Source: Flagellimonas taeanensis
GTDB taxonomy: Bacteria; Bacteroidota; Bacteroidia; Flavobacteriales; Flavobacteriaceae
Length of the DNA: 64,000 nt
Assembly (NCBI RefSeq): GCF_003584105.1
Contig: NZ_QXFO01000027.1
Coordinates: forward strand, 62,001-126,000
Direction: 5' to 3'
Position numbers and translations under genes: made by a program. This document shows positions 1 to 64,000 of this stretch, piece after piece (position 1 is the first letter of the stretch; the number at the start of each line of letters is the position of its first letter). A model generated the notes under the pieces. The model did not search any database and was not told where the DNA came from. It saw nothing but the letters and a program-made list of their open reading frames with translations.

Positions 1-915
1 ATCATTACTGAAGGAATTCCCTCCATAGTTCACAAAAGCATTGAGCGTGGGCAGTGCGTAACTTTTTGCCAATTTCAGTTCCAGTGCACGCTGTTCGTTC
101 AGGTTCAAAGCCAATTTGTAATCGATGTTGTTCTCTATGTTGAATTCGGTATCCAATAATCCAAGGTCTATCTGCTTTTGGGTAAGGTCGTCCAAATTCT
201 CGGTCAGGACCGTTGGTGCATCAATGGGAATTCCCAATATCAGGTTCAACATCTGCAAAGTGATTTTTTCCAGTCGCTTTGCATTCTTCAGTTGGTTGTC
301 CACGGAGGAGAGTGTTATCTGCAATTGGTCCACACTTTCTTCGTCACCAAGACCATTTTCGAAGATGCGTTTGGTCTCATAGAGGTTTTTTTCCAGGGTG
401 GCCTTGTTCTTTTCGGAAATCTGCACGCTTTCTTGGGCCAATAGCACATTGCCATAGGCTTCTACTACAGATTTCCGTACTTCCAGTTCCGTTTTTTCCT
501 TGTTGTTCTGGCTATAGTCCAAAAAGGTTTTGGTGGCTTGTACGCCCACAATGTATGATCCGTCAAAAATCTTTTGGCGTAATGTGGCCGTGGCGGACAT
601 GGACTGTGCCTGTCCAAAAACCACTTCCTGATAGGTTCCCGGTTCACCTCCGAAGAATTCCGCAGGAATCTGTGAAACAGGCTGCTTCAATTGATTCTGA
701 TAGCTCACTGCTCCCGATATCTGTGGAAGCCCAGTGGCAATGGTCTCCCATTTTTGCTTTTGGGCATCTTCAATGTCCCGGGAAGCATTGATGGCACTGT
801 AGTTGTGCTCCAAGGCATAGGCAATGGCCTCATCCATGTTGAAACTATGGATGGTATCCTGGGCCGATCCGAGCCAAGGCAATAGTAAAAAAAGGCTGAT
901 TAGGGTTGTTCGCAT
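1..915 (-). CDS. TolC-family outer-membrane efflux protein, C-terminus beyond left edge
   Basis: Outer-membrane channel of a tripartite efflux pump. The 305 residues in the window begin MRTTLISLFLLLPWLGSAQ, a clear signal peptide, followed by MDEAIAYALEHNYSA, the usual start of the first TolC helix, and long Gln/Asn/Leu-rich helices. The frame is open to the first base, so the gene is cut by the window. Its ATG directly follows the stop codon of the TetR gene (TAAATG), so the two are co-transcribed. In this family arrangement a membrane-fusion protein and an RND pump normally follow; they would lie to the left. The substrate cannot be told. Confidence 0.9.
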   Translation of the reverse strand, partial: MRTTLISLFLLLPWLGSAQDTIHSFNMDEAIAYALEHNYSAINASRDIEDAQKQKWETIATGLPQISGAVSYQNQLKQPVSQIPAEFFGGEPGTYQEVVFGQAQSMSATATLRQKIFDGSYIVGVQATKTFLDYSQNNKEKTELEVRKSVVEAYGNVLLAQESVQISEKNKATLEKNLYETKRIFENGLGDEESVDQLQITLSSVDNQLKNAKRLEKITLQMLNLILGIPIDAPTVLTENLDDLTQKQIDLGLLDTEFNIENNIDYKLALNLNEQRALELKLAKSYALPTLNAFVNYGGNSFSND

Positions 916-1521
916 TTATTCTTGATTTGAGTTGATGATTGAGTTCAATATTTTTCTTCCTTTTGGCGTCACGATGCCCCGGAGGTGGTACTCCAGGTAA
1001 TAGTCCAAAATTTGCACCTTGCTGAATATTTCCGTTGGGAACAGACCATTATCCTTGATGCTGGTCACTCCCGAAAAATAGATCCTGGACACAAACTCCA
1101 CGTTGAGGTTGTCCCGGTAGATGCCCATTTCCATGCCCCTCCTCACATTGTCCGCCACACAGCCATGCATGGAATCGTATTGCTTCTTTTTCAAGGCTTC
1201 ATGGATCTTGGGATAATATTTCTGCAATTGGTACACAGGGGACGATTTCTCATCCTTTAGGTGCACCATGACAAACTTTTTGATTTCATAGAGTTCTTCA
1301 ATAGGGTCCTTTTGATGTGAAACGATATGGTCTATCCCTGATGTGATGATGTCGCACATGGTCATGGTGGCCTCTTCTACCAGTTCGGTCTTGTTTCTGA
1401 AATGGGAATAGATGGTTTTTTTTGAAATACCCATTTCATTGGCCAGATCGTCCATGGTTACGCTCTTGAAACCTAGGCTTATGAACAGCTCGGTTGCTTT
1501 GTGTATGATTTTTTCCCGCAT
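916..1521 (-). CDS. TetR/AcrR-family transcriptional regulator
   Basis: One-component repressor of about 201 residues. The N-terminus shows the TetR helix-turn-helix (MREKIIHKATELFISLGF, then VTMDDLANEMGISKKTIYSHF); the rest is a helical ligand-binding domain without recognisable signature. I start at the ATG at 1521. A longer frame can be opened from a TTG at 1560, but that TTG is better explained as the -33 element of the promoter. It heads the operon with the TolC gene and probably represses its own promoter through the inverted repeat at 1541-1574. The ligand is unknown. Confidence 0.92.
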   Translation of the reverse strand: MREKIIHKATELFISLGFKSVTMDDLANEMGISKKTIYSHFRNKTELVEEATMTMCDIITSGIDHIVSHQKDPIEELYEIKKFVMVHLKDEKSSPVYQLQKYYPKIHEALKKKQYDSMHGCVADNVRRGMEMGIYRDNLNVEFVSRIYFSGVTSIKDNGLFPTEIFSKVQILDYYLEYHLRGIVTPKGRKILNSIINSNQE

Positions 1522-1530
1522 AATGAGGGC

Positions 1531-1574
1531 CAAAAGTACTCTAGGAAACTTTAAAAACAAAAAAAGTTTCCTAG
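1531..1574 (-). promoter_or_regulatory. Promoter and TetR operator of the tetR-tolC operon
   Basis: A perfect inverted repeat has 12-bp arms CTAGGAAACTTT (1541-1552) and AAAGTTTCCTAG (1563-1574) with 10 bp between. On the minus strand a TTG (1560-1558) is followed after 19 bp by TACTTTTG (1538-1531), an exact match to the Bacteroidota TTG-N17-23-TANNTTTG promoter. The TTG sits in the spacer of the repeat, so repressor binding would block sigma access. Transcription would begin only a few bases before the tetR ATG. Confidence 0.75.
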
Positions 1575-1742
1575 GTTTTACATTTTTTTAACGAGAGCTT
1601 AAATCTTAGTTTTCAATGGGAACCCTTTAATCCGGACTGTTCAATCAGTCGGTCCGTATCGGTATGGTTGGTGCTTTTTGATCCTAGGTTCCAAAAAAAG
1701 GGGATATACCTATGGAGGTACCTTTCCTTGAGGTTGTTCTTT

Positions 1743-2165
1743 TTACTCGGTATCATGATTTTCGTTTTTGATTCTTTCTACGTATGCCTTAAAGGCTTCT
1801 TCGCCCTCTTCCTTCCAGAATTGGTCGTAATGCTTCCACTCGCCAAAGTCCCTTCGGAGCGAGCCGCACCTGTTGGACGACCGTAACTGTCTTTTGTGAC
1901 GCGGCCCGCCACCTTTTTTTCCTCCCCCACCAAATCCGAAAAGGAGCTTGGCCAGGACAAAAATGCCCAACGATTGCCAGTAGGAGATGGTGGACAGTCC
2001 GAAAAGGTCGGGCATGAGCCAGTTCCACAATCGCATGAGCAGGTAGTTTGCCAAGAGAAGCATTGCCACTCCGAAGAGTACCATGGCGATTACTTTTATA
2101 ATTTTCTTCACTTTGTGTTCCACCTTTTTTTCCACACTTTTTTCAAAGTCATTTTTACGTTCCAT
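1743..2165 (-). CDS. Small membrane protein downstream of ECF sigma factor
   Basis: 140 residues, function not recognised. A charged N-terminus (MERKNDFEKSVEKKVEHK) leads to two hydrophobic segments at about residues 22-45 and 55-77, then a Gly-rich stretch (FGFGGGGKKGGG), an Arg/Lys-rich linker and an acidic C-terminus. The start overlaps the end of the sigma-factor gene by 11 bases, so the two are coupled. Position suggests a partner or anti-sigma role, but it lacks the zinc-finger anti-sigma motif seen in the second sigma operon of this window. Confidence 0.7.
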   Translation of the reverse strand: MERKNDFEKSVEKKVEHKVKKIIKVIAMVLFGVAMLLLANYLLMRLWNWLMPDLFGLSTISYWQSLGIFVLAKLLFGFGGGGKKGGGPRHKRQLRSSNRCGSLRRDFGEWKHYDQFWKEEGEEAFKAYVERIKNENHDTE

Positions 2166-2703
2166 AATTCGATTCTTTTATGTTTTCCAAACTTTTTGAC
2201 AATTCAGACATGGCCCGGTGCCTTCTGGACATCAATGTTCCTTGGGGTATGCCGGTCCGATCGGCCAATTCTTTATAGGTATATCCTTCAAAATCAATGG
2301 CGACCACAATATCCCTGTACATGGGTTTCAGGTCCGTTATGGCCTTTTTGAGAGCCACTTCCATTTCGGGCGAATAGCTGTTGTCCGCATTCCCATAGAA
2401 CAGTTCCGCGAATTCCTGCCACTGCCGGTCTATGTCCTCACTGGGGAGCTTTTTTTCTTTTTTGCCCCTCATGATGTCTATGATCCTGTTGCGTATGGCG
2501 TTGTACACAAACCCGCCAATGTTGTTGATGGGCACGGCATCGTCCGCACGCGAAAATATCCGAAGGGCAACGTCCTGTACAATATCCTCCGCATCCCTTT
2601 CCGAGGTGTCCCTGATCTTGGATTGCACATACGACCTCAACGAACTGTATTCCTCATTGAAAAAGGTGCTAAGGTTATTGCGGTTCTCGGTTGGGCCTGC
2701 CAT
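2155..2703 (-). CDS. ECF-type RNA polymerase sigma factor
   Basis: 182 residues with the two-domain layout of extracytoplasmic-function sigma factors. Region 2 is near residues 18-55 (DAEDIVQDVALRIFSRA) and region 4 near 130-172, with a helix-turn-helix (YTYKELADRTGIPQGTLMSRR). It directs RNA polymerase to a specific promoter set. It is first in a two-gene operon with the small membrane protein and overlaps it by 11 bases. Confidence 0.88.
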   Translation of the reverse strand: MAGPTENRNNLSTFFNEEYSSLRSYVQSKIRDTSERDAEDIVQDVALRIFSRADDAVPINNIGGFVYNAIRNRIIDIMRGKKEKKLPSEDIDRQWQEFAELFYGNADNSYSPEMEVALKKAITDLKPMYRDIVVAIDFEGYTYKELADRTGIPQGTLMSRRHRAMSELSKSLENIKESNYGT

Positions 2704-2976
2704 TCAAAATTGATTCATTGCTCTCTTCATTGATAGAGACGAAGGATTTCAAATCTATTGCAATTTTGGAGCAAATTTTTTTAAGGGATGTGCATTTTGA
2801 CTTTTGGTTGCCCCGTTTTGTGTTGAAAATCAAACAAATAATGGAGGTTAAGAACAAACCCAATTTCAAGTTTAAATCCAATAATGCATTGATCGGGCAA
2901 TCAAACCATCCAAAATTCCATGATGTCAAGTACGAAGAACTCCTAATGATTCCATTTCTTTTCAATTTTTTGAATG

Positions 2977-2984
2977 TATTTTTG
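2977..2984 (+). promoter_or_regulatory. -7 box in front of polyprenyl synthetase
   Basis: TATTTTTG matches the Bacteroidota -7 consensus exactly and ends only 5 bases before the ATG at 2990. No TTG lies at the usual distance upstream. If it is used, the mRNA would have almost no leader. Confidence 0.4.
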
Positions 2985-2989
2985 ACCCT

Positions 2990-3973
2990 ATGTCTGAAAC
3001 TCAATTCATCGATGCCTACAGGGATGGTTTTGTGGCCCATTTGAAGGCCCGTACCTTAATGAAGGACCCCCAAAACCTGTATGCTCCCATACAATATATC
3101 CTAGGGTTGGGCGGAAAACGGTTGCGCCCCATCCTCACCTTGATGACCACGGAACTTTTTGGGGGCAAGGCCGAGGACGCCATGGATGCAGCATTGGCCG
3201 TGGAAATGTTCCATAATTTTTCACTGGTGCACGATGATATCATGGACGATGCCCCGCTGCGCCGGGGAAAGGTCACCGTTCATGAAAAATGGGACATGAA
3301 CACAGGAATCCTCTCCGGGGATGCCATGTTGATCCTTTCCTATCAATTTTTTGAAAGCTACCCAGCTGAAATGTATAAGGAACTCACCTCGCTTTTCAGC
3401 AAAACGGCCATTGAGGTCTGCGAGGGACAGCAGTACGACGTGGATTTTGAGACCCGGGACGATGTTGCCATTCCCGAATACCTGAAGATGATAGAGTACA
3501 AGACCTCGGTTCTGGTGGCCGCTGCCATGAAGATAGGTGCCATTGTGGCCGCTGCTCCAAAAAAAGAGGCAGAGGCCATTTATGAATTCGGCAGAAACCT
3601 GGGCATCGCTTTCCAATTGCAGGATGATTATTTGGATGCTTTTGGAGACCCGGAGACGTTTGGCAAACAGGTAGGGGGGGACATTAGGGAAAACAAGAAG
3701 ACCTTTTTGTACCTAAAAGCACTTGAAAAGGCGACCAAGCAGGATAGGGAAAGCCTTTTGCATCTCTATTCCATTAAGCCCGAAGATTCCACGGCCAAAG
3801 TGGAAGCGGTCAAGGCCATTTTTATGGAGAGCGATGCCGTAGGGGAGACGAAGGAGGCTATCAGCGCGTTTACCCAAAAGGCTTTTGATGAGTTGGAAAA
3901 AATCGATTTGCGGAAGGAAAGCAAAGCTTTGCTCAAAAAGTTTGGCGAGGGTTTGATGCAGCGCACCGTTTAA
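2990..3973 (+). CDS. Polyprenyl (geranylgeranyl-type) diphosphate synthase
   Basis: Trans-isoprenyl diphosphate synthase of 327 residues that condenses isopentenyl diphosphate with allylic diphosphates. Visible motifs are GGKRLRP (41-47), the first Asp-rich motif DDIMDD (82-87) and the second DDYLD (212-216). The residue five places before the first motif is Phe and the motif has no two-residue insertion; this is the archaeal type I short-chain pattern, compatible with a C20 product. It is convergent with lycopene cyclase (stops overlap by 4 bases), so supply of GGPP to carotenoids is a reasonable inference. Product length is not proven; a C15 product is possible. Confidence 0.9.
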   Translation: MSETQFIDAYRDGFVAHLKARTLMKDPQNLYAPIQYILGLGGKRLRPILTLMTTELFGGKAEDAMDAALAVEMFHNFSLVHDDIMDDAPLRRGKVTVHEKWDMNTGILSGDAMLILSYQFFESYPAEMYKELTSLFSKTAIEVCEGQQYDVDFETRDDVAIPEYLKMIEYKTSVLVAAAMKIGAIVAAAPKKEAEAIYEFGRNLGIAFQLQDDYLDAFGDPETFGKQVGGDIRENKKTFLYLKALEKATKQDRESLLHLYSIKPEDSTAKVEAVKAIFMESDAVGETKEAISAFTQKAFDELEKIDLRKESKALLKKFGEGLMQRTV

Positions 3974-5112
3974 AACATCCTTTTGAAGAGGGCCTTTATG
4001 AACGGAAGTGGTTTGGGAGCAGTGACAATTTTAAATTCCTCCCATAGATTGGTCTCGTTTTCGAGAAATTTTAGGATGAGCGAAGCCTTTCGTCTCCGGA
4101 ACATCGACTCGAATATGTCGTGCCCCAAGTGGTTGTTCTCGTGCAAAATGTCGAGCAAAAGCATGTCATAGAACATAAACCTGCTTTTTTGATGGAACTC
4201 GGACAACCGCTTTCCCTTCTTTAGGTGTTCCACCAATTTTGGGACTTGCCTACTGGTGTTGTAAAAGGTATAGCCTGTACTCGGTTTGGTCCATCCGCCT
4301 GCGATACCGATATGGAAAACACGGTCTGTATTGTGTTGGTGGAACGGGTAACAGGTCATGGGAATGCTACCAAATTCTGTTTCTTCGATGGTGTACTTTG
4401 TACCGCCATAATTCGCAGAAATGTATGTTTTGATGGCTTCTTCGTATTCACTTTTTTCCAATAGATGCTCTGAAAACAAGGTGTATTCCACCAAGGCCCC
4501 ATTTTCTGAAAAGGGGAGGACGTACATGAACCGGGTATTGCCTTTTTGGGGCACGGAAAAGTCCATAAAGACAACCTCTCCAGTATTAAATACCAACTGG
4601 TCGGTTTTTATTTGCCATCCCAGAAAATGTTGTTGTAAAACGGGATAATTCTTTTGTTTTGAGAGGATGGAAGGGTCATAGCCACTGGAAAATACCGTTT
4701 GTCCCGAAAACTTATGGTTGGTTGTGGATACCGAGACCGTATATTCCTTCTCTTCAATGTAGAGCACTTCTTCTTGGATCCAAGTGATGTTCGGATAGGC
4801 TTTTACCTTTGGTAAAAAGTGATTGTAGAAATCAATCCCACGTAGCATTTTATAAGTGTAAGGAGCAATGGAAGTGGATTTTTGAAACAGTTGCCCACCC
4901 ACATATACGTTTTCCCAGGTTTTGTGGACCAAATCATCAAACTGGCCTTTGCCCCGTTCCCAAAAGCACCAAGTACGGTCGTTTTTGGTTTTGTTGTCCT
5001 TGTCCAGCACCAAAATGGATTTATTGGAAAAAAAGGAATCACTTCCCATTGCCTCGGCCAACAAAAGACCAGCCGCTCCCGCTCCTATGATGATGTAATC
5101 GTAATGGGACAT
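3970..5112 (-). CDS. crtY: Lycopene beta-cyclase
   Basis: FAD-dependent cyclase that forms the ionone rings of beta-carotene, the precursor of the zeaxanthin-type pigments common in marine flavobacteria. The N-terminus MSHYDYIIIGAGAAGLLLAE carries the dinucleotide-binding GxGxxG motif; NDRTWCFWE (about residues 43-51) and the C-terminal IGIAGGWTKPSTGYTF are family signatures. I start at the ATG at 5112; a frame opening 5 codons upstream adds only MYFYS, with no family support. It is convergent with the polyprenyl synthetase; other carotenoid genes are not in the window. Confidence 0.93.
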   Translation of the reverse strand: MSHYDYIIIGAGAAGLLLAEAMGSDSFFSNKSILVLDKDNKTKNDRTWCFWERGKGQFDDLVHKTWENVYVGGQLFQKSTSIAPYTYKMLRGIDFYNHFLPKVKAYPNITWIQEEVLYIEEKEYTVSVSTTNHKFSGQTVFSSGYDPSILSKQKNYPVLQQHFLGWQIKTDQLVFNTGEVVFMDFSVPQKGNTRFMYVLPFSENGALVEYTLFSEHLLEKSEYEEAIKTYISANYGGTKYTIEETEFGSIPMTCYPFHQHNTDRVFHIGIAGGWTKPSTGYTFYNTSRQVPKLVEHLKKGKRLSEFHQKSRFMFYDMLLLDILHENNHLGHDIFESMFRRRKASLILKFLENETNLWEEFKIVTAPKPLPFIKALFKRMF

Positions 5113-5159
5113 GCTGTAAAAATACACATTGAAATGGCTTGTACCTTCAGAAATTCAAG

Positions 5160-6764
5160 CTATCCCACATTGCCCAAGAAAATATAAACGGCCAAGGTGG
5201 CCAACACCAAGAATATGCTGAAACCCTTGGCATATTTCCATTGGGTAACATCCACCACACCAATGTTTGTAATACTAAAGGTATTGGTCCTTGGGTAGAA
5301 ATGTGAAACCAGAAGCATAACCCCAATGTTTAGTACAAATTCAATCCCCCAAAGATGCACATAGTGCATATCCACCTGCCAGATAAAATTTGTGAATACA
5401 TAAAAGAACAGACCAAAGAACAGACCTGCTTTAGCTCCTTTGGCAGATACCTTTGGCAGAAAAAATCCGGCCAAGATCACCGTGGCCATGGGGATGAAGA
5501 ATATGCCGTTCAACTGTTGCAGCAATTGATAAAGTCCACGAGGGGCATGGGCAATAAAGGGTGCAATCCCGATAGCGAACAAAGCCAATAACGCGGATGT
5601 TGATTTACCAATTTTGACCAATCGCCTTTCATTGGCGTTTTTGTTGATGTATCGTTTATAAATACCCAGACTGAAAATGGTGGCAGCACTGTTCAGCGCA
5701 CTGTTGAAGGTGCTTAGGATGGCTCCCATCAAAACGGCCACAAAAAAACCGGTCATCCAAAAGGGCAGAACTTTTTTTACCAAGCTGGGGTAGACCAGCT
5801 CTTTTTTGTCGTAAAACGTGTCATTGAAATAATAGAAGGCAATGATACCCGGTAAGACAATGATCAAAGGCACCAAAATTTTTAAGAGTCCCGCATATAA
5901 CAGCCCTTTTTGGGCCTCCTTTAAACTGACAGCACCCAATACCCGTTGGATGATGGACTGGTGCATGGTCCAAAAATACAGCTGGTTGATGATGAGCCCC
6001 GTAAACAATACACCAAAAGGCATGATGGCATCGCGTGATCCTGGTCCCACAGAAACCTCATCACTGACCACATTGAATTTTTCGGGAGCTTTTTCAAAAA
6101 CCAATCGGAGCCCTTCCATCATATTGCCATCCCCAATGTTCCACAACGCCAATAATGGAATGGAAATTCCAGCGACCAAGAGCCCAAAACCATTGATAGT
6201 ATCTGTATAGGCCACCATTTTCAATCCGCCAAAAATGGCATAAACGGCACCGATGAACCCCACAACGATTACAGTTAACCAAAGGCCCTCGGTCTGGGTG
6301 ATGCCCAACAAACCGGAAATATCAAAAATCTGCTCAATACTGATGGCCCCCGAGTACAACACAATGGGCAAGAGGGTGGACACAAAGGAAATGATGAGCA
6401 AAAAGGCAATGATGGTCCTAGTCAACCCATCAAAACGCTTTTCCAGGAACTCAGGTATGGTGGTAAGTCCCATTTGTAGATAACGAGGTGCAAAATACAG
6501 GGCCGCTGCCACCAAAGCCAAAGCCGAGGTCACTTCCCAAGCCACAATAATGGCACCGTGTTTATAAGCATCCCCATTCATGCCCACCAAATGTTCGGTG
6601 GAAATATTGGTCAACAACAGGGAACCGGCAATGACAATACCTGTCAAACTTCGTCCGCCCAAAAAATAGCCATCCTTTGTGGAGAAGTTGTCCTTACGTA
6701 ATTTCCAACTGGAGTACGCGGCAACAAAGGCCGTGAACACAAAAAAACTAATGAATGCTACCAT
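5160..6764 (-). CDS. Sodium:solute symporter (SSS family), probably for inositol
   Basis: Inner-membrane sodium-coupled transporter of 534 residues with the LeuT-like multi-helix layout of the SSS/SGLT family. The N-terminus has the characteristic GYFLGGRSLTG and SLLLTNISTEHLVGMNG signatures; about 13-14 hydrophobic segments can be counted. It lies 3 bases downstream of the myo-inositol oxygenase gene on the same strand, so the two form an operon. That context, not the sequence, suggests myo-inositol as substrate. A paralogue is at 34822-36471. Confidence 0.9.
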   Translation of the reverse strand: MVAFISFFVFTAFVAAYSSWKLRKDNFSTKDGYFLGGRSLTGIVIAGSLLLTNISTEHLVGMNGDAYKHGAIIVAWEVTSALALVAAALYFAPRYLQMGLTTIPEFLEKRFDGLTRTIIAFLLIISFVSTLLPIVLYSGAISIEQIFDISGLLGITQTEGLWLTVIVVGFIGAVYAIFGGLKMVAYTDTINGFGLLVAGISIPLLALWNIGDGNMMEGLRLVFEKAPEKFNVVSDEVSVGPGSRDAIMPFGVLFTGLIINQLYFWTMHQSIIQRVLGAVSLKEAQKGLLYAGLLKILVPLIIVLPGIIAFYYFNDTFYDKKELVYPSLVKKVLPFWMTGFFVAVLMGAILSTFNSALNSAATIFSLGIYKRYINKNANERRLVKIGKSTSALLALFAIGIAPFIAHAPRGLYQLLQQLNGIFFIPMATVILAGFFLPKVSAKGAKAGLFFGLFFYVFTNFIWQVDMHYVHLWGIEFVLNIGVMLLVSHFYPRTNTFSITNIGVVDVTQWKYAKGFSIFLVLATLAVYIFLGNVG

Positions 6765-6767
6765 CCG

Positions 6768-7634
6768 CTAAAACCGAATTGTATCGGGCAGGTACTTGGA
6801 AGCCAAATCCTCGTAATAGGGGCGTAGTTCCTTTACATTGGGTTTTACCGGTGCCTTGGAATACAAATCGTAGGGATTGAACTTGTCCACCCATTTGAAC
6901 ATGGCACGATCGTGATCGTCCAGCAAATGATCATAGGCATGTTCCCGATGCTGTGCATAAAAACTGTGGTAGCGAATCATGTACAAGCCTTCTTCGGGCA
7001 GATAATCCTTCATGATGTGGTAGAGGTATTCGTCATGCCCCCAAGACATATGAACATTTTTCAACCCACAATTTTCCTTGTACACGCCAAGTTTGGTGTT
7101 GAAACGTTCATCGGTATTATCCGGGTTGGCATTGAAAAATTCCGGATACACAATTTTATCCGAGAACTTGCAACCCACTGGGAAAGTATCGCCCACTACG
7201 GCCCATTGCGGTTCGCCAAAAAGGCAAAGCACTTTGCCCAAATCATGCAAAAATCCGGTCAACACAAACCAATCGGGGTGACCGTCGGCACGGATGGCTT
7301 CCGAAGTTTGTAAGAGGTGTTGGGTCTGATCTAGATCAATATCGGGGTCGGAATCGTCCACCAAGGTGTTCAGGTATTCCACAGCGTCCCAAAGGCTCAT
7401 TTCCTTGCGGTTCAAGGAAAGAAACTCTTTTTCCTTTTCCATCACAAAATCATAGGTCTGATAGGTATGGTTCATTTTGTAGAACTCCTTCACCGTATCT
7501 CGGGCGGGATCGTCGTAATTCCGGAATTCTTCCTTGGACTTACTGGCATTTTCAGGATAACGCTCCAATACATCGTCTTCCCAAAGCTCCATCATATCAT
7601 GGGCTTCTTTCTTTTGTTGTTGGTTCAGTTTCAT
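6768..7634 (-). CDS. Myo-inositol oxygenase (MIOX)
   Basis: Non-haem diiron oxygenase of 288 residues that cleaves myo-inositol to D-glucuronate with O2. The HD-type metal ligands of the family are present in order: [10 protein letters not shown], the HD pair in [26 protein letters not shown] and the Asp of [14 protein letters not shown]. The length equals that of the animal enzyme (about 285). It is the first gene of an operon with the SSS symporter. Bacterial MIOX is uncommon but known in Bacteroidota. No glucuronate pathway genes adjoin it here. Confidence 0.92.
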
Positions 7635-7766
7635 CTATGTGCAAATTGAGGGGATGTGCGTCCCGTTACCTTAAAAATAGGATTTTTTTTGATCTATGGC
7701 TTATAAAACAGCATTATATGGGTAGTGTCGTTGGATAAGGTCTTGCTTTCTATTTAATGCATTGTC

Positions 7767-9995
7767 CTAGAAAACCGTATACCGTAATCCCAAAAATCCT
7801 CGAATGCCCTGGTTGGGCCCATAGACATAAGTGGGGTCAAAGGTAAGGGCGTAGGGATTGTTCTGTGTGGCCATGGCATTGCCACTGCTATCAAAGGTAA
7901 CCTCTTTATCAAATGGATCATTGGCCCGTGCAATGATAAACGGGTTCCCACGGTTGGGGGTCCAGTCCAATAGATTTTTGATGCCCCCATATACCTCAAA
8001 ATTGTGCAGTCCCTTATACGTAAACTGAATGTTCTGGATGCTCCAAGTAGGGGAGTAGGCCTGTCTTGGATCCAGTTCACCCAAAAGGGGCAGCCGCATA
8101 GGGCCATAGAGGTTCCCTGTGTAATCGGCCGTGAGTTTGAGCGAACGAAAGGTATAGGAAAGGTTCCAGGTGGCAGTGATGCTCTCCGTCAAGATCTGCT
8201 GCTGGGTCACCCCGTTTTCCGTATTGCTCACATCTTGCCATGTAGCCCCCACCATGATCTTCAAACTGCTGGGAAAGGCAATGTCCAAATTTGCACTGAT
8301 GCCTTGGGAAACCGACTTGCCATCCAGATTGTCATAAATGATCTGGTTGGGATTGGTCTCATAATCGGGGAGGATCACATTGGAGAATCGGGTGTAAAAT
8401 GCTGAGGCATCGATTCCGATAAAGGTGCCATTGTCACTGTAAATCTTCTTCAAATAGTTGAGGTTGACGTTCACGGAGCGTTCCGGTTTCAGCTCTTCGG
8501 CAATTACCACCTCCCGCGCACCCGTAAGGGCAGCATGCTCCTCGGTAAAAAGGTTCACCACCCGAAAACCGGTCCCTGCATTCACTCGAAGAATATCATG
8601 GTCAGAAATTTTCCATTTGTAGGCAGCACGGGGCGTTAAAATGTTGCCATGCCTTTGGTCATGATCATACCGCAAGCCACCCAAAAAGGAATGTTTTGGG
8701 GCAAACGAGTATTCATCCTGGGCAAATACACTTGGGATCCAGATACGGTCCGCCTCGGGTGTAGCCGGCGTATTGTCATCGTAATAATTGTATCGGACCG
8801 CGCTCCCCAACAGCAGGTCGTGATGCCCCAATGTTTTATCCCAAGTGAGCTGCGCAAAGCCGATACGCTGGTCCGCTAGGTATTCCGTATCGCCATAGAC
8901 CGAATTTTGGCTATGGTCATTATACGAAACGGACAGCAACAATTTTTCTGCAAGGGGCAATTGATATTTTCCCAACACCTCCCAACGGCGGGTATAGATG
9001 CTTTCCCCATAGATTTCATCCCCACCACGAAACTCAGGGGTCCATTGCATTTCCCCGCCCCAACGGTCTTCATAAAAAAACCTGCCCGCCAAAGAGAATA
9101 TTCGGGAATCCTTTCGTTCAACATCCCATTTCTGAAAGATGGAAATGCGGTCTTGGAGGGTAAGGTCGGTAAAATTGTCCCCATTGTTGTCAATAGGTTG
9201 GTTGTAGTTGAAGTAATTGACCCCTAAAAGCACATCCGCTTTTTTCCCTAATCCGAATTTACTGCCCACATCCAGATTATATTCGCCCCATCCGGTCATA
9301 AACCCATCGGCAAAAAATTCTGGGGCGCTCAAGGTGGTTTTGGTGATGATGTTGATCAAACCACCCACGGCTTCACTTCCATATAGGGAAGAGGCAGGAC
9401 CTTTCACAATTTCAATCTGTTCGATCAAGGAATTTGGAATACCGGTGAGGCCATACACCGTGCCCAGACCGCTTACAATGGGCATTCCGTCAATCAGGAC
9501 GAGCGTATAGGGCCCTTCAAGTCCGTTGATATGGATGTCCCCCGTGTTGCACACATTGCAATTGATTTGCGGGCGAACGCCATTTACATTTTGAAGCGCA
9601 TCAAAAATGCTGGCCGTAGGGTTTTTTTTAAGAAAGGTAGGGGAATAGACCTCGACGGGGACAGGGCTTTCCAAACGACTCACGGGTTTTAGGGTGCCCG
9701 TCACCACGGTTTCGTCCAGACTTTCGGCCGATGGTTCAAGCGATATGTTGATGGTTTTGACCTCGGCTGGGCCCAAATTGATTTTAGTTTGGTAGGGCAA
9801 ATACCCCAAAGAAGAAACCAACAATACATAATTGCCTGGTTGGATGTTGGTCAGCTCAAATACACCCTCTATATCGGTCGCGGAGCCCATTTCGGTTCCT
9901 TTCAATAGCACGTTGGCCATGGGTAGGGGCTCTCCATTGTCGATGACCTTACCTTTCAAGGTGGCAGTTTGAGCGAAACAATAATGGCCCACCAA
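7767..9995 (-). CDS. TonB-dependent outer-membrane receptor, metal-linked
   Basis: Active transporter of the outer membrane. After the signal region comes a carboxypeptidase-regulatory-like domain (ATLKGKVIDNGEPLPMANVLLKG), then a plug with a CxxC pair (NCNVCNTGDIHINGLEG) and the segment SSLYGSEAVGGLINIITKT, then a beta-barrel ending in RGFLGLRYTVF. The given start is a TTG inside the hydrophobic core of the signal peptide. The frame is open upstream to about 10055 and contains a better signal peptide from a CTG at 10037 (MNSICKYIALLWVALVG), so the true start is probably upstream and non-standard. It is divergent from a DtxR-family regulator and a ZIP transporter, which suggests a transition-metal chelate as substrate. 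Confidence 0.88.
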   Translation of the reverse strand: MVGHYCFAQTATLKGKVIDNGEPLPMANVLLKGTEMGSATDIEGVFELTNIQPGNYVLLVSSLGYLPYQTKINLGPAEVKTINISLEPSAESLDETVVTGTLKPVSRLESPVPVEVYSPTFLKKNPTASIFDALQNVNGVRPQINCNVCNTGDIHINGLEGPYTLVLIDGMPIVSGLGTVYGLTGIPNSLIEQIEIVKGPASSLYGSEAVGGLINIITKTTLSAPEFFADGFMTGWGEYNLDVGSKFGLGKKADVLLGVNYFNYNQPIDNNGDNFTDLTLQDRISIFQKWDVERKDSRIFSLAGRFFYEDRWGGEMQWTPEFRGGDEIYGESIYTRRWEVLGKYQLPLAEKLLLSVSYNDHSQNSVYGDTEYLADQRIGFAQLTWDKTLGHHDLLLGSAVRYNYYDDNTPATPEADRIWIPSVFAQDEYSFAPKHSFLGGLRYDHDQRHGNILTPRAAYKWKISDHDILRVNAGTGFRVVNLFTEEHAALTGAREVVIAEELKPERSVNVNLNYLKKIYSDNGTFIGIDASAFYTRFSNVILPDYETNPNQIIYDNLDGKSVSQGISANLDIAFPSSLKIMVGATWQDVSNTENGVTQQQILTESITATWNLSYTFRSLKLTADYTGNLYGPMRLPLLGELDPRQAYSPTWSIQNIQFTYKGLHNFEVYGGIKNLLDWTPNRGNPFIIARANDPFDKEVTFDSSGNAMATQNNPYALTFDPTYVYGPNQGIRGFLGLRYTVF

Positions 9996-10054
9996 GGCAA
10001 CCCATAACAGGGCGATATATTTACAAATTGAATTCAGTTTAGTAAAAATTAAAA

Positions 10055-10070
10055 TTTAGACAAATCTAAA
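10055..10070. promoter_or_regulatory. Candidate DtxR/MntR-type operator over the receptor promoter
   Basis: TTTAGA-CAAA-TCTAAA is a perfect inverted repeat of the kind bound by DtxR/MntR-family regulators. The minus-strand -7 box TAGATTTG (10068-10061) of the TonB receptor lies inside it, so binding would shut the receptor promoter. A plus-strand TATTTTTG (10095-10102) is a possible -7 box for the regulator gene. Confidence 0.6.
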
Positions 10071-10116
10071 AATAGGTTTTGATAAATAAAAATGTATTTT
10101 TGGAAAAATTTTTTTC

Positions 10117-10773
10117 ATGACCCGATCGGAGGAAAATTATTTGAAGGCCATTTTTCATCTGGGCAACGGGGAAGCGGGGTCCATCAGCACCAATGCCATT
10201 GCGGAACAGATGGAGACCAAACCCTCGTCGGTTACCGATATGGCCAAGAAACTGGCTGAAAAAGGCCTGGTGCACTATAAGAAGTACCAAGGAATCTCCC
10301 TGACCGATGATGGAACACGGACAGCACTCTCCATCATCAGGAAGCACAGGCTTTGGGAAGTGTTCTTGGTGAAAAAACTGGATTTTACCTGGGACGAGGT
10401 ACACGAAGTGGCCGAGCAGTTGGAACACATCAAAAGCGAAAAACTGATCGACAAGATCGATGCGCTGTTGGATTTTCCCAAATACGATCCGCACGGGGAC
10501 CCCATTCCCACTAAGGATGGAAAATTCATGGAGCGGGACAAACAATTGCTCAGCGAGATGCCCATCCATGCCCAAGGGGTGTGTGTTGGTGTCAAGGATT
10601 CCTCCGCTCCGTTCCTGAAATTTTTGGACAAGAACAAAATAGCTTTGGGAAACACGATCAAGATCTTGGACAAAGAGGATTTTGACCAATCCCTACAGAT
10701 ACAAATGGAGGGCAGGGAGCTTCGGATTTCCCACCAGATAGCATCCAACCTCTACGTTAAAAAGAATGACTGA
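10117..10773 (+). CDS. DtxR/MntR-family metal-dependent regulator
   Basis: 218 residues. The N-terminal winged helix is typical (MTRSEENYLKAIFHLG, STNAIAEQMETKPSSVTDMAKKLAEKGLV), followed by the metal-binding and dimerisation domain (HRLWEVFLVKKL, DEVHEVAEQLEHI) and an FeoA/SH3-like C-terminal domain (about 150-215). Such regulators use Mn2+ or Fe2+ as co-repressor. It is divergent from the TonB receptor and overlaps the ZIP gene by one base (TGATG), so it probably controls both. Which metal it senses cannot be decided here. Confidence 0.92.
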   Translation: MTRSEENYLKAIFHLGNGEAGSISTNAIAEQMETKPSSVTDMAKKLAEKGLVHYKKYQGISLTDDGTRTALSIIRKHRLWEVFLVKKLDFTWDEVHEVAEQLEHIKSEKLIDKIDALLDFPKYDPHGDPIPTKDGKFMERDKQLLSEMPIHAQGVCVGVKDSSAPFLKFLDKNKIALGNTIKILDKEDFDQSLQIQMEGRELRISHQIASNLYVKKND

Positions 10774-11594
10774 TGGAACAGATAATACACTATTTTGAAG
10801 AGATCGACCCCGTTTTGGCCGCTTTTTATGCCACCTTGTTCACTTGGGGGCTCACCGCTTTGGGGGCAGGACTGGTGTTCTTCTTCAAGACTGCCAACCG
10901 TGCCGTACTGGATGGCATGTTGGGGTTCACCGGAGGGGTCATGGTAGCGGCAAGTTTCTGGAGCCTCTTGGCACCGGGGATCGAGATGAGCGAAGGCGAG
11001 GGTTTTATAAAAGTGATTCCTGCAGCGGTAGGTTTCTTGATGGGCGCCGGATTTATTTTTGGTCTGGACAAAGTATTGCCCCACCTCCACATCAATTTTA
11101 AAATGAGCGAGGCCGAAGGAATAAAGACCCCTTGGCACCGCACCATCTTGCTTACGTTGGCCATTACACTGCACAACATTCCCGAAGGATTGGCCGTCGG
11201 CGTCCTTTTTGGGGGTGTGGCTGCCGGTTTTGAAGGGGCTTCCATAGGAGGCGCCGTTGCCTTGGCCATTGGGATTGGCCTCCAAAACTTTCCCGAAGGG
11301 TTTGCTGTGGCCATGCCGCTCAGACGACATGGATTAAGTAGGTGGAAAAGCTGGGTCTATGGCCAGGCCTCTGCCATCGTGGAGCCCATAGCAGGTGTTC
11401 TCGGGGCCTGGGCCGTGCTCACTTTTGAACCCATTTTGCCCTATGCCCTTTCTTTTGCTGCCGGGGCCATGATCTTTGTGGTGGTCGAGGAGGTGATCCC
11501 TGAAACGCAACAGGACAAATACACCGATATCGCCACAATGGGTTTTATCGGTGGATTTATCATTATGATGACCTTGGATGTGGGACTGGGATAA
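10773..11594 (+). CDS. ZIP-family metal transporter
   Basis: Inner-membrane divalent-metal transporter of 273 residues with about eight membrane segments. The two hallmark metal-site motifs are present: HNIPEG in LAITLHNIPEGLAVGVLFGG and the variant QNFPEG in IGLQNFPEGFAVAMPLRR. It is closest in layout to ZupT/GufA-type transporters. Its ATG overlaps the regulator stop, so it is co-expressed with the DtxR-type protein. It converges on the metal-efflux operon with 4 bases between stop codons, putting uptake and efflux side by side. Confidence 0.92.
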   Translation: MEQIIHYFEEIDPVLAAFYATLFTWGLTALGAGLVFFFKTANRAVLDGMLGFTGGVMVAASFWSLLAPGIEMSEGEGFIKVIPAAVGFLMGAGFIFGLDKVLPHLHINFKMSEAEGIKTPWHRTILLTLAITLHNIPEGLAVGVLFGGVAAGFEGASIGGAVALAIGIGLQNFPEGFAVAMPLRRHGLSRWKSWVYGQASAIVEPIAGVLGAWAVLTFEPILPYALSFAAGAMIFVVVEEVIPETQQDKYTDIATMGFIGGFIIMMTLDVGLG

Positions 11595-11598
11595 TAAA

Positions 11599-12723
11599 TT
11601 ATCCCCCGATCAGATCAAAGACACCCTTGGTCAAAAATTGGTCCGTTTCTGACCATTCCGTGCCGATGATCTCGGTATGGCCATCAAAGGTGTTCCCTTG
11701 TTTCACGGCCACACGTTCAAAAGTGTACCCCCCGTCCTCTTTACGCACCAACTTGAGTACAAAGTGGCTGCCCTCGGACTCAATCACCGCTTCTTCTGGC
11801 AATGACCAGGTTTTGACGGTATCTGTCATGATCATGGCATCCACGAACATGCCGGGAAGAAAATTCCCGTCCTCGCGTTCCAAATGGCCATGCACTTGAA
11901 TGGTGCGCTTGGCCCCGTCAATGGAGGCACCCACCAAGTGGACCTCTGCATTGAAGGCTTCTTCGGAGGCCTCAGGAATTTTAAATTGGATTTTTTGTCC
12001 TTTTTTCACTTTGAGGATGTCCTTTTCAAAGACGGTGAGTTCCAAATGCACATGGCTGTTGTCCACAATCTCCAAAATCTTGGTAGCAGGGGAAACATAG
12101 CTTCCTCTGGCGACGTTCATTTGGGTGATACTTCCCGAGATGGGGGCGTAAATTGCGGCTTCAGGGGAAATTTGCCCCTGTTCCACCTTGCTGGGCGAAA
12201 TGTTGAGCATCTGCAATTGTTCACGCAGACCTTGGTAACGGGCCTTGGCCGTTTCATAATTACTCTTCGCCTGTAGGAAATTCTTTTGTGAGGCTATTTT
12301 TTCATCAAAAAGGGTCTGGTTTCGTTCAAATTCAGCCTTTAAAAAATCCAATTGGTTGAAAACCTCAAGGTATTCCTGTTGCATCTGCACAAATTCTTGG
12401 TTTTCCAAGGTCACCAACAATTGTCCCTTTTTTACCCGGTCACCGATCAATAGGGAGGTCTTTTTTACGAAACCGCCCATGAAGGCCATGACACTGGCCC
12501 GGTTTTCTGGTGGAACGTCTATCATTCCCGAGGTCTCCACCATTTTGGGGAATGTTCTTTTTTCCATGGTTCCCAACGTCAGGTTGTTGGCGTCGAATTG
12601 ATTTTGTGTTACCATGATCCCTCTTTCGTCTCCCTGTTCTTCGGAAGTTGATCCTTCCTTGTTTGTATTGCCACAACCCGTCAATAATAGGAAAACTGTG
12701 GCAAATTGGATGATATGTTTCAT
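11599..12723 (-). CDS. czcB: RND efflux periplasmic adaptor (CzcB-like lipoprotein)
   Basis: Membrane-fusion protein of 374 residues linking the inner-membrane pump to the outer-membrane channel. It has a lipobox (VFLLLTGCGN), a lipoyl/barrel-sandwich domain split around a coiled-coil hairpin (YLEVFNQLDFLKAEFERNQTLFDEKIASQ, about 128-180), the returning half (AAIYAPISGSITQMNVARGSYV) and a beta-barrel. It lies 2 bases after the CzcA-type gene, clearly one operon. Confidence 0.9.
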   Translation of the reverse strand: MKHIIQFATVFLLLTGCGNTNKEGSTSEEQGDERGIMVTQNQFDANNLTLGTMEKRTFPKMVETSGMIDVPPENRASVMAFMGGFVKKTSLLIGDRVKKGQLLVTLENQEFVQMQQEYLEVFNQLDFLKAEFERNQTLFDEKIASQKNFLQAKSNYETAKARYQGLREQLQMLNISPSKVEQGQISPEAAIYAPISGSITQMNVARGSYVSPATKILEIVDNSHVHLELTVFEKDILKVKKGQKIQFKIPEASEEAFNAEVHLVGASIDGAKRTIQVHGHLEREDGNFLPGMFVDAMIMTDTVKTWSLPEEAVIESEGSHFVLKLVRKEDGGYTFERVAVKQGNTFDGHTEIIGTEWSETDQFLTKGVFDLIGG

Positions 12724-12725
12724 TG

Positions 12726-15700
12726 TTATAATGTTATGGTCAAGTAATTAATGGCGATTACAGTCTGATTGTATTGGCTGAGCACATCCAGATAATTGAG
12801 TTGGATGTCGTAGGCGTTCTCCAGACTTTGGATGTATTGGAAAAAGTCGATTTCCCCGTTTTGAAAGTTTCCGGAGGCCGCTTTCAAGATCTGATCGGAA
12901 AGCTGACCGCCCTCGTCCTCATAATAGGAAAGTTCTTGGGCCTGTTGCTCCAATTGTCCCAACAAGGTTTTGTAGCGTTGGTTCATGGCAACGGTGATTT
13001 CCGTGTTTTCCATCTCCGTGATCTTGGTCCTAATCTTGGCCGATTTTACCTTGCTGCTATGGCCAAAAAAGAAAATCGGGACCCGAACCCCCAATTGGAT
13101 GCCGTATAGGGATGTCCCCAATCCCTTGTTGGTCCCTTGGAAATACTCTAGATTGAGGTCGGGCAGCAACCGGTTCTCCTCCAGGCTCTTTTGGGCATTG
13201 CTGAGCTCTTGACGATGGTCCAAAAAGGTGGTTTCCGTTTCCAACATCCCCTGGGCGTTCAGCACCGCGAGTTTTTCAGGTTGCTCTTCCACGATGTCCA
13301 AGGTATCCCCACTTTGCACCAAGCTCACAATCTCACCATAGGTGGTCAGGATCTGCTGTTTTATTTTGGAGTAGGTGTTCGTGATCTGGCGTTGCTTGGC
13401 CGTGGCCGTCACTTTTTCCAGATAATTGGTCTCCCCAAGTTCAAAACGCCTATTTGCCGCATGGGCAAAATTGCTGTAAATACTGTCCAGTGTCCCATAG
13501 AGCTTTGCCTTTTGGGTCAGGGTCTGGTATTGGTAATAGGCATTGCTCAGCGATTGGTACAGTTGCTTCTTTTGGATCTCAAAAGATGATTTTTGAAACT
13601 CGTGATTGGATTTTTGAAGCCTGCTTTTCGCACCATATACGGTGGGAAATTCAAACTGTTGCTGTGCCCCAAAAACCTTCAAGGGGTCCCCGTTTAACGC
13701 AAGGTTGTTTTCATCATATTGGTAATAGATGTCCGTCTTGTCGAACTCAAAGGCGGTTCCCTTGAGGGTTTCCGCTTGATCTACCATCAATGACCCGGCC
13801 TGAATCCCTTTGTTGTTTTTCAATGAAAGCGTCATAAGGTCTTCGAGGTCCAACTTTTCTTGGGAAAATCCGGAAGCTGCCATCAAAAGAAGCAGAATGG
13901 TCAATCCGTTCCTGTTCAATTTTCGCTCTTTTCTTCTTTTTCTCATTCCTCGGAATTTGATGTTATGGGAATAGGCATACAAAACTGGCAGGACCACTAG
14001 GGTGAGTATGGTCGCCGTTACCAATCCGCCGATCACCACCGTGGCCAACGGTCTTTGCACCTCTGCCCCAGCATTGGTGGACACGGCCATGGGCAAGAAC
14101 CCCAATGCCGCTGCCGATGCGGTCAACAGAACGGCACGGAGCCTGTCCTTGGTGCCCTGTTTGATGAGGTCTTCCATGGAATCAAAGTCTTTGCCCTTGA
14201 GTTCCTTGAAATGCTCTATCAGCACGATCCCGTTCAGTACCGCAATACCAAAAAGCGCAATAAAACCTACCCCCGCCGATATGCTGAAGGGCATGCCCCG
14301 TAGCCAGAGCAAGAGCACACCTCCCACAGCAGATAGCGGGATGGCCGAGAAGATGAGCAGGGCTTCCTTGACCGAGCCAAAGGCAAAGTAGAGCATGATG
14401 AAAATGAGCAACAATGCAATGGGTACGGCAATCGTCAACCTAGCTTTGGCATTCTGAAGATTTTCGAACTGGCCTCCATAGGTGACAATATATCCAGGGG
14501 GCAAGGATATGTTCTTGTTGATCAATAGCTGCACATCGTCCACAACGGACTGGAGGTCCCTGTTCCTGACATTGATGCCGACCACGATACGCCGTTGGGT
14601 ATTGTCCCGTGAGATTTTGGCGGCCCCTTTTTGATAGGTGATCTCCGCAAGTTCGCTCATCGGGATCTTTCCGCCGTTGGGGATGTCCACATAAAGGTTT
14701 TTCAGGTTGGAAATATCCTTTCGGTTTTCCGAATCCAACCGAACGGCCATATCAAATTGGCGTTCGCCCTCGAACACACTTCCCACTACCTTGCCTGCAA
14801 AGCCCATGGCGATCATTTCGTTCAGGTCGGCGATATTGAGCCCATGCCGGGCAATTTTGGCACGGTCAAAGGACACGTTCATTTGGGGGAGGCCTTCCAC
14901 TTTTTCCACGATGATGTCCGAGGCCCCTTCCACATTTTGGATAAGGTCCTTGATCTCGTTGGCCTTCTTGTTCAGGATTTCCAGGTCCTGTCCAAAAATT
15001 TTGATGGCGATGTCGGCCCGTACCCCTGTGATCAATTCATTGAAGCGCATTTCAATGGGCTGGGTAAACTCCAGCTCGATCCCTGGAATGACCGCCAAGG
15101 CCTCTTTAAACTTATCGGCGAGTTCATCCTTGGTTTCGGCCGAGACCCATTCACTTTTTGGTTTTAGGGAAATGATGACATCGCTTTCTTCCATGGACAT
15201 CGGGTCCGTGGGCACTTCTGCTGCACCGATACGGCTCACCACCTGTTTTACCTCAGGAAACTTTTCCAATAGGATCTGTTCCATTTTGGTGGTCGTTTCA
15301 ATGGTCTTTGTCAAAGTGGTGCCTGTTTTCAAAACGGGTTGGATCACAAAATCACCTTCGTCCAGTGTGGGAACGAATTCACCTCCCATTGAGGAGAACA
15401 GCAGAATGGCTCCCAGCAGCAGAGAGGCCGCTAGGGAAAGCACCAATTTCTTGCTTTTCATGGCCCATTCGATGATCGGTTCATACCGACGGTTGATCCA
15501 GTTGACCAAACGGGTGGATACGCTTTTGGCCGATTCCTTGGATGGTTTTAGGAACAATGCGGAGGCCACGGGCACATAAGTGAAACACAACAGAATGGCT
15601 CCCAAGAGGGCAAAACTGAAAGTCAGGGCCATGGGTTTGAACATTTTGCCCTCCACACCGCTCAAGGATAGAATGGGGATGAACACAATGAGAATGATAA

Positions 15701-17072
15701 GCTGTCCAAAGACGGCGGAGTTCATCATTTTTGTGGCCCCTTTCAAGGTGATGTCATCTTTGACGGACTGTGTTTCTGTCTTGCCCAAATGGGCCAGGTC
15801 AGCTTTCTTTTGGGTGATCTGGAAGGCAATGTACTCTACGATGATCACTGCCCCGTCTATAATGATCCCAAAATCGATGGCCCCAAGGCTCAACAGGTTG
15901 GCATCCACCCCGAAAGTGTTCATCAGCGTCAGTGCGAACAGCAAACAGAGCGGAATCACCGATGCTACCACAAGTCCGGACCGCCAATTGCCCAAGAGCA
16001 GTACCACAACAAAAATTACAATCAGGCAACCGAGGATCAAGTTTTCCGTCACGGTGAAGGTGGTCCGTCCAATGAGTTCACTACGGTCCAGGAACGGATT
16101 GATATAGACCCCTTCGGGCAAGGACTTGGAAATGGTCGCAACCCTTTCCTTTACGGCTTCGATCACGCGTTTGGAATCGGCATCTTTCAACATCATGATT
16201 TGGCCAAGGACTTTTTCACCCTCTCCGTTGCCAGTGATCGCCCCGAACCGAAGCGCACTGCCAAAACCGACCTTGGCCACATCCTTGATATAGATGGGGA
16301 TGCCATTTCGGGTGGTGACGACAATGTTTTCGATGTCCTTGAGGCTGCCGACAAGACCTTCTCCACGGATAAAATAGGCCTGGTTCACTTTTTCGATATA
16401 GCCGCCGCCGGTAACACTGTTGTTCATTTCCAAAGCGGTGAACACCTCTTTTGCGGTAATGTTGAAGGCGTTCAGTTTTTGGGTCTGGATGGCAACTTCA
16501 TATTGTTTGAGGTGTCCGCCCCAGGTGTTGACCTCCACCACCCCTGGAATACCGGAGAGTTGGCGCTTTACAATCCAGTCTTGTATGGTCCTGAGTTCTG
16601 TGGAGCTGTAAAGGCCCTTGTAGGCAGGTTCCACATCCAACACATATTGGTAGATTTCGCCCAATCCTGTAGTTATGGGCCCCATCTCCGGGTTGCCGAA
16701 CCCTTCTGGAATCCGGCTGGTCGCGGACTTTATCTTTTCAGCGATAAGCTGCCTGGGGAGGTAGGTCCCCATGTTGTCCTCAAAAACGATGGTGACCACG
16801 GAGAGGCCAAACTTGGAAACCGAACGGATTTCCTTGACCCCTGGAAGGTTTGCCATTTCAAGTTCCACCGGATAGGTGACAAACTTTTCCATGTCCTGGG
16901 TGGACAGGCTTCTTGACGTAGTGATGACCTGAACCTGGTTATTGGTGACATCAGGAACGGCCCCGATGGGTATTTGTGACAGCGAATAAAGCCCTATCAA
17001 GGCAATGCCCGCTGTAAAGAGAAGAACAATAAACTTGTTCCTTATGCTAAAGGATATAATGTTTGAAAACAT
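12726..17072 (-). CDS. czcA: CzcA-type heavy-metal RND pump fused to a CzcC/TolC-type outer-membrane factor
   Basis: A single open frame of 1448 residues. Residues 1 to about 1040 are a complete heavy-metal RND pump; the transmembrane proton-relay motif DFGIIIDGAVIIVEY has the DFG...DGAVIIVE form of CzcA (Co/Zn/Cd) rather than the CusA form. Residues 1043-1448 are a full outer-membrane factor. The joint carries an in-frame Met (13946) followed by Arg/Lys-rich residues and LTILLLLMAASGFSQ, a good signal peptide ending near residue 1071. The fusion is therefore either cleaved after insertion or the channel is also made from the internal start. Such long CzcA proteins are common in Bacteroidota, which argues against a sequencing error. 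The order is His-rich protein, pump-channel fusion, adaptor. Confidence 0.93.
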   Translation of the reverse strand: MFSNIISFSIRNKFIVLLFTAGIALIGLYSLSQIPIGAVPDVTNNQVQVITTSRSLSTQDMEKFVTYPVELEMANLPGVKEIRSVSKFGLSVVTIVFEDNMGTYLPRQLIAEKIKSATSRIPEGFGNPEMGPITTGLGEIYQYVLDVEPAYKGLYSSTELRTIQDWIVKRQLSGIPGVVEVNTWGGHLKQYEVAIQTQKLNAFNITAKEVFTALEMNNSVTGGGYIEKVNQAYFIRGEGLVGSLKDIENIVVTTRNGIPIYIKDVAKVGFGSALRFGAITGNGEGEKVLGQIMMLKDADSKRVIEAVKERVATISKSLPEGVYINPFLDRSELIGRTTFTVTENLILGCLIVIFVVVLLLGNWRSGLVVASVIPLCLLFALTLMNTFGVDANLLSLGAIDFGIIIDGAVIIVEYIAFQITQKKADLAHLGKTETQSVKDDITLKGATKMMNSAVFGQLIILIVFIPILSLSGVEGKMFKPMALTFSFALLGAILLCFTYVPVASALFLKPSKESAKSVSTRLVNWINRRYEPIIEWAMKSKKLVLSLAASLLLGAILLFSSMGGEFVPTLDEGDFVIQPVLKTGTTLTKTIETTTKMEQILLEKFPEVKQVVSRIGAAEVPTDPMSMEESDVIISLKPKSEWVSAETKDELADKFKEALAVIPGIELEFTQPIEMRFNELITGVRADIAIKIFGQDLEILNKKANEIKDLIQNVEGASDIIVEKVEGLPQMNVSFDRAKIARHGLNIADLNEMIAMGFAGKVVGSVFEGERQFDMAVRLDSENRKDISNLKNLYVDIPNGGKIPMSELAEITYQKGAAKISRDNTQRRIVVGINVRNRDLQSVVDDVQLLINKNISLPPGYIVTYGGQFENLQNAKARLTIAVPIALLLIFIMLYFAFGSVKEALLIFSAIPLSAVGGVLLLWLRGMPFSISAGVGFIALFGIAVLNGIVLIEHFKELKGKDFDSMEDLIKQGTKDRLRAVLLTASAAALGFLPMAVSTNAGAEVQRPLATVVIGGLVTATILTLVVLPVLYAYSHNIKFRGMRKRRKERKLNRNGLTILLLLMAASGFSQEKLDLEDLMTLSLKNNKGIQAGSLMVDQAETLKGTAFEFDKTDIYYQYDENNLALNGDPLKVFGAQQQFEFPTVYGAKSRLQKSNHEFQKSSFEIQKKQLYQSLSNAYYQYQTLTQKAKLYGTLDSIYSNFAHAANRRFELGETNYLEKVTATAKQRQITNTYSKIKQQILTTYGEIVSLVQSGDTLDIVEEQPEKLAVLNAQGMLETETTFLDHRQELSNAQKSLEENRLLPDLNLEYFQGTNKGLGTSLYGIQLGVRVPIFFFGHSSKVKSAKIRTKITEMENTEITVAMNQRYKTLLGQLEQQAQELSYYEDEGGQLSDQILKAASGNFQNGEIDFFQYIQSLENAYDIQLNYLDVLSQYNQTVIAINYLTITL

Positions 17073-17153
17073 AATTCATAGAGAAATGTATAGCGTTATA
17101 AATTCAATAAAGCTTACGGAAATATAGGTCCAGCAAAGCTGGAATACTATGAA

Positions 17154-17552
17154 TTAGGCTTGTTTTGGGGGCTGAAAAGGCCCATCGCCCCAAATGGGAG
17201 AATACGATACTTGGTAATGGAAGTTGCTTACAATGTCGAGCGGTACCTCAGAACTGGATTGGAAAAAGGGTTCAGGTTCAACCACGAAGGCCATGAGTTG
17301 CGAACATTGGGATTGATGTTGAAAGGGCAATTGCTCGTGTTCTTGTTGTTCCTCTTGGTGCTTTTCACTATGTGAAGCCTTTAGCTTGCCATAGTGCTTG
17401 GACACAAAAACCGTAAGGTCATCACCATATTCATCGATGTGGAACTGGTAGTGATCAAAAAAATTGCCCATCTCAACCAAATCGTTGAAATGGATATTGA
17501 CGCTCTGTAGAAAGATGAGCAAAGCCGTTCCTATGGTGAAAATCTTTTTCAT
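17154..17552 (-). CDS. Secreted His-rich protein preceding the metal efflux operon
   Basis: 132 residues, no family recognised with certainty. The N-terminus (MKKIFTIGTALLIFLQSVNI) is a signal peptide or anchor. The middle part is rich in His, Glu and Gln (HYGKLKASHSEKHQEEQQ, then EHEQLPFQHQSQC), as expected for a protein that binds soft or borderline metals in the periplasm. It is 81 bases upstream of the CzcA-type gene on the same strand, so it is probably the first gene of the efflux operon and may buffer or sense metal. The function is inferred from composition and position only. Confidence 0.65.
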   Translation of the reverse strand: MKKIFTIGTALLIFLQSVNIHFNDLVEMGNFFDHYQFHIDEYGDDLTVFVSKHYGKLKASHSEKHQEEQQEHEQLPFQHQSQCSQLMAFVVEPEPFFQSSSEVPLDIVSNFHYQVSYSPIWGDGPFQPPKQA

Positions 17553-17675
17553 GCCAGTTCCACAAAATTACGAATTCTATAAATCAACCAACTGCTTGGA
17601 AATAATTTAGAATGAATCTGGTTTTGTTGGGTTTTCAATTACCCACAAGTTTTCCCTTAGGCAACATTTTTGGGC

Positions 17676-18152
17676 TTATGGTTTTAATTCCCGCAAGACC
17701 ATGCCGTAATCATGTTGCAGGTCTTCGTGGAGCAACGGGATTTTTTTCTCGATGTATTCCAGCTGTCTTTGGTAGAGGTTGAGGAGGGTGGTGTTGCGGC
17801 GGATGGAGGGACTGAAACCGTTCAATTTTTCACAGAAGTACAGCAACAGTTCCACTTCAGTGGCCTTGTCGCCCGAATACCGGATGTATTTTTTGAGGAT
17901 CCTCAGGATTTTCCGGACACTTTTCTTGATGTAGAAAAAGCTGTTCACGTTGATCTCCGAGAACATTTCGTCCATCTCCTGTTTTACAGCTTCGATATAG
18001 CTTTCCTCGTTTTCCGCTTCAAAGAGCAGATAGGTGAGCAGTTCCTTGTTTTCCTTTTTGAAACGGGCAAGCCGCAAACAGAGCTGCATCACCTCATCCT
18101 GTGATCGGAACTGGAGTTCTTTTTTCAATTGTGCAATGGTGGCGGCTTTCAT
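17676..18152 (-). CDS. Conserved helical protein, function unknown
   Basis: 158 residues from the ATG at 18152 (MKAATIAQLKKELQF). The frame opens 63 codons further upstream, but that part runs into the divergent gene and does not look coding. It is strongly helical, charged and rich in Glu, Lys and Leu (KSVRKILRILKKYIRYSGDK), without signal peptide or membrane segment. I do not recognise the family. It is divergent from the small membrane-anchored protein at 18258. Confidence 0.7.
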   Translation of the reverse strand: MKAATIAQLKKELQFRSQDEVMQLCLRLARFKKENKELLTYLLFEAENEESYIEAVKQEMDEMFSEINVNSFFYIKKSVRKILRILKKYIRYSGDKATEVELLLYFCEKLNGFSPSIRRNTTLLNLYQRQLEYIEKKIPLLHEDLQHDYGMVLRELKP

Positions 18153-18257
18153 AAGCTGGACTTGATCCTTCAAATATACTAGGAATGCATCTTCTTGACC
18201 CTTAAAATGAATTGCACTACCTTTAAAGTCGGCAATGCCCTTAAGTTTTACCTTGGT

Positions 18258-18692
18258 ATGACAACAAAAAAAAGACATTGGTTGTGGAACGTGTTGATCG
18301 TTCTCACCTTGGCCCTGTGCATTTTCGCCTTTGTGGAACACTACAAAAATTGGTGTAAGATCGAAGAGGGGAACCTAAAGGTTCTTTCCGGCATCTATTA
18401 CCAAAAAATTCCTTTGGCAGAAATCGACAGTGTGGTGTTCGTGGACAAGCTCCCCGAAATGGAACGTTCCAACGGCTTTTCATGGATGGCCAAGGAAAAA
18501 GGGGTGTTCAAGGATTCCATTACCCAGACCAAGGTCTATGTTTTTGTGGATGACCTCAGGCAACAAAAGATCAAGGTGGTGCACCACGATTCCCTTAAAT
18601 TATACTTAAACCTTCAGGATAGCATAGAAACCCAGGGAATATATACTATTTTGCACGGCGAACTGATGGGCCGTTTACAGGAATCCAACTGA
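18258..18692 (+). CDS. Membrane-anchored protein with a small beta-rich domain
   Basis: About 144 residues from the ATG at 18258 (MTTKKRHWLWNVLIVLTLAL). One membrane helix near the N-terminus (about 9-28) is followed by a soluble domain (IEEGNLKVLSGIYYQKIPLA, TKVYVFVDDLRQQKIKVV) that resembles PH-like membrane-protein domains; this is only an impression. It lies 13 bases before the DUF2141 gene, probably the same transcript. Function unknown. Confidence 0.65.
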   Translation: MTTKKRHWLWNVLIVLTLALCIFAFVEHYKNWCKIEEGNLKVLSGIYYQKIPLAEIDSVVFVDKLPEMERSNGFSWMAKEKGVFKDSITQTKVYVFVDDLRQQKIKVVHHDSLKLYLNLQDSIETQGIYTILHGELMGRLQESN

Positions 18693-18705
18693 TCTTAAGA
18701 CCACA

Positions 18706-19113
18706 ATGAGAGGAATTCTCTTTTGTACATTGGTATTGCCACTGTTTGTTTTTTCACAGAACACCATTTCCGTTCATGTAAATAATGTAGGGTCTGACAT
18801 TGGGCATGTCAACGTAGCGGTGTATGACTCGGATGAGGCATTTTTGTCTTTTGACCGGGTTCTGAGAACTGGAACAAAAGCGGCAAGCAAGGGTCTGGTA
18901 ACTTTGGACATAGAAGACTTACCTGCCGGGGAATATGCTTTGGCGGTTTTTCATGATGAAAATGGAAATGGAAAGTTGGATACCAATTGGTTGGGGATCC
19001 CCAAGGAGAAAGTAGCCTTTTCCAATGCCAAGATGAAAACTTTTGGACCTCCAAAATACAAGGAATGTGCCTTTAAGGTGACCGCTGACCATGAAATCAG
19101 CATAGATCTCTAA
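18706..19113 (+). CDS. DUF2141 secreted protein
   Basis: 135 residues with a signal peptide (MRGILFCTLVLPLFVFSQ) and a compact beta-sandwich typical of DUF2141: VNVAVYDSDEAFL, then LPAGEYALAVFHDENGNGKLDTNWLGIPKE. The DENGNGKLD stretch looks like a calcium loop. The family is exported and of unknown function. It is the middle gene of a short plus-strand group. Confidence 0.85.
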   Translation: MRGILFCTLVLPLFVFSQNTISVHVNNVGSDIGHVNVAVYDSDEAFLSFDRVLRTGTKAASKGLVTLDIEDLPAGEYALAVFHDENGNGKLDTNWLGIPKEKVAFSNAKMKTFGPPKYKECAFKVTADHEISIDL

Positions 19114-19122
19114 ATAAAAAAT

Positions 19123-19515
19123 ATGGGAACAATTTTGATGGCCCAAGTGATGGGTGCGGTCTACGGACTTTTGGCAGTGGTTTTTGGCGCTTTTGGGGCC
19201 CATGCCCTTAAAAAGAAACTGACCCCTGAACTGCTCCATAGTTTTGAGACAGGGGTCAAGTATCAAATGTACCATGCCATTGTACTGTTGGTACTGGGTT
19301 TCAATCTCAGTTTTGATGGACCGTTGGATTCGGCCATCGTGAACTGCTTCATTTTTGGCACCCTCCTGTTTTCTTTCAGCATCTACGCGCTGTGCCTGGG
19401 CGCGGCCAAAGGGGATAAGCCCCGTTGGCTTGGGCCGGTCACTCCCATTGGCGGATTACTACTGGTCCTGGGGTGGGCCTTGTTGCTCTATTCCTTTGTT
19501 GCCACCCTCATCTAG
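19123..19515 (+). CDS. DUF423 (YgdD-type) membrane protein
   Basis: 130 residues with four membrane segments. Family signatures are visible: GAVYGLLAVVFGAFGAHALKK, FETGVKYQMYHAIVLL and the C-terminal PIGGLLLVLGWALLLYSF. Function unknown; an inner-membrane location is certain. An alternative start is Met6. Pieces of this gene's middle and end recur at 20263-20330, showing that the region downstream was rearranged. Confidence 0.88.
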   Translation: MGTILMAQVMGAVYGLLAVVFGAFGAHALKKKLTPELLHSFETGVKYQMYHAIVLLVLGFNLSFDGPLDSAIVNCFIFGTLLFSFSIYALCLGAAKGDKPRWLGPVTPIGGLLLVLGWALLLYSFVATLI

Positions 19516-19556
19516 AGCCTCAGGTATATGTTGCTGTTTATGGTGTTCATTTTGAG
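19506..19556 (-). pseudogene. Duplicated 3'-end fragment of the DUF4097 gene
   Basis: This stretch repeats 20321-20371, the junction between the end of DUF423 and the end of the DUF4097 gene. The first 21 bases are identical and about 25 of the next 30 match; similarity then fades. It is a leftover of the duplication that accompanied arrival of the lipoprotein gene at 19652-20227. Confidence 0.6.
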
Positions 19557-19651
19557 TGGGATACACCCATGATATTCACCACATCGCCTACCATATTTAT
19601 ACAGAATTATGTATGGGCTTTATGAATGCAACTTTTACTGGTAACCCTAAA

Positions 19652-20227
19652 TTACCTTCCATTATTTTGCGTTGATAATTTGTCAAAATGACGTCTTAAA
19701 ATACTCCTTGATAAACTGTCTGAATAGTCTGGACAATTGTAATATTTTCGATGCAATCCATATGACCATTTGTCCAATAGATCATAATCAAAGTCAACCA
19801 TGTCCTCAATACGGCTTTCAATGAAAACAAGTTTTAGGGCACTTTCATCCATAACTCCAAGTCCGGCATCAAACAAATTTTTATCTGGCAACCTTACAAG
19901 AACATGATTGCAATCTGAGCCATCTGGCTTCATCATAAAAACAATATTGACCGAGTCTTTGAACCTGGAATTCCATTCCTCATAGAAGGCATAGGCAAAT
20001 TCCCCGCATGGTCCCATGTCGACCCTTGACCATCCATCAAGTGTGCCATAGGTTAAGAGAAGTTCATTTCTAAGCTGATTTAAAACTGCAATGCGATTGT
20101 TCTCTATCTGGGTAATGCTGTCATTGCCCAAGTTCTCAACTTTGGACGAAGCATTAAGTTTGCTCGATTTTGACTGTGAACATGAAAACAAAAGGATTGC
20201 TGAAAAAGAGACCATTAATTTTATCAT
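19652..20227 (-). CDS. Lipoprotein of unknown function, inserted gene
   Basis: 191 residues. MIKLMVSFSAILLFSCSQSK is a lipoprotein signal with Cys16 as the lipidation site. The mature part has a short domain with GPCGEFAYAFYEEW and HVLVRLPDKNLFDAGLGVM that I cannot assign. The coding region is more AT-rich than its neighbours, and it is bracketed by broken copies of the genes on both sides (19506-19556 and 20263-20330). It is therefore a recent insertion between DUF423 and the DUF4097 operon. Confidence 0.75.
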   Translation of the reverse strand: MIKLMVSFSAILLFSCSQSKSSKLNASSKVENLGNDSITQIENNRIAVLNQLRNELLLTYGTLDGWSRVDMGPCGEFAYAFYEEWNSRFKDSVNIVFMMKPDGSDCNHVLVRLPDKNLFDAGLGVMDESALKLVFIESRIEDMVDFDYDLLDKWSYGLHRKYYNCPDYSDSLSRSILRRHFDKLSTQNNGR

Positions 20228-20262
20228 GATTCATCGTTTTTTAGCTTACACACGACTCTTTT

Positions 20263-20330
20263 ATAGTTTTGAGACAGGGGTCAAATGCTATATGAACAGG
20301 CTATTGTGCTTTGTTTCCAACCTCATCTAG
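20263..20330 (+). pseudogene. Remnant of the DUF423 gene
   Basis: 22 bases identical to 19238-19259 (coding SFETGVK in DUF423) are followed by degenerate sequence and then jump to the DUF423 stop context (CCAACCTCATCTAG). In frame it reads SFETGVKCYMNRLLCFVSNLI, an internally deleted copy of the end of DUF423. Together with 19506-19556 it frames the inserted lipoprotein. Confidence 0.65.
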
Positions 20331-21040
20331 AGCCTCAGGTACATGTTCCCGTTGATGGTGTTCAGTTTGAGGCGATGGGTGGCCTTGTCGAAACTTCCCT
20401 CCACTTTTTGGCCTACATAACGATCGGTGACCTTGAGGTTCAGTTTTTCATCGGCATAGATGTTGCCGTGGATCGTCTCGGCGACCAATCTGGAATTTTT
20501 CATCACTAGATCAATTTCACCGTTGATGGTCTGTAGGTCCATATCCCCATCATAGGTTTTGATGTCGATATTGCCATTGATCAATTCTGCGGTAAAGTTC
20601 CCTTGGATGACCTCAGCCTTTAGGTCACCATTGATGCTACTCACCTTGAAGCGGGCATTTTTGGGCACGTACAGCACATAATTGAACTCGTAGCTATCAT
20701 CTTCCATGAACCCCCTGTTCTTGGATCCTGGGTGATTTTTGTCCCATTCATTCTGAAATGCTTTGAATACCGGAATAGCATCTTCCGCGATGGTGATGGA
20801 TGAGGAACTTTCGTCTATGTCCAGATCATATAGATCGATGAATTTTCCATCTTTTGTGGTAATGTCCGCCTTGAAATAGACGGTGGACTTGTCCCAGGTC
20901 TTCACTTCGATGTCGGATGCAAACTTTACTTCAAGGTCAATAAATTGACCGGAATAGTTGATGTTCTTTTCGATGATTTTTTGGGCAGATAGGGATAGGG
21001 TGACCAATCCCACAAATGCGGCGACGATTAAATTTTTCAT
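20327..21040 (-). CDS. DUF4097-family beta-helix protein, exported
   Basis: 237 residues with signal peptide MKNLIVAAFVGLVTLSLSAQ and repeated short strands of the DUF4097 type (VSSINGDLKAEVIQGNFTAE, LINGNIDIKTYDGDMDL, LNTINGNMYLRL), predicted to form a right-handed parallel beta structure. It is last in the operon sigma, anti-sigma, DUF4097, DUF4097. Role unknown; such proteins often accompany anti-sigma modules at the envelope. Confidence 0.85.
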   Translation of the reverse strand: MKNLIVAAFVGLVTLSLSAQKIIEKNINYSGQFIDLEVKFASDIEVKTWDKSTVYFKADITTKDGKFIDLYDLDIDESSSSITIAEDAIPVFKAFQNEWDKNHPGSKNRGFMEDDSYEFNYVLYVPKNARFKVSSINGDLKAEVIQGNFTAELINGNIDIKTYDGDMDLQTINGEIDLVMKNSRLVAETIHGNIYADEKLNLKVTDRYVGQKVEGSFDKATHRLKLNTINGNMYLRL

Positions 21041-21113
21041 GATTGTTCGTTTTTGATTTTAATATTTAATTGATTTTTTGTGCTCTTGAGTGCCGTCAAA
21101 AGATGGACAGCAC

Positions 21114-21136
21114 CTCTCGACTGTGCTCGATGTGAC
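21114..21136. repeat. Dispersed flavobacterial intergenic repeat, copy 1
   Basis: The reverse complement contains TCGAGCACAGTCGAGAG, a version of the dispersed motif TTGAGCGCAGTCGAAGG found also near 28448 and 34731. It lies in the gap between the two DUF4097 genes. Confidence 0.5.
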
Positions 21137-21144
21137 CAGGGAAC

Positions 21145-21897
21145 TTATTTTTTCCGGAGGTACATGTTTCCATTGGTGGATTTCAGCGTGATGTCCACCC
21201 CGCCATTGTTGATGGATGCGCTTATCTTTCGTCCCAACACCGACTTTAGACCGTCCTTTTCGCTCAACTTTACGTCAAAATCGGTATAGACGTTGCCGTT
21301 GATGGTGCTCATGGACAGGTTGGCCGGGGTATTGCCGGGAAGGCTCACATCCACGGCCCCATTGGTGGAATACAGGGAAATGGGAGATCCTTGTTTTACG
21401 GTGCCAAACTCCACGGTCAATTCGCCGTTCAAGGTGTTGGCGGTAACGGGACCATTCACGTTCAAGATCTTGACACTGCCATTGAGCTGTGCATCAGCCT
21501 CGATCTCACCCGCAAACCCATCGATTTCGATGTCACCGTTCCAAGTGCTCTTGGCTGAGACGTTCTGGTTTTTTGGAAGGTAGATCTCGGCTCCTTCGGA
21601 TTTTCTAAGGTTGGTCACGATTAGGGTGTTGCCATCTTGGATGACGGAGAAGCCGATGCTGGTGTTGTCCGTTCCTCCTTCGCCCACCAACTTTAGGCCT
21701 TTTGCCCTTTCTGGGGTCTCTACCGATGGACCTGATTTGATCAGTAGCTCATTGGAGCTGTGTGTCCTTACCGTGATGTCGGATTTGGATTCGATCTTGA
21801 CCCATTGGACCCCGTTTAAGGATTTGGTATAATCGGATTGCGCATTGGCAATGGTGCCCACCAAAAGGGCGGTTAGCAAAAATGTGAATTTTCTCAT
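21145..21897 (-). CDS. DUF4097-family beta-helix protein, exported
   Basis: 250 residues with signal peptide MRKFTFLLTALLVGTIANAQ. The body repeats short strand units (AEIYLPKNQNVSAKSTWNGD, IEIDGFAGEIEADAQLNGSV, LSMSTINGNVYTD, LKSTNGNMYLRKK). It is a paralogue of the next gene downstream; both end in NGNMYLR. It lies 19 bases downstream of the anti-sigma gene and belongs to its operon. Confidence 0.85.
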   Translation of the reverse strand: MRKFTFLLTALLVGTIANAQSDYTKSLNGVQWVKIESKSDITVRTHSSNELLIKSGPSVETPERAKGLKLVGEGGTDNTSIGFSVIQDGNTLIVTNLRKSEGAEIYLPKNQNVSAKSTWNGDIEIDGFAGEIEADAQLNGSVKILNVNGPVTANTLNGELTVEFGTVKQGSPISLYSTNGAVDVSLPGNTPANLSMSTINGNVYTDFDVKLSEKDGLKSVLGRKISASINNGGVDITLKSTNGNMYLRKK

Positions 21898-21916
21898 GAT
21901 TTTCGTTTTTTGATGT

Positions 21917-22708
21917 TTATGTTATACTTGGTAATACAGCTTTGATCTGTTCTTTGATAAAGGGCTGGGTATCATCCTGTTCCATCAGTTTTTTCATGGG
22001 TTCAGCCGCCTTTCTCTCTTGTATCTGTACCAATACTTGAATAATGGCCACTTGGATGCTCGGGTTCTTTTCCTTTTCGAGTGCTTCGATGAGCAGGTTT
22101 TTTACAGTTTCCGAAGAAGTGAACTTGGACAGTGCCTCGAAGGCGGTCAAGCGGACGTTGTCGTTTTCATCATACAACAGCCTGTTGCCCAAAGCCTCTA
22201 TGATGGCTTCATCAGGTTGCTCAAATTCCTCGATATAGTTCACCCCTTGGATGCGCTTGCTGGCCGATTGGTTTTCCATGAGGGAAAGCATGGCGGTCTG
22301 TTTCATCTGCAAGGTCTCGTCCCGGAGCAGTGCGATGTCCCCATCAACCTTGCGCTGTTGGAACAACGATCCCATTTGAAAGGATACGGCCAACAGGGCC
22401 ACACTGGCCGCAATTTTGAGCAGGTTGCCCCCCCAGTTTGTTTTCTTCTCGGGAGAGGATAGGGGAATCACTTTGCCACGGCTTTCCTTTTCGGCTTCCA
22501 AGGCCGTTTCAAACGAAATCCTGAGCCTTTCCGAAGGAACTGGGACGTCTTGGTTGTCAAAGGCATGGAACAGGACTCTCATTTCTTCGAGTTCTTGTTG
22601 GCATTCGGTGCATTTACCCAAATGCAGTTCCGCTTTTCTCCTAGTTTCCATGTCCAAAGTACCGTCTAGATAATCTGGAATCAGGTCCGAAATGTGATTG
22701 TTTTCCAT
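21917..22708 (-). CDS. Zinc-finger anti-sigma factor with HEAT repeats
   Basis: 263 residues from the ATG at 22708. The N-terminal domain has the HxxxCxxC zinc motif of anti-sigma factors (His29, Cys33, Cys36 in ELHLGKCTECQQEL). A single membrane segment follows at about 102-122 (LLKIAASVALLAVSF). The C-terminal, periplasmic half is made of HEAT repeats (EALGNRLLYDENDNVRLTAF, EALEKEKNPSIQVAIIQVL, PMKKLMEQDDTQPFIKEQI). It starts 2 bases after the sigma-factor stop, so it is its partner. The HEAT repeats probably sense an envelope protein. Confidence 0.85.
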   Translation of the reverse strand: MENNHISDLIPDYLDGTLDMETRRKAELHLGKCTECQQELEEMRVLFHAFDNQDVPVPSERLRISFETALEAEKESRGKVIPLSSPEKKTNWGGNLLKIAASVALLAVSFQMGSLFQQRKVDGDIALLRDETLQMKQTAMLSLMENQSASKRIQGVNYIEEFEQPDEAIIEALGNRLLYDENDNVRLTAFEALSKFTSSETVKNLLIEALEKEKNPSIQVAIIQVLVQIQERKAAEPMKKLMEQDDTQPFIKEQIKAVLPSIT

Positions 22709-22710
22709 GG

Positions 22711-23235
22711 TTATATGCTTTGTAGGTATATTTTTTTCAATTTTTTCAAGATCCGGCACACCTTGGTCTTTACTGCGCCGGGTGTACTTCCGATCATTTC
22801 CGCCAACTCCTCGTAGCGTATTTCCTTGTATCTGCTCAAGATGACCAGTTCCCGATCGGCAGGATCTAGTTGGTTCAGGGCATTTTGTAAGTGGGCATTG
22901 TTCTCCATTACTTCGTCCTCATCCTCCACCGCTTTGTAGGCCAACACCTTGATGTCCTCATGGGGCTTGTGGTCCCTGGTGAAATGTGTATTCAAGTTGT
23001 TTCGGGCGATGGTAAAGAGCCAGGACTTGAACGATCCGTTCTTGTATGAGCTCCTGTACTTGATCAATTTGTAAAAGACATCCTGTGTCAGATCTTCACT
23101 CAACATACTATCACCGCACATTTTATATAGAAAGTGATAGACGTGCTTGTGGTATCTGTCAAAGAGGATCTTGAGCAGATCAAGGTCGCCCTCGGCAACT
23201 TTTTGCATTATGATCTCATCTGAAAGCGCTTCCAA
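22711..23235 (-). CDS. ECF-type RNA polymerase sigma factor
   Basis: 174 residues with region 2 (LFDRYHKHVYHFLYKMCGD, LTQDVFYKLIKYRSSY) and region 4 (YKEIRYEELAEMIGSTPGAV). The start is a TTG at 23235, chosen because MEALSDEIIMQKVAEGD supplies the usual first helix; the next ATG (23208) would remove half of it. It heads the operon with the HEAT-repeat anti-sigma and two DUF4097 proteins, which are probably its output or signal partners. Confidence 0.88.
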   Translation of the reverse strand: MEALSDEIIMQKVAEGDLDLLKILFDRYHKHVYHFLYKMCGDSMLSEDLTQDVFYKLIKYRSSYKNGSFKSWLFTIARNNLNTHFTRDHKPHEDIKVLAYKAVEDEDEVMENNAHLQNALNQLDPADRELVILSRYKEIRYEELAEMIGSTPGAVKTKVCRILKKLKKIYLQSI

Positions 23236-23312
23236 ACAATGTTTTTTAGTTGGTGTTCAACTTATATAGTCTGGAAATTAAAAAAGGTTACACAGAGGGG
23301 ATGAAAAAAGTC

Positions 23313-23343
23313 AAAAAAAAATCGCTTTGTAGAAAAAGCGATT
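23313..23343 (-). terminator. Rho-independent terminator of the feo operon
   Basis: On the minus strand AATCGCTTT-TTCTAC-AAAGCGATT forms a 9-bp stem directly followed by a run of T. It lies just after the stop of the small Cys-rich protein. Confidence 0.8.
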
Positions 23344-23364
23344 GGAATTCGAAGTGTTGTATAC

Positions 23365-23508
23365 TCAACTGCAACCACAATTGTCCTGACCGCAGGACTT
23401 GGAGCCCTTCTTTTTCCCAAAGACAGATTTGGGCAAAAGGAATTTCCAGACCAAATAGCCAACCGCCAAGGCCAAAGTGATATAGACTAAAATCTGTTGT
23501 ACTTCCAT
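23365..23508 (-). CDS. FeoB-associated Cys-rich membrane protein
   Basis: 47 residues starting MEVQQILVYITLALAVGYLVW, a single membrane helix, followed by a basic linker and the tail SKSCGQDNCGCS with three cysteines. This matches the short FeoB-associated Cys-rich proteins, which take the place of FeoC in several phyla. It lies 2 bases after feoB and is the last gene of the feo operon. I start at the ATG at 23508, inside a longer open frame that overlaps feoB. Confidence 0.85.
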   Translation of the reverse strand: MEVQQILVYITLALAVGYLVWKFLLPKSVFGKKKGSKSCGQDNCGCS

Positions 23509-23510
23509 GA

Positions 23511-25727
23511 CTATGCTAGAATTTGATAGGCGGCCAACGCTACAATATAGGCCAAAACACTCATGAAGCCCAGTTGGATCATGGGCCATTTCCAGGAATT
23601 CGTCTCCCGTTTCACGATGGCCAAGGTGCTCATACATTGCATGGCCAAGGCATAGAACAGCATCAACGATACGCCTGTTGCCAAATTGAACAAGGGTTTT
23701 CCCGAATCATCTAGTTCGGCGGCCATCCTGTTCTGGATGGTCTCTTCCTCATCGCTGCCCACACTGTAAATGGTGGCAAGGGTGCCTACAAACACTTCCC
23801 GGGCGGCAAAGGAGGTCAAAACGGCAATCCCGATCTTCCAGTCATAGCCCAAGGGCTTCACAATGGGTTCAAAGGCCTTTCCGGCCTGCCCGATATAGGA
23901 ATGTTCCAACTTGTAGCTGGCTATTTCCTGGGCCTTGGCACTTTCTGTGAGGTCGGCAGTCAGGGTTCGGACCGAATCCTGGACGGCGCTTGGCGCAAGT
24001 CCTTCCGATTCCACTTCTTCCAAATAGGAATCAATGTTGGTTTGGATATAGTTTTTGCTGTAGGTGCTCAGGCCTTCGCTGGCGATTCGCTCACTGACGA
24101 TTTTCTCGGCATTTTGAAAATCGTCCGAATACCCATTGGATCCCAAGAACCAGAGCACGATGGAGAGGGCCAAAATGATCTTACCCGCCCCGAACACAAA
24201 ACTCTTGGTCTTTTCCAGAACGGTATAGCCCACATTTTTGATCAAGGGCATACGATAGGTGGGCATTTCCACCATGAAGAGCGACCTACTTTTGATTTTC
24301 AAGATCTTGTCCAGCACCATGGCGGACAACAGGGCCATCCCAAACCCGAGAAGGTACAGCAGCATGAGGGTCAATGCTTGGTAGCTAAGACCCAGTACAC
24401 TTCCTTCGGGTATCACGAGGGCAATCAATATCAAATAGACAGGCAACCTGGCAGAACAAGTGGTAAAGGGCGTTACCAAAATGGTGATGAGACGTTCCTT
24501 CCAATTTTCTATGGTACGGGTGGCCATGATGGCGGGAATGGCGCATGCGTTGCCCGAGATCAAGGGGACCACACTTTTTCCGCTCAACCCAAAGGGGCGC
24601 ATCAAACGGTCCATCAGGAAAACGACGCGGCTCATATAGCCCGATTCTTCCAAAAGGGAGATAAAAAGGAACAGAAAGGCAATCTGTGGGATAAAGATGA
24701 CCACCCCCCCGATACCGACCAAGATTCCTTCGGCCAACAGATCGGTAAACAATCCGGGAGGCAATGTGTTCTTGATCCACTCGCTTGCAGCGGCAAACTG
24801 TTCGTCAATAAAATCCATCGGATAGCTGCTCCACTCAAAAATGGTCTGGAAAATAAGAAGTAGGATGGCGAAGAAAATGAGATAGCCAAACACTTTGTGT
24901 GTCAGTATCTTGTCGATGGAGGCCCTAAGTCCCTTTGCGGCCATTTGGTCCACTTTGTAGGTCGACTTGAGCGTATCGTTGATGAACTGATAGCGGAGCA
25001 CTGTTTCGCGGTGCTGTAGTTTTTTCAGCTCTTCCTTTGATTTGGTGAAAAAGGAAGTGGCATCCTGAATCCGTCGTTTCTCAATGGGCATGAAGTTCAC
25101 ATCCTGCGTGATGACCAACCAAAGCTTGTAGGGGTCCTCGTTGGGGAATGCCTTTTGGAGGTTCTTGAAATAATCCGGGGAAATCCGGGATGCATCAAGG
25201 TTGGGAGCGGTGGACAGCGATCTGTAATCGGCAATCAGTTCTTTGATACGGTCGATGCCCTCGTTTTTTCGGGTACTGACCAAGGCAATTTTGGTGTCCA
25301 ATTGTTTTTCCATGGCCTCGATGTCCAGCGAAATGCCTTTGCGGGACATCCGGTCCGCCATGTTGATGACAAGGATGGCGGGAATCTTCAGATCTTTGAT
25401 CTGGGTAAACAGGAACAGGTTCCTTTTGAGGTTTTCCACATCGGTGATCACCACGGCCACATCAGGAAAATCCTTGTCGTTTTTATTGAGGAGCAGTTCC
25501 ACCACCAAACTTTCGTCCAAGGAGGTGGTGTTGAGACTATAGGTTCCGGGAAGGTCCAGAATATGTGCCTTAACGCCCCTTGGCAGCTTGCATATCCCTT
25601 CCTTTTTTTCCACGGTGATCCCGGGATAGTTGCCCACTTTTTGTTTGAGGCCCGTAAGTTGGTTGAAAACAGAGGTCTTTCCGGTATTGGGATTACCGAT
25701 CAGGGCAACATTGATGCTTTTGCTCAT
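23511..25727 (-). CDS. feoB: Ferrous iron transport protein B
   Basis: Ferrous-iron permease of 738 residues. The N-terminal GTPase domain shows G1 (GNPNTGKTSVFNQL), G3 (LDLPGTYSL) and G4 (NMADR); a helical spacer follows, then the membrane domain with the Gate motifs (LISGNACAIPAIMATRTIEN and TSFAAREVFVGTLATIYSVG). It overlaps feoA by 4 bases (ATGA) and is followed by the Cys-rich small protein. Confidence 0.96.
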   Translation of the reverse strand: MSKSINVALIGNPNTGKTSVFNQLTGLKQKVGNYPGITVEKKEGICKLPRGVKAHILDLPGTYSLNTTSLDESLVVELLLNKNDKDFPDVAVVITDVENLKRNLFLFTQIKDLKIPAILVINMADRMSRKGISLDIEAMEKQLDTKIALVSTRKNEGIDRIKELIADYRSLSTAPNLDASRISPDYFKNLQKAFPNEDPYKLWLVITQDVNFMPIEKRRIQDATSFFTKSKEELKKLQHRETVLRYQFINDTLKSTYKVDQMAAKGLRASIDKILTHKVFGYLIFFAILLLIFQTIFEWSSYPMDFIDEQFAAASEWIKNTLPPGLFTDLLAEGILVGIGGVVIFIPQIAFLFLFISLLEESGYMSRVVFLMDRLMRPFGLSGKSVVPLISGNACAIPAIMATRTIENWKERLITILVTPFTTCSARLPVYLILIALVIPEGSVLGLSYQALTLMLLYLLGFGMALLSAMVLDKILKIKSRSLFMVEMPTYRMPLIKNVGYTVLEKTKSFVFGAGKIILALSIVLWFLGSNGYSDDFQNAEKIVSERIASEGLSTYSKNYIQTNIDSYLEEVESEGLAPSAVQDSVRTLTADLTESAKAQEIASYKLEHSYIGQAGKAFEPIVKPLGYDWKIGIAVLTSFAAREVFVGTLATIYSVGSDEEETIQNRMAAELDDSGKPLFNLATGVSLMLFYALAMQCMSTLAIVKRETNSWKWPMIQLGFMSVLAYIVALAAYQILA

Positions 25728-25966
25728 GGGGCTTGGGTTTCTTCAACTATATCAAGCTCAATGAGCTGGGCCAATGAGCGCCTTATGGCTATGTGGCTTC
25801 CATTAAGGTTGATGTATATGGGGTCGTTCAAAGGGGCGATCTGGACCAGTTCAACGCTGTTGCCGGGCAAGCACCCCAATTCCAAAAGCTTGATGGGCAG
25901 CACATGTTCGGAAAAATCTTTGATGATTCCCTTTTGCCCATATGCCAAATCTATAACGGTAGCCAC
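25724..25966 (-). CDS. feoA: Ferrous iron transport protein A
   Basis: 80-residue SH3-like cytoplasmic partner of FeoB (LAYGQKGIIKDF, LLELGCLPGNSVELVQIAPL). The start is GTG at 25966; no in-frame ATG exists upstream before a stop codon. It is the first gene of the feo operon and overlaps feoB. Confidence 0.92.
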   Translation of the reverse strand: MATVIDLAYGQKGIIKDFSEHVLPIKLLELGCLPGNSVELVQIAPLNDPIYINLNGSHIAIRRSLAQLIELDIVEETQAP

Positions 25967-25997
25967 AATACTTATTTAGATTGAATTTAATTAAGGG

Positions 25998-26031
25998 CAA
26001 AAATAAGTAAAAATGTATAAAAAGGGGTCAA
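25998..26031 (-). promoter_or_regulatory. Promoter of the feo operon
   Basis: Minus strand: TTG (26031-26029), 23-bp spacer, TATTTTTG (26005-25998). Both elements match the Bacteroidota consensus, at the upper end of the allowed spacing. Confidence 0.5.
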
Positions 26032-26053
26032 ATCCATGGCAAAGGTTTCGGTG

Positions 26054-26728
26054 CTATTCTTTGTAACTCTGTTTGAGCACTTTGAGGTCTTCGAGCAGTT
26101 TGTTGATCTCCTCACGATTGGTGCCGTCATAAAAGCCCCTGATGCGGCGTTCCTTGTCCACCAGGATGAAATTTTCGGTGTGGATCATGTCGTATGGGCC
26201 TCCATCCCCGTCGGTCTTTACAGCCAGATAGGATTTTCGGGCCAGCTCGTAGATCTGTTTTTTTTCACCCGTCACCAGGTTCCATTTGCTGTCCACCACG
26301 CCTTTTTCCAGGGCATATTTTTTCAGTTGGGGAACGGAGTCGATCACCGGGGTCACCGAATGCGAGAGCAACATCACCTCAGGGTCGTCCAGGACCGCGT
26401 TTTGGATCTCGGCCATGTTCTTGGTCATGATGGGGCAAATGGTGGGGCATGTGGTGAAGAAGAAATCCGCCACATAGATCTTGTCCTTGTAATTTTCTTG
26501 GGTGATGGTCTCCCCATTCTGGTTGGTCAGTGAAAAGTCGGCAATGGTGTGGTATTTTTTCTTGTAGTGCAATGTGCTGTCCACCAATGATGGGTCCACC
26601 ATGGAGGGCTGGTACACCGGGAGCATTTTTTGGGGTTGCAGCGCATTGTAGAACAAATAGACGATCACCGCGGAAAGCCCCAACAAAACCAAGCCGAAAA
26701 ACTTGTATTTGGCAAAGAATGAACCCAT
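26054..26728 (-). CDS. SCO1/SenC-type copper chaperone
   Basis: 224 residues with an N-terminal membrane anchor (FFGLVLLGLSAVIVYLFYN) and a thioredoxin fold. The copper-binding CxxxC (FFTTCPTICPIM) and the distal His (MIHTENFILVD) are present. It delivers copper to the CuA site of cytochrome oxidase or acts as a periplasmic thiol reductase. No oxidase genes adjoin it here. Confidence 0.9.
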   Translation of the reverse strand: MGSFFAKYKFFGLVLLGLSAVIVYLFYNALQPQKMLPVYQPSMVDPSLVDSTLHYKKKYHTIADFSLTNQNGETITQENYKDKIYVADFFFTTCPTICPIMTKNMAEIQNAVLDDPEVMLLSHSVTPVIDSVPQLKKYALEKGVVDSKWNLVTGEKKQIYELARKSYLAVKTDGDGGPYDMIHTENFILVDKERRIRGFYDGTNREEINKLLEDLKVLKQSYKE

Positions 26729-26848
26729 GCCACAAAATTACGACCCGAGGGGTGATTCTTCAAGCCTTGAGACTGTTTTTGTTACTAAATCTTTCTTAAA
26801 TCAAGAGCTTATCCAAAACTGCTGTTTTTTTATCACTTCGTAAAAGTT

Positions 26849-26856
26849 TACTTTTG
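26849..26856 (+). promoter_or_regulatory. -7 box of rseP
   Basis: TACTTTTG matches TANNTTTG. Transcription from it would begin around 26862, so translation should start at the ATG at 26880 and not at the upstream in-frame codon at 26856. Confidence 0.5.
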
Positions 26857-26879
26857 TGCGTTTTAACAAAAGACGAACG

Positions 26880-28238
26880 ATGACCCCTATACTGATAAAG
26901 ACCATACAATTCTTTCTAAGTCTTTCCCTGCTTATTGTACTCCACGAGCTGGGACACTTTATCCCGGCGAAGATTTTTAAGACGCGGGTGGAGAAGTTCT
27001 ATCTGTTTTTTGATGTGAAATTTTCGCTCTTCAAGAAAAAAATAGGGGAGACCGTTTATGGTATCGGGTGGTTGCCCCTGGGAGGCTACGTGAAGATCTC
27101 GGGCATGATTGATGAGAGCATGGACACCGAACAGATGAAGGAAGAGCCCAAGCCTTGGGAATTCCGAAGCAAACCGGCCTGGCAACGTTTGATCATCATG
27201 TTGGGCGGGGTTACGGTGAACTTTGTACTGGCCGTGGTCATATTCATTGGGTTGGTTTTTGCTTATGGGGAGGAATACATTGCCAATGACAGTTTAAAGG
27301 ATGGGATTTGGGTGACCGATAAGACTTTGGGTGATGGGTTGGGCATACAAACTGGCGACAAGATTTTGTCTATCGATGGAAAGAAGGTGGAAACATTATC
27401 TGAAATCATCCCAGGATTTGCCCTTGGCAACCATTTCACCATTGAGCGAAATGGACAAGTGATGGAAAAAGAGGTTCCGGTGAATGTGATCGAAACGCTC
27501 TCGGAGGAAGAGGACAGGGATAAAATAAGGTCCCTTGTATCGTACAGAATACCGTTCATTATCAACAAAATACCAGAAAATTCTGCCAATGCCAATAGCG
27601 GGTTGGAGCATGGGGACGCCATTGTCCAAATGAATGGCAGGCCTGTTGAATATAAAGATCAAGCTATGCCTATCCTAGAGGCGAACAAGGGAAAAACGCT
27701 TCCCGTTACCGTAAACAGAAATGGGACTTTGCTCGACATGGAGCTTAAAGTTACGGATGAAGCCGCTCTTGGTGTGCAATTGGGAATGTCCCCGGAAGAG
27801 TACAAAGAGGCAGGTTATCTGGAAGTGAGAACGCTGAAGTATTCTTTTTGGGAATCCATCCCAGCAGGTTGGAACAAGGGCGTCAGAACGCTATCCGATT
27901 ACATCAAGGGGATGAAAAAAATCTTTAACCCCGACACGGGTGCGTATAAGGAAGTAGGTGGTTTTGCAGCGATTGGGGGCATGTTTCCCGATACGTGGAA
28001 CTGGCCGGCATTTTGGGCCACTACGGCCTTTATCTCCATAATTTTGGCCTTTATGAACATTTTGCCCATTCCTGCATTGGACGGGGGGCACGTAATGTTC
28101 CTGCTCTACGAAATGGTCACTGGCCGAAAGCCCAGCGACAAGTTTTTGGAGTATGCCCAGATGGTCGGCTTTTTTCTGTTGATAGGTCTGCTGCTGTTTG
28201 CCAACGGAAATGACCTGTACAAATGGCTTTTTAAGTAG
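26880..28238 (+). CDS. rseP: Site-2 intramembrane metalloprotease RseP
   Basis: About 452 residues. The zinc motif HELGH (22-26, in LIVLHELGHFIPAKIF) lies in the first membrane helix and the second active-site motif ALDGGHV in the third-last. One or two PDZ domains lie between (GDKILSIDGKKVETL; GDAIVQMNGRPVEY). It cuts anti-sigma or other membrane proteins after a first periplasmic cleavage. The gene is monocistronic, followed by tRNA-Asn. Confidence 0.93.
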   Translation: MTPILIKTIQFFLSLSLLIVLHELGHFIPAKIFKTRVEKFYLFFDVKFSLFKKKIGETVYGIGWLPLGGYVKISGMIDESMDTEQMKEEPKPWEFRSKPAWQRLIIMLGGVTVNFVLAVVIFIGLVFAYGEEYIANDSLKDGIWVTDKTLGDGLGIQTGDKILSIDGKKVETLSEIIPGFALGNHFTIERNGQVMEKEVPVNVIETLSEEEDRDKIRSLVSYRIPFIINKIPENSANANSGLEHGDAIVQMNGRPVEYKDQAMPILEANKGKTLPVTVNRNGTLLDMELKVTDEAALGVQLGMSPEEYKEAGYLEVRTLKYSFWESIPAGWNKGVRTLSDYIKGMKKIFNPDTGAYKEVGGFAAIGGMFPDTWNWPAFWATTAFISIILAFMNILPIPALDGGHVMFLLYEMVTGRKPSDKFLEYAQMVGFFLLIGLLLFANGNDLYKWLFK

Positions 28239-28255
28239 AAAAGCGATTTTTTTGT

Positions 28256-28286
28256 TTGTGGTGTAATAAAGAATCTGCTATATTTG
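28256..28286 (+). promoter_or_regulatory. Promoter of tRNA-Asn
   Basis: TTG (28256-28258), 20-bp spacer, TATATTTG (28279-28286): a full Bacteroidota promoter, 20 bases before the tRNA. Confidence 0.7.
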
Positions 28287-28305
28287 CACCCGCTTACGAT
28301 AAAAT

Positions 28306-28379
28306 TCCTCCTTAGCTCAGTTGGTTAGAGCATCTGACTGTTAATCAGAGGGTCCTTGGTTCGAGCCCAAGAGGGGGAG
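28306..28379 (+). tRNA. tRNA-Asn (anticodon GTT)
   Basis: 74 bases fold as a cloverleaf: acceptor TCCTCCT with AGGGGGA (one T-G pair), D-arm with AGCTCAGTTGGTTAGAGC, anticodon loop CTGTTAA with GTT at 28340-28342, T-arm CTTGG-TTCGAGC-CCAAG. The discriminator is G and CCA is not encoded in full. Confidence 0.95.
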
Positions 28380-28387
28380 CAAAAATG

Positions 28388-28415
28388 AAAGAGCTGCACG
28401 AAAGTGTGGCTCTTT
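28388..28415 (+). terminator. Terminator of tRNA-Asn
   Basis: AAAGAGC pairs with GCTCTTT around an inner GCAC/GTG stem and GAAA loop, followed by T-rich sequence. Confidence 0.75.
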
Positions 28416-28447
28416 TTATTTTTGCCCTGTTGTGAAGAGAGGTTTAT

Positions 28448-28465
28448 CCTGAGCGTAGCCGAAGG
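28448..28465. repeat. Dispersed flavobacterial intergenic repeat, copy 2
   Basis: CCTGAGCGTAGCCGAAGG is a partial copy of the motif TTGAGCGCAGTCGAAGG seen also at 21114 and 34731. Confidence 0.5.
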
Positions 28466-28483
28466 GAGCCCAAGAAGGGGAAC
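28466..28483 (+). repeat. Imperfect copy of the tRNA-Asn 3' end
   Basis: GAGCCCAAGAAGGGGAAC matches 16 of 18 bases of the tRNA 3' end at 28363-28380. This is what a degraded attachment-site duplication would look like, but it is short and sits only about 100 bases away. Confidence 0.45.
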
Positions 28484-28583
28484 CACTAAAACAAATACTC
28501 TAACCAATGATTATCTCAAACATCCAAATATGCCTTAAAGAATAAGTAGGAATTTTAAACGTTTGGTATGTAAATCAATAGGT

Positions 28584-30590
28584 ATGCACAAAATATTTTT
28601 CTTTTTAGTTGTATTCATGCTTCTAGGATGTTCTTCTGATAATGAAGGAAGCGATAGCGAACCAGAACAACAGGGCAACCCAGTAAGATTAAATAATAGC
28701 TTGGTCCAAAAAGGGCCTTTTGTTGCTGGATCAGGAATCTTGATTATTGAACTTAACGATGATCTAGAATCCACTAGTATCTCTTATAGTACAGAAACCT
28801 TTGATGATTTTGGTTCATTCGATTTTAATGGTTCTATAAATTCCAATAAGTTGGATATCGAGGCCACAGGGTTTTATTTCAATGAAATTACTGGTGAGCT
28901 TTCCAATGGTCAAATTACACTGAGAAGTTTTATTCAAGTTTCCGAACAAAATAAGTCAAACATAAACATATTGACAACGTTGTCAAGACAGCGTATAAAA
29001 CATCTGATGCTCAATGAAAATATGTCTTACGAAGAAGCCAAAACACGGGCAGAGAAGGAAGTGTTGCGGGCATTTAATATTCCAGAGGACATTATTGATG
29101 ATCTTGGTCCTTTTCAAGATATGGATATAAGTCAGGAAGGTACGGGTAATGCCATACTTCTTGCTGTTTCTTGTGTGTTGCAGGGGAACAATGGTGATGG
29201 TGAACTTTCTGAGTTGGTTACTAAGTTTGCCAACGATTTGGAATCTGATGGTATAATTGAAACTGATTTTGTTGTCAATAAGATTAAGGAAGGTGGTTTT
29301 CAGGTGAATCCGATTTCCATAAAAAATAATCTCACCCAAAGATTTGAAAGTCTAGGGGTGGAGTATAGTCTGCCCAACTTTGAACTTTATGTGGATTCCG
29401 ATGGAAATGGAAGAATAAATGGATATGATGTGACTCCTACTTACCCAAGTGGTCTTATTGAAGAAACAAAACCTACCATAAACTGGGTTCCTAGTATAGT
29501 GGAAACCGTAATGTATGATGTTCAGTTGTCGGATACTTCAAATTTTGAAAATTTGTTGATTGACGCCAATAACGTGGTAGGTGGCCAAATATCAAACATC
29601 GAGGTTTTGGAAAGAGGAAGGACCTATTATTGGCGGGTGAGACTTAAAGAAGAGAATGTGGTGGGTGAATGGAAGCAAAGTACATTCGATATCAAAACTA
29701 TTGAAATTAATAATTTATCACCTGGTGGAGGAGGGGAGATGGGCAACAGTAAGCCCATTTTTAGTTGGGAACATGATATGGCGGAAAGCCTCTCTTTTCA
29801 ATTTCAGTTGTCTACTGATTCCGAGTTTTTAAATTTAGTTGAGAATGTAGATTCCGGATTAGAAACAAATCAATATGTGGCATCTACAATTTTGGAGGAC
29901 AATGTAACCTATTTCTGGCGTGTCAGGGCAATGGACTCCAATGGAGTGCTTTCAGAGTGGGAAACCGAAAGTTTTCAATTTGAATTGCCCATATTATTGA
30001 CTGGGATGCCAGAAGAAATTGGCGATAGTACACCAATTATTCGATGGGAAGAACCATATTTCATCGATCAACCCCCCGAGGACTTTACTTATGAAATTCA
30101 AGTTTCCACAGATATTGATTTCAACGATATTAAATTGGATGTGGGTTCCATTACACAAACCTTCTATCAGGTAAGTGAGCCGTTAGATTATAATATCGTG
30201 TATTACTATCGATTGAGATTGAAAGATGGAAACGGAGCCTTATCCGAGTGGAGCGTTCCCCTAAACTTTAAGTTTGTTTTTATTCCGGTGGATTCTGCCG
30301 CCATTTATCCTACGGGTGAAATAATTGAAACACTACCACTGTTCGATTGGAGTGATGCCTATTTTCCATACCCACAATATGCGCCTGAATCTGTAACATA
30401 TCAATTGCAGATTGCCTATACCCAATATTTTGATAACATCATATTAGATGTTCAAAATATTGTGGAATCGCAGTATCAAACCGAAACAGAATTCTCTTTG
30501 GATACGGAGTATTATTATCGAATTAGGTATTTTGACGAGAACAATGTCTCATCTGACTGGGCATGGACCGTTTTTCACGTAAGCCAATAG
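28584..30590 (+). CDS. Large surface lipoprotein with four FnIII-like repeats
   Basis: 668 residues from MHKIFFFLVVFMLLGCSSD, a lipoprotein signal. The first about 265 residues begin VQKGPFVAGSGILIIELNDD, a domain I know from other Bacteroidota lipoproteins but cannot name, and contain a helical part. A calcium-loop-like DSDGNGRINGYDV (from about 270) precedes four repeats of about 90-95 residues, each ending in a YYWRVRLKEENVVGEW-type strand (also YFWRVRAMDSNGVLSEW, YYYRLRLKDGNGALSEW, YYYRIRYFDENNVSSDW). Codon usage is AT-richer than the neighbours. The loop resembles dockerin/EF-hand repeats, so a role in adhesion or polymer binding is possible. Confidence 0.8.
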   Translation: MHKIFFFLVVFMLLGCSSDNEGSDSEPEQQGNPVRLNNSLVQKGPFVAGSGILIIELNDDLESTSISYSTETFDDFGSFDFNGSINSNKLDIEATGFYFNEITGELSNGQITLRSFIQVSEQNKSNINILTTLSRQRIKHLMLNENMSYEEAKTRAEKEVLRAFNIPEDIIDDLGPFQDMDISQEGTGNAILLAVSCVLQGNNGDGELSELVTKFANDLESDGIIETDFVVNKIKEGGFQVNPISIKNNLTQRFESLGVEYSLPNFELYVDSDGNGRINGYDVTPTYPSGLIEETKPTINWVPSIVETVMYDVQLSDTSNFENLLIDANNVVGGQISNIEVLERGRTYYWRVRLKEENVVGEWKQSTFDIKTIEINNLSPGGGGEMGNSKPIFSWEHDMAESLSFQFQLSTDSEFLNLVENVDSGLETNQYVASTILEDNVTYFWRVRAMDSNGVLSEWETESFQFELPILLTGMPEEIGDSTPIIRWEEPYFIDQPPEDFTYEIQVSTDIDFNDIKLDVGSITQTFYQVSEPLDYNIVYYYRLRLKDGNGALSEWSVPLNFKFVFIPVDSAAIYPTGEIIETLPLFDWSDAYFPYPQYAPESVTYQLQIAYTQYFDNIILDVQNIVESQYQTETEFSLDTEYYYRIRYFDENNVSSDWAWTVFHVSQ

Positions 30591-30625
30591 GCTAAACTGT
30601 CTTTAGGCGTTACTTAAATACGAAT

Positions 30626-30651
30626 AAAAGCCACCTTAAATGGTGGCTTTT
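30626..30651. terminator. Terminator after the FnIII-like lipoprotein
   Basis: AAAAGCCACC-TTAAAT-GGTGGCTTTT makes a 10-bp stem with T-rich ends on both strands. It could serve both the lipoprotein and the remnant from the right. Confidence 0.8.
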
Positions 30652-30728
30652 ATTGTTGTTGAACTGTTCTTTAGTTGGTTTTAGGCAGGGTTTATTTTAT
30701 TGTATTGAAGGGTTGTGGCACTGAAAAA

Positions 30729-31121
30729 CTAGAGTTCTTTTAAGTTTTTGGATTCCACAACTTTTGTTCTTGCCATTTCATCCAGGTCAATCGCGAAAAG
30801 CCCTGGAGAAGGAGTTTTTGAATATAGTTCCTCGGTATAGTCTCCTATCAAATAGACCTTATTCCCTATGAGTGCTCCGTCCACTTCCTTGGCTTTGGTC
30901 ATGTTTTCCAGTTCGTACCAATAACCCGATGTAATATTGAAAAAATGGCACTTATCGGTAAAGACTTTCATTCCTGCCTTGTCCAACTTGACAGATCCTC
31001 CCATTACCAGTATGTTGTCCTTGTAAGTGAATGAGGCAAAATCAACTGCTTGGTGAGGGTTAACATCATCAACAATAATGTTCGATGAATCAAGATCAAA
31101 TATTTCTATGGTGTTGAGCAA
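30729..31121 (-). pseudogene. C-terminal remnant of a kelch-like beta-propeller protein
   Basis: 130 residues with beta-propeller blades (TIEIFDLDSSNI, NILVMGGSVKLDKAG, CHFFNITSGYWYELENM, GALIGNKVYLIGDY) but no signal peptide and no proper start; the frame simply continues into the neighbouring remnant. It is the 3' part of a longer gene that lost its front. The break coincides with the break of the DUF4421-like remnant. Confidence 0.6.
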
Positions 31122-31461
31122 GGATTTTTCCCTCAGGGTAGGTCTGGGTTATTATTACAATTGGATGGTTGCGCCCAAGCTGAACATCGCCCCATCGCTA
31201 CATGTGGGCATAGGCCCTAAGTTTTCCAAATATACCTTGGCAGGCCAAGAGGAAAAGAACAATTATCTGGCGACGGAATATGGTGCTGGACTTCAGTTGG
31301 GCTATAACACAGACCGTTTTTGCATGGGCATTGTCAGGGAATTGGACGGTACTTCTTACCAGGATTCCGATTCCAATGCTATCTCCAACAATTTATGGCA
31401 TACCGTATTTTATGTAGGCTATCGTTTGGACCCGCCACAAAAGCTTAAAACCCTTTTTTGA
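31111..31461 (+). pseudogene. C-terminal remnant of a DUF4421-like outer-membrane protein
   Basis: About 115 residues (FSLRVGLGYYYNWMVAPKLN, LHVGIGPKFSKYTL, NLWHTVFYVGYRL) resemble the barrel end of DUF4421 proteins, which are normally over 300 residues. No signal peptide or start remains; the usable frame begins inside the antisense of the other remnant. Both genes lost their 5' halves in what looks like one deletion. Confidence 0.55.
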
Positions 31462-31509
31462 TAGGGACAGACCTGTCATTGGAAAACCCAGATAAGGGGA
31501 CTCTTTCCT

Positions 31510-32019
31510 TTAAACCAAAAGCAGCACAACCGTCAAAAGAAATCCCGCTACCGCAAAATACAGGCCTTTTTTATAGATCGGGGCACTGGGCCGGAACATA
31601 AAAAAAGCGGAAACCGCAAAGAACAATAAAGCGATCCCAAAGAAAATCCCCAGCCAGAACAACGGGTGGCCCGAATGCATTTTATGCAGCTTGTTCATGT
31701 TGTCCAGGATCTTCGGCAACCGTTTTTCGGTGTAGGAAGCCTCGCCGGTTTCCATATGGTATGTGCCCCCTTCAAAATACACCAGATTATTCTCTGTTCT
31801 GTCCACTTTGAAACCGCGTTTCCGCAATGCGGCACCTAAGGCCTCTTCACTGAGATTGGGTTCCAAGGTGGCGGTCACCTGTACCTCACTTTTCATGTAA
31901 TCCGTATTTCGGAACGTCAGGACTATGCCACTAATGGCATACACGGCCATGATCCCTGCCAAAAAGAACCCCAGATAGCGATGGAACTCCCTAAAAGTGT
32001 TTTCGGATTTTCTTCCCAT
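31510..32019 (-). CDS. PepSY-associated membrane protein
   Basis: 169 residues from MGRKSENTFREFHRYLGFFL. The first helix (LAGIMAVYAISGIVLTFRNT) is typical of PepSY-TM proteins; a small soluble domain follows, then HKMHSGHPLFWLGIFFGIALL and a last pair of helices. Such proteins often act in ferric-siderophore reduction; His residues near the helices may bind haem. An upstream in-frame Met at 32070 is less likely to be the start. Confidence 0.8.
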   Translation of the reverse strand: MGRKSENTFREFHRYLGFFLAGIMAVYAISGIVLTFRNTDYMKSEVQVTATLEPNLSEEALGAALRKRGFKVDRTENNLVYFEGGTYHMETGEASYTEKRLPKILDNMNKLHKMHSGHPLFWLGIFFGIALLFFAVSAFFMFRPSAPIYKKGLYFAVAGFLLTVVLLLV

Positions 32020-32085
32020 AACTTTAAAATAAAAGAAGAAAGGCGGCCTCGGGCCAACCTTTCTCCTCAAAATAGTGTTGGTTTT

Positions 32086-32646
32086 TTATTGTTGCGCCAT
32101 TTCCAGGTTAATGTTCAGGTCAACCTCGTTCCCCAAGGAAGCGGTTTCTCCCCCGACCCCAAAATCCAATCGATTGATGGTGCCGGTCAGTTTGAGTCCT
32201 GCTTTTAGTTTTTGGCTACGCTGATCGGTGATCACTCCGTTCACTTTACCTTCGAGGGTAACTGGTTTGGTGACCCCATGCATGGTGAGGTCCCCTGTCA
32301 ATTTGAAGGTTTTCTCCCCTGTTTTTTCATAACCGTTGCTTTTGAAGGTAATGGATGGATACGTTTCGGCGTCAAAAAAGTCCGCACTTCTCAAGTGATT
32401 GTCCCTTCTTTCATTATCGGTGTTGATGCTAGTGGTCTTGATGTCCACTGTAAATTCGGCATCCCCAAACGTATCGGAAGCGGTTGCCGTAATGTCAAAC
32501 TCGCTGAAATGGCCTTCTACTTCTGAAATCATTAAGTGGGTGATGGCAAAACCGACCTTGGAATGTGATTTGTCCAATTTCCAAGAAGATTGTGCTGTGG
32601 CAAACAGCCCCGTCAAAAGAGCAAGCGCAATGATTGTTTTTTTCAT
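32086..32646 (-). CDS. YceI-family periplasmic lipid-binding protein
   Basis: 186 residues with signal peptide MKKTIIALALLTGLFATAQS and the YceI barrel (WKLDKSHSKVGFAITHLMIS, GDLTMHGVTKPVTLEGKVNG). The fold is a lipocalin-like beta-barrel that binds isoprenoid-type amphiphiles in other species. I start at the ATG at 32646, which gives a clean signal peptide. Confidence 0.92.
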   Translation of the reverse strand: MKKTIIALALLTGLFATAQSSWKLDKSHSKVGFAITHLMISEVEGHFSEFDITATASDTFGDAEFTVDIKTTSINTDNERRDNHLRSADFFDAETYPSITFKSNGYEKTGEKTFKLTGDLTMHGVTKPVTLEGKVNGVITDQRSQKLKAGLKLTGTINRLDFGVGGETASLGNEVDLNINLEMAQQ

Positions 32647-32869
32647 AGAGGTAAAATTAAGTGTTAGTAGTGTCGTCAAATTGTTCCGTAAAATAACGAT
32701 ATTTAGAATATGCCCTATTTGGCATCCCAAAAACCATATCCAATTTGGACAATTTTTTTAAACTGGCCGAACTATTTTCCATAAACAACAGAGCAGGTAC
32801 CGTGACCGACCGATTCATTGTGAAAAACACGCCCAGATTGTCGTTGGGGGGAGGAATAGTGCTGTTCGT

Positions 32870-32896
32870 AAACCTGTTTTTTTAAAAAACAGGTTT
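32870..32896. promoter_or_regulatory. 27-bp perfect palindrome between divergent genes
   Basis: AAACCTGTTTTTT and AAAAAACAGGTTT flank a single T. No gene ends here on either strand (YceI starts leftwards, the kinase rightwards), so an operator is more likely than a terminator. Confidence 0.5.
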
Positions 32897-32932
32897 AATG
32901 CATAGATTTGATTTTGAATTAATTGAAAGGCA

Positions 32933-33931
32933 TTGATTTCCAAAAAGGAACTTCTTTTTCAGATAGTGCTCCATGTTCTTGTCCTGCTGTTTTTTTCTTT
33001 TGACAGGGTCGAGGGGGGTATCGTTGTGCACAAGGCTATATTTTTGCTGTTCTATAGTGTTGCTACCATAGTCGTCACCTATTTCCTGATGCCAAGATTT
33101 CTCTACAGAAAAAAATACGGGCAGTTTTTTCTCGGGTTCATAGTGGTCGTGGTGGTAGTCATAGCCATAGAGGAATTGATCATGGAACCCATCATGTTTC
33201 CGAATACCAAACGAGGTACCACATTCCCAGGTATTTATATTTCGCTGTTGGGGGTACTTCCAGTCATGTTCATCCTTTCAGGATGTAAATTTGGATGGGA
33301 TGCTTTGCAGAAGCAAGACCAGATAGATGAGCTTCAAAGTACGATACAGGAAAGCGAACTCCAGTTTCTGCGGTCGCAGATCAATCCCCATTTTTTGTTC
33401 AACAACCTTAATAATCTCTATTCCTACGCATTGCAGAATTCCCCAAAGACCCCAGAGATCATCTTGGAGATGAGCGGGGTTTTACGGTACATGTTGTACG
33501 AATCCAAGGAACAGTTCGTACCTTTAAAAAAGGAACTGGAGCAACTGGGCAACTTTATCCGTCTGTACCGATTGCAGATAGAGGACAGGGGCATAGTCCG
33601 GTTCGAAGTGGGCGATATGGAGGGAGAGCACCGAATAGCCCCTTTGATATTGATTGTGTTCATCGAAAATGCGTTCAAGCACAGCCAATCGGGACAGTCA
33701 TCCAACATAGAGATAGACATTTCGGTGCAAATGGAAGGCCCTGTCCTGGAGTTTCGCTGTACGAACAATTTTGAAACTGTGCCCAGTCTTGATACGGTAG
33801 CCAAGGGAATCGGTCTGAAAAATGTGCAGAAACGATTGGAGCTCTTGTATCCCAAGAAACATCAGTTGGAGATCAAAGAGAAGGATAACAGTTACCATGT
33901 GTACCTGAGACTGGAACTGGAAAAAATATAG
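32933..33931 (+). CDS. LytS/YehU-type sensor histidine kinase
   Basis: 332 residues. Four hydrophobic segments fill residues 8-115; a coiled coil (QDQIDELQSTIQESELQFLR) leads to the His-kinase box SQINPHFLFNNLNNLYSYA with His153 as phospho-acceptor, and a HATPase_c domain (FIENAFKHSQ, GIGLKNVQKRLELLY). The start is a TTG, the first possible codon after an in-frame stop. It is 4 bases from the LytTR regulator, its partner. The signal is unknown. Confidence 0.9.
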   Translation: MISKKELLFQIVLHVLVLLFFSFDRVEGGIVVHKAIFLLFYSVATIVVTYFLMPRFLYRKKYGQFFLGFIVVVVVVIAIEELIMEPIMFPNTKRGTTFPGIYISLLGVLPVMFILSGCKFGWDALQKQDQIDELQSTIQESELQFLRSQINPHFLFNNLNNLYSYALQNSPKTPEIILEMSGVLRYMLYESKEQFVPLKKELEQLGNFIRLYRLQIEDRGIVRFEVGDMEGEHRIAPLILIVFIENAFKHSQSGQSSNIEIDISVQMEGPVLEFRCTNNFETVPSLDTVAKGIGLKNVQKRLELLYPKKHQLEIKEKDNSYHVYLRLELEKI

Positions 33932-33935
33932 CCGT

Positions 33936-34631
33936 ATGAGATGTATCATTGTTGAGGACCAACCGCCAGCGCAGCGGATCCTCAAGAAGTTCATTGATGA
34001 AGTGCCTGCCCTGGAACTTGTAGGTGTCTTTTCCGATGGTATCCAGGCCATGGAGTTTTTGAATGCCGAGCCAGTAGATCTTATGTTTTTGGATATCCAT
34101 TTGCCCAAGATCAATGGATTGGACTTTTTGAAGAGTATCCCAGAGCCTCCGCAGGTGATCTTGACCACTGCGTTTTCCGAATATGCCCTGGAAGGGTATG
34201 ACCTCAACGTTGTGGACTATTTGTTGAAACCCTTTTCTTTCCAGCGGTTTTTGCAGGCAGTGAACAAAGTAGGGATGAAGCAGGAGAATGGGGCATCTGG
34301 CAATGGGAATGTGCCCATTAGCGAAATCTATGTCAAGTCCAGTCATGAACACATCAAAGTATTGGTAAAGGACATCTACACCATTTCTTCGGATTCCGAT
34401 TACACCGAGATCCACCTAAAGAACAAAAAGATTCTTTCCAATGAGCCCTTGCGCCATTGGTTGGACATTCTTGGGGCAGGTCAGTTTTACCAAGTGCACA
34501 AATCCCATATCATCAACACCCAAAAGATTGACCGAATATCCGGCAACCAGGTATTGTTGACGGACGGCTCAAAAATTCCGCTGGGACGGGCCTATAAGGA
34601 ACATTTCCTAAAAAGTATCCTGCAGCAATAA
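33936..34631 (+). CDS. LytTR-family response regulator
   Basis: 231 residues: receiver domain with phospho-acceptor Asp53 (LMFLDIHLPKINGLDFL) and Lys in YLLKPF, then a LytTR DNA-binding domain from about 127 (YVKSSHEHIKVLVKDIYTI, YQVHKSHIINTQKID). It forms a two-component pair with the kinase upstream. Targets are unknown; LytTR sites are direct repeats that I did not find nearby. Confidence 0.93.
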   Translation: MRCIIVEDQPPAQRILKKFIDEVPALELVGVFSDGIQAMEFLNAEPVDLMFLDIHLPKINGLDFLKSIPEPPQVILTTAFSEYALEGYDLNVVDYLLKPFSFQRFLQAVNKVGMKQENGASGNGNVPISEIYVKSSHEHIKVLVKDIYTISSDSDYTEIHLKNKKILSNEPLRHWLDILGAGQFYQVHKSHIINTQKIDRISGNQVLLTDGSKIPLGRAYKEHFLKSILQQ

Positions 34632-34638
34632 AAAGAGG

Positions 34639-34786
34639 CTGTCTTAAAAGTGTCATTCTGAATGAAATGAAGAATCTTTTTGATATTCAACTATTTAGCA
34701 ATAACACAATAAAGATTTTTCGACTGTCCCTTCGACTGCGCTCAAGGTGACAGATCAAGATGACAATTTGATCACTTTTAAGACAG
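34639..34786. repeat. 148-bp element with 14-bp terminal inverted repeats
   Basis: CTGTCTTAAAAGTG (34639-34652) and its exact complement CACTTTTAAGACAG (34773-34786) bracket 120 bases containing copy 3 of the dispersed repeat (34731-34752, TTCGACTGCGCTCAAGG on the plus strand). The right arm is followed by a T-run, so the whole may also work as terminator for the response regulator. Confidence 0.65.
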
Positions 34787-34821
34787 TTTCTTTTTTTAGA
34801 TCAAACGATTTTTTCATAGAA

Positions 34822-36471
34822 TCACTTCGCAAAGTACACGTAGATGGCGATTACGACCACACAGATGAAGGCACTGGCCAATTTGACGTGTTTCCAAGGC
34901 TCTATCGATACTTGCTTGGTATATTCCAGTTCAAAAGCTTCTTTCCTTGGATATATCTTGCCAATGATGAGCATGATGACAATGTTGGTGATGAACAATA
35001 TGGCCATCACATGAAGGTAATGGGGGTAGGCATCTGCTTCCACCATATGCAGTGCCTCGGGATCGGTAATGCCGTTTGCCTTGGCTTCGGCCAATGCATT
35101 GGCCACCATTCTCGGGCCCACGATGAACTGGCTGATGATGTATAGGATAGAGCCTGAAAGGATACCAATTTTGGCTGCAATGGCAGGGACCCTTTTGGTC
35201 AGATACCCCACTACAATGATGGTAAAGATGGGAATGCTGTAGATTCCATTGATTTCCTGTAAATAATTGAAAAGGCTACCGGCGTTTGCAATGAGCGGCG
35301 CAATGAACATGGCAGCCAGTGCCAAACAGATCCCGAAGATCTTTCCGTATTTTACGATGGTCATTTCGGAAGCCCCCTTATTGATGTGCTGCTTGTAGAT
35401 GTCAATGCCAAAAAGCGTCACCGAACTGTTGAGCACGCTATTGAACGAACTTAGTATGGCTCCAAAGAGCACGGCGGCAAAAAAGCCCATCAAAGGCTTT
35501 GGCAAAACGGCCCTTACCAGTTCGGGATAGGCCAGGTCACTGCTGGACAACCCACCTTCAAAATAATAGTAGGCGATCATTCCGGGCAAAACCAAGATGA
35601 TAGGCCCCAAAATCTTCAAAAAGGCAGCCAATAACAGCCCTTTTTGTCCTTCGGCCAGGCTTTTGGCACCCAATCCCCTTTGAATGATCTGCTGATTGGT
35701 CCCCCAATAAAACAATTGGACCAGCATCATACCCGTAAAAATGGTTGCGAAGGGAACTTCCTGTCCTGGGTTACCTGTAGAATCGAAACGTTCAGGATTC
35801 GCTGCCATTAAGGTGTCCAAGCCGTTCAAAACGCTACCGTCACCAATGGCCATCAACCCAAATACCGGAATGAGCAACCCTCCAATGATAAGCCCTATCG
35901 CATTGATACTGTCAGAAACGGCCACGGCCTTCAACCCTCCAAAAACTGCATAAATGGAACCAACAATACCGATGCCCCAAATACAGAGGAGCAATGCCGT
36001 GGAATCCGAAACACCGAGCAATTGGGGCACATCGAACATCCCGCTAATGGCCACGGACCCCGAATATAGGATCACAGGGAGAAGCACCACTACATAGCCC
36101 GTCAAGAACAGCCCCGAAGTAATGGTTTTGGTAGTGGTATCGAACCTCTTGGCCAAAAATTGTGGCACAGTGGTCAGACCGCCCTTTAAATAACGGGGCA
36201 GCAAGAACATGGCCGTTACCACGATGGCCAATGCGGCCAAGGTCTCCCAGGCCATCACCGACAACCCATCTTTGTAGGCACTGCCGTTGAGGCCTACAAT
36301 TTGCTCGGTAGAAAGGTTGGTCAAGAGCAATGAACCGGCAATGACGCCAGCGGTGAGGCTTCTTCCACCCAAGAAGTAACCGTCAGACGATGTTTCATCC
36401 GTTTTCCGAACGGACCACCAGGAAATGAACGCCACCAAGAGCGTAAATCCTAAAAATGATATAAGTGCCAT
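34822..36471 (-). CDS. Sodium:solute symporter (SSS family)
   Basis: 549 residues, paralogue of the 5160-6764 protein, with the same signatures (GYFLGGRSLTAGVIAGSLLL, TNLSTEQIVGLNGSAY) and about 14 membrane helices. It is divergent from the DUF5690 operon across 403 bases, so it may belong to the phosphonate-type locus; the substrate is not visible in the sequence. Confidence 0.9.
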   Translation of the reverse strand: MALISFLGFTLLVAFISWWSVRKTDETSSDGYFLGGRSLTAGVIAGSLLLTNLSTEQIVGLNGSAYKDGLSVMAWETLAALAIVVTAMFLLPRYLKGGLTTVPQFLAKRFDTTTKTITSGLFLTGYVVVLLPVILYSGSVAISGMFDVPQLLGVSDSTALLLCIWGIGIVGSIYAVFGGLKAVAVSDSINAIGLIIGGLLIPVFGLMAIGDGSVLNGLDTLMAANPERFDSTGNPGQEVPFATIFTGMMLVQLFYWGTNQQIIQRGLGAKSLAEGQKGLLLAAFLKILGPIILVLPGMIAYYYFEGGLSSSDLAYPELVRAVLPKPLMGFFAAVLFGAILSSFNSVLNSSVTLFGIDIYKQHINKGASEMTIVKYGKIFGICLALAAMFIAPLIANAGSLFNYLQEINGIYSIPIFTIIVVGYLTKRVPAIAAKIGILSGSILYIISQFIVGPRMVANALAEAKANGITDPEALHMVEADAYPHYLHVMAILFITNIVIMLIIGKIYPRKEAFELEYTKQVSIEPWKHVKLASAFICVVVIAIYVYFAK

Positions 36472-36874
36472 GTGTTACATTTTGATTCTTTGGCCCAAGG
36501 TGAAAGGCCGAAAGGGTTAGTTTGTTCTGTTAATTAAATTGGTCATTCGTATTTCAAATAACTCCAATGATCGTCCCTCTTTTGAGTGCAATCCGTTTCA
36601 AAATTCAAAAGGGGTATGACGGTCTCTTGCCCTGCTAATATAATCGGAATTTTCCAAAATACGGCTGACCGTCAGCAATCACTTGCGGAATGTTTCCATA
36701 ATGGTATTGGGAAAACCTTCTAGGGCTATGGGTCATTTTTTATGAAAAATGAAAGCAGGAAAGACAAACTGTTTTTGCTAACATTTTTTTAATCTTAAAG
36801 AGAAGATGGGTTTATACTAATTTGAGTTATTTGAAAAATAATTTTATTATTTGTAAACTTTTCGATGTAAAAAT
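36472..36874. other. Intergenic region with a palindrome
   Basis: 403 bases without a gene between the divergent SSS and DUF5690 genes. It contains one short perfect inverted repeat, GCTGAC-C-GTCAGC (36664-36676), a possible operator. I found no exact TANNTTTG box on either strand. Confidence 0.4.
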
Positions 36875-38155
36875 ATGCTCAAGAAACAGTCAAGCTTGGT
36901 CTTTGTGTTGCACGCATCACTTGCTGCTTTTGGAGCTTATTTTTGCATGTACGCCTTCAGAAAGCCTTTTTCGGTCGCCACTTTTGAGGGTATGGCCTTC
37001 ATGGGGATCAATTACAAAATTTTGTTGGTCATCGCCCAGGTTTTGGGATATGCCCTCTCCAAATTTGTGGGGATAAAGATCATATCGGAGCTCAAGTCCA
37101 GCAAAAGACTGCTTTTTTTCATCGCATTGATCCTGTTGGCCGAACTGTCACTGATTTTGTTCGCCCTTGTCCCCGCACCCTATAACCTGGTTTTCATGTT
37201 TCTGAACGGCCTGCCTTTGGGGATGATCTGGGGCATTGTGTTCTCCTATATCGAAGGAAGAAAGTTTACTGATATCTTGGGCGTTGTGCTATGTGCAAGT
37301 TTTATTGTGTCCAGCGGCGTGGTCAAGTCGGTGGGGCTCTATGTGATGGATTTTTGGGGTGTGAGCGAGTTTTGGATGCCCTCCGTCACAGGTGCTTTGT
37401 TCTTTTTGCCCCTCTTGTTGTGCGCTTACCTGTTGCAAAATGTACCACCGCCTACGGCAGAGGACATCGAATCACGAACAGAACGTGTGCCCATGACTGG
37501 GGCGGATAGGAAACGGTTGGTCAAGCAATTCTTCTTTCCCCTGCTATTGGTGGTTGTGTTTTATACCTTCCTTACCGCTTTTAGGGACTTTAGGGACAAT
37601 TTTGCCCGCGAGCTTTGGGACAGTATCGGATACCAAGGGGACATTTCGGTATTTTCCACATCGGAGATCATCATCGCAATAGTCGTGCTCGTGATCATTG
37701 GTTCCATTTTTTACATCAAGGACAATTATAGGGCCTTGCTGACCTATCATTTGCTGCTCCTATTGGGGGCATTGGTGCTTGGCATCTCCACGGTGATGTT
37801 CCAAACGGGGGTCTTGGATTCCTTTCTATGGATGGTCTGTACGGGTTTTGGGCTCTACATCTGTTATGTACCCTTCAACTGTCTCTTCTTTGACCGGTTC
37901 ATCGCCACTTTTAAAATCAAGGGAAACTCAGGTTTTCTGATCTATATTGCCGATGCCTTTGGATATATGGGCAGTGTGCTGGTATTGCTGTATAAAAACT
38001 TCGGACAGGCCAAGCTGTCCTGGCTCAATTTCTTTGTGTATGGCACTTATGCCGTGGCACTTATCGGGATAGTGATCACCATTGTACTGTTCCTTCATTT
38101 TGGGGCAAGACGAAAATCTGAACAGACCAACAAACAATTGGATTATGGACAATAG
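36875..38155 (+). CDS. DUF5690 membrane protein resembling organophosphate antiporters
   Basis: 426 residues, about 12 membrane helices, MFS-like. Read against E. coli GlpT from memory, several key segments coincide: AFGAYFCMYAFRKPFSVATF (Arg29) with the first phosphate-binding Arg segment, GYALSKFVG with the next helix, LPLGMIWG with helix 4, FYTFLTAFRDFRDNF (Arg237/240) with the second substrate Arg, and FGYMGSVL near the end. I infer an organophosphate or phosphonate transporter. It overlaps the FAD oxidoreductase gene by 11 bases. DUF5690 is officially of unknown function. Confidence 0.8.
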   Translation: MLKKQSSLVFVLHASLAAFGAYFCMYAFRKPFSVATFEGMAFMGINYKILLVIAQVLGYALSKFVGIKIISELKSSKRLLFFIALILLAELSLILFALVPAPYNLVFMFLNGLPLGMIWGIVFSYIEGRKFTDILGVVLCASFIVSSGVVKSVGLYVMDFWGVSEFWMPSVTGALFFLPLLLCAYLLQNVPPPTAEDIESRTERVPMTGADRKRLVKQFFFPLLLVVVFYTFLTAFRDFRDNFARELWDSIGYQGDISVFSTSEIIIAIVVLVIIGSIFYIKDNYRALLTYHLLLLLGALVLGISTVMFQTGVLDSFLWMVCTGFGLYICYVPFNCLFFDRFIATFKIKGNSGFLIYIADAFGYMGSVLVLLYKNFGQAKLSWLNFFVYGTYAVALIGIVITIVLFLHFGARRKSEQTNKQLDYGQ

Positions 38156-39317
38156 ATATGATGTTGTGATAGTGGGCGGCGGCATTTTGGGTACTTTTCA
38201 TGCTTATCACGCACTGGAACAGGGGCTTAAGGTCTGTTTGCTGGAAAAAGATGCCTATCCGCAAGGGGCGACCACCCAAAATTTTGGACAGGTGGTACCC
38301 TCCGGGATGAATTCCAAATGGCAAAAATTGGGTAGGGAGAGTCTCCGTATTTATAAGGATATCCAATCCCAGTTTGACATCAGTATTCGCCAAAACGGGA
38401 CGGTCTATCTGGCCTCCAATGAAGAAGAGGAACAGCTTTTGGTAGAGCTCAGGGCCATCAACAACAACAATGACTATGCCTCCCGAATGCTCACCAAAGG
38501 GGAATGTATGGACCGATATCCGGGACTGCGAAAGGAATATGTGAAGGCCGGACTCTTTTTCCCCGATGAGGTTACCGTGGAACCAAGGACCATGATCCAT
38601 AGACTGCAAGAGTATTTGACCACCCAAAAGGGGTTGACCATGAAGACTCATTTCACTGTGGTGTCCTGTGAAAGAAATGGGGATTGGACAACGGTGAGGA
38701 GCACCAGCAATGAAGCCGTGTTGGCCAAAAAAGTGATCATTTGCAATGGAAGTGATTTCAAGAATCTATATCCTGAGGTGTTTGCCCAGAGTGATCTGGA
38801 AGTCTCCAAGCTGCAGATGATGCAGACCAAGCCGCAGAAAGACTATTCCCTAAAAGGTTCTATCTTGACCGGGTGGTCCATCAGAAGGTATGAGGCGTTC
38901 CATGAGTGCCCATCATTTGCCCAGGTCAAACAAAATGAGCCGGCGGACAGCCTTCAAAAAAAGTGGGGTGTGCACATCCTTTTCAAACAGGCGATGGATG
39001 GTTCGGTGATCTTGGGCGATTCGCACCAATATGCCGATGTGGATAAGATGGAAGACCTAGGGTATGACCTGGATATGGACATTGATCATTTTATGCTGGA
39101 AGAGGCCAAAAAAATAATGGAACTGCCCACTTACGAAATTCAAAGAAGATGGTATGGCATGTACTCGCAGTGCAAGACAATCGATATTTTCCAAAAGACC
39201 ATTGACGAGCATATACACATCGTCACCGGAATTGGGGGTAAAGGAATGACGGGAAGTGCAGGTTTTGCCAAAAAGAACATTGCTACAATTTTTAATAAAC
39301 AGAGAATCAACCTATGA
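38145..39317 (+). CDS. TIGR03364-type FAD-dependent amine oxidoreductase (phosphonate-linked)
   Basis: 390 residues from MDNRYDVVIVGGGILGTFHA, a D-amino-acid-oxidase-like FAD fold, ending in the second FAD-contact segment HIVTGIGGKGMTGSAGFAKK. This clade recurs beside phosphonate genes; related enzymes oxidise aminoethylphosphonate or its N-methyl form to phosphonoacetaldehyde. It overlaps the PhnX-like gene by 4 bases (ATGA), which fits direct hand-over of that aldehyde. The exact amine substrate is inferred. Confidence 0.82.
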   Translation: MDNRYDVVIVGGGILGTFHAYHALEQGLKVCLLEKDAYPQGATTQNFGQVVPSGMNSKWQKLGRESLRIYKDIQSQFDISIRQNGTVYLASNEEEEQLLVELRAINNNNDYASRMLTKGECMDRYPGLRKEYVKAGLFFPDEVTVEPRTMIHRLQEYLTTQKGLTMKTHFTVVSCERNGDWTTVRSTSNEAVLAKKVIICNGSDFKNLYPEVFAQSDLEVSKLQMMQTKPQKDYSLKGSILTGWSIRRYEAFHECPSFAQVKQNEPADSLQKKWGVHILFKQAMDGSVILGDSHQYADVDKMEDLGYDLDMDIDHFMLEEAKKIMELPTYEIQRRWYGMYSQCKTIDIFQKTIDEHIHIVTGIGGKGMTGSAGFAKKNIATIFNKQRINL

Positions 39318-39988
39318 AGGAAATAAAACTTGCGGTTTTTGATATGGCCGGCACCACGGTGAACGAGGACAATGTAGTGTACAAAACGGTCAAGAAGGCT
39401 TTGGCCAAATCAGGAGTGGAGGTCACGCTGGACACCGTGTTGGAATTTGGTGCGGGAAAGGAAAAGTTCAAGGCCATTTCCGATATCTTGGAGGAGACGC
39501 AAACCAATGGGGTGGATGCCAAGGCCGTGTTCGAAGATTTTAAAGTGATGCTGAGGGAGGCCTATGAAAACCTTGAAGTGACATCCTACGATGGCGTTGA
39601 GGAACTGTTCGGGGTTTTAAGGGCCCATGGGGTGAAAGTGGTGCTCAATACGGGCTATGACAGGAAAACAGCACAATCCCTTTTGGACAAATTGGGATGG
39701 ATCGTTGGACTTCAGATCGATGGCCTGATCACGGCCGATGATGTGGAGAAGGGAAGGCCTTCTTCGGAAATGATAGACAAGGCCATGGAAATGTTCCGCA
39801 TAACAGATTCGGAACAGGTGCTCAAGGCCGGAGATTCCGTAATCGATATTGAAGAGGGCAAAAATGCCAACTGCGGCATCACCGTGGGAGTGCTCACGGG
39901 AGCGCAGACCCGAGAGCAATTGGAGACCGCAGACCCGACCATGATTCTCGATTCCTTGAGCGAACTGGCCAAGGTTTTGTTCCCTTGA
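39314..39988 (+). CDS. Phosphonatase-like HAD hydrolase (TIGR03351, PhnX-like)
   Basis: 224 residues. The HAD nucleophile motif reads FDMAGTTVNED (Asp10), the DxAGT form of phosphonoacetaldehyde hydrolase. In the cap, EFGAGKEKFKAI places Lys49 where PhnX has the Schiff-base lysine (MGLLK). Motifs II (LNTGYDR) and IV (AGDSVIDIEEG) are intact. It would split phosphonoacetaldehyde into acetaldehyde and phosphate. It is the last gene of its operon; its stop abuts the convergent regulator gene. Confidence 0.85.
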   Translation: MKEIKLAVFDMAGTTVNEDNVVYKTVKKALAKSGVEVTLDTVLEFGAGKEKFKAISDILEETQTNGVDAKAVFEDFKVMLREAYENLEVTSYDGVEELFGVLRAHGVKVVLNTGYDRKTAQSLLDKLGWIVGLQIDGLITADDVEKGRPSSEMIDKAMEMFRITDSEQVLKAGDSVIDIEEGKNANCGITVGVLTGAQTREQLETADPTMILDSLSELAKVLFP

Positions 39989-40555
39989 TCAAATAAAGAA
40001 ATAGACCACTAACATCTTGGAGGCCACTATGCCACGATTTACGGGAACATGGGGGATTCTACCATCAAAGAAAATGGAATCCCCTTCTTGTAGCAGTACC
40101 TCTTGGTCCCCAATCTCGTAATAGCATTCCCCGCTCAGCACATATTTGAACTCGAAGGCGTCCGTGACCACTTTGTCACGCTTGGAGTTGGGCTTTACTT
40201 CAAGAAGTACACTTTCAAACCCTACCGAGTTCAATTGCTTGCCAAAAATGTAACTGTAGCTGAATCCTATCGCCTCGTCCTCCTTTTCAATAAGGGTATG
40301 GTCGTCCTTTCTGGAAACTAGGAAGTTTTGGCCGTTCACCTTGGGCATCCCATCAAAAAAAGCAGTCATTTCGGTCCCGAGCGCACCAACGATCTTCAAG
40401 AACACGGGCAGGGAAGGTATGGTCCTTCCGTTTTCGATGCGGGAAATGAGCCCAGCGGTCACTCCGGCATCGATGGCAACTTCACTGATGGTCTTTTTAT
40501 TGCCCTTTCGGATTTCTTTGATCCGTTTGCCTATACCGATGAGATAGTCTTCCAT
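39989..40555 (-). CDS. XRE-family regulator with cupin sensor domain
   Basis: 188 residues: an N-terminal helix-turn-helix (GKRIKEIRKGNKKTISEVAI, VTAGLISRIENGRTIPS) and a C-terminal cupin (DAFEFKYVLSGECYYEIGDQ, DSIFFDGRIPHVPVN). Such proteins bind a small metabolite or metal in the cupin. It lies between the two operons of the locus, convergent with one and divergent from susC, so it is the obvious local regulator. Confidence 0.88.
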   Translation of the reverse strand: MEDYLIGIGKRIKEIRKGNKKTISEVAIDAGVTAGLISRIENGRTIPSLPVFLKIVGALGTEMTAFFDGMPKVNGQNFLVSRKDDHTLIEKEDEAIGFSYSYIFGKQLNSVGFESVLLEVKPNSKRDKVVTDAFEFKYVLSGECYYEIGDQEVLLQEGDSIFFDGRIPHVPVNRGIVASKMLVVYFFI

Positions 40556-40684
40556 AATATGTCTTTAATTAGGTATGCCCATTTTCAATAACCATAAATA
40601 CTAAAAAAACACGATAAACCCTATGATGGGGCTTGTGAACATTGAAAAGTACTGTTTTTGAAGCAGTTTAAAAAGTGAATATTT

Positions 40685-40699
40685 GTAAATAATGTTTAC
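40685..40699. promoter_or_regulatory. Inverted repeat upstream of susC
   Basis: GTAAA-TAATG-TTTAC lies between the XRE-cupin gene and susC. It is a candidate operator for that regulator; no exact -7 box was found near it. Confidence 0.35.
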
Positions 40700-40825
40700 C
40701 TAACATTCCAAGGATTCTTTTAACCATTCCATATCCTTTTTTTAATCTGTATAGCGGCATGTCTTAACTCTTGTGTTGGATATTTGTTGATAAATAATTA
40801 ACCAATTTTTACAAATATTCAACAA

Positions 40826-43800
40826 ATGAAAAAATCAATCGTAGCGTTTTTACTTGCCTTTACCGTAAGTATCATAGGCTATTCACAAGGCACCTTTTCA
40901 GGAAAGGTGGTGGATGAGAACAACGTGCCACTTCCAGGGGCATCGGTGGTTGTTAAAGGTGGTAGCGTAGGTGTTGCCACGGATTTTGATGGGAACTTCC
41001 AGATTGAACTTTCGCAGGGAGGGGAAATATTGGAGGTATCCTATATAGGATATGTGTCCCAAGATTTTGACACGACGGGAAAGACCACGGCAACCATAAT
41101 GTTGCAGCCCGATTCACAACAATTGGACGAAGTGGTGGTAACGGCCCTGGGCATCCAAAGGGAGACCAAGAAACTTGCCTATGCCGTCCAGAAAGTCTCC
41201 GGGGAGGAAATCTCGGAGGCAAAGGAGACCAATGTGGTGAACTCACTGGCCGGTAAAATGGCAGGGGTGCAGGTCACCGGTGGAAACTCGGGAGTTGGAT
41301 CCACTTCGCAGATCATCATTAGGGGTGAAAACTCATTGAACCCCAGTCCAAATGCCAACTCCCCGCTATTTGTGGTCGATGGTATACCAATCAACAACAA
41401 TGTGAACAATACTGGGAGTGAGGGCAATATGGGTGTTGACTATGGTAATGGTGCCATGGACATCAATCCGGACGATGTGGAGACCATGACGGTACTGAAA
41501 GGTCCCAATGCCACCGCACTTTATGGTTCCAGAGGGGCCAATGGCGTCATCTTGATCACTACCAAATCAGGGAAGGGATCCAAAGGAATCGGGGTTTCAT
41601 ACACTAACAACACCACGTTTGAAGATTTGTTGACCTTGCCGAAGTACCAAAACCGCTACGGACAGGGGTCCAATGGACAATTTGCTTTCAACGATGGGGG
41701 ACAGAACCGCTCCTTAACGGGTGGTATCAACGATCATGTGGACGAGAGCTGGGGCCCTGCCTTGAACGGACAGTTGATCCCTCAACACGATAGCCCCACC
41801 ACAAGTGGTCTGCGTGCAGGGGATGTCCATGTAAGACCAAGGAATTCGGATGGTACTTTCGCCGACGAGATCATAGCCACTCCGTTTTCACCACAGCCAA
41901 GCAATATTGATGATTTCTTCAGGACCGGGTTCACCCTGAGCAACAATATTGCCCTGACCGGGGGCAATGAGGATGGGAATTTTAGGGTGTCCTTTACCGA
42001 CCTTCAGAGCGAGAGCGTGATCCCAAACTCCAATTTTAAAAGAAGGGCCTATCAGGTGAACGGATCGTATAACCTAACGGATTGGTTGAAGGTGACCGGT
42101 TCCATGAACTACATCAATTCCAATTCACGCAACCGTCCGAACAACTCTTACGGTACCGAGAACGTAATGTACCTCTGGATTTGGTTTGGCCGTCACATCA
42201 ACATGAACAATTTAAGGGATTACTGGCAGCCCGGTCTGGAAGGGGTGCAGCAATTCAACTACAACTATAATTATCACGACAACCCGTTCTTCACGGTTTT
42301 CGAAAATACCAACGCCTTCAACAAGGACCGCTTGATCACCAATCTCAGGGCGGATATTCAGTTGGCCAAGGGCCTTAGTTTCATGTTTCGTTCCGGATTC
42401 GATTATTCCAACGAACTGGACAAGCGTAAAAGGGCCTATTCCACCCAGCGTTTCCCGAACGGACAGTATCGGGAGGATTTCATCTATGCCTATGAACAGA
42501 ACACGGATTTCTTATTGGCTTACAATACAGAGATTAATCAAGATTTTGATTTTGGGGTTTCTTTTGGTGGAAACCACCGTTCGGCAAAGAACAGGTACCA
42601 GCGGATCAGTGCCAACTCACTGTCCATCCCCGGCATCTACAATTTTGGAAATGCTGCCGAACCGTTGACACAGAGCGATTATGATGGAAAGTTCACTGTG
42701 AACAGTCTCTATGCCTTTTCGAACGTTTCCTACAAAGACTATGCATTCTTGGATGTGACCGCACGTAACGACTGGTCCTCCACACTGCCCGATGGCAACA
42801 ACAGCTACTTCTACCCATCCGTGGGATTGAGCTTTATCCTTTCCGATATGTTCACCATGCCCCAAGCCATCAGCTTTGCAAAGCTTCGGGGAGGTTGGGC
42901 CAGCGTGGGTAACGATACGGACCCATACAATTTGGCCGCTACCTATGGTTTTGGAAACACGTTTAACGGTTTCTCAAGGGTATATTCACCGTCAGAGTTG
43001 AAGTTGTCCGACCTTAAGCCTGAGCGTACCAACTCCTTTGAGGTAGGTGCCGATGTAAGGTTCTTTGGTAGTCGATTGGGCTTGGACGTAGCAGCCTATA
43101 AATCGGTGACCAACAACCAGATCCTTTCCTTGCCCGTGTCCAATACATCAGGCTACAGCACTAGGGTCATCAATGCTGGGGAAGTGGAGAACAAAGGCTT
43201 GGAGGTTACTTTGACAGCCACCCCGGTCCAAACCGATAGCTTTAGCTGGAACACCAATATCAATTTCACCGCGAACCGCGGAGAGGTCAAGGAACTTACC
43301 GATGGGTTGGATAGCTATTTGGTAAAATCCAACTACCTGCAAGTCGTAGCGGAAGTAGGAGGCCGTATGGGAGATTTGTACGGAACAGGTTTCGAGCAGG
43401 TCACCGATAAAAGCAGCCCTTATTATGGACAATGGATCATTGACCCCAATTCTGGTCTTCCCATTAGAAGCAATGAACTCAGAAACCTTGGAAACTACAA
43501 TCCAGATTTTATGGTCGGTTTCCAGAACAGCTTCAGCTATAAGAACTTCAGGTTTGGATTCTTGTTCGATTGGAGGCAGGGAGGTGTTTACCATTCCAGA
43601 ACGGTTGCCATAGGGGGAACAACAGGGATGTTGGACTTTACGGTTCCCGGACGTGAATCAGGAATCGTTGCCCAAGGTGTGATCGACAATGGGAGCGGGT
43701 CCTATACCCCCAACACTACCAGTGTGAACGCATCCAATTATTACTCCCATGTGTACAATAGGGGCAATGAGCAAAGCTCCATGTTCGATGCCACCTATGT

Positions 43801-44035
43801 AAAACTGAGAGAGGTGAAACTAGGGTATACCTTCCCAAGGAAATTATTGGAGAAGACCCCGTTGAAATCGGCATCCGTTGCATTGGTTGGCCGTAATCTG
43901 GCCTTGTGGACGGAGAACGACCATGTGGATCCCGAGACCATTTCCCTATCCGGAGGCTCCATTGTTCCCGGTGTTGAGGATATGGCCCTGCCGAGCACCA
44001 GAAGCTTCGGTCTGAATCTAAACGTAGAATTTTAA
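40826..44035 (+). CDS. susC: SusC/RagA-type TonB-linked outer-membrane protein
   Basis: 1069 residues: signal peptide MKKSIVAFLLAFTVSIIGYS, a carboxypeptidase-like domain (GKVVDENNVPLPGASVVVKG), a TonB plug with the SusC signature (LYGSRGANGVILITTKSGKG) and a large barrel ending SFGLNLNVEF. It imports a ligand captured by the SusD lipoprotein 19 bases downstream. No glycoside hydrolases adjoin it; phosphoesterases and phosphonate enzymes do, which points to a phosphorus-bearing ligand. Confidence 0.95.
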   Translation: MKKSIVAFLLAFTVSIIGYSQGTFSGKVVDENNVPLPGASVVVKGGSVGVATDFDGNFQIELSQGGEILEVSYIGYVSQDFDTTGKTTATIMLQPDSQQLDEVVVTALGIQRETKKLAYAVQKVSGEEISEAKETNVVNSLAGKMAGVQVTGGNSGVGSTSQIIIRGENSLNPSPNANSPLFVVDGIPINNNVNNTGSEGNMGVDYGNGAMDINPDDVETMTVLKGPNATALYGSRGANGVILITTKSGKGSKGIGVSYTNNTTFEDLLTLPKYQNRYGQGSNGQFAFNDGGQNRSLTGGINDHVDESWGPALNGQLIPQHDSPTTSGLRAGDVHVRPRNSDGTFADEIIATPFSPQPSNIDDFFRTGFTLSNNIALTGGNEDGNFRVSFTDLQSESVIPNSNFKRRAYQVNGSYNLTDWLKVTGSMNYINSNSRNRPNNSYGTENVMYLWIWFGRHINMNNLRDYWQPGLEGVQQFNYNYNYHDNPFFTVFENTNAFNKDRLITNLRADIQLAKGLSFMFRSGFDYSNELDKRKRAYSTQRFPNGQYREDFIYAYEQNTDFLLAYNTEINQDFDFGVSFGGNHRSAKNRYQRISANSLSIPGIYNFGNAAEPLTQSDYDGKFTVNSLYAFSNVSYKDYAFLDVTARNDWSSTLPDGNNSYFYPSVGLSFILSDMFTMPQAISFAKLRGGWASVGNDTDPYNLAATYGFGNTFNGFSRVYSPSELKLSDLKPERTNSFEVGADVRFFGSRLGLDVAAYKSVTNNQILSLPVSNTSGYSTRVINAGEVENKGLEVTLTATPVQTDSFSWNTNINFTANRGEVKELTDGLDSYLVKSNYLQVVAEVGGRMGDLYGTGFEQVTDKSSPYYGQWIIDPNSGLPIRSNELRNLGNYNPDFMVGFQNSFSYKNFRFGFLFDWRQGGVYHSRTVAIGGTTGMLDFTVPGRESGIVAQGVIDNGSGSYTPNTTSVNASNYYSHVYNRGNEQSSMFDATYVKLREVKLGYTFPRKLLEKTPLKSASVALVGRNLALWTENDHVDPETISLSGGSIVPGVEDMALPSTRSFGLNLNVEF

Positions 44036-44054
44036 ATACCCAAGAATCAAGAAG

Positions 44055-45503
44055 ATGAAAACATCAAACGTCATAACATCACTATTGTTCGCAGGAAGCG
44101 TTTTGGTTTCCTGTACGGAAAATTTTGAGGAAATCAACTCCAACCCGAACGCCCCTGAACAAGTAAGTGCCAACCTGTTGTTGTCCACCGTGACTTCCGA
44201 AATTACCCGACAGCTTACCCAAGAGGGCTACAGCGACGGAAACACCATCACCCAGCTGATGGCCAAGAACAACTTTCCTGGTTTTAGCCAGTTTGACTGG
44301 GGAGATCAAGGAATGTGGAACCTGTTTTACAGTTATTTGCCCGAGATCAATGATATTTTGGAAATTTCGAGGGCCGAAGGCACACAGAACGCCACTTATG
44401 AAGGTATCGCCCTGACGATGAGGGCCCTTTGCTTTGCCAACCTTACGGATCTTTATGGCTATGTGCCCTATACAGAGGCCATGTCCGGGGAGAGTTCGGG
44501 CATTTTTACCCCAAAATATGACGATCAGGAAACCGTGTACAACGGTGTGCTCCAGGATTTGGCCGATGCCGATGCCGCACTGGCCAAAGGAGAGACCATT
44601 GCAGGGTCAACAGGTGATGTCATCTATGATGGTGATGCTGCACAATGGAGAAAATTGGCCAATTCACTGCGTCTTCGCTATTTGATGCGAATATCGAAAA
44701 GAAGGGATGTTTCCGCAGAAATGCAGGCCATTGTGAACGCAGGAAACTACATCAGCAACAATGCGGACAATGCCACATTGGTATATAGCGGCACGTCCAA
44801 CACCGACTCTTGGCCAGAAAGCACCGGTCGTATTGGCGGGTTCGACGAAAAGAGCTTGTGTACTACACTATTGGATTATTTTGAGCTGTTCAATGATCCT
44901 CGCTTGGATATTTGGTTTGACCGAAACAGCGATGGCGAATGGGTGGGAATACCCATCGGTCTCAATCAGGACAATGCCCGTGCCTATGATGACCAGTACA
45001 GCCCAAGCCGTTTGGATGTGGAACTGTTCTATTTTTCAAGAACGGCAGCCCAGGCATATATCATGAAGAATTCAGAAGTTCAGTTCATCTTGGCCGAAGC
45101 TGCGGAAAGAGGTTTTATCACAGGTAGTGCCGAAACGTATTATAATGAAGGGATAAGGGCCAGTTTGTCCTATTGGGGAGTTTCCGATGCGGACATTGAA
45201 ACTTATTTGCAAGGAGCTGAGGTACAATACGATGGTTCTTTGGAATTGTTGCTGACCCAAAAGACCATTGCCCTTTGGAATGTGGACTATCAAGGATGGA
45301 TGGACTATAGAAGGACCGGCATGCCCGCTTTGGAAACTGGCCCGGATGATCTAAACGGAGGGCGCTATCCTGTCCGTTTCCTATATCCTTCTTCGGAACA
45401 GACCCTAAACAAGGCCAATTATGATGCAGCGGTCCAAGCCATGGGAGGTGAAGGGGATGATATCAACACACCTGGTTGGTGGGAAACAGGAAACAGATAT
45501 TAA
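44055..45503 (+). CDS. susD: SusD/RagB-family surface lipoprotein (SusD-like_2 type)
   Basis: 482 residues with lipobox VLVSCTEN and the family N-terminus FEEINSNPNAP. TPR-like helices follow (EGIALTMRALCFANLTDLYG) and the C-terminal QKTIALWNVDYQGWMDYRRT is typical. It is the ligand-capturing lid of the SusC transporter. Confidence 0.92.
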   Translation: MKTSNVITSLLFAGSVLVSCTENFEEINSNPNAPEQVSANLLLSTVTSEITRQLTQEGYSDGNTITQLMAKNNFPGFSQFDWGDQGMWNLFYSYLPEINDILEISRAEGTQNATYEGIALTMRALCFANLTDLYGYVPYTEAMSGESSGIFTPKYDDQETVYNGVLQDLADADAALAKGETIAGSTGDVIYDGDAAQWRKLANSLRLRYLMRISKRRDVSAEMQAIVNAGNYISNNADNATLVYSGTSNTDSWPESTGRIGGFDEKSLCTTLLDYFELFNDPRLDIWFDRNSDGEWVGIPIGLNQDNARAYDDQYSPSRLDVELFYFSRTAAQAYIMKNSEVQFILAEAAERGFITGSAETYYNEGIRASLSYWGVSDADIETYLQGAEVQYDGSLELLLTQKTIALWNVDYQGWMDYRRTGMPALETGPDDLNGGRYPVRFLYPSSEQTLNKANYDAAVQAMGGEGDDINTPGWWETGNRY

Positions 45504-45578
45504 AGATTTGACCATTTAAATAACCGACAAATGGTTGCCCTGGAAACAGGGCAGCCATTGTTGTTAAAATAAAAATTC

Positions 45579-47237
45579 ATGTTGAAGAACGTATTCTTTG
45601 TGACTGCTTTGGTCACGGTGTTTTTATCGGCCTGCTCACGAAATACAGAGAATAGCCCTGATATACAACACATTGTGATCATCGGCGTGGACGGTATGAG
45701 TCCCAATGGGATCCAGAAGGCCCATACGCCTATGATGGACTCCATGGTTCAAAATGGAGCGGCCACTATGCATGCCCGTTCCGTATTGCCGTCAAGTTCC
45801 AGCCCCAATTGGGCCAGTATGATCATGGGGGCCGATACCGAACAGCATGGGGTCACCTCCAACGGATGGGAAAAGTTTGACCATCAATTGCCACCCGTAG
45901 TAGCGACCAAAAATGGAACCTTCCCAACCATTTTCACCTTGTTCCACGACCAACAGCCCGAAGCCCATGTAGGGGCAATCTACGATTGGGATGGCTTTGG
46001 ACGTTTGTTCGAAAAGGAGGACGTCGATTTTGATATTGACGGGGACCACGAGGACAATACCACACAACAGGCCGTAAACTACATCAAGGAACATACTCCC
46101 AAGTTCACCTTTGTGCATTTGGATCATGTAGATCATGCAGGCCATGCCTTGGGCCATGGGAGCCCAGAATATTACAAGTCCGTAGAAAAGGCGGACTCTT
46201 TGATTACCGAAATTGTCAACGCGACCAAGGAAGCGGGCATTTTTGAAAAGACCCTGTTCATTGTTTCTGCCGATCACGGTGGAATCGGTTTTGGGCACGG
46301 GGGTGAAAGTTTGGCCGAAATGGAAATACCCTTTATCCTTTATGGTGCAGGAATCAAAAAAGGATATCAGATTGAAGAGACCGTATACCAATACGACAAT
46401 GCAGCCACGGTGGCCTATGCTATGGGATTGCAAACTCCCCAGTCATGGATCGGGAGGCCCACTAAAGGAGCTTTTATCGGTAATGAAAAACCCAACTTGA
46501 CCTATAAGCGAAAAGAGCAGATAACCCAACCAAAGATTCTTCCGGATGCAGGCTATTTTGAGCCTGCAGGAGGAGTTTTTAAGGCGGATTCCGTTGCGGT
46601 GGTAATGCAGAACCCCAACAATGTGGGTGAAATCAGGTATACCATAGGAAACGCCGTTCCTACGATGGAAAACAGCAAGGTGTATCAAGATACTTTTTAC
46701 CTGAAACAAACCGAGATTGTAAAGGCCGGAATTTTTCAGGGTGACCAATTGTTGAGTACGATTGCAGAGGCCAATTTCAGGTTGGTTCCTGAAACCAAGG
46801 AAGACCCTGTTGCCTATGCTATTTATTACGGGGAGGGGATGGACAAATTACCCAATTTCGCTACCTTAAAGCCTGTTAAAGAAGGTTTTGTTGCCGAATT
46901 TTCCCATAAACAGGCCTTGACGGAAGATGTGCAACAAGAACAGGGGGCCTTGGTGTTGGAAAGCTATTTGGATATTCCTGAAGATGGGAAATATGGCTTT
47001 TTTGCCAATAGTGATGACGGGAGTAAACTCTACGTGGATGGAAAATTGGTGGTGGACAACGATGGGGACCATGGGGTCATGGAACGTGGCGAAGCTATTG
47101 AACTGACCAAAGGCAAACATTTGGTCAGGGTGGAGTTTTTTAACGGCGGGGGAGGCTACCACTTGGATGTAAAATACCAAGGAGTCCACATCCCGAAACA
47201 GATTATCCCTGCCAACCATTTATATAGAGAAAAATAA
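45579..47237 (+). CDS. Secreted alkaline-phosphatase-superfamily phosphodiesterase with PA14 domain
   Basis: 552 residues: lipobox (VFLSACSRN), then a type I phosphodiesterase/nucleotide pyrophosphatase-like catalytic domain. Metal ligands are visible in IIGVDGMSP, HLDHVDHAGHALGHG and VSADHGGIGFGHGG; the nucleophile region is LPSSSSPNWASMIMG with a Ser. Residues from about 455 form a PA14-like domain (DGKYGFFANSDDGSKLYVDG), a carbohydrate-binding fold. It would free a phosphate or phosphonate ester from a glycan at the surface. It is the third gene of the susCD operon. Confidence 0.85.
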   Translation: MLKNVFFVTALVTVFLSACSRNTENSPDIQHIVIIGVDGMSPNGIQKAHTPMMDSMVQNGAATMHARSVLPSSSSPNWASMIMGADTEQHGVTSNGWEKFDHQLPPVVATKNGTFPTIFTLFHDQQPEAHVGAIYDWDGFGRLFEKEDVDFDIDGDHEDNTTQQAVNYIKEHTPKFTFVHLDHVDHAGHALGHGSPEYYKSVEKADSLITEIVNATKEAGIFEKTLFIVSADHGGIGFGHGGESLAEMEIPFILYGAGIKKGYQIEETVYQYDNAATVAYAMGLQTPQSWIGRPTKGAFIGNEKPNLTYKRKEQITQPKILPDAGYFEPAGGVFKADSVAVVMQNPNNVGEIRYTIGNAVPTMENSKVYQDTFYLKQTEIVKAGIFQGDQLLSTIAEANFRLVPETKEDPVAYAIYYGEGMDKLPNFATLKPVKEGFVAEFSHKQALTEDVQQEQGALVLESYLDIPEDGKYGFFANSDDGSKLYVDGKLVVDNDGDHGVMERGEAIELTKGKHLVRVEFFNGGGGYHLDVKYQGVHIPKQIIPANHLYREK

Positions 47238-47238
47238 A

Positions 47239-48513
47239 ATGTATATCAACCTCAAAAAATCAGGTGTTTTGGCCACTCTATTTCTTATGGCCTTGGTGGT
47301 CAAAGGCCAAAAACAGCAATTGCCTGCTTGGGAACCTGGTTTTTTGGACATCCACCATATCAATACCGGTAGGGGTGACGCCGCTTTTATGGTTTTTCCT
47401 GATGGCGCTACGATGCTGGTGGATGCCGGGGACATGTCCGAGACCCATCCGAGGACCACGTCGAGCAGAAATGCCGAATTGGTTCCGAACAGGTCAAAGA
47501 CCGTACCCCAGTGGATCGTGGATTACATCGACCAGTTTCTGCCCAAAAGACAAGAACGAAAATTGGATTATGCCCTTATTACCCATTACCACGACGATCA
47601 TTTTGGAGAAATAGATTCCTTGCGAAAAATAGCTCCAGGGGGGTATCAATTGACCGGTATTATGGAAGTGGGGACCCTTATTCCCATCAAAAAATTGATA
47701 GACCGCGGATTTGAATTCCCCATCAACCTGAAAGATCCCAAAGTACAGGCAGAGGAACGTTTCTCTAGCGATGCCTATGGTATGATACCGACCTTAAAGG
47801 AGTATTGGAAGTTCATCGATTATCAAGCAAAAAAAGTTGGCTTAATCAATGAGCCATTGAGCGTGGGCCGTTCGGATCAAATCGTTCTAAAAAATAATCC
47901 AAAGGATTATCCAACTTTTTCAATACGGAATATTGCCTCCAATGGTAACATTTGGACAGGCTATGATGATTCCTTTTACCCCTTGTTCAGACAGGGAGAA
48001 TATCCAGGGGAGAATCCGTTGAGCAATGGTATCCGAATCGATTACGGCAAGTTCAATTATTATACCGGAGGGGATATTTCCGGCATAGACGGCATGGGTC
48101 AGACCAATTTGGATGCTTTGGAATCCCACGTGGCCCCGGTAATCGGTCCGGTGGATGTGGCCACACTCAACCATCACGGCAACCGCGATTCACAGAATCC
48201 ATTTTATGTTCGGACCATCCGGCCCCGTGTCTGGATCCAACAAAATTGGACTGCCGACCATCCGGGCGAGGAAGTTTTAAGAAGGATCACCTCAACACAA
48301 TTGTACCCTGGGGAACGGGATATTTTTTCAACCATTATGCTCCAAGGCACCAAGGATGTGATCGGGGGCAGGTTGGATCAATATAAAAGCCAAAAGGGGC
48401 ATATTGTGATCCGGGTTTATAATCACGGGAATTCATACGATATTTATGTGTTGAACGATTCATCGGAAGAAAGGGAAATACTAGCGAAATATGGACCATA
48501 TGAAGCACGATAG
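47239..48513 (+). CDS. Secreted metallo-beta-lactamase-fold hydrolase
   Basis: 424 residues with signal peptide MYINLKKSGVLATLFLMALVVKG. Metal ligands: HYHDDH (116-121), Asp279 in YTGGDISG and the His pair in LNHHGNRDS (312-313), the order seen in ComEC-type MBL domains. It could be an extracellular phosphodiesterase acting on phosphocholine-, phosphoethanolamine- or AEP-like esters; pneumococcal phosphorylcholine esterase also has this fold. It starts directly after the previous stop and overlaps the PLP gene. Confidence 0.8.
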   Translation: MYINLKKSGVLATLFLMALVVKGQKQQLPAWEPGFLDIHHINTGRGDAAFMVFPDGATMLVDAGDMSETHPRTTSSRNAELVPNRSKTVPQWIVDYIDQFLPKRQERKLDYALITHYHDDHFGEIDSLRKIAPGGYQLTGIMEVGTLIPIKKLIDRGFEFPINLKDPKVQAEERFSSDAYGMIPTLKEYWKFIDYQAKKVGLINEPLSVGRSDQIVLKNNPKDYPTFSIRNIASNGNIWTGYDDSFYPLFRQGEYPGENPLSNGIRIDYGKFNYYTGGDISGIDGMGQTNLDALESHVAPVIGPVDVATLNHHGNRDSQNPFYVRTIRPRVWIQQNWTADHPGEEVLRRITSTQLYPGERDIFSTIMLQGTKDVIGGRLDQYKSQKGHIVIRVYNHGNSYDIYVLNDSSEEREILAKYGPYEAR

Positions 48514-49861
48514 GCACAACGCGGAATCTGTTGTGGAAGGCGACATCAACCTTACCTCTGCCAGGGGTGAATGGTTAAAGGAAGAAGTAAACGACCAAAC
48601 CAAGGAACTGTTGGAAAAGGATGCCAAATACTTTTTGCACCAATCCATGTCCACCCCCTGTTTGGACGTTTTAAAAAATTGCGAAGGCTCTTATTTGGAG
48701 AGTATCTCTGGGAAACGATATCTGGATTTTCATGGGAACAATGTGCACCAAGTAGGGTTTTCCCATCCCAAAATGGTGAGTGCGCTTATGGGACAACTTC
48801 AGGAACTTACGTTTTCAACCCGAAGATACACCAACGAAAAAGCCATCCAGTTTGCGGAGGAATTGACATCCTATACCCCAAAAGGGCTAAATCGAATTTT
48901 ACTTACCCCAAACGGAAGTTCTGCCATCAGCATAGCCTTGAAACTGGCCCGTGCGGTAACGGGCAAGCATAAAGTAGTTTCCTTTTGGGATTCGTTCCAT
49001 GGGGCCAATTTGGATGCCATCAGCGTAGGCGGTGAATCTATCTTTCAAGAACATATGGGGCCATTGATGCCCGGTGTGGAACGTATTCCACCACCTATAA
49101 CCTATCGCGGTATTTTTGAAGGGAATGAAGAAAAAGCCCTGGAGTATTTGGAGCATGTGTTGTCCAAGGATGATGAGATCGGTGCTTTTTTGGCCGAAAC
49201 CATCCGCAACACCGATGTGCAGATTCCATCCGCCAAATATTGGCAAGGCGCCCGTGAACTATGTGATAAGTATGGGGTGCTGTTGATTTTGGATGAAATT
49301 CCGATTGCCTTCGGACGCACCGGAAAAATGTTCGCCTACGAATTGTTCGGTATTGAACCCGATATCCTCTGTTTGGGCAAAGGCTTGGGTGGAGGTATTG
49401 TTCCCCAAGCGGCCATTGTGACCCGTGAAGAGTACAACCGTTTCGGGCATATTTCTTTGGGACACTATACCCACGAAAAAAGTCCAATGGGCTCAGTGGC
49501 CGGATTGACCCTTTTGGAAATCATTGAAGAAGAAAAATTGTTGCAAAAGGTAAAGGCAGATGAGGAATTCATGAAAAAGGCCCTTTACAAAATGCACCGA
49601 AAATATTCCCTGATTGGCGATGTGCGTGGGGTGGGTCTGTTGTGGGGTATCGAATTGGTCACCAACCGGACCACCAAGGAAAAAGCGACCGCCGAAGCCG
49701 AGGAAATCATGTACGAATGTTTAAAAAATGGGTTGAGTTTCAAGGTTTCCAAAGGAAACGTGCTGCAACTCTCACCTCCCTTGACCATTTCTCGGGAAGA
49801 ACTGGAAAAAGCCTTGGAGATATTGAACGACGCCTTTCTAAAAACAAATGCCATAGCCTAA
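48491..49861 (+). CDS. pbfA: PLP class-III enzyme, PbfA-like (hydroxy-aminoethylphosphonate ammonia-lyase)
   Basis: 456 residues, class-III aminotransferase fold with PLP Lys297 (LCLGKGLGGGIVP), Asp268 and the phosphate-binding NGSSA. The N-terminal FLHQSMSTPCLDVL and FHGNNVHQVGFSHP, and WDSFHGANLDAISVGGE, match my memory of PbfA, which releases ammonia from (R)-1-hydroxy-2-aminoethylphosphonate and yields phosphonoacetaldehyde in Vibrio. It lacks a signal peptide, so it is cytoplasmic among exported neighbours. It overlaps the MBL gene by 23 bases and the next gene by one. A related phospholyase or transaminase activity is possible. Confidence 0.72.
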   Translation: MDHMKHDRHNAESVVEGDINLTSARGEWLKEEVNDQTKELLEKDAKYFLHQSMSTPCLDVLKNCEGSYLESISGKRYLDFHGNNVHQVGFSHPKMVSALMGQLQELTFSTRRYTNEKAIQFAEELTSYTPKGLNRILLTPNGSSAISIALKLARAVTGKHKVVSFWDSFHGANLDAISVGGESIFQEHMGPLMPGVERIPPPITYRGIFEGNEEKALEYLEHVLSKDDEIGAFLAETIRNTDVQIPSAKYWQGARELCDKYGVLLILDEIPIAFGRTGKMFAYELFGIEPDILCLGKGLGGGIVPQAAIVTREEYNRFGHISLGHYTHEKSPMGSVAGLTLLEIIEEEKLLQKVKADEEFMKKALYKMHRKYSLIGDVRGVGLLWGIELVTNRTTKEKATAEAEEIMYECLKNGLSFKVSKGNVLQLSPPLTISREELEKALEILNDAFLKTNAIA

Positions 49862-51456
49862 TGAAAAAAATCAACCAACTACTTATCTTTTTGTTTTTGG
49901 GCATTGCCCCGATGATGGCCCAGTCGGAGCCACAGATCTTGGTGCAACCCTATCTGCAGAACGCCGAACCCAATTCGATCATCATCATGTGGGAGACCAC
50001 CAATGGCGAGGAAAGCATCGTTGAATATGGAACCACTCCAAAACTGGGCAAAAAGACCCAAGGTAGGGCCGAAGACATCAACTTTTCGGATTCTAGGGTG
50101 CATACCGTGAAGTTGACAGGTTTGGAACGCTTTACTGAATACTTTTATCGGGTAAAGACAGGAAAGGCCAAGTCGGACATCTATCAATTTAAAACGCCGC
50201 CCTTTGCCAGTGATGAGGAATCGTTCAACATCGTTGCCATGAGCGATATGCAATACGATAGCCAAAATCCGAACAAATTTTCCGAAGTGGTGAACGAGGG
50301 CATCATTCAGTATTTGAAAAAGGAATACGGAGGCAAATTGCCCGATAATCTGGCCATGATCATGATTCCGGGCGACTTGGTTTCAAGTGGGAGCGAATAC
50401 TACCAGTGGAAGGAACATTTCTTCGACCCTGCACAAAAATTGTTTGCTGAAGTGCCAGTATATCCTGTTTTGGGAAACCATGAGCGAAACTCCATTTTTT
50501 ACTTCAAATATTTCAGCCTGCCCGAAAATGGCACCCCTGCCTTTGCGGAACATTGGTGGTACAAAGATTATGGAAATACCCGTGTGATCGGACTCAACTC
50601 CAACGAAGGGTACCGAGATTTGAAAGATCAATACCAGTGGTTGGAAAAGGTTTTGGCAGATACGGAAAAGGATGATAATATCGACTTTGTTTTTGCCCAA
50701 CTCCACCATCCTTATAAATCGGAGCTTTGGATTCCAGGAGAGGAAGAACCCACAGGAAAAGTGGTAAAAATGTTGGAGGAGTTTTCAACCAAAACGGGTA
50801 AACCCAGTATTCACTTTTTCGGTCATACCCATGCCTATTCCAGGGGACAGTCCAGAGATCACAAGCATTTGTGGATCAATGTGGCCTCCGCCGGTGGTGC
50901 CATCGACAATTGGGGGGAGTTTGAAGGCAGGGATTACGATGAGTTCACCGTTTCCCAAGACGAATATGGTTTTGTGATGGTGGAAGTGGACGGTAACCGA
51001 AAAGACCCCAAGTTCACTATAAAAAGGATCAGTCGTGGCAACGAAAGCAAGCTTAGGGACAATGAACTTCGCGATAGTATTACCATTTGGAGATTGGAAA
51101 AGAAACCCGAAACCCCCAAAACAGTTTCGCCTGCAAACAATGTGGAAGTTGAAGATGAATTTGCCACGTTGAAGGCTGGGGAATTTTCAAGCCCGATCAA
51201 TGGAGCTTTCCATGCTGCCGCGCATTGGCAGGTTTCTGAAACCAAGGATTTTGAAAAATTGGCACTGGACAGTTGGAAACAATACGAAAACTGGTACTAT
51301 GAGGAAGACCGTCAAAAAGATGACGACCTTACCGACGAAAGAACCAAAAGATTGAAACCTGGAACCACTTATTATTGGAGGGTCCGTTACCGCGACCAAA
51401 ACCTCAATTGGAGCGATTGGTCCGAAACAGCATCATTCAAAACCAAACAGAAATGA
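49861..51456 (+). CDS. Secreted purple-acid-phosphatase-like metallophosphoesterase
   Basis: 531 residues with signal peptide MKKINQLLIFLFLGIAPMMA. An N-terminal FnIII-like domain (IIIMWETTNGEESIVEYGT) is followed by the calcineurin-like catalytic core: MSDMQYD, IPGDLVSSG, LGNHERN, LHHPYKS and FGHTHAYSR. The C-terminus is again FnIII-like (YYWRVRYRDQNLNWSDWSE). The ATG overlaps the previous stop (TAATG). Confidence 0.9.
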   Translation: MKKINQLLIFLFLGIAPMMAQSEPQILVQPYLQNAEPNSIIIMWETTNGEESIVEYGTTPKLGKKTQGRAEDINFSDSRVHTVKLTGLERFTEYFYRVKTGKAKSDIYQFKTPPFASDEESFNIVAMSDMQYDSQNPNKFSEVVNEGIIQYLKKEYGGKLPDNLAMIMIPGDLVSSGSEYYQWKEHFFDPAQKLFAEVPVYPVLGNHERNSIFYFKYFSLPENGTPAFAEHWWYKDYGNTRVIGLNSNEGYRDLKDQYQWLEKVLADTEKDDNIDFVFAQLHHPYKSELWIPGEEEPTGKVVKMLEEFSTKTGKPSIHFFGHTHAYSRGQSRDHKHLWINVASAGGAIDNWGEFEGRDYDEFTVSQDEYGFVMVEVDGNRKDPKFTIKRISRGNESKLRDNELRDSITIWRLEKKPETPKTVSPANNVEVEDEFATLKAGEFSSPINGAFHAAAHWQVSETKDFEKLALDSWKQYENWYYEEDRQKDDDLTDERTKRLKPGTTYYWRVRYRDQNLNWSDWSETASFKTKQK

Positions 51457-52523
51457 AAAAAAAGATATTGCTTTTCGTTGCCCTGGCAGCTTTTCTAAAG
51501 ATCAATGCACAGGAATCCGACACCAAGGTCATTTTGATTACGTTGGACGGCTACCGTTGGCAGGAACTCTTCACGGGTGCCGATCCGTTATTGATCGGCA
51601 ACAAGGAGTACGTTCATGAAGTAGACGCGCTAAAGGAGGCTTTTTGGAAAGAAACTCCCCAAGAAAGAAGAGAGGTCCTGATGCCTTTTTTCTGGACCCA
51701 AGTGTCCAAAATGGGCCAGTTGCATGGCAACAGGAACTTGGGCAGCAAAGTGGACCTGACCAACAAGATGTGGTTTTCCTATCCGGGCTACAACGAAATC
51801 CTGACCGGGGCTGCCGATGACAAGAACATCCGCAGCAATGATAAGGTGCCCAATCCCAATACCACCATTTTGGAACGGTACAACAACATGTCCGAAGGGA
51901 AAGGCAAAGTAGCTGCTTTTGGCAGTTGGGATGTGTTCCCGTTCATCATCAACGAAAAACGTTCCGGTGTTCCCGTGAATGCCGGTTTTGAAACGGCTAC
52001 AGGCAACTTGAACGAAAGGGAAAAATTCCTGAACCAACTTCAGGTTCAAATTCCAAGTCCTTGGGGCAGCGTTCGTTTGGATGCCTTCACCCATCACTAT
52101 GCCTTGGAGCACATGAAAAAAGCGCATCCGAAGCTGGTATTTGTCTCTTATGGGGAAACGGATGACTTCGCCCACGATGGCGATTATCAAGCGTATCTGA
52201 AATCGGCCCACAACACAGATGCTTTGATCAAAGAGCTTTGGGACTTTACCCAACAGGATGATTTTTATAAGGATCAAACGGTTTTTATCATCACCACAGA
52301 CCACGGCAGGGGCACTGAACCTTTGGATACTTGGAGAAGCCATGGAGCGGACATCAAGGGAGCTGACCAAGTTTGGATGGTCACTTTTGGAAAGGGGATT
52401 AAAGCCTTGGGCGAGGTAAAACAAGAAGAACAATTGCATTCCGATCAGATTGCACCCACGCTATTGAACATATTGGACGTTCCTGTACCCAAAGAAATGG
52501 GAGGATTGCCCCTAAAGCTTTAG
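51453..52523 (+). CDS. Secreted alkaline-phosphatase-superfamily hydrolase
   Basis: 356 residues with signal peptide MKKKILLFVALAAFLKINAQ. The fold is sulfatase/phosphodiesterase-like: first metal Asp in ILITLDGYRWQELF, Ser nucleophile in WFSYPGYNEILTG, further ligands in YGETDDFAHDG, TTDHGRGTEP and HSDQIAPTLL. It overlaps the preceding gene by 4 bases and ends the operon. Phosphomonoesters or diesters are likely substrates; a sulfatase is less likely because no Cys/Ser-x-Pro-x-Arg motif is present. Confidence 0.82.
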   Translation: MKKKILLFVALAAFLKINAQESDTKVILITLDGYRWQELFTGADPLLIGNKEYVHEVDALKEAFWKETPQERREVLMPFFWTQVSKMGQLHGNRNLGSKVDLTNKMWFSYPGYNEILTGAADDKNIRSNDKVPNPNTTILERYNNMSEGKGKVAAFGSWDVFPFIINEKRSGVPVNAGFETATGNLNEREKFLNQLQVQIPSPWGSVRLDAFTHHYALEHMKKAHPKLVFVSYGETDDFAHDGDYQAYLKSAHNTDALIKELWDFTQQDDFYKDQTVFIITTDHGRGTEPLDTWRSHGADIKGADQVWMVTFGKGIKALGEVKQEEQLHSDQIAPTLLNILDVPVPKEMGGLPLKL

Positions 52524-52559
52524 TTTAAGTAGGTTTTATTTCAGTTAATTAGTATGTTC

Positions 52560-52587
52560 AAGGCCCATACCTTAAGGTATGGGCCTT
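52560..52587. terminator. Hairpin after the susCD-phosphoesterase operon
   Basis: AAGGCCCATACC-TTAA-GGTATGGGCCTT is a perfect 12-bp stem, but a T-run is missing. It probably ends the long operon from the left. Confidence 0.6.
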
Positions 52588-52660
52588 GCAGTTCATGGAA
52601 ATGCGAAATCTGGACATGTTTTTTCCAAAATGGTTACCTTAGGAGGGCGATTTCTACAAC

Positions 52661-53293
52661 ATGAAAGAAGAACTTTTAGAGACGTTTAGAGGACATTTTG
52701 AACAACCCCTGATCGATGAGATCTTGGAGGTAGGTAAATTAATGGAGGTTCCAGCCGGGGAGACCATCATGGATATTGGTCAGTACATCAGGAGCATTCC
52801 TTTACTGCTTTCTGGAGCCATAAAGGTCCTGAGGGAAGATGAGGAAGGGGACGAGTTGCTTTTGTACTATTTGGAACAAGGAGAGACCTGTTCGGTCACC
52901 ATGGCCTGCTGTATGGGGCATACCAAGAGCGAGATCAGGGCCATTGCCGAGACCGATGCCAGCATTGTGATGATCCCCGTGCAAAAAATGGAAGAATGGA
53001 TGGGAAAATACAAAGGATGGCGCAACTACGTCTTCGAAAGCTACCACAACCGCTTGAACGAGTTGTTACAGACCGTGGACAGCATTGCGTTCAAGAACTT
53101 GGACCAAAGGTTGGTGGACTATCTTAAAAAGAAGGTGGAGGTGACCAACGACAACAAGATCCAAAGCACCCATCAGGAGATAGCCTATGACCTGCATACC
53201 TCAAGGGTAGTGGTTTCCAGATTGTTGAAAAAGCTCGAAAAAATGAAGAAACTGGTACTGCACAGAAGCTACATCCAAGTTGTGGATCTGTAA
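52661..53293 (+). CDS. Crp/Fnr-family regulator of sulfur genes
   Basis: 210 residues: cyclic-nucleotide-type barrel (VPAGETIMDIGQYIRSIPLL), dimerisation helix, and a winged helix (STHQEIAYDLHTSRVVVSRL). It lacks the FNR iron-sulfur cysteines at the N-terminus but has Cys77, Cys83 and Cys84 in the barrel (ETCSVTMACCMGHTKSE). It directly precedes SulP and the sulfur genes. The shared operator at six nearby promoters makes it the likely activator. The signal is unknown; a persulfide is possible. Confidence 0.9.
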   Translation: MKEELLETFRGHFEQPLIDEILEVGKLMEVPAGETIMDIGQYIRSIPLLLSGAIKVLREDEEGDELLLYYLEQGETCSVTMACCMGHTKSEIRAIAETDASIVMIPVQKMEEWMGKYKGWRNYVFESYHNRLNELLQTVDSIAFKNLDQRLVDYLKKKVEVTNDNKIQSTHQEIAYDLHTSRVVVSRLLKKLEKMKKLVLHRSYIQVVDL

Positions 53294-53297
53294 CTTT

Positions 53298-53341
53298 GTG
53301 CCCTAAGTTACCGTGGGTTGTCCTTGGGCTTCCTATTTTTG
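53298..53341 (+). promoter_or_regulatory. Crp-type operator and -7 box of sulP
   Basis: GTGCC-CTAA-GTTAC (53298-53311) is centred 29.5 bp before TATTTTTG (53334-53341). The right half is perfect, the left has one change from GTGAC. Confidence 0.65.
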
Positions 53342-53356
53342 CATAAAACCTACCAC

Positions 53357-55090
53357 ATGATCAAGAGGTTCTTTCCATTTTTAGCATGGATGGCCACATA
53401 CAATAAGGTATTGCTGCGCGGTGACCTTACTGCGGGCATTACCGTGGGAATCATGTTGGTACCCCAGGGAATGGCCTATGCCATGATTGCGGGACTGCCC
53501 CCAATTTATGGACTATACGCCGCTTTGGTGCCCCAGTTGGTATATGCCCTTATGGGAACATCACGACAGTTGGCCGTGGGCCCTGTGGCCATGGATTCCT
53601 TGTTGGTCGCAACGGGTGTTGGTGCATTGCGATTGCTCAATGAAGAGGACTATGTTGCAGCTGTACTTTTCTTGACACTGCTCATTGGGGGACTGCAACT
53701 TTTGATGGGGTTTTTCCGGATGGGATTCTTTGTCAACTTTTTGTCCAAACCGGTCATCAGTGGGTTTACATCGGCCGCGGCCATTTTGATCAGCCTGGGA
53801 CAATTGAACCATATTTTGGGCACCAACTTTGTCCAGACCAGTAGGGTACATGAACTGATTCCCAATATCATCGGGAGTCTGGGGTATATCCATTGGCTTA
53901 CCTTTGGGTTGGGTGTGGGGTCCATCGCATTGATATTCCTGTTGAACAAGGTCAACAAAAAACTGCCGGTTCCCTTGCTGATGGTGGTCCTCGGCATCTT
54001 GGCTGTGGTGATCTTCGGTTTGGAGACCAAGGGAATCCACATTGTGGGCGATATACCAAAAGGGCTTCCCGGTTTTCAGGCCCCTGAGTTCCAATGGGAC
54101 AAGATGGGCCAACTGATGCCCATAGCCATCACAGTGGCATTGTTTGGGTTCATGGAGTCCGTATCCATTGCCAAGACTGTCGAAGAAAAGCACCCGGAAT
54201 ACGAACTGGATCCCGATCAGGAACTTCGGGCACTGGGCCTTTCCAATGTTTTAGGTTCGTTTTTCCAGTCTTTTTCGGTATCGGGAAGTTTCTCAAGGAC
54301 CGCAGTGAACGATCAAGCCGGGGCCAAAACGGGGATGTCCCTGATTTTTAGTACCCTGATCATTGCAGGCGTGCTACTCTTCTTGACCCCTTTGTTCTAT
54401 AATCTCCCCGCAGTGATCTTGGGTGCCATCATCATCGTTTCCGTGGTGGGCCTTATCGATATCCAATACCCTTTGGCCCTCTGGAAAAACAGAAAGGACG
54501 AGTTCCTACTACTGGCCGCTACGTTCCTGATGACGCTCTTTATCGGGTTGATGGAGGGGATTTTGTTCGGCGTATTGTTGTCCCTGATGCTGCTGGTCTA
54601 TAGGATATCCAAGCCGCACATGGCGGTCTTGGGAAGGATCAAGGGCACCAACTATTTTAAGAACATCGATCGTTTTTCGGGAGATGTTGAAGTGGATGCC
54701 GATAAACTGGTCATCAGGTTCGATGCCCAATTGTATTTTGGGAACAAGGATTATTTCAAAAAGCAGCTCTATCGGCAAATGGCCAAAAAAGGCCCCGTCC
54801 TAAAATACGTCATCCTGAATGCGGAACCCATCAATTACATAGACAGCAGTGCCTCGGCCATGCTGGAACGCATCATATTGGACTTCAGGCAAAGGGGCAT
54901 CCAGTTCTTGATAGCAGCGGCCATAGGCCCCACAAGGGATATTCTGTACAGTAGTGGGATCGTTGATATCCTTGGGGAGGAAAACCTGTTTGTCCAGACA
55001 TTTGATGCCGTGGACTCTTGTTCCGAAAAGAAGGAAAGGAGTGTCATGCAGAAAAAGATAACATTACAGTCCAAGACAAAGAGTTTGTAA
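53357..55090 (+). CDS. SulP-family anion transporter
   Basis: 577 residues from the ATG at 53357; a longer frame from 53318 would run through the -7 box. The membrane domain has about 12-14 segments with the family signature GDLTAGITVGIMLVPQGMAY; the C-terminal STAS domain is at about 450-560 (VILNAEPINYIDSSASAMLE). It moves sulfate, sulfite or bicarbonate; among sulfur-oxidation genes, handling of sulfate/sulfite is likely. Confidence 0.92.
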   Translation: MIKRFFPFLAWMATYNKVLLRGDLTAGITVGIMLVPQGMAYAMIAGLPPIYGLYAALVPQLVYALMGTSRQLAVGPVAMDSLLVATGVGALRLLNEEDYVAAVLFLTLLIGGLQLLMGFFRMGFFVNFLSKPVISGFTSAAAILISLGQLNHILGTNFVQTSRVHELIPNIIGSLGYIHWLTFGLGVGSIALIFLLNKVNKKLPVPLLMVVLGILAVVIFGLETKGIHIVGDIPKGLPGFQAPEFQWDKMGQLMPIAITVALFGFMESVSIAKTVEEKHPEYELDPDQELRALGLSNVLGSFFQSFSVSGSFSRTAVNDQAGAKTGMSLIFSTLIIAGVLLFLTPLFYNLPAVILGAIIIVSVVGLIDIQYPLALWKNRKDEFLLLAATFLMTLFIGLMEGILFGVLLSLMLLVYRISKPHMAVLGRIKGTNYFKNIDRFSGDVEVDADKLVIRFDAQLYFGNKDYFKKQLYRQMAKKGPVLKYVILNAEPINYIDSSASAMLERIILDFRQRGIQFLIAAAIGPTRDILYSSGIVDILGEENLFVQTFDAVDSCSEKKERSVMQKKITLQSKTKSL

Positions 55091-55130
55091 CTTTGGTGAC
55101 TGCGCGATACAGCGCACCATATTAATTTTG
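55087..55130 (+). promoter_or_regulatory. Crp-type operator and -7 box of the persulfide dioxygenase gene
   Basis: GTAAC-TTTG-GTGAC (55087-55100) overlaps the sulP stop codon and is centred 29.5 bp before TAATTTTG (55123-55130). Confidence 0.7.
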
Positions 55131-55147
55131 TTGAAAAATCAGAGGAG

Positions 55148-56557
55148 ATGAAAATAGAACAGATATATACCGGATGTTTGGCACAAGGAGCCTATTATAT
55201 TGAAAGTGAAGGAGAAGCCGCCATTATAGACCCGCTTCGCGAAGTGGAACCCTATCTAAAAAGGGCCAAGGACGAAGGGGCCGTCATCAAGTACATTTTT
55301 GAGACCCATTTTCATGCCGATTTTGTGAGCGGTCACGTCACCCTTTCCAAGGAAACGGGCGCACCGATCATTTATGGCCCAACGGCCCAACCCGCTTTTG
55401 AGGCCATTATTGCTAAAGATGGACAGGAGTTCCCTTTGGGAAAATTGACCATCAAAGTGCTGCACACCCCAGGGCACACCATGGAAAGCACCACTTTTTT
55501 ACTAAAGGACGAATCAGGAAAGGACCATGCCATTTTTAGTGGGGACACCTTGTTCCTCGGTGATGTAGGTCGTCCAGACCTGGCCCAGAAAGCGGCCCAC
55601 ATGACCCAGGAAGAGTTGGCCGGGACCTTGTTCGATAGCCTTCGGAACAAGATCATGCCCTTGGCTGATGATGTGATCGTGTATCCGGCCCATGGAGCCG
55701 GTTCCGCCTGTGGAAAGAACATGATGAAGGAAACGGTGGATACCTTGGGCAACCAGAAAAAGATGAACTATGCCCTTCGGGCGGATATGACCCGGGAAGA
55801 ATTCATCAAGGAAGTGACGGATGGCCTTTTGCCTCCCCCACAATACTTTCCCCTGAACGTGAAAATGAACAAGGAAGGCTATGAAGATATCGATACCGTT
55901 CTGGAAAGAGGAACGCAGGCCCTTGGTCCCGATGCCTTTGAAGCTGCCGCAAACGAGACGGGGGCCATAGTGCTGGATGTTCGCCATCAAGATGATTTTG
56001 CCAAAGGTCATGTGCCCCGTTCCATATTCATTGGACTGGATGGAAGCTTCGCCCCTTGGGTAGGCGCATTGATCGCCGATGTGAAGCAACCCATACTCCT
56101 CGTGACCCCGGAAGGAAGGGAGGAAGAGACCGTTACCCGACTTTCAAGGGTCGGTTTTGACCATACATTGGGCTATCTCAAAGGAGGCATTGAGGCTTGG
56201 GAAAAAGCAGGTAAGGAAATCGATACGGTGGATAGCGTGAATGCCGAGCAATTGAAGACCCTCATGGAAAAAGGGGTGCCGGTATACGATGTGCGAAAGG
56301 AATCGGAATTCAATGCGGAGCATGTGGAAAAAGCCCATTTGACCCCGTTGGACTATATCAACGATTACCTAGCGGAATTTCCAGAGAAAGAAACCTTTTA
56401 TGTCCATTGTGCCGGGGGCTATAGGAGTATGATCGCTTCCTCCATCCTGAAGAGCAGGGGCATCCATAATTTGGTCGATGTCACAGGAGGTTTTGCCGAC
56501 ATCAAAAAGTCCGGGATTCCCGTAACGGACTATGTGTGTCCCACTACGTTGAAATAA
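55148..56557 (+). CDS. Persulfide dioxygenase-rhodanese fusion (BLH-type)
   Basis: 469 residues. The N-terminal MBL domain has HFHADF (54-59), His110 (TPGHT), Asp133 (SGDTLF) and His182, the ETHE1-type mono-iron site. Two rhodanese domains follow: the first (about 260-355) lacks the catalytic Cys (LLVTPEGREE), the second has Cys421 (YVHCAGGYRS). It oxidises glutathione-type persulfide to sulfite, which the sulfite dehydrogenase nearby can take further. Confidence 0.92.
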   Translation: MKIEQIYTGCLAQGAYYIESEGEAAIIDPLREVEPYLKRAKDEGAVIKYIFETHFHADFVSGHVTLSKETGAPIIYGPTAQPAFEAIIAKDGQEFPLGKLTIKVLHTPGHTMESTTFLLKDESGKDHAIFSGDTLFLGDVGRPDLAQKAAHMTQEELAGTLFDSLRNKIMPLADDVIVYPAHGAGSACGKNMMKETVDTLGNQKKMNYALRADMTREEFIKEVTDGLLPPPQYFPLNVKMNKEGYEDIDTVLERGTQALGPDAFEAAANETGAIVLDVRHQDDFAKGHVPRSIFIGLDGSFAPWVGALIADVKQPILLVTPEGREEETVTRLSRVGFDHTLGYLKGGIEAWEKAGKEIDTVDSVNAEQLKTLMEKGVPVYDVRKESEFNAEHVEKAHLTPLDYINDYLAEFPEKETFYVHCAGGYRSMIASSILKSRGIHNLVDVTGGFADIKKSGIPVTDYVCPTTLK

Positions 56558-56600
56558 GGCCCGGACAACTTCGGAATAAATTCAAGAAAGTTGGTTTTGT

Positions 56601-56645
56601 GTAACCATCGTTACTGACCCCGATGGGTTGGGTGGGGTATTTTTG
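56601..56645 (+). promoter_or_regulatory. Crp-type operator and -7 box of the rhodanese gene
   Basis: GTAAC-CATC-GTTAC (56601-56614), perfect arms, centred 30.5 bp before TATTTTTG (56638-56645). Confidence 0.75.
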
Positions 56646-56665
56646 ACCCTTAAAACTACGATACA

Positions 56666-57010
56666 ATGTCAATATTCAGCTTTTTGTTCAAAGAACAAAA
56701 CCTTCCCGATGAAATTCAGATCATGGATCGGGAAGCATACAAAGAAGCCATTTCCAAGGGCAAGGTCCAATTGGTGGATGTCAGGACCAAGGGGGAATTC
56801 ATGTCGGGCCACATCAAGGGAGCCAAGAACATTGATTTTTTTCAAGGGTCTGCATTTGAGACCGCTTTTTCAAAACTCAGAAAGGATGTTCCCATATACA
56901 TTTATTGTCAATCGGGAAATAGGAGCCAAAAGGCAGCCAAGAGACTCGTAGACCTTGGATTTACGAAGGTATACGACCTTAGGGGAGGATATAGGTCCTG
57001 GAGCCATTGA
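56666..57010 (+). CDS. Single-domain rhodanese
   Basis: 114 residues, sulfurtransferase fold with catalytic Cys in YIYCQSGNRSQKAAKRLVD and the entry motif VQLVDVRTKGEFMSGHIKGA. No signal peptide, so cytoplasmic. It is transcribed alone from the operator-controlled promoter and carries sulfane sulfur. Confidence 0.92.
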   Translation: MSIFSFLFKEQNLPDEIQIMDREAYKEAISKGKVQLVDVRTKGEFMSGHIKGAKNIDFFQGSAFETAFSKLRKDVPIYIYCQSGNRSQKAAKRLVDLGFTKVYDLRGGYRSWSH

Positions 57011-57039
57011 ACGAGCTATTTGGGATTGTCCTTGAGATC

Positions 57040-57942
57040 TCAAAAGGGGTTGGATCCCTCTTTCCCCTTGTTTCTTTTGAAGCCATAGATCAATTGGCTC
57101 CAAAATCCTTTCGGTAGTTGATCATCGCCCGGAAAACCGAGTGCAATTTTTCCACTGCTCTCCGGGATATAATTTGTTTTGAACAGATAGTCCCAAATAC
57201 TCAGGCTGATTCCGAAATTTACACCATACGAACCTTCGGGAATGGAGTAGGCATGGTGGTACAGGTGCATCACGGGATTGTTCAGGATATATTTCAGCGG
57301 ACCATAGGTGAGTTTGATGTTGGAATGGTTGAAATGCCCAATGGCTATGGCGGCAAAATGTACAATATAGGCCTGCTCTGGTTCGAATCCGCCCAGTACC
57401 ATTACCCCCAAGGTCTTTAGCGGTTTGTAGAGGATGTTCTCCATCCAATGGTACCTCAAATGTGCCGCAAACCCCATTTCTTTGACACTGTGGTGTACTT
57501 TGTGGAACTCCCAGAGCATGGGATATTTATGCAACAATATGTGGGTGAACCACTGGACAAAATCGAGCAGGATGAAAAAGACCAAGAGTTGTGCCCATTG
57601 CGGCCAATGACCCATCTCTACAACAGCCAAAGTTTTGGAAGAAATGCCCACATCCAAAAAAAGGACCCCCAGAACCTTGTACACCCCATTGATGACGATG
57701 GCAAAAATGAAAAAATTGAAGAACATATAAAATGCATCCAACCAGAAGTCCTTTCGGAAAACGGATTGTTCCCTACGCCAAGGAAATAGGATTTCCAAGG
57801 CCCAGACCAGTAGGGAAATCAAGATCAGGCCCCAAAAATAGTTAGTGTACCAAGGCACTTCAAACCAAATGGATTTCCAGGTCCAGTTGACCGTCCCTAC
57901 AAAACCGTTCATAAAGGCCTTTACGTATGCTTCCATAGTCAT
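57040..57942 (-). CDS. Sterol desaturase/fatty acid hydroxylase-superfamily protein
   Basis: 300 residues with about four membrane helices and the diiron His motifs HILLHKYPMLWEFHKVHHS, LRYHWMEN and HLYHHAYSIPEG. It acts on a lipid substrate that cannot be named. It overlaps the cytochrome c gene by 4 bases (ATGA) and so is the last gene of the sulfite dehydrogenase operon, an odd partner. Confidence 0.88.
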   Translation of the reverse strand: MTMEAYVKAFMNGFVGTVNWTWKSIWFEVPWYTNYFWGLILISLLVWALEILFPWRREQSVFRKDFWLDAFYMFFNFFIFAIVINGVYKVLGVLFLDVGISSKTLAVVEMGHWPQWAQLLVFFILLDFVQWFTHILLHKYPMLWEFHKVHHSVKEMGFAAHLRYHWMENILYKPLKTLGVMVLGGFEPEQAYIVHFAAIAIGHFNHSNIKLTYGPLKYILNNPVMHLYHHAYSIPEGSYGVNFGISLSIWDYLFKTNYIPESSGKIALGFPGDDQLPKGFWSQLIYGFKRNKGKEGSNPF

Positions 57943-58388
57943 TTTAGTTCATACCAATCAATATCTTCCAAGTTTTGCCTTCTTCCCTGCTCTTTTGGGG
58001 CATAGTTTTTTGACAAATAGGACAAAATCAGTGCTTCGTTCGCTCCCAGGTCCCATAGGTTTTGGGTCTCCTGCATCCATGTTATGGTCGCTTTCCACCC
58101 TTCTAGGTCCATTCTGTTCTGGGTTACCAATTTGGCAGAATGGCAGCCGGTACAGTTCTGGATGGTCGCTTCCATGCCCTCATCCACCACAAAACCTGTA
58201 GCCACATGGACACCGTTTTCAATTTGGTCGAAATCGGCAATAGGTTCTTTCATTGGAATTTCTTCATAGGTAGGGGGCGGGGTATAATTCGCCCAATAAA
58301 AAAGTCCCATAAAAATGACCACGATCAATCCCAAAAATGCCCAAAGTGCTTTGGACAGTGCACTGACCTGTTTTCGAAAGTCCTCCAT
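57939..58388 (-). CDS. Monohaem cytochrome c, sulfite dehydrogenase subunit
   Basis: 149 residues from the ATG at 58388. An N-terminal membrane anchor (LWAFLGLIVVIFMGLFYWAN) precedes one haem c site (CTGCH in IQNCTGCHSAKLV). It lies 5 bases after the molybdenum subunit and should take its electrons, like SorB. Confidence 0.88.
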   Translation of the reverse strand: MEDFRKQVSALSKALWAFLGLIVVIFMGLFYWANYTPPPTYEEIPMKEPIADFDQIENGVHVATGFVVDEGMEATIQNCTGCHSAKLVTQNRMDLEGWKATITWMQETQNLWDLGANEALILSYLSKNYAPKEQGRRQNLEDIDWYELK

Positions 58389-58393
58389 CACCT

Positions 58394-59614
58394 TTAAACG
58401 ATTTTGACCGCTATGCGATGACAGGCATTGTTGAGATAGCCTTTGGGGTTCCAACCTGGCAATACCAAGGGTTGGGCTTTTCCATTGGAATCCGTGGCCT
58501 TGGCCCAAACTTCATAATACCCCTTTTTGGGAAAGGAAATCGAGGCCTTAAAATGTTGCCATGCCAATCGGTTCACTGGTTTTTCGAGAGAACATTGGTG
58601 CCATGTGCTTCCAAAATCAATGGAATATTCCATTTTTGAGACCTCTAGCTCACCGGCCCAAGCATGTCCGTTTATGGTCAAGGACTTTCCATTTTTGATC
58701 AATGCACCACTTTTGGGAAATGTGATCAACGATTTTACGGGCATGGATTCGATGATGCACATATTGGCATCATCCACCTCACTGCCGGGAGCCACAGTCT
58801 CGCAGGGCACTCGGTACGAACTGCCGCCCATCTTTTCGCCATCGTGTTCCTTGTTTCGGACACTGATGCGGTTGAGCCACTTGCCCGAAGTGGAAGCGGG
58901 CCAACCACCGCAGACCAATCGTAATGGATGACCGTGCGCCAAAGGGATGTCCTCACCGTTCATGGCAAAGGCGAGCAAGGTTTCATCTTGCAATGCCTTA
59001 GCAATGGGAACGCCCCGGGAGATGGGCTCTTTTTTCGGGTCTCCGCTCAAATGGGTGTCCGCAGCATGGTAGCCGATATAAACGGCATCAGATGTGATTC
59101 CTACATCTTCCAGTACATCGCGCAAACGAACCCCGGTCCATTCGGCACACGAAATTGCCCCAACGGTCCATTGGTTCCCCTTGGCCGGTGGATTGAACTC
59201 GCTTCGGCCATTTCCACCACATTCCAAGGCCAATTGATAGGTATGGTGTCCAAATTTGGATTTTAATTCGGAAAGAGAGTAGGTTTTTTTGTTTTTAACG
59301 GATTCACCATCGATGGTGAGGGTCCATTTGGACACATCAATGCCTTCTGGGATGTTCCCGTTGTTTCGAATGAACATGTATTGGTTCGGTGTCACCCTAT
59401 CGTTCAATAAATGGGCCTTCGCCTCCATGTTCCAAGGGCGATCGTTCAAAACGACCATTTCCTTGTCTTTGTGGAACATTTTAAAAGGGTCCGGATCCTG
59501 AAGGCCCAAAGGGCGGTATCCTTCCGGCATGAGACCTCCATATACAATCTCAATACCCAAGATACTGGCCATGCTGGCCAATGACATTCCCAAAGTGAAT
59601 TCCCTCCTGTTCAT
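58394..59614 (-). CDS. Molybdenum sulfite dehydrogenase subunit (SorA-like)
   Basis: 406 residues from MNRREFTLGMSLASMASILG, a twin-arginine signal. The sulfite-oxidase core carries the Mo-ligand Cys132 (LALECGGNGRSEF) and GAISCAEWTGVRLRDVL; a Mo-co dimerisation domain follows (TINGHAWAGELEVSKMEYS). It oxidises sulfite to sulfate in the periplasm. It heads the operon with the cytochrome c and is controlled by the shared divergent site. Confidence 0.9.
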   Translation of the reverse strand: MNRREFTLGMSLASMASILGIEIVYGGLMPEGYRPLGLQDPDPFKMFHKDKEMVVLNDRPWNMEAKAHLLNDRVTPNQYMFIRNNGNIPEGIDVSKWTLTIDGESVKNKKTYSLSELKSKFGHHTYQLALECGGNGRSEFNPPAKGNQWTVGAISCAEWTGVRLRDVLEDVGITSDAVYIGYHAADTHLSGDPKKEPISRGVPIAKALQDETLLAFAMNGEDIPLAHGHPLRLVCGGWPASTSGKWLNRISVRNKEHDGEKMGGSSYRVPCETVAPGSEVDDANMCIIESMPVKSLITFPKSGALIKNGKSLTINGHAWAGELEVSKMEYSIDFGSTWHQCSLEKPVNRLAWQHFKASISFPKKGYYEVWAKATDSNGKAQPLVLPGWNPKGYLNNACHRIAVKIV

Positions 59615-59626
59615 AAAATAGAGAAT

Positions 59627-59700
59627 TAAATGTACCGTAAAAATAAGTAAAGCTATGTAACCAATGTTACCATTTGCTTTTAGATGAACCTGTACATTTG
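59627..59700. promoter_or_regulatory. Divergent promoters sharing one Crp-type operator
   Basis: GTAAC-CAAT-GTTAC (59657-59670) is a perfect palindrome. Leftwards TACATTTA (59634-59627) and rightwards TACATTTG (59693-59700) each start 29.5 bp from its centre. One bound dimer could activate sorA and the DUF2892 gene alike. Confidence 0.75.
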
Positions 59701-59787
59701 GAGTAATGTTCTGATAATCAAAAAATGGGATGGAAAGCTGCCCCAATTTTTGGTACCTTGTAGGGTGAGAATCATAAACTGACAATT

Positions 59788-59994
59788 ATGAAAAAAAACA
59801 TGGGCGGTGCAGACCGCACGATTCGGATCATCCTGGCACTTGTAGTAGGGGCATTGTACTACTTCAATATGATCACAGGAACGTTGGCATATGTGCTGCT
59901 TGCCTTGGCGGCCATATTTGTCCTGACAAGCTTTGTTAGCTTTTGCCCTTTGTACACCCTTTTTGGGATCAATACGTGCAAGGTCAAAAATTAG
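59788..59994 (+). CDS. DUF2892 membrane protein (YgaP-tail-like)
   Basis: 68 residues, MKKNMGGADRTIRIILALVV, two membrane helices, ending FCPLYTLFGINTC. In YgaP this domain is fused to a rhodanese, so a role in sulfane-sulfur or thiocyanate handling at the membrane is plausible. The promoter shares the operator with sorA. Confidence 0.9.
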   Translation: MKKNMGGADRTIRIILALVVGALYYFNMITGTLAYVLLALAAIFVLTSFVSFCPLYTLFGINTCKVKN

Positions 59995-60013
59995 TTTTTT
60001 TGGTTGGTTGATA

Positions 60014-60047
60014 AAAAGAGCCGCTCTTTTTAAAGAGCGGCTCTTTT
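60014..60047. terminator. Terminator after DUF2892 gene
   Basis: AAAAGAGCCGCTCTTT-TT-AAAGAGCGGCTCTTTT, a perfect 16-bp stem with T-rich end. Confidence 0.9.
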
Positions 60048-60144
60048 ATGTGACAAAATGATAGATCTCGTTTTATAAAGCACTCTTTTTTTGAAGAATG
60101 CTGAAGAGTGAAAAATTTTAAATCAATGGTTTACAATAACTTCT

Positions 60145-60190
60145 ACATGAGAATTATCATGTTTTGAAATCAGTTTTGCCGTTAAATTTG
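60145..60190 (+). promoter_or_regulatory. Palindrome and -7 box of the small membrane protein gene
   Basis: ACATGA-GAATTA-TCATGT (60145-60162) is centred 29.5 bp before TAAATTTG (60183-60190), the same geometry as the Crp-type sites but with different half-sites (CATGA/TCATG). A second Crp/Fnr paralogue may bind. Confidence 0.55.
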
Positions 60191-60214
60191 ATTAAACTTT
60201 AAAATCAATACATT

Positions 60215-60343
60215 GTGAAAATATTCAATAGCATCCCTTTGGTATCTTGGGAAAACGGCATCTGGATGATAGGATTGTTCGCCGTTGTGGTCATTGTGCT
60301 CGTAGGTGCGGTTTTCGCCTTGATGAACAGCGGAAAAAAGTAG
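60215..60343 (+). CDS. 42-residue single-helix membrane protein upstream of cydAB
   Basis: Starts with GTG (no earlier ATG/GTG/TTG in frame after a stop): MKIFNSIPLVSWENGIWMIG, then FAVVVIVLVGAVFALMNSGKK. One membrane helix, positive C-terminus. Coding is supported by its own promoter box and clean frame. Position suggests an accessory subunit of cytochrome bd (CydX-like role), although CydX is normally encoded after cydB and has another sequence. Confidence 0.65.
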   Translation: MKIFNSIPLVSWENGIWMIGLFAVVVIVLVGAVFALMNSGKK

Positions 60344-60409
60344 GATTTTATTCATACATAAAGTTTTAACATGATGATTTGGCATTGTTGTGTTAAAACT
60401 CTATTTTTT

Positions 60410-60453
60410 GTAACATGGGTGACATAATAAGATAGTTTTCAGGGTTATTTTTG
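60410..60453 (+). promoter_or_regulatory. Crp-type operator and -7 box of cydAB
   Basis: GTAAC-ATGG-GTGAC (60410-60423) centred 29.5 bp before TATTTTTG (60446-60453). Confidence 0.75.
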
Positions 60454-60470
60454 ATGTCAAAATCATACCC

Positions 60471-61844
60471 ATGGAAACGGAAATACTCGCCCGTATTCAA
60501 TTTGCCTTCACAGTTGCGTTTCATTACATCTACCCTCCCTTAAGTATTGGTCTAGGCCTGTTGTTGGTCATTTTTGAAAGTATCCATATCAGGACCAAAA
60601 AGGAAATCTACCATAAATTGGCTCGATTTTGGACCAAGATTTTTGCACTCACTTTTGGGATAGGTGTGGTCACAGGAATCGTCATGGAGTTTGAATTCGG
60701 GACCAACTGGGCCGTGTATTCCAGGTATGTGGGCGATGTTTTTGGCAGTGCCCTTGCGGCCGAAGGTATTTTCGCCTTCGCTCTCGAAAGTGGCTTTTTG
60801 GGCATATTGCTCTTCGGATGGAACCGGGTAAAACCTTGGGTCCATTTGGTTTCCACAATAGGAGTGTTTTTGGGGTCCATGTTCTCCGCTATCTGGATTG
60901 TGGTAGCCAACAGTTGGCAACAGACCCCCGCAGGATTTCACATTGTGGGAGAAGGTATGGATGCACGAGCCGAGATCACTGATTTCTGGGCCATGGTGTT
61001 CAATCCATCCAGTGTGGATAGGTTAACGCACGTTTGGCTGGGGGCATTTTTGGCCGGTGCCTTTTTGGTCATGAGTGTCCATGCCTATTACTTGGTCAAG
61101 GGAAAGTATATTGAAATTTCAAGAAAGGCGTTTAAGATTGCGCTGATCGTGGCTACCATATTTTCATTGGGGCAATTGTACACGGGACATCAATCCGCAG
61201 ATGGTGTGGCCAAAAACCAGCCCGCAAAGTTGGCTGCATTGGAGGGGCATTATGAGGAATCAGCTCCGGCTGACATGTATATCATGGGTTGGGTGGACCA
61301 GGAAAACCAAGAAGTATCGGGGATCAAGATACCAGGAGGACTTTCTTTTCTGCTGGACTACGATTTTGAAACCCCGGTGACAGGACTCAATGCCTTTCCT
61401 GAGGATGAACGCCCATCCCAAGTGAATGCCGTATTCCAATTCTATCACATCATGGTCGCCATTGGAATGACTCTGATCTTCCTGACCTTGTTTGCCAGTT
61501 TTCTATTATGGAGGGGCAAGCTCTTTCAAAAGAAATGGTTGCTCTGGATATTTGTGTTTGCCGTGTTCCTGCCCCAAATTGCCAATCAGGTAGGTTGGTT
61601 TGCCGCAGAAATGGGAAGACAGCCTTGGGTGGTCTATGGTCTTTTGAGAACCGACGAAGCCTTTTCACAAGCCGTATCGGATAACCAGATTCTATTTTCA
61701 CTGATCCTGTTCTTTTTGATATACGCCTTGTTGTTCTCCTTGTTCATCTATCTATTGCACAAAAAGATCAAACATGGGCCATACGAAGAAGCAGAAAGTG
61801 ACGAAACACCCTTTGGCGGAACATTGACTCACATGATTAACTAA
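60471..61844 (+). CDS. cydA: Cytochrome bd quinol oxidase subunit I
   Basis: 457 residues with nine predicted helices. [20 protein letters not shown] holds the N-terminal haem-ligand His; [39 protein letters not shown] and [19 protein letters not shown] are family signatures. The Q-loop is of the short type. It reduces O2 with quinol and, unlike haem-copper oxidases, tolerates sulfide. It is the first gene of cydAB, 5 bases before cydB. Confidence 0.95.
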
Positions 61845-61849
61845 GAAAT

Positions 61850-62887
61850 ATGGAAACATTTTTAGGATTGGATTATCCCACATGGTGGTTTTTGGTAGTT
61901 GGTGGTTTGTTCTCCGGATATGCCATCTTGGATGGTTTTGACTTTGGGGCGGGCGCTTGGCACCTCTTTCTAAAGAAAGAGCAAAGCCGTAGGATTGCCT
62001 TGAATGCAGTGGGACCCGTTTGGGATGGTAACGAGGTATGGCTGGTGATTGGCGGTGGGGCCCTTTTTGCAGGTTTTCCGCTGATGTATGCTACGCTGTT
62101 CTCCTCCCTTTATATCCCATTCATGTTGTTTTTGCTCTTTATCATCTTTAGGGCCATTTCCATCGAATTTAGGGGCAAGGAACCCATGTTGTGGTGGAGA
62201 AAGCTTTGGGACATTTGTTATAGCATCTCCAGTATCATGTTGGCCTTTTTGCTTGGGGTGGTGCTGGGGAATGTGCTTCAGGGTATTCCAATTGATGAAA
62301 ATTATCAATATAAAGGCGGTGTCCTTTTTGAATTTTTGAATCCCTACGCCCTGATGACCGGATTTACCACCTTGTCACTTTTTATGGCACATGGAGCCAT
62401 CTTTCTGCTGTTGAAGACAGAAGGCAGATTATTTGCCAAACTGACGAGATTGTTGAAAAGAGGAATGATCTTTTTTATGGTGAGTTTTTCCATTACCACG
62501 CTCTACACCTTGATCTACATTCCCCATCTTTCGGATGATTTCAAGAGCAATCCATCCCTTTTCGTGATTCCTTTGCTGACCTTTTTGAGCATTGCCAACG
62601 TGCCTCGATTGGCCGAACGGAGAAAATACAAATGGGCATTCCTGTTTTCATCATTGACCATTGCCTTTTTGTTGGTTTTGGTGGCGGTTGAATTATATCC
62701 CGTACTCCTTCGTTCCACTATCGATCCTAAATTCCATATCGATATTTACAATGCCGCTTCCTCTACCAAATCGTTACAGATCATGTTGACGATCGTGGCT
62801 ATCGGTACTCCTTTGGTGTTGTTCTACACCATTTTTGTGTACAAAACATTCTGGGGCAAGGTCAAGTTGGACGAGACCAGTTATTAG
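61850..62887 (+). CDS. cydB: Cytochrome bd quinol oxidase subunit II
   Basis: 345 residues, eight to nine helices, starting METFLGLDYPTWWFLVVGGL with the family motifs YAILDGFDFGAGAWH and GPVWDGNEVWLVIGGGALFA. It stabilises the haem-bearing subunit. A strong terminator follows, so no cydX gene is found downstream. Confidence 0.95.
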   Translation: METFLGLDYPTWWFLVVGGLFSGYAILDGFDFGAGAWHLFLKKEQSRRIALNAVGPVWDGNEVWLVIGGGALFAGFPLMYATLFSSLYIPFMLFLLFIIFRAISIEFRGKEPMLWWRKLWDICYSISSIMLAFLLGVVLGNVLQGIPIDENYQYKGGVLFEFLNPYALMTGFTTLSLFMAHGAIFLLLKTEGRLFAKLTRLLKRGMIFFMVSFSITTLYTLIYIPHLSDDFKSNPSLFVIPLLTFLSIANVPRLAERRKYKWAFLFSSLTIAFLLVLVAVELYPVLLRSTIDPKFHIDIYNAASSTKSLQIMLTIVAIGTPLVLFYTIFVYKTFWGKVKLDETSY

Positions 62888-62912
62888 TTGTTTTTATAGG
62901 TTTATACAGTTG

Positions 62913-62939
62913 AAAGGCACCCAATTGGGTGCCTTTTTT
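62913..62939 (+). terminator. Terminator of cydAB
   Basis: AAAGGCACCC-AATT-GGGTGCCTTT, 10-bp stem, followed by further T. Confidence 0.9.
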
Positions 62940-62943
62940 CTAT

Positions 62944-62987
62944 GTGACCTAAGTCACTTTATATCTGAAACCCTAATGGTAACTTTG
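62944..62987 (+). promoter_or_regulatory. Crp-type operator and -7 box of the flavoprotein gene
   Basis: GTGAC-CTAA-GTCAC (62944-62957), perfect, with the classical TGTGA-N6-TCAC form, is centred 29.5 bp before TAACTTTG (62980-62987). Confidence 0.75.
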
Positions 62988-63004
62988 GTGAAAATGATAT
63001 AAAA

Positions 63005-64000
63005 ATGTCCAAAATAGTTGTGCTGGGTGCTGGAATAGCGGGTCATGTGGCCGCATCGCATCTCAGAAGAAAGCTCACCAAAGAGCATGAAGTGGTGGTG
63101 GTTTCACCCAATAGTAACTACCAGTGGATTCCATCCAATATCTGGGTCGGGATCGGTAGGATGAAACCTAGGGATCTTATATTTCCGCTGGCCCCCCTGT
63201 ATGCCAAAAAACATATCGGCTATAAGCAGGCAAAAGCCATCAGTTTTTACCCCGAAGGTGATAAAGACGAGCAAACTCCCTATGTATTGGTAGAATATGT
63301 GGTTGGCGACAAAAAGGGAAAACAAGAGAAGGTCACGTATGATTACCTGATCAATGCAACAGGTCCAAAACTCAATTTTGAAGGGACCGAGGGACTTTCA
63401 CCAGGTAAGAACAAGGCACATTCCGTTTGTACCTATACCCACGCCCAAGAAGCTTGGGTGGCTCTGGAAGAGGTCATCAAACAGATGAAGCAGGGCAAAA
63501 AGGTCAAGATTCTGATCGGTACAGGTCATGCCAAGGCCACCTGCCAAGGTGCTGCTTTTGAATACATTTTGAATGTGGAACAAGAGCTTAGAAGACATAA
63601 GGTAAGGGATATGGCAGAAATCACCTGGATTTCCAATGAATACCAACTAGGGGATTTTGGGATGGATGGAATGCTGTTGAGCTACGGAAGCAATATCATG
63701 AAATCCAATGAAATGGTGGAAATGGTCTTTGAAGACCGTGGAATCCGTTGGATCTTGGGTGTCGGGGTCAACAAAGTGGAAGACGGTGTGGCCCATTACG
63801 AGACCCTTGATGGCGAGTACAAACAAGAAAGCTATGATTTCGCCATGTTGATCCCTTCCTTTTCCGGTCATGGATTTAAGGCTTATGATAAGAATGGTGG
63901 TGATATTACGGAGAAGCTTTTCAAAGGGTTTATGATTGTTGATGCCGATTATACACCCAAACCTTACGAGGAATGGACCGTTCAGGATTGGCCGGAAACC
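63005..64000 (+). CDS. Sulfide:quinone-reductase-like flavoprotein, cut by right edge
   Basis: 332 residues visible, open at the window end. MSKIVVLGAGIAGHVAASHL is the FAD-binding start; a second dinucleotide motif (ILIGTGHAKATCQGAAFEY) follows. Cysteines at KAHSVCTYTHAQ and KATCQGAA are candidates for the redox pair. Context (sulfur regulon) and fold favour sulfide:quinone oxidoreductase, producing persulfide for the dioxygenase upstream. A type II NADH dehydrogenase-like role is the alternative. Confidence 0.85.
   Translation, partial: MSKIVVLGAGIAGHVAASHLRRKLTKEHEVVVVSPNSNYQWIPSNIWVGIGRMKPRDLIFPLAPLYAKKHIGYKQAKAISFYPEGDKDEQTPYVLVEYVVGDKKGKQEKVTYDYLINATGPKLNFEGTEGLSPGKNKAHSVCTYTHAQEAWVALEEVIKQMKQGKKVKILIGTGHAKATCQGAAFEYILNVEQELRRHKVRDMAEITWISNEYQLGDFGMDGMLLSYGSNIMKSNEMVEMVFEDRGIRWILGVGVNKVEDGVAHYETLDGEYKQESYDFAMLIPSFSGHGFKAYDKNGGDITEKLFKGFMIVDADYTPKPYEEWTVQDWPET

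Follow-up and report, generated by a model that had tools for sequence, protein, structure and literature searches.

A SusCD locus with linked phosphonate-degradation genes in Flagellimonas taeanensis: a candidate system for the use of esterified aminophosphonates

A phosphate-starvation-induced SusCD pair located beside phosphonate-degrading enzymes was described in Flavobacterium in 2020 (Lidbury et al.; PMC8115612). In these PUS/PusCD loci, as in the locus analyzed here, the place of CAZymes next to SusCD is taken by exported phosphatases and phosphodiesterases; the main text of that paper does not use the terms phnX, phosphono, aminoethyl or 2AEP (PMC8115612). The present locus differs in that PbfA lies within the sus operon, in that an operon encoding PbfD and a PhnX-like hydrolase together with DUF5690 is linked to it, and in that an operator-like motif is shared and the gene set recurs over many genera. 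A first-pass annotation had regarded a Sus-type phosphonate locus as not described, which does not hold for SusCD loci with phosphonate-degrading genes in general. What stands is the more specific arrangement, and the locus looks like a specialized variant of the phosphate-starvation SusCD loci of Flavobacterium.

With the PhnW-PhnX(-PbfA) pathway (PMC8154272) the locus shares a PbfA-family enzyme, an expected phosphonoacetaldehyde hub and a HAD-type C-P hydrolase. It deviates from this pathway in that no PhnW scored above the cut-off in any of 71 congeneric genomes (best 163 bits against 400.8, in genome G061), TIGR03351 replaces the canonical PhnX, and the cluster contains SusCD and exported esterases but no ABC transporter. 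The combination of PbfA and PhnX outside Proteobacteria has already been recorded (PMC12366243). PbfD-PhnX clusters without PhnW, for example in Mariniblastus fucicola, likewise pair a FAD oxidase with a hydrolase of the PhnX type; the paper on these clusters contains neither "SusC" nor "Bacteroid" in its main text (PMC10590968).

Layout and extent of the locus

The window, i.e., the whole stretch of 64,000 nucleotides that was analyzed, contains two adjacent operons of the Flagellimonas/Allomuricauda group at positions 36875-52523. The first encodes, in this order, the DUF5690 carrier, the PbfD-type oxidase and the PhnX-like hydrolase, and the second SusC, SusD, the NPP-type enzyme, the metallo-beta-lactamase, PbfA, the purple acid phosphatase and the AP-type enzyme. 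The features are as follows.

36848-36857, +, TATTTGTAAA motif, exact copy, candidate operator before the DUF5690 operon
36875-38155, +, DUF5690 (PF18943) MFS-fold inner-membrane carrier (560 bits, cut-off 25)
38145-39317, +, TIGR03364 FAD-dependent oxidoreductase, PbfD-type (426.8 bits, cut-off 285.1)
39314-39988, +, PhnX-like HAD hydrolase, TIGR03351 (233.8 bits, cut-off 218.9)
39989-40555, -, XRE-type HTH and cupin regulator (HTH_3/HTH_19, Cupin_2)
40680-40689, +, TATTTGTAAA motif, exact copy, distal site in the HTH-SusC intergenic region
40808-40817, -, TATTTGTAAA motif, exact copy, proximal inverted site just before SusC
40826-44035, +, SusC-type TonB-dependent transporter (plug, beta-barrel and CarbopepD_reg_2 domains)
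44055-45503, +, SusD-like_2 lipoprotein (344 bits)
45579-47237, +, NPP-type phosphodiesterase with Fn3_assoc and PA14, predicted lipoprotein (Phosphodiest 3.5e-28, PA14 3.5e-13)
47239-48513, +, exported metallo-beta-lactamase-fold esterase (1wra, E=3.8e-8; 1.9e-7 by profile)
48491-49861, +, PbfA, PLP enzyme (NF049939, 718.2 bits, cut-off 525)
49861-51456, +, exported purple-acid-phosphatase-type metallophosphoesterase (Pur_ac_phosph_N 1.9e-21, Metallophos 4.3e-14)
51453-52523, +, exported alkaline-phosphatase-superfamily enzyme, iPGM/metalloenzyme-like (Metalloenzyme 4.4e-11)

Every gene named in the first-pass annotation is an open frame in the window, and open frames and family scores together bear out the gene content that it had claimed, namely four exported hydrolases of three folds, PbfA and a second operon. 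Read from the sequence, the likely starts are at about 38145 for the FAD enzyme, 49861 for the purple acid phosphatase and 51453 for the last AP enzyme, and not at those called mechanically for the ORFs. No glycoside-hydrolase or other CAZyme catalytic domain was matched when the 11 cluster proteins were scanned with Pfam, in agreement with the absence of glycoside hydrolases claimed initially. Of the two marks of a PUL, the SusCD pair is present and the CAZyme is lacking, and the linkage of SusCD to exported PME/PDE enzymes with no CAZyme in these scans is the arrangement that marks a PUS/PusCD locus. The sodium:solute symporter at 34822-36471, originally counted as part of the locus, is instead a flank, because it persists with two other genes beside Crp-SulP in 3 of the 12 PbfA-lacking genomes fetched, where the cluster is absent; the limits are better set at 36875-52523 than at 34822-52523.

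Linkage of the two operons and a shared promoter motif

PbfA, DUF5690 and the PhnX-like hydrolase occur in identical sets of genomes, comprising 42 of the 71 congeneric ones, and PbfD is found in 41 of these (in four of the 42, the PhnX-like scores of 216-218 bits are slightly below the cut-off). The spacing between PbfA and DUF5690 is 10.2-11.9 kb in the 40 of these 42 genomes having both on one contig, and the identical genome sets together with this constant spacing indicate an association beyond chance. Within the Flavobacteriaceae, the PhnX-like hydrolase is present in 29 of 397 genomes. The 28 family loci found through it, the window's own being left out and neighbors being taken within about 10 kb, contain DUF5690 in 28 cases, the HTH-cupin protein in 27, PbfD in 27 (one at 24% identity), NPP in 23 (three at 32-33%), SusD in 21, SusC in 20 (four only at 24-26%) and PbfA in 18, plus two at 40%. 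SusD, NPP and true PbfA are jointly present in 17 of the 28. Since the markers share the same congeneric genomes and recur in these family loci, the two operons belong together; a failure to co-occur elsewhere had been named at the outset as the result that would speak against the reading, and co-occurrence was found at both genus and family level. The linkage of SusCD to phosphonate genes is conserved across many genera, and the fact that many related bacteria carry the whole unit fits phosphorus, not sugar, as the target.

The HTH-cupin protein is a candidate regulator of both operons. The motif TATTTGTAAA, which was first picked by eye in these promoter regions and tested afterwards, has three exact copies in the 64 kb against 0.33 expected, all of them in the two promoter regions. 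Within the genus, counting the window, 17 of 18 loci have WATTTGTAAA upstream of DUF5690, compared with 3 of 13 loci elsewhere. Of 50 HTH-SusC intergenic regions, 49 contain a forward copy and 45 an inverted one; some genomes are present twice in both sets (50 intergenic and 31 DUF5690 upstream regions) owing to overlapping fetches. Across 100 loci, 113 copies lie in 25.5 kb of promoter region and 34 in the remaining 2.0 Mb, while the 28 family loci hold 70 copies against 8.6 expected. The cleanest test is provided by 20 family loci new to the analysis, 17 of which have at least one copy; of their 47 copies, 34 lie upstream of a locus gene at a distance of at most 450 bases. The genome-wide specificity of the motif is limited: a 14-base version allowing at most one mismatch gave 13 matches in 4.09 Mb against 7 in the control, with three matches, including the sole exact one, at the window's locus. 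TATTTGTAAA could also be part of a promoter instead of an operator. Both promoter regions contain a TAAC/TTTAAT element, periodic at 11 bases, which we take to resemble a PhoB site and which was considered as a PHO box. The genome as a whole shows no enrichment of this element (3 matches, control 5), and it was discarded.

Cytoplasmic phosphonate enzymes and the DUF5690 carrier

Family scores, residue conservation and gene context appear to give good support to the cytoplasmic phosphonate branch, consisting of PbfA, the PbfD-type enzyme and the PhnX-like hydrolase. PbfA exceeds the NCBIfam equivalog cut-off and lies in a phosphonate-degradation context with the PhnX-like and PbfD genes linked, and PbfA and PbfD activities have been published for relatives (PMC8154272; PMC10590968). 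The PbfD-type enzyme would convert (N-methyl-)AEP to phosphonoacetaldehyde and may be of the PbfD2 type, which can replace PhnW, and the PhnX-like enzyme is predicted to be a phosphonoacetaldehyde C-P hydrolase. The latter misses the cut-off of canonical PhnX (TIGR01422; 103.7 against 220), and no published assay of TIGR03351 was found. Among solved structures, phosphonoacetaldehyde hydrolases come closest to it (E 1.9e-15), and the DxAGT motif and Lys51 are unchanged in all 30 aligned sequences (30 of 57, window included). On a reading by eye Lys51 may be the equivalent of the catalytic lysine; the pairwise alignment with solved PhnX places the non-invariant Lys49, not the invariant Lys51, at that position.

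The protein encoded at 36875-38155 had been called organophosphate-antiporter-like, a description that applies to its fold and finds no support as to its substrate. The AF2 model (pLDDT 89) has SLC37A4/G6PT as its best Foldseek and VIA match (Z 33.3), with other MFS carriers reaching Z 32.0. Like the OPA antiporters GlpT and G6PT/SLC37A4, its best structural matches, DUF5690 has the MFS fold, but it forms a separate Pfam family. A local hhalign comparison with Escherichia coli GlpT gave E=3.8e-4 at a probability of only 36 (reversed control E 0.31), and the RK motif of helix 1 is aligned to R45-K46 of GlpT. Neither NCBIfam nor a profile search of PDB sequences yielded a match. The alignment of DUF5690 sequences comprised 30 of 39, including the window. 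DUF5690 is a candidate aminophosphonate transporter. It is not tied to PbfA, as it occurs in 56 of 395 genomes of a class sample and PbfA in only 5; the other four PbfA genomes of this sample also carry DUF5690, but unlinked. Among 40 fetched DUF5690 loci of the class, a match to the PhnX-like hydrolase, to PbfD or to both is present in 25, in some cases at just 24-30% identity, and 15 have neither; no common neighbor family stood out among the 54 neighbors scanned.

Exported hydrolases, proposed function and alternatives

Read by eye, the four hydrolases of the sus operon appear to start with export signals. They represent three folds: the NPP/Phosphodiest protein and a second AP-superfamily enzyme, the metallo-beta-lactamase and the purple acid phosphatase. 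The NPP has a lipobox-like LSAC at its N-terminus, and D38, S74, D182, H186, D232, H233 and H240 are unchanged in all 24 aligned sequences (24 of 57), its relatives being NPP/ENPP enzymes. HxHxDH is unchanged in 16 of 16 metallo-beta-lactamase sequences (of 29) and the SYPGYNE site in 23 of 23 sequences of the last AP enzyme (of 39), with the window included in all three alignments. PA14, Fn3_assoc and CHB_HEX_C_1 are accessory domains of the NPP, and Ig_Rha78A_N of the purple acid phosphatase. The metallo-beta-lactamase protein resembles phosphorylcholine esterase (Pce/CbpE), an esterase of the same fold and its only clear solved relative, to which it is probably remotely related; the similarity covers two stretches, of which residues 37-132 are significant and 274-335 weak. 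The AF2 model of the last AP enzyme (pLDDT 83) shows the AP-superfamily fold with no single close relative, and no finer family could be assigned from it. Sulfatases have the nucleophile motif C/S-x-P-x-R; the nucleophile regions of the two AP-type enzymes, SSSPNW and FSYPGYNE, are unlike it, and this assignment was dropped.

Natural phosphonates are built into lipids and glycans. Bacteroidota rank among the main consumers of marine particles, and to our knowledge little is known about their acquisition of phosphonate phosphorus. Computation directly showed which parts are present, that catalytic residues are conserved, that the operons are linked and share a motif, and that neither PhnW nor PEP-mutase exceeds its cut-off in the genus; we infer all substrates, the location of each enzyme, the direction of transport, and the binding and sensing of the regulator. 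We consider it quite likely that the locus is a self-contained one that uses esterified aminophosphonates as a source of phosphorus (and nitrogen). At the outer membrane, SusCD would capture a molecule that bears a phosphonate and draw it inward, and the probably surface-anchored NPP/PA14 phosphodiesterase and the exported Pce-like, PAP and AP esterases would cleave ester links, releasing small aminophosphonates that DUF5690 might move over the inner membrane. In the cytoplasm, PbfA would convert (R)-1-hydroxy-AEP, and the PbfD-type oxidase N-methyl-AEP and AEP, to phosphonoacetaldehyde without PhnW, and the PhnX-like enzyme would then break the C-P bond to give phosphate and acetaldehyde. The HTH-cupin protein probably controls both operons via the TATTTGTAAA sites.

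Against this reading counts that NPP, metallo-beta-lactamase, PAP and AP folds mostly work on phosphate esters. A phosphonate-bearing lipid or glycan at the surface is something we infer, since ordinary phosphodiesters could be substrates of the exported enzymes as well and since a sugar operon holds a close relative of one of them: a homologue of the last AP enzyme, 72% identical, has uronate and sugar genes for neighbors in G061 (families scanned), and another lies in G033 among genes of the same lengths, both genomes being without PbfA. It is accordingly conceivable, if rather unlikely, that the locus is a general organic-phosphorus utilization system, whose SusCD and exported hydrolases take common phosphodiesters (lipid or teichoic-acid head groups, nucleotides) and in which the phosphonate enzymes serve as a secondary route for free aminophosphonates. 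Pi depletion induces the PusCD loci of Flavobacterium, in which PMEs and PDEs are encoded (PMC8115612), the closest solved relatives of three exported enzymes use phosphate esters (Pce with phosphocholine, NPP/ENPP and PAP), and the metallo-beta-lactamase, PAP and AP genes are optional among loci. Such a system accounts poorly for PbfA inside the sus operon, flanked by exported hydrolases and retained with SusD and NPP in the family loci, and for the conserved motif that ties SusC to the phosphonate operon.

The remaining alternatives carry less weight. That the PLP enzyme is another ammonia-lyase or transaminase instead of an R-HAEP lyase, which would limit the locus to AEP and N-methyl-AEP or to another aminophosphonate, seems improbable in view of its score (718 bits against 525) and of 59%-identical relatives that sit between PhnW and PhnX in two gammaproteobacteria, Photobacterium and Endozoicomonas, among the 80 neighborhoods studied (the best 80 of 586 relatives). 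It draws on at least ten Chitinophagaceae-type loci, in which a PbfA-family enzyme above the cut-off has no homologue from the window's locus nearby, with no phosphonate genes among the neighbors scanned in four of them, and on a tree of 29 rows, in which the gammaproteobacterial enzymes join those of Chitinophagaceae and Dyadobacter (100/100), not those of Flavobacteriaceae. The diagnostic columns are split, two fixed ones uniting the locus and gammaproteobacterial enzymes against the orphans and one uniting the orphans and gammaproteobacterial enzymes against the locus. Import of a carbohydrate such as laminarin oligosaccharides by SusCD, with incidental neighbors, is more improbable still. 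Of the SusCD pairs of Maribacter forsetii, the one most strongly raised on laminarin (missing control values set to 0), WP_245233002.1 with WP_036152296.1, has an alkaline phosphatase, a FAD oxidoreductase and a hydrolase resembling phosphonatase beside it, but that pair is also expressed on glucose, and no CAZyme in that study adjoins a SusCD gene in the same direction (PMC11345257); the window's locus has no CAZyme catalytic domain either, and its linkage to phosphonate genes is conserved. Recycling of the cell's own phosphonolipid can practically be dismissed: HAEP has been reported in bacterial phospholipids (Bdellovibrio, cited in PMC8154272), but PEP-mutase scored above the cut-off in 0 of the 71 genomes of the genus (best 65 against 319.55).

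If the aminophosphonate reading is true, the range of SusCD uptake includes C-P compounds, DUF5690 offers itself for testing as an aminophosphonate carrier, and many flavobacterial genera have a pathway without PhnW. Some SusCD pairs filed as sugar importers would then need re-examination, such as the most-induced pair of Maribacter forsetii, if it represents the same locus. A wider proposal, which we make tentatively and rate as falling somewhat short of probable, is that such "selfish" aminophosphonate loci occur across Bacteroidota. In these, SusCD would import phosphonate-decorated glycans or lipids, the NPP- and Pce-like enzymes would be phosphonate-ester hydrolases, DUF5690 would be a new OPA-type aminophosphonate carrier, the PhnW-free PbfA, PbfD and PhnX-like set would be under HTH-cupin control, and exchange of the SusCD cassette would change the ligand or provide escape from phage.

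The metallo-beta-lactamase, PAP and last AP genes are gained and lost from locus to locus, and whole SusCD cassettes are exchanged between loci; in the set of 56 SusCD loci, some genomes are counted twice owing to overlapping fetches. SusD matches on plasmids were obtained in 33 records, every one below 60% identity.

Two operons and their co-occurrence across genomes

The locus (36875-52523) comprises two operons arranged head to tail, with an HTH-cupin regulator gene between them.

36779-36795, PhoB-site-like element with an 11-base period before DUF5690, part of it shared with the SusC region
From 36875, operon 1, DUF5690
From 38145, operon 1, TIGR03364 FAD oxidase (PbfD-type)
39314-39988, operon 1, PhnX-like hydrolase (TIGR03351)
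39989-40555, strand opposite to the operons, HTH-cupin gene
40826-52523, operon 2, SusC, SusD, a phosphodiesterase with PA14 (NPP), a metallo-beta-lactamase (MBL), PbfA, a purple acid phosphatase (PAP) and an alkaline phosphatase (AP)-superfamily enzyme (last AP)

Intergenic gaps in operon 2 do not exceed 75 bases, and several of its genes overlap. The symporter at 34822-36471, which lies inside the range given by the first-pass annotation, is a flank gene. The window is from a Flavobacteriaceae genome in the Flagellimonas/Allomuricauda group; the PbfA proteins of the closest named relatives are 97-98% identical to that of the window.

PbfA (above cut-off), DUF5690 and the PhnX-like protein were found in exactly the same 42 of 71 congeneric genomes, the PhnX-like count including 38 matches above cut-off and four slightly under it (216-218 bits). 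PbfD is present in 41 of these 42 genomes, being absent from G054, and in 40 of them PbfA and DUF5690 lie 10.2-11.9 kb apart on a shared contig. In a sample of 397 Flavobacteriaceae genomes, 29 contain the PhnX-like protein. Within about 10 kb, the 28 family loci other than the window's contain DUF5690 (28), HTH-cupin (27), PbfD (27, one at 24% identity), NPP (23, three at 32-33%), SusD (21), SusC (20, four at 24-26%), PbfA (20, two at about 40%), MBL (15), PAP (7) and the last AP (5), with some genes lost to the ends of the fetched stretches and eight loci apparently from genomes already in the PbfA-relative set. Among the best 80 of 586 PbfA relatives, 16 Dyadobacter loci carry a divergent version, with the PhnX-like protein, PbfD, PbfA and DUF5690 in all 16 and NPP in 15; in two of them the window's SusC and SusD find a match. 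In the class sample, a PhnX-like and/or PbfD match, in some cases weak, was found in 25 of 40 fetched DUF5690 loci, and the four PbfA genomes besides the window's all have DUF5690, unlinked to PbfA. The proposal that the two operons co-occur elsewhere is borne out within the genus and again in the family loci, and operons 1 and 2 belong together. The congeneric genome G015 carries these two genes, PhnX-like and DUF5690, a second time (L154), next to another HTH-cupin gene.

Promoter motif, evidence of mobility and SusCD exchange

The 64 kb contain three copies of the sequence TATTTGTAAA, against 0.33 expected, all of them in the promoter regions of the two operons; one of 100 shuffles reaches three copies. 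Over 100 loci, 113 copies were found in 25.5 kb of promoter regions versus 34 in 2.0 Mb elsewhere. The 28 family loci contain 70 copies (8.6 expected), of which 53 fall in the 450 bases preceding one of four genes (HTH-cupin, SusC, DUF5690 or PbfD). WATTTGTAAA is present in all 50 HTH-SusC intergenic regions, in 44 of them in both orientations; it precedes DUF5690 in 17 of 18 loci of the genus and 3 of 13 others, making 20 of 31, some genomes being counted twice in both sets. The concentration of the motif in the promoter regions of both operons suggests that they form a single regulon, in which the HTH-cupin protein would bind the motif. The PhoB-site-like element showed no enrichment in the genome.

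Twelve genomes lacking PbfA were fetched around SulP. In three of these (G018, G070, G037) the flanks LytS-LytR-symporter-two genes-Crp-SulP are kept and the locus is absent; G064 matches this locus-free order up to its contig end, and the remaining eight have different genes beside Crp. The block lies at another genomic site in G005 and G001, the last AP gene of G005 remaining at the Crp site. The locus is a block present in some genomes and missing from others, and the locus-free flanks, together with the displaced blocks, are evidence of relocation or transfer.

Four SusC types were distinguished in 56 loci, some genomes being represented twice: A (window-like, 22), B (26), C (4) and D (4), type B having about 50% SusC and 37% SusD identity. 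Between loci L037 and L077, eight other compared genes are 83-97% identical, while SusC and SusD are only 50 and 36% identical. Six loci from Leeuwenhoekiella and Zobellia share 75-78% identity with the window in SusC and SusD, against only 47-59% in NPP. This outer-membrane receptor pair (40826-45503) is a cassette swapped between loci, with the promoter motif retained.

Predicted cytoplasmic enzymes and the DUF5690 carrier

PbfA belongs to the published R-HAEP ammonia-lyase family (PMC8154272, in the part available). In Photobacterium and Endozoicomonas, a 59%-identical relative lies between PhnW and PhnX; in the PbfA tree these enzymes group with those of Dyadobacter and Chitinophagaceae, apart from Flavobacteriaceae. 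According to the accessible portion of PMC10590968, PbfD enzymes, one annotated as TIGR03364, oxidize N-methyl-AEP and AEP to phosphonoacetaldehyde, and pbfD2 is in most cases part of a cluster that lacks PhnW. Neither PhnW nor PEP-mutase was found above cut-off in the 71 congeneric genomes. The PhnX-like protein is distant from canonical PhnX; DxAGT and Lys51 are both invariant in 30 of 30 aligned sequences. The motif has Ala in place of the second Asp of HAD phosphatases. We take Lys51 to be the Schiff-base lysine from an ungapped by-eye reading via Dyadobacter sequences, although the PhnX pairwise alignment picks Lys49.

In the simplest pathway, PbfA would convert R-HAEP, and PbfD AEP or N-methyl-AEP, to phosphonoacetaldehyde, from which the PhnX-like enzyme would release phosphate. 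By analogy with the published PbfD enzymes, the FAD step suggests oxygen use. The PbfA-family name is insufficient proof of role, since ten Chitinophagaceae-type loci among the best 80 of 586 relatives (L084, L086, L087, L088, L091, L092, L098, L101, L104 and L108) encode a protein about 60-63% identical without the other genes of the window locus nearby; four that were scanned have DnaJ, redoxin, DUF2279, arginine deiminase and other unrelated genes as neighbours.

A profile search of the PDB returned no sequence relatives of DUF5690. At pLDDT 89, its predicted structure is that of an MFS carrier, for which two programs give a glucose-6-phosphate:phosphate antiporter as top match. A local profile alignment with Escherichia coli GlpT covers nearly the full length (E 3.8e-4, probability 36; reversed-sequence control, E 0.31) and places the invariant R29-K30 on R45-K46 of GlpT. 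As further MFS families score almost equally, the model shows the MFS fold and not a substrate; the first-pass description of an organophosphate-antiporter-like protein finds support in the fold and not in a substrate.

Predicted exported hydrolases and the captured molecule

This reading is weakest at two points: which molecule is captured, and what the four exported hydrolases do. The single clear solved relative of the MBL protein is the pneumococcal phosphorylcholine esterase, which strips phosphocholine off surface glycan and would be a fitting model for removal of an aminophosphonate decoration. The relatives of NPP include phosphodiesterases and, weakly, one phosphonate monoester hydrolase. 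In the three of the four enzymes that were checked (NPP, MBL and last AP), catalytic-site residues are invariant. The last AP is not tied to phosphonates, since a 72%-identical homologue (L199, from G061) adjoins a uronate/sugar operon (UxuA, UxaC, GFO/IDH/MocA); another homologue (L194, from G033) has neighbours of the same gene lengths.

The first-pass annotation knew of no description of such a locus. SusCD loci with phosphonate-degrading genes are, however, already known as a kind, from the Flavobacterium loci in the available part of Lidbury et al. (PMC8115612); searches of the open-access literature, the coverage of which excludes subscription papers and preprints, turned up no account of the PbfA-SusCD arrangement, of DUF5690 or of the HTH-cupin regulator. 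In Maribacter forsetii, the SusCD pair P177_RS04595/04600 was the one most raised on laminarin and was assigned to its uptake; its neighbours include an alkaline phosphatase, an FAD oxidoreductase and a phosphonatase-like hydrolase, with no same-direction CAZyme in the part of the source available (PMC11345257). Four named Maribacter species among the best 80 of 586 relatives carry a locus of the window type, and the M. forsetii pair may belong to it. If so, either the phosphonate reading is weakened or the pair has been filed under the wrong substrate. Kriegella aquimaris, in which we found a PbfA-NPP-SusCD locus, is the sole Bacteroidetes named as holding the AEP transporter AepP in the accessible part of PMC8316502.
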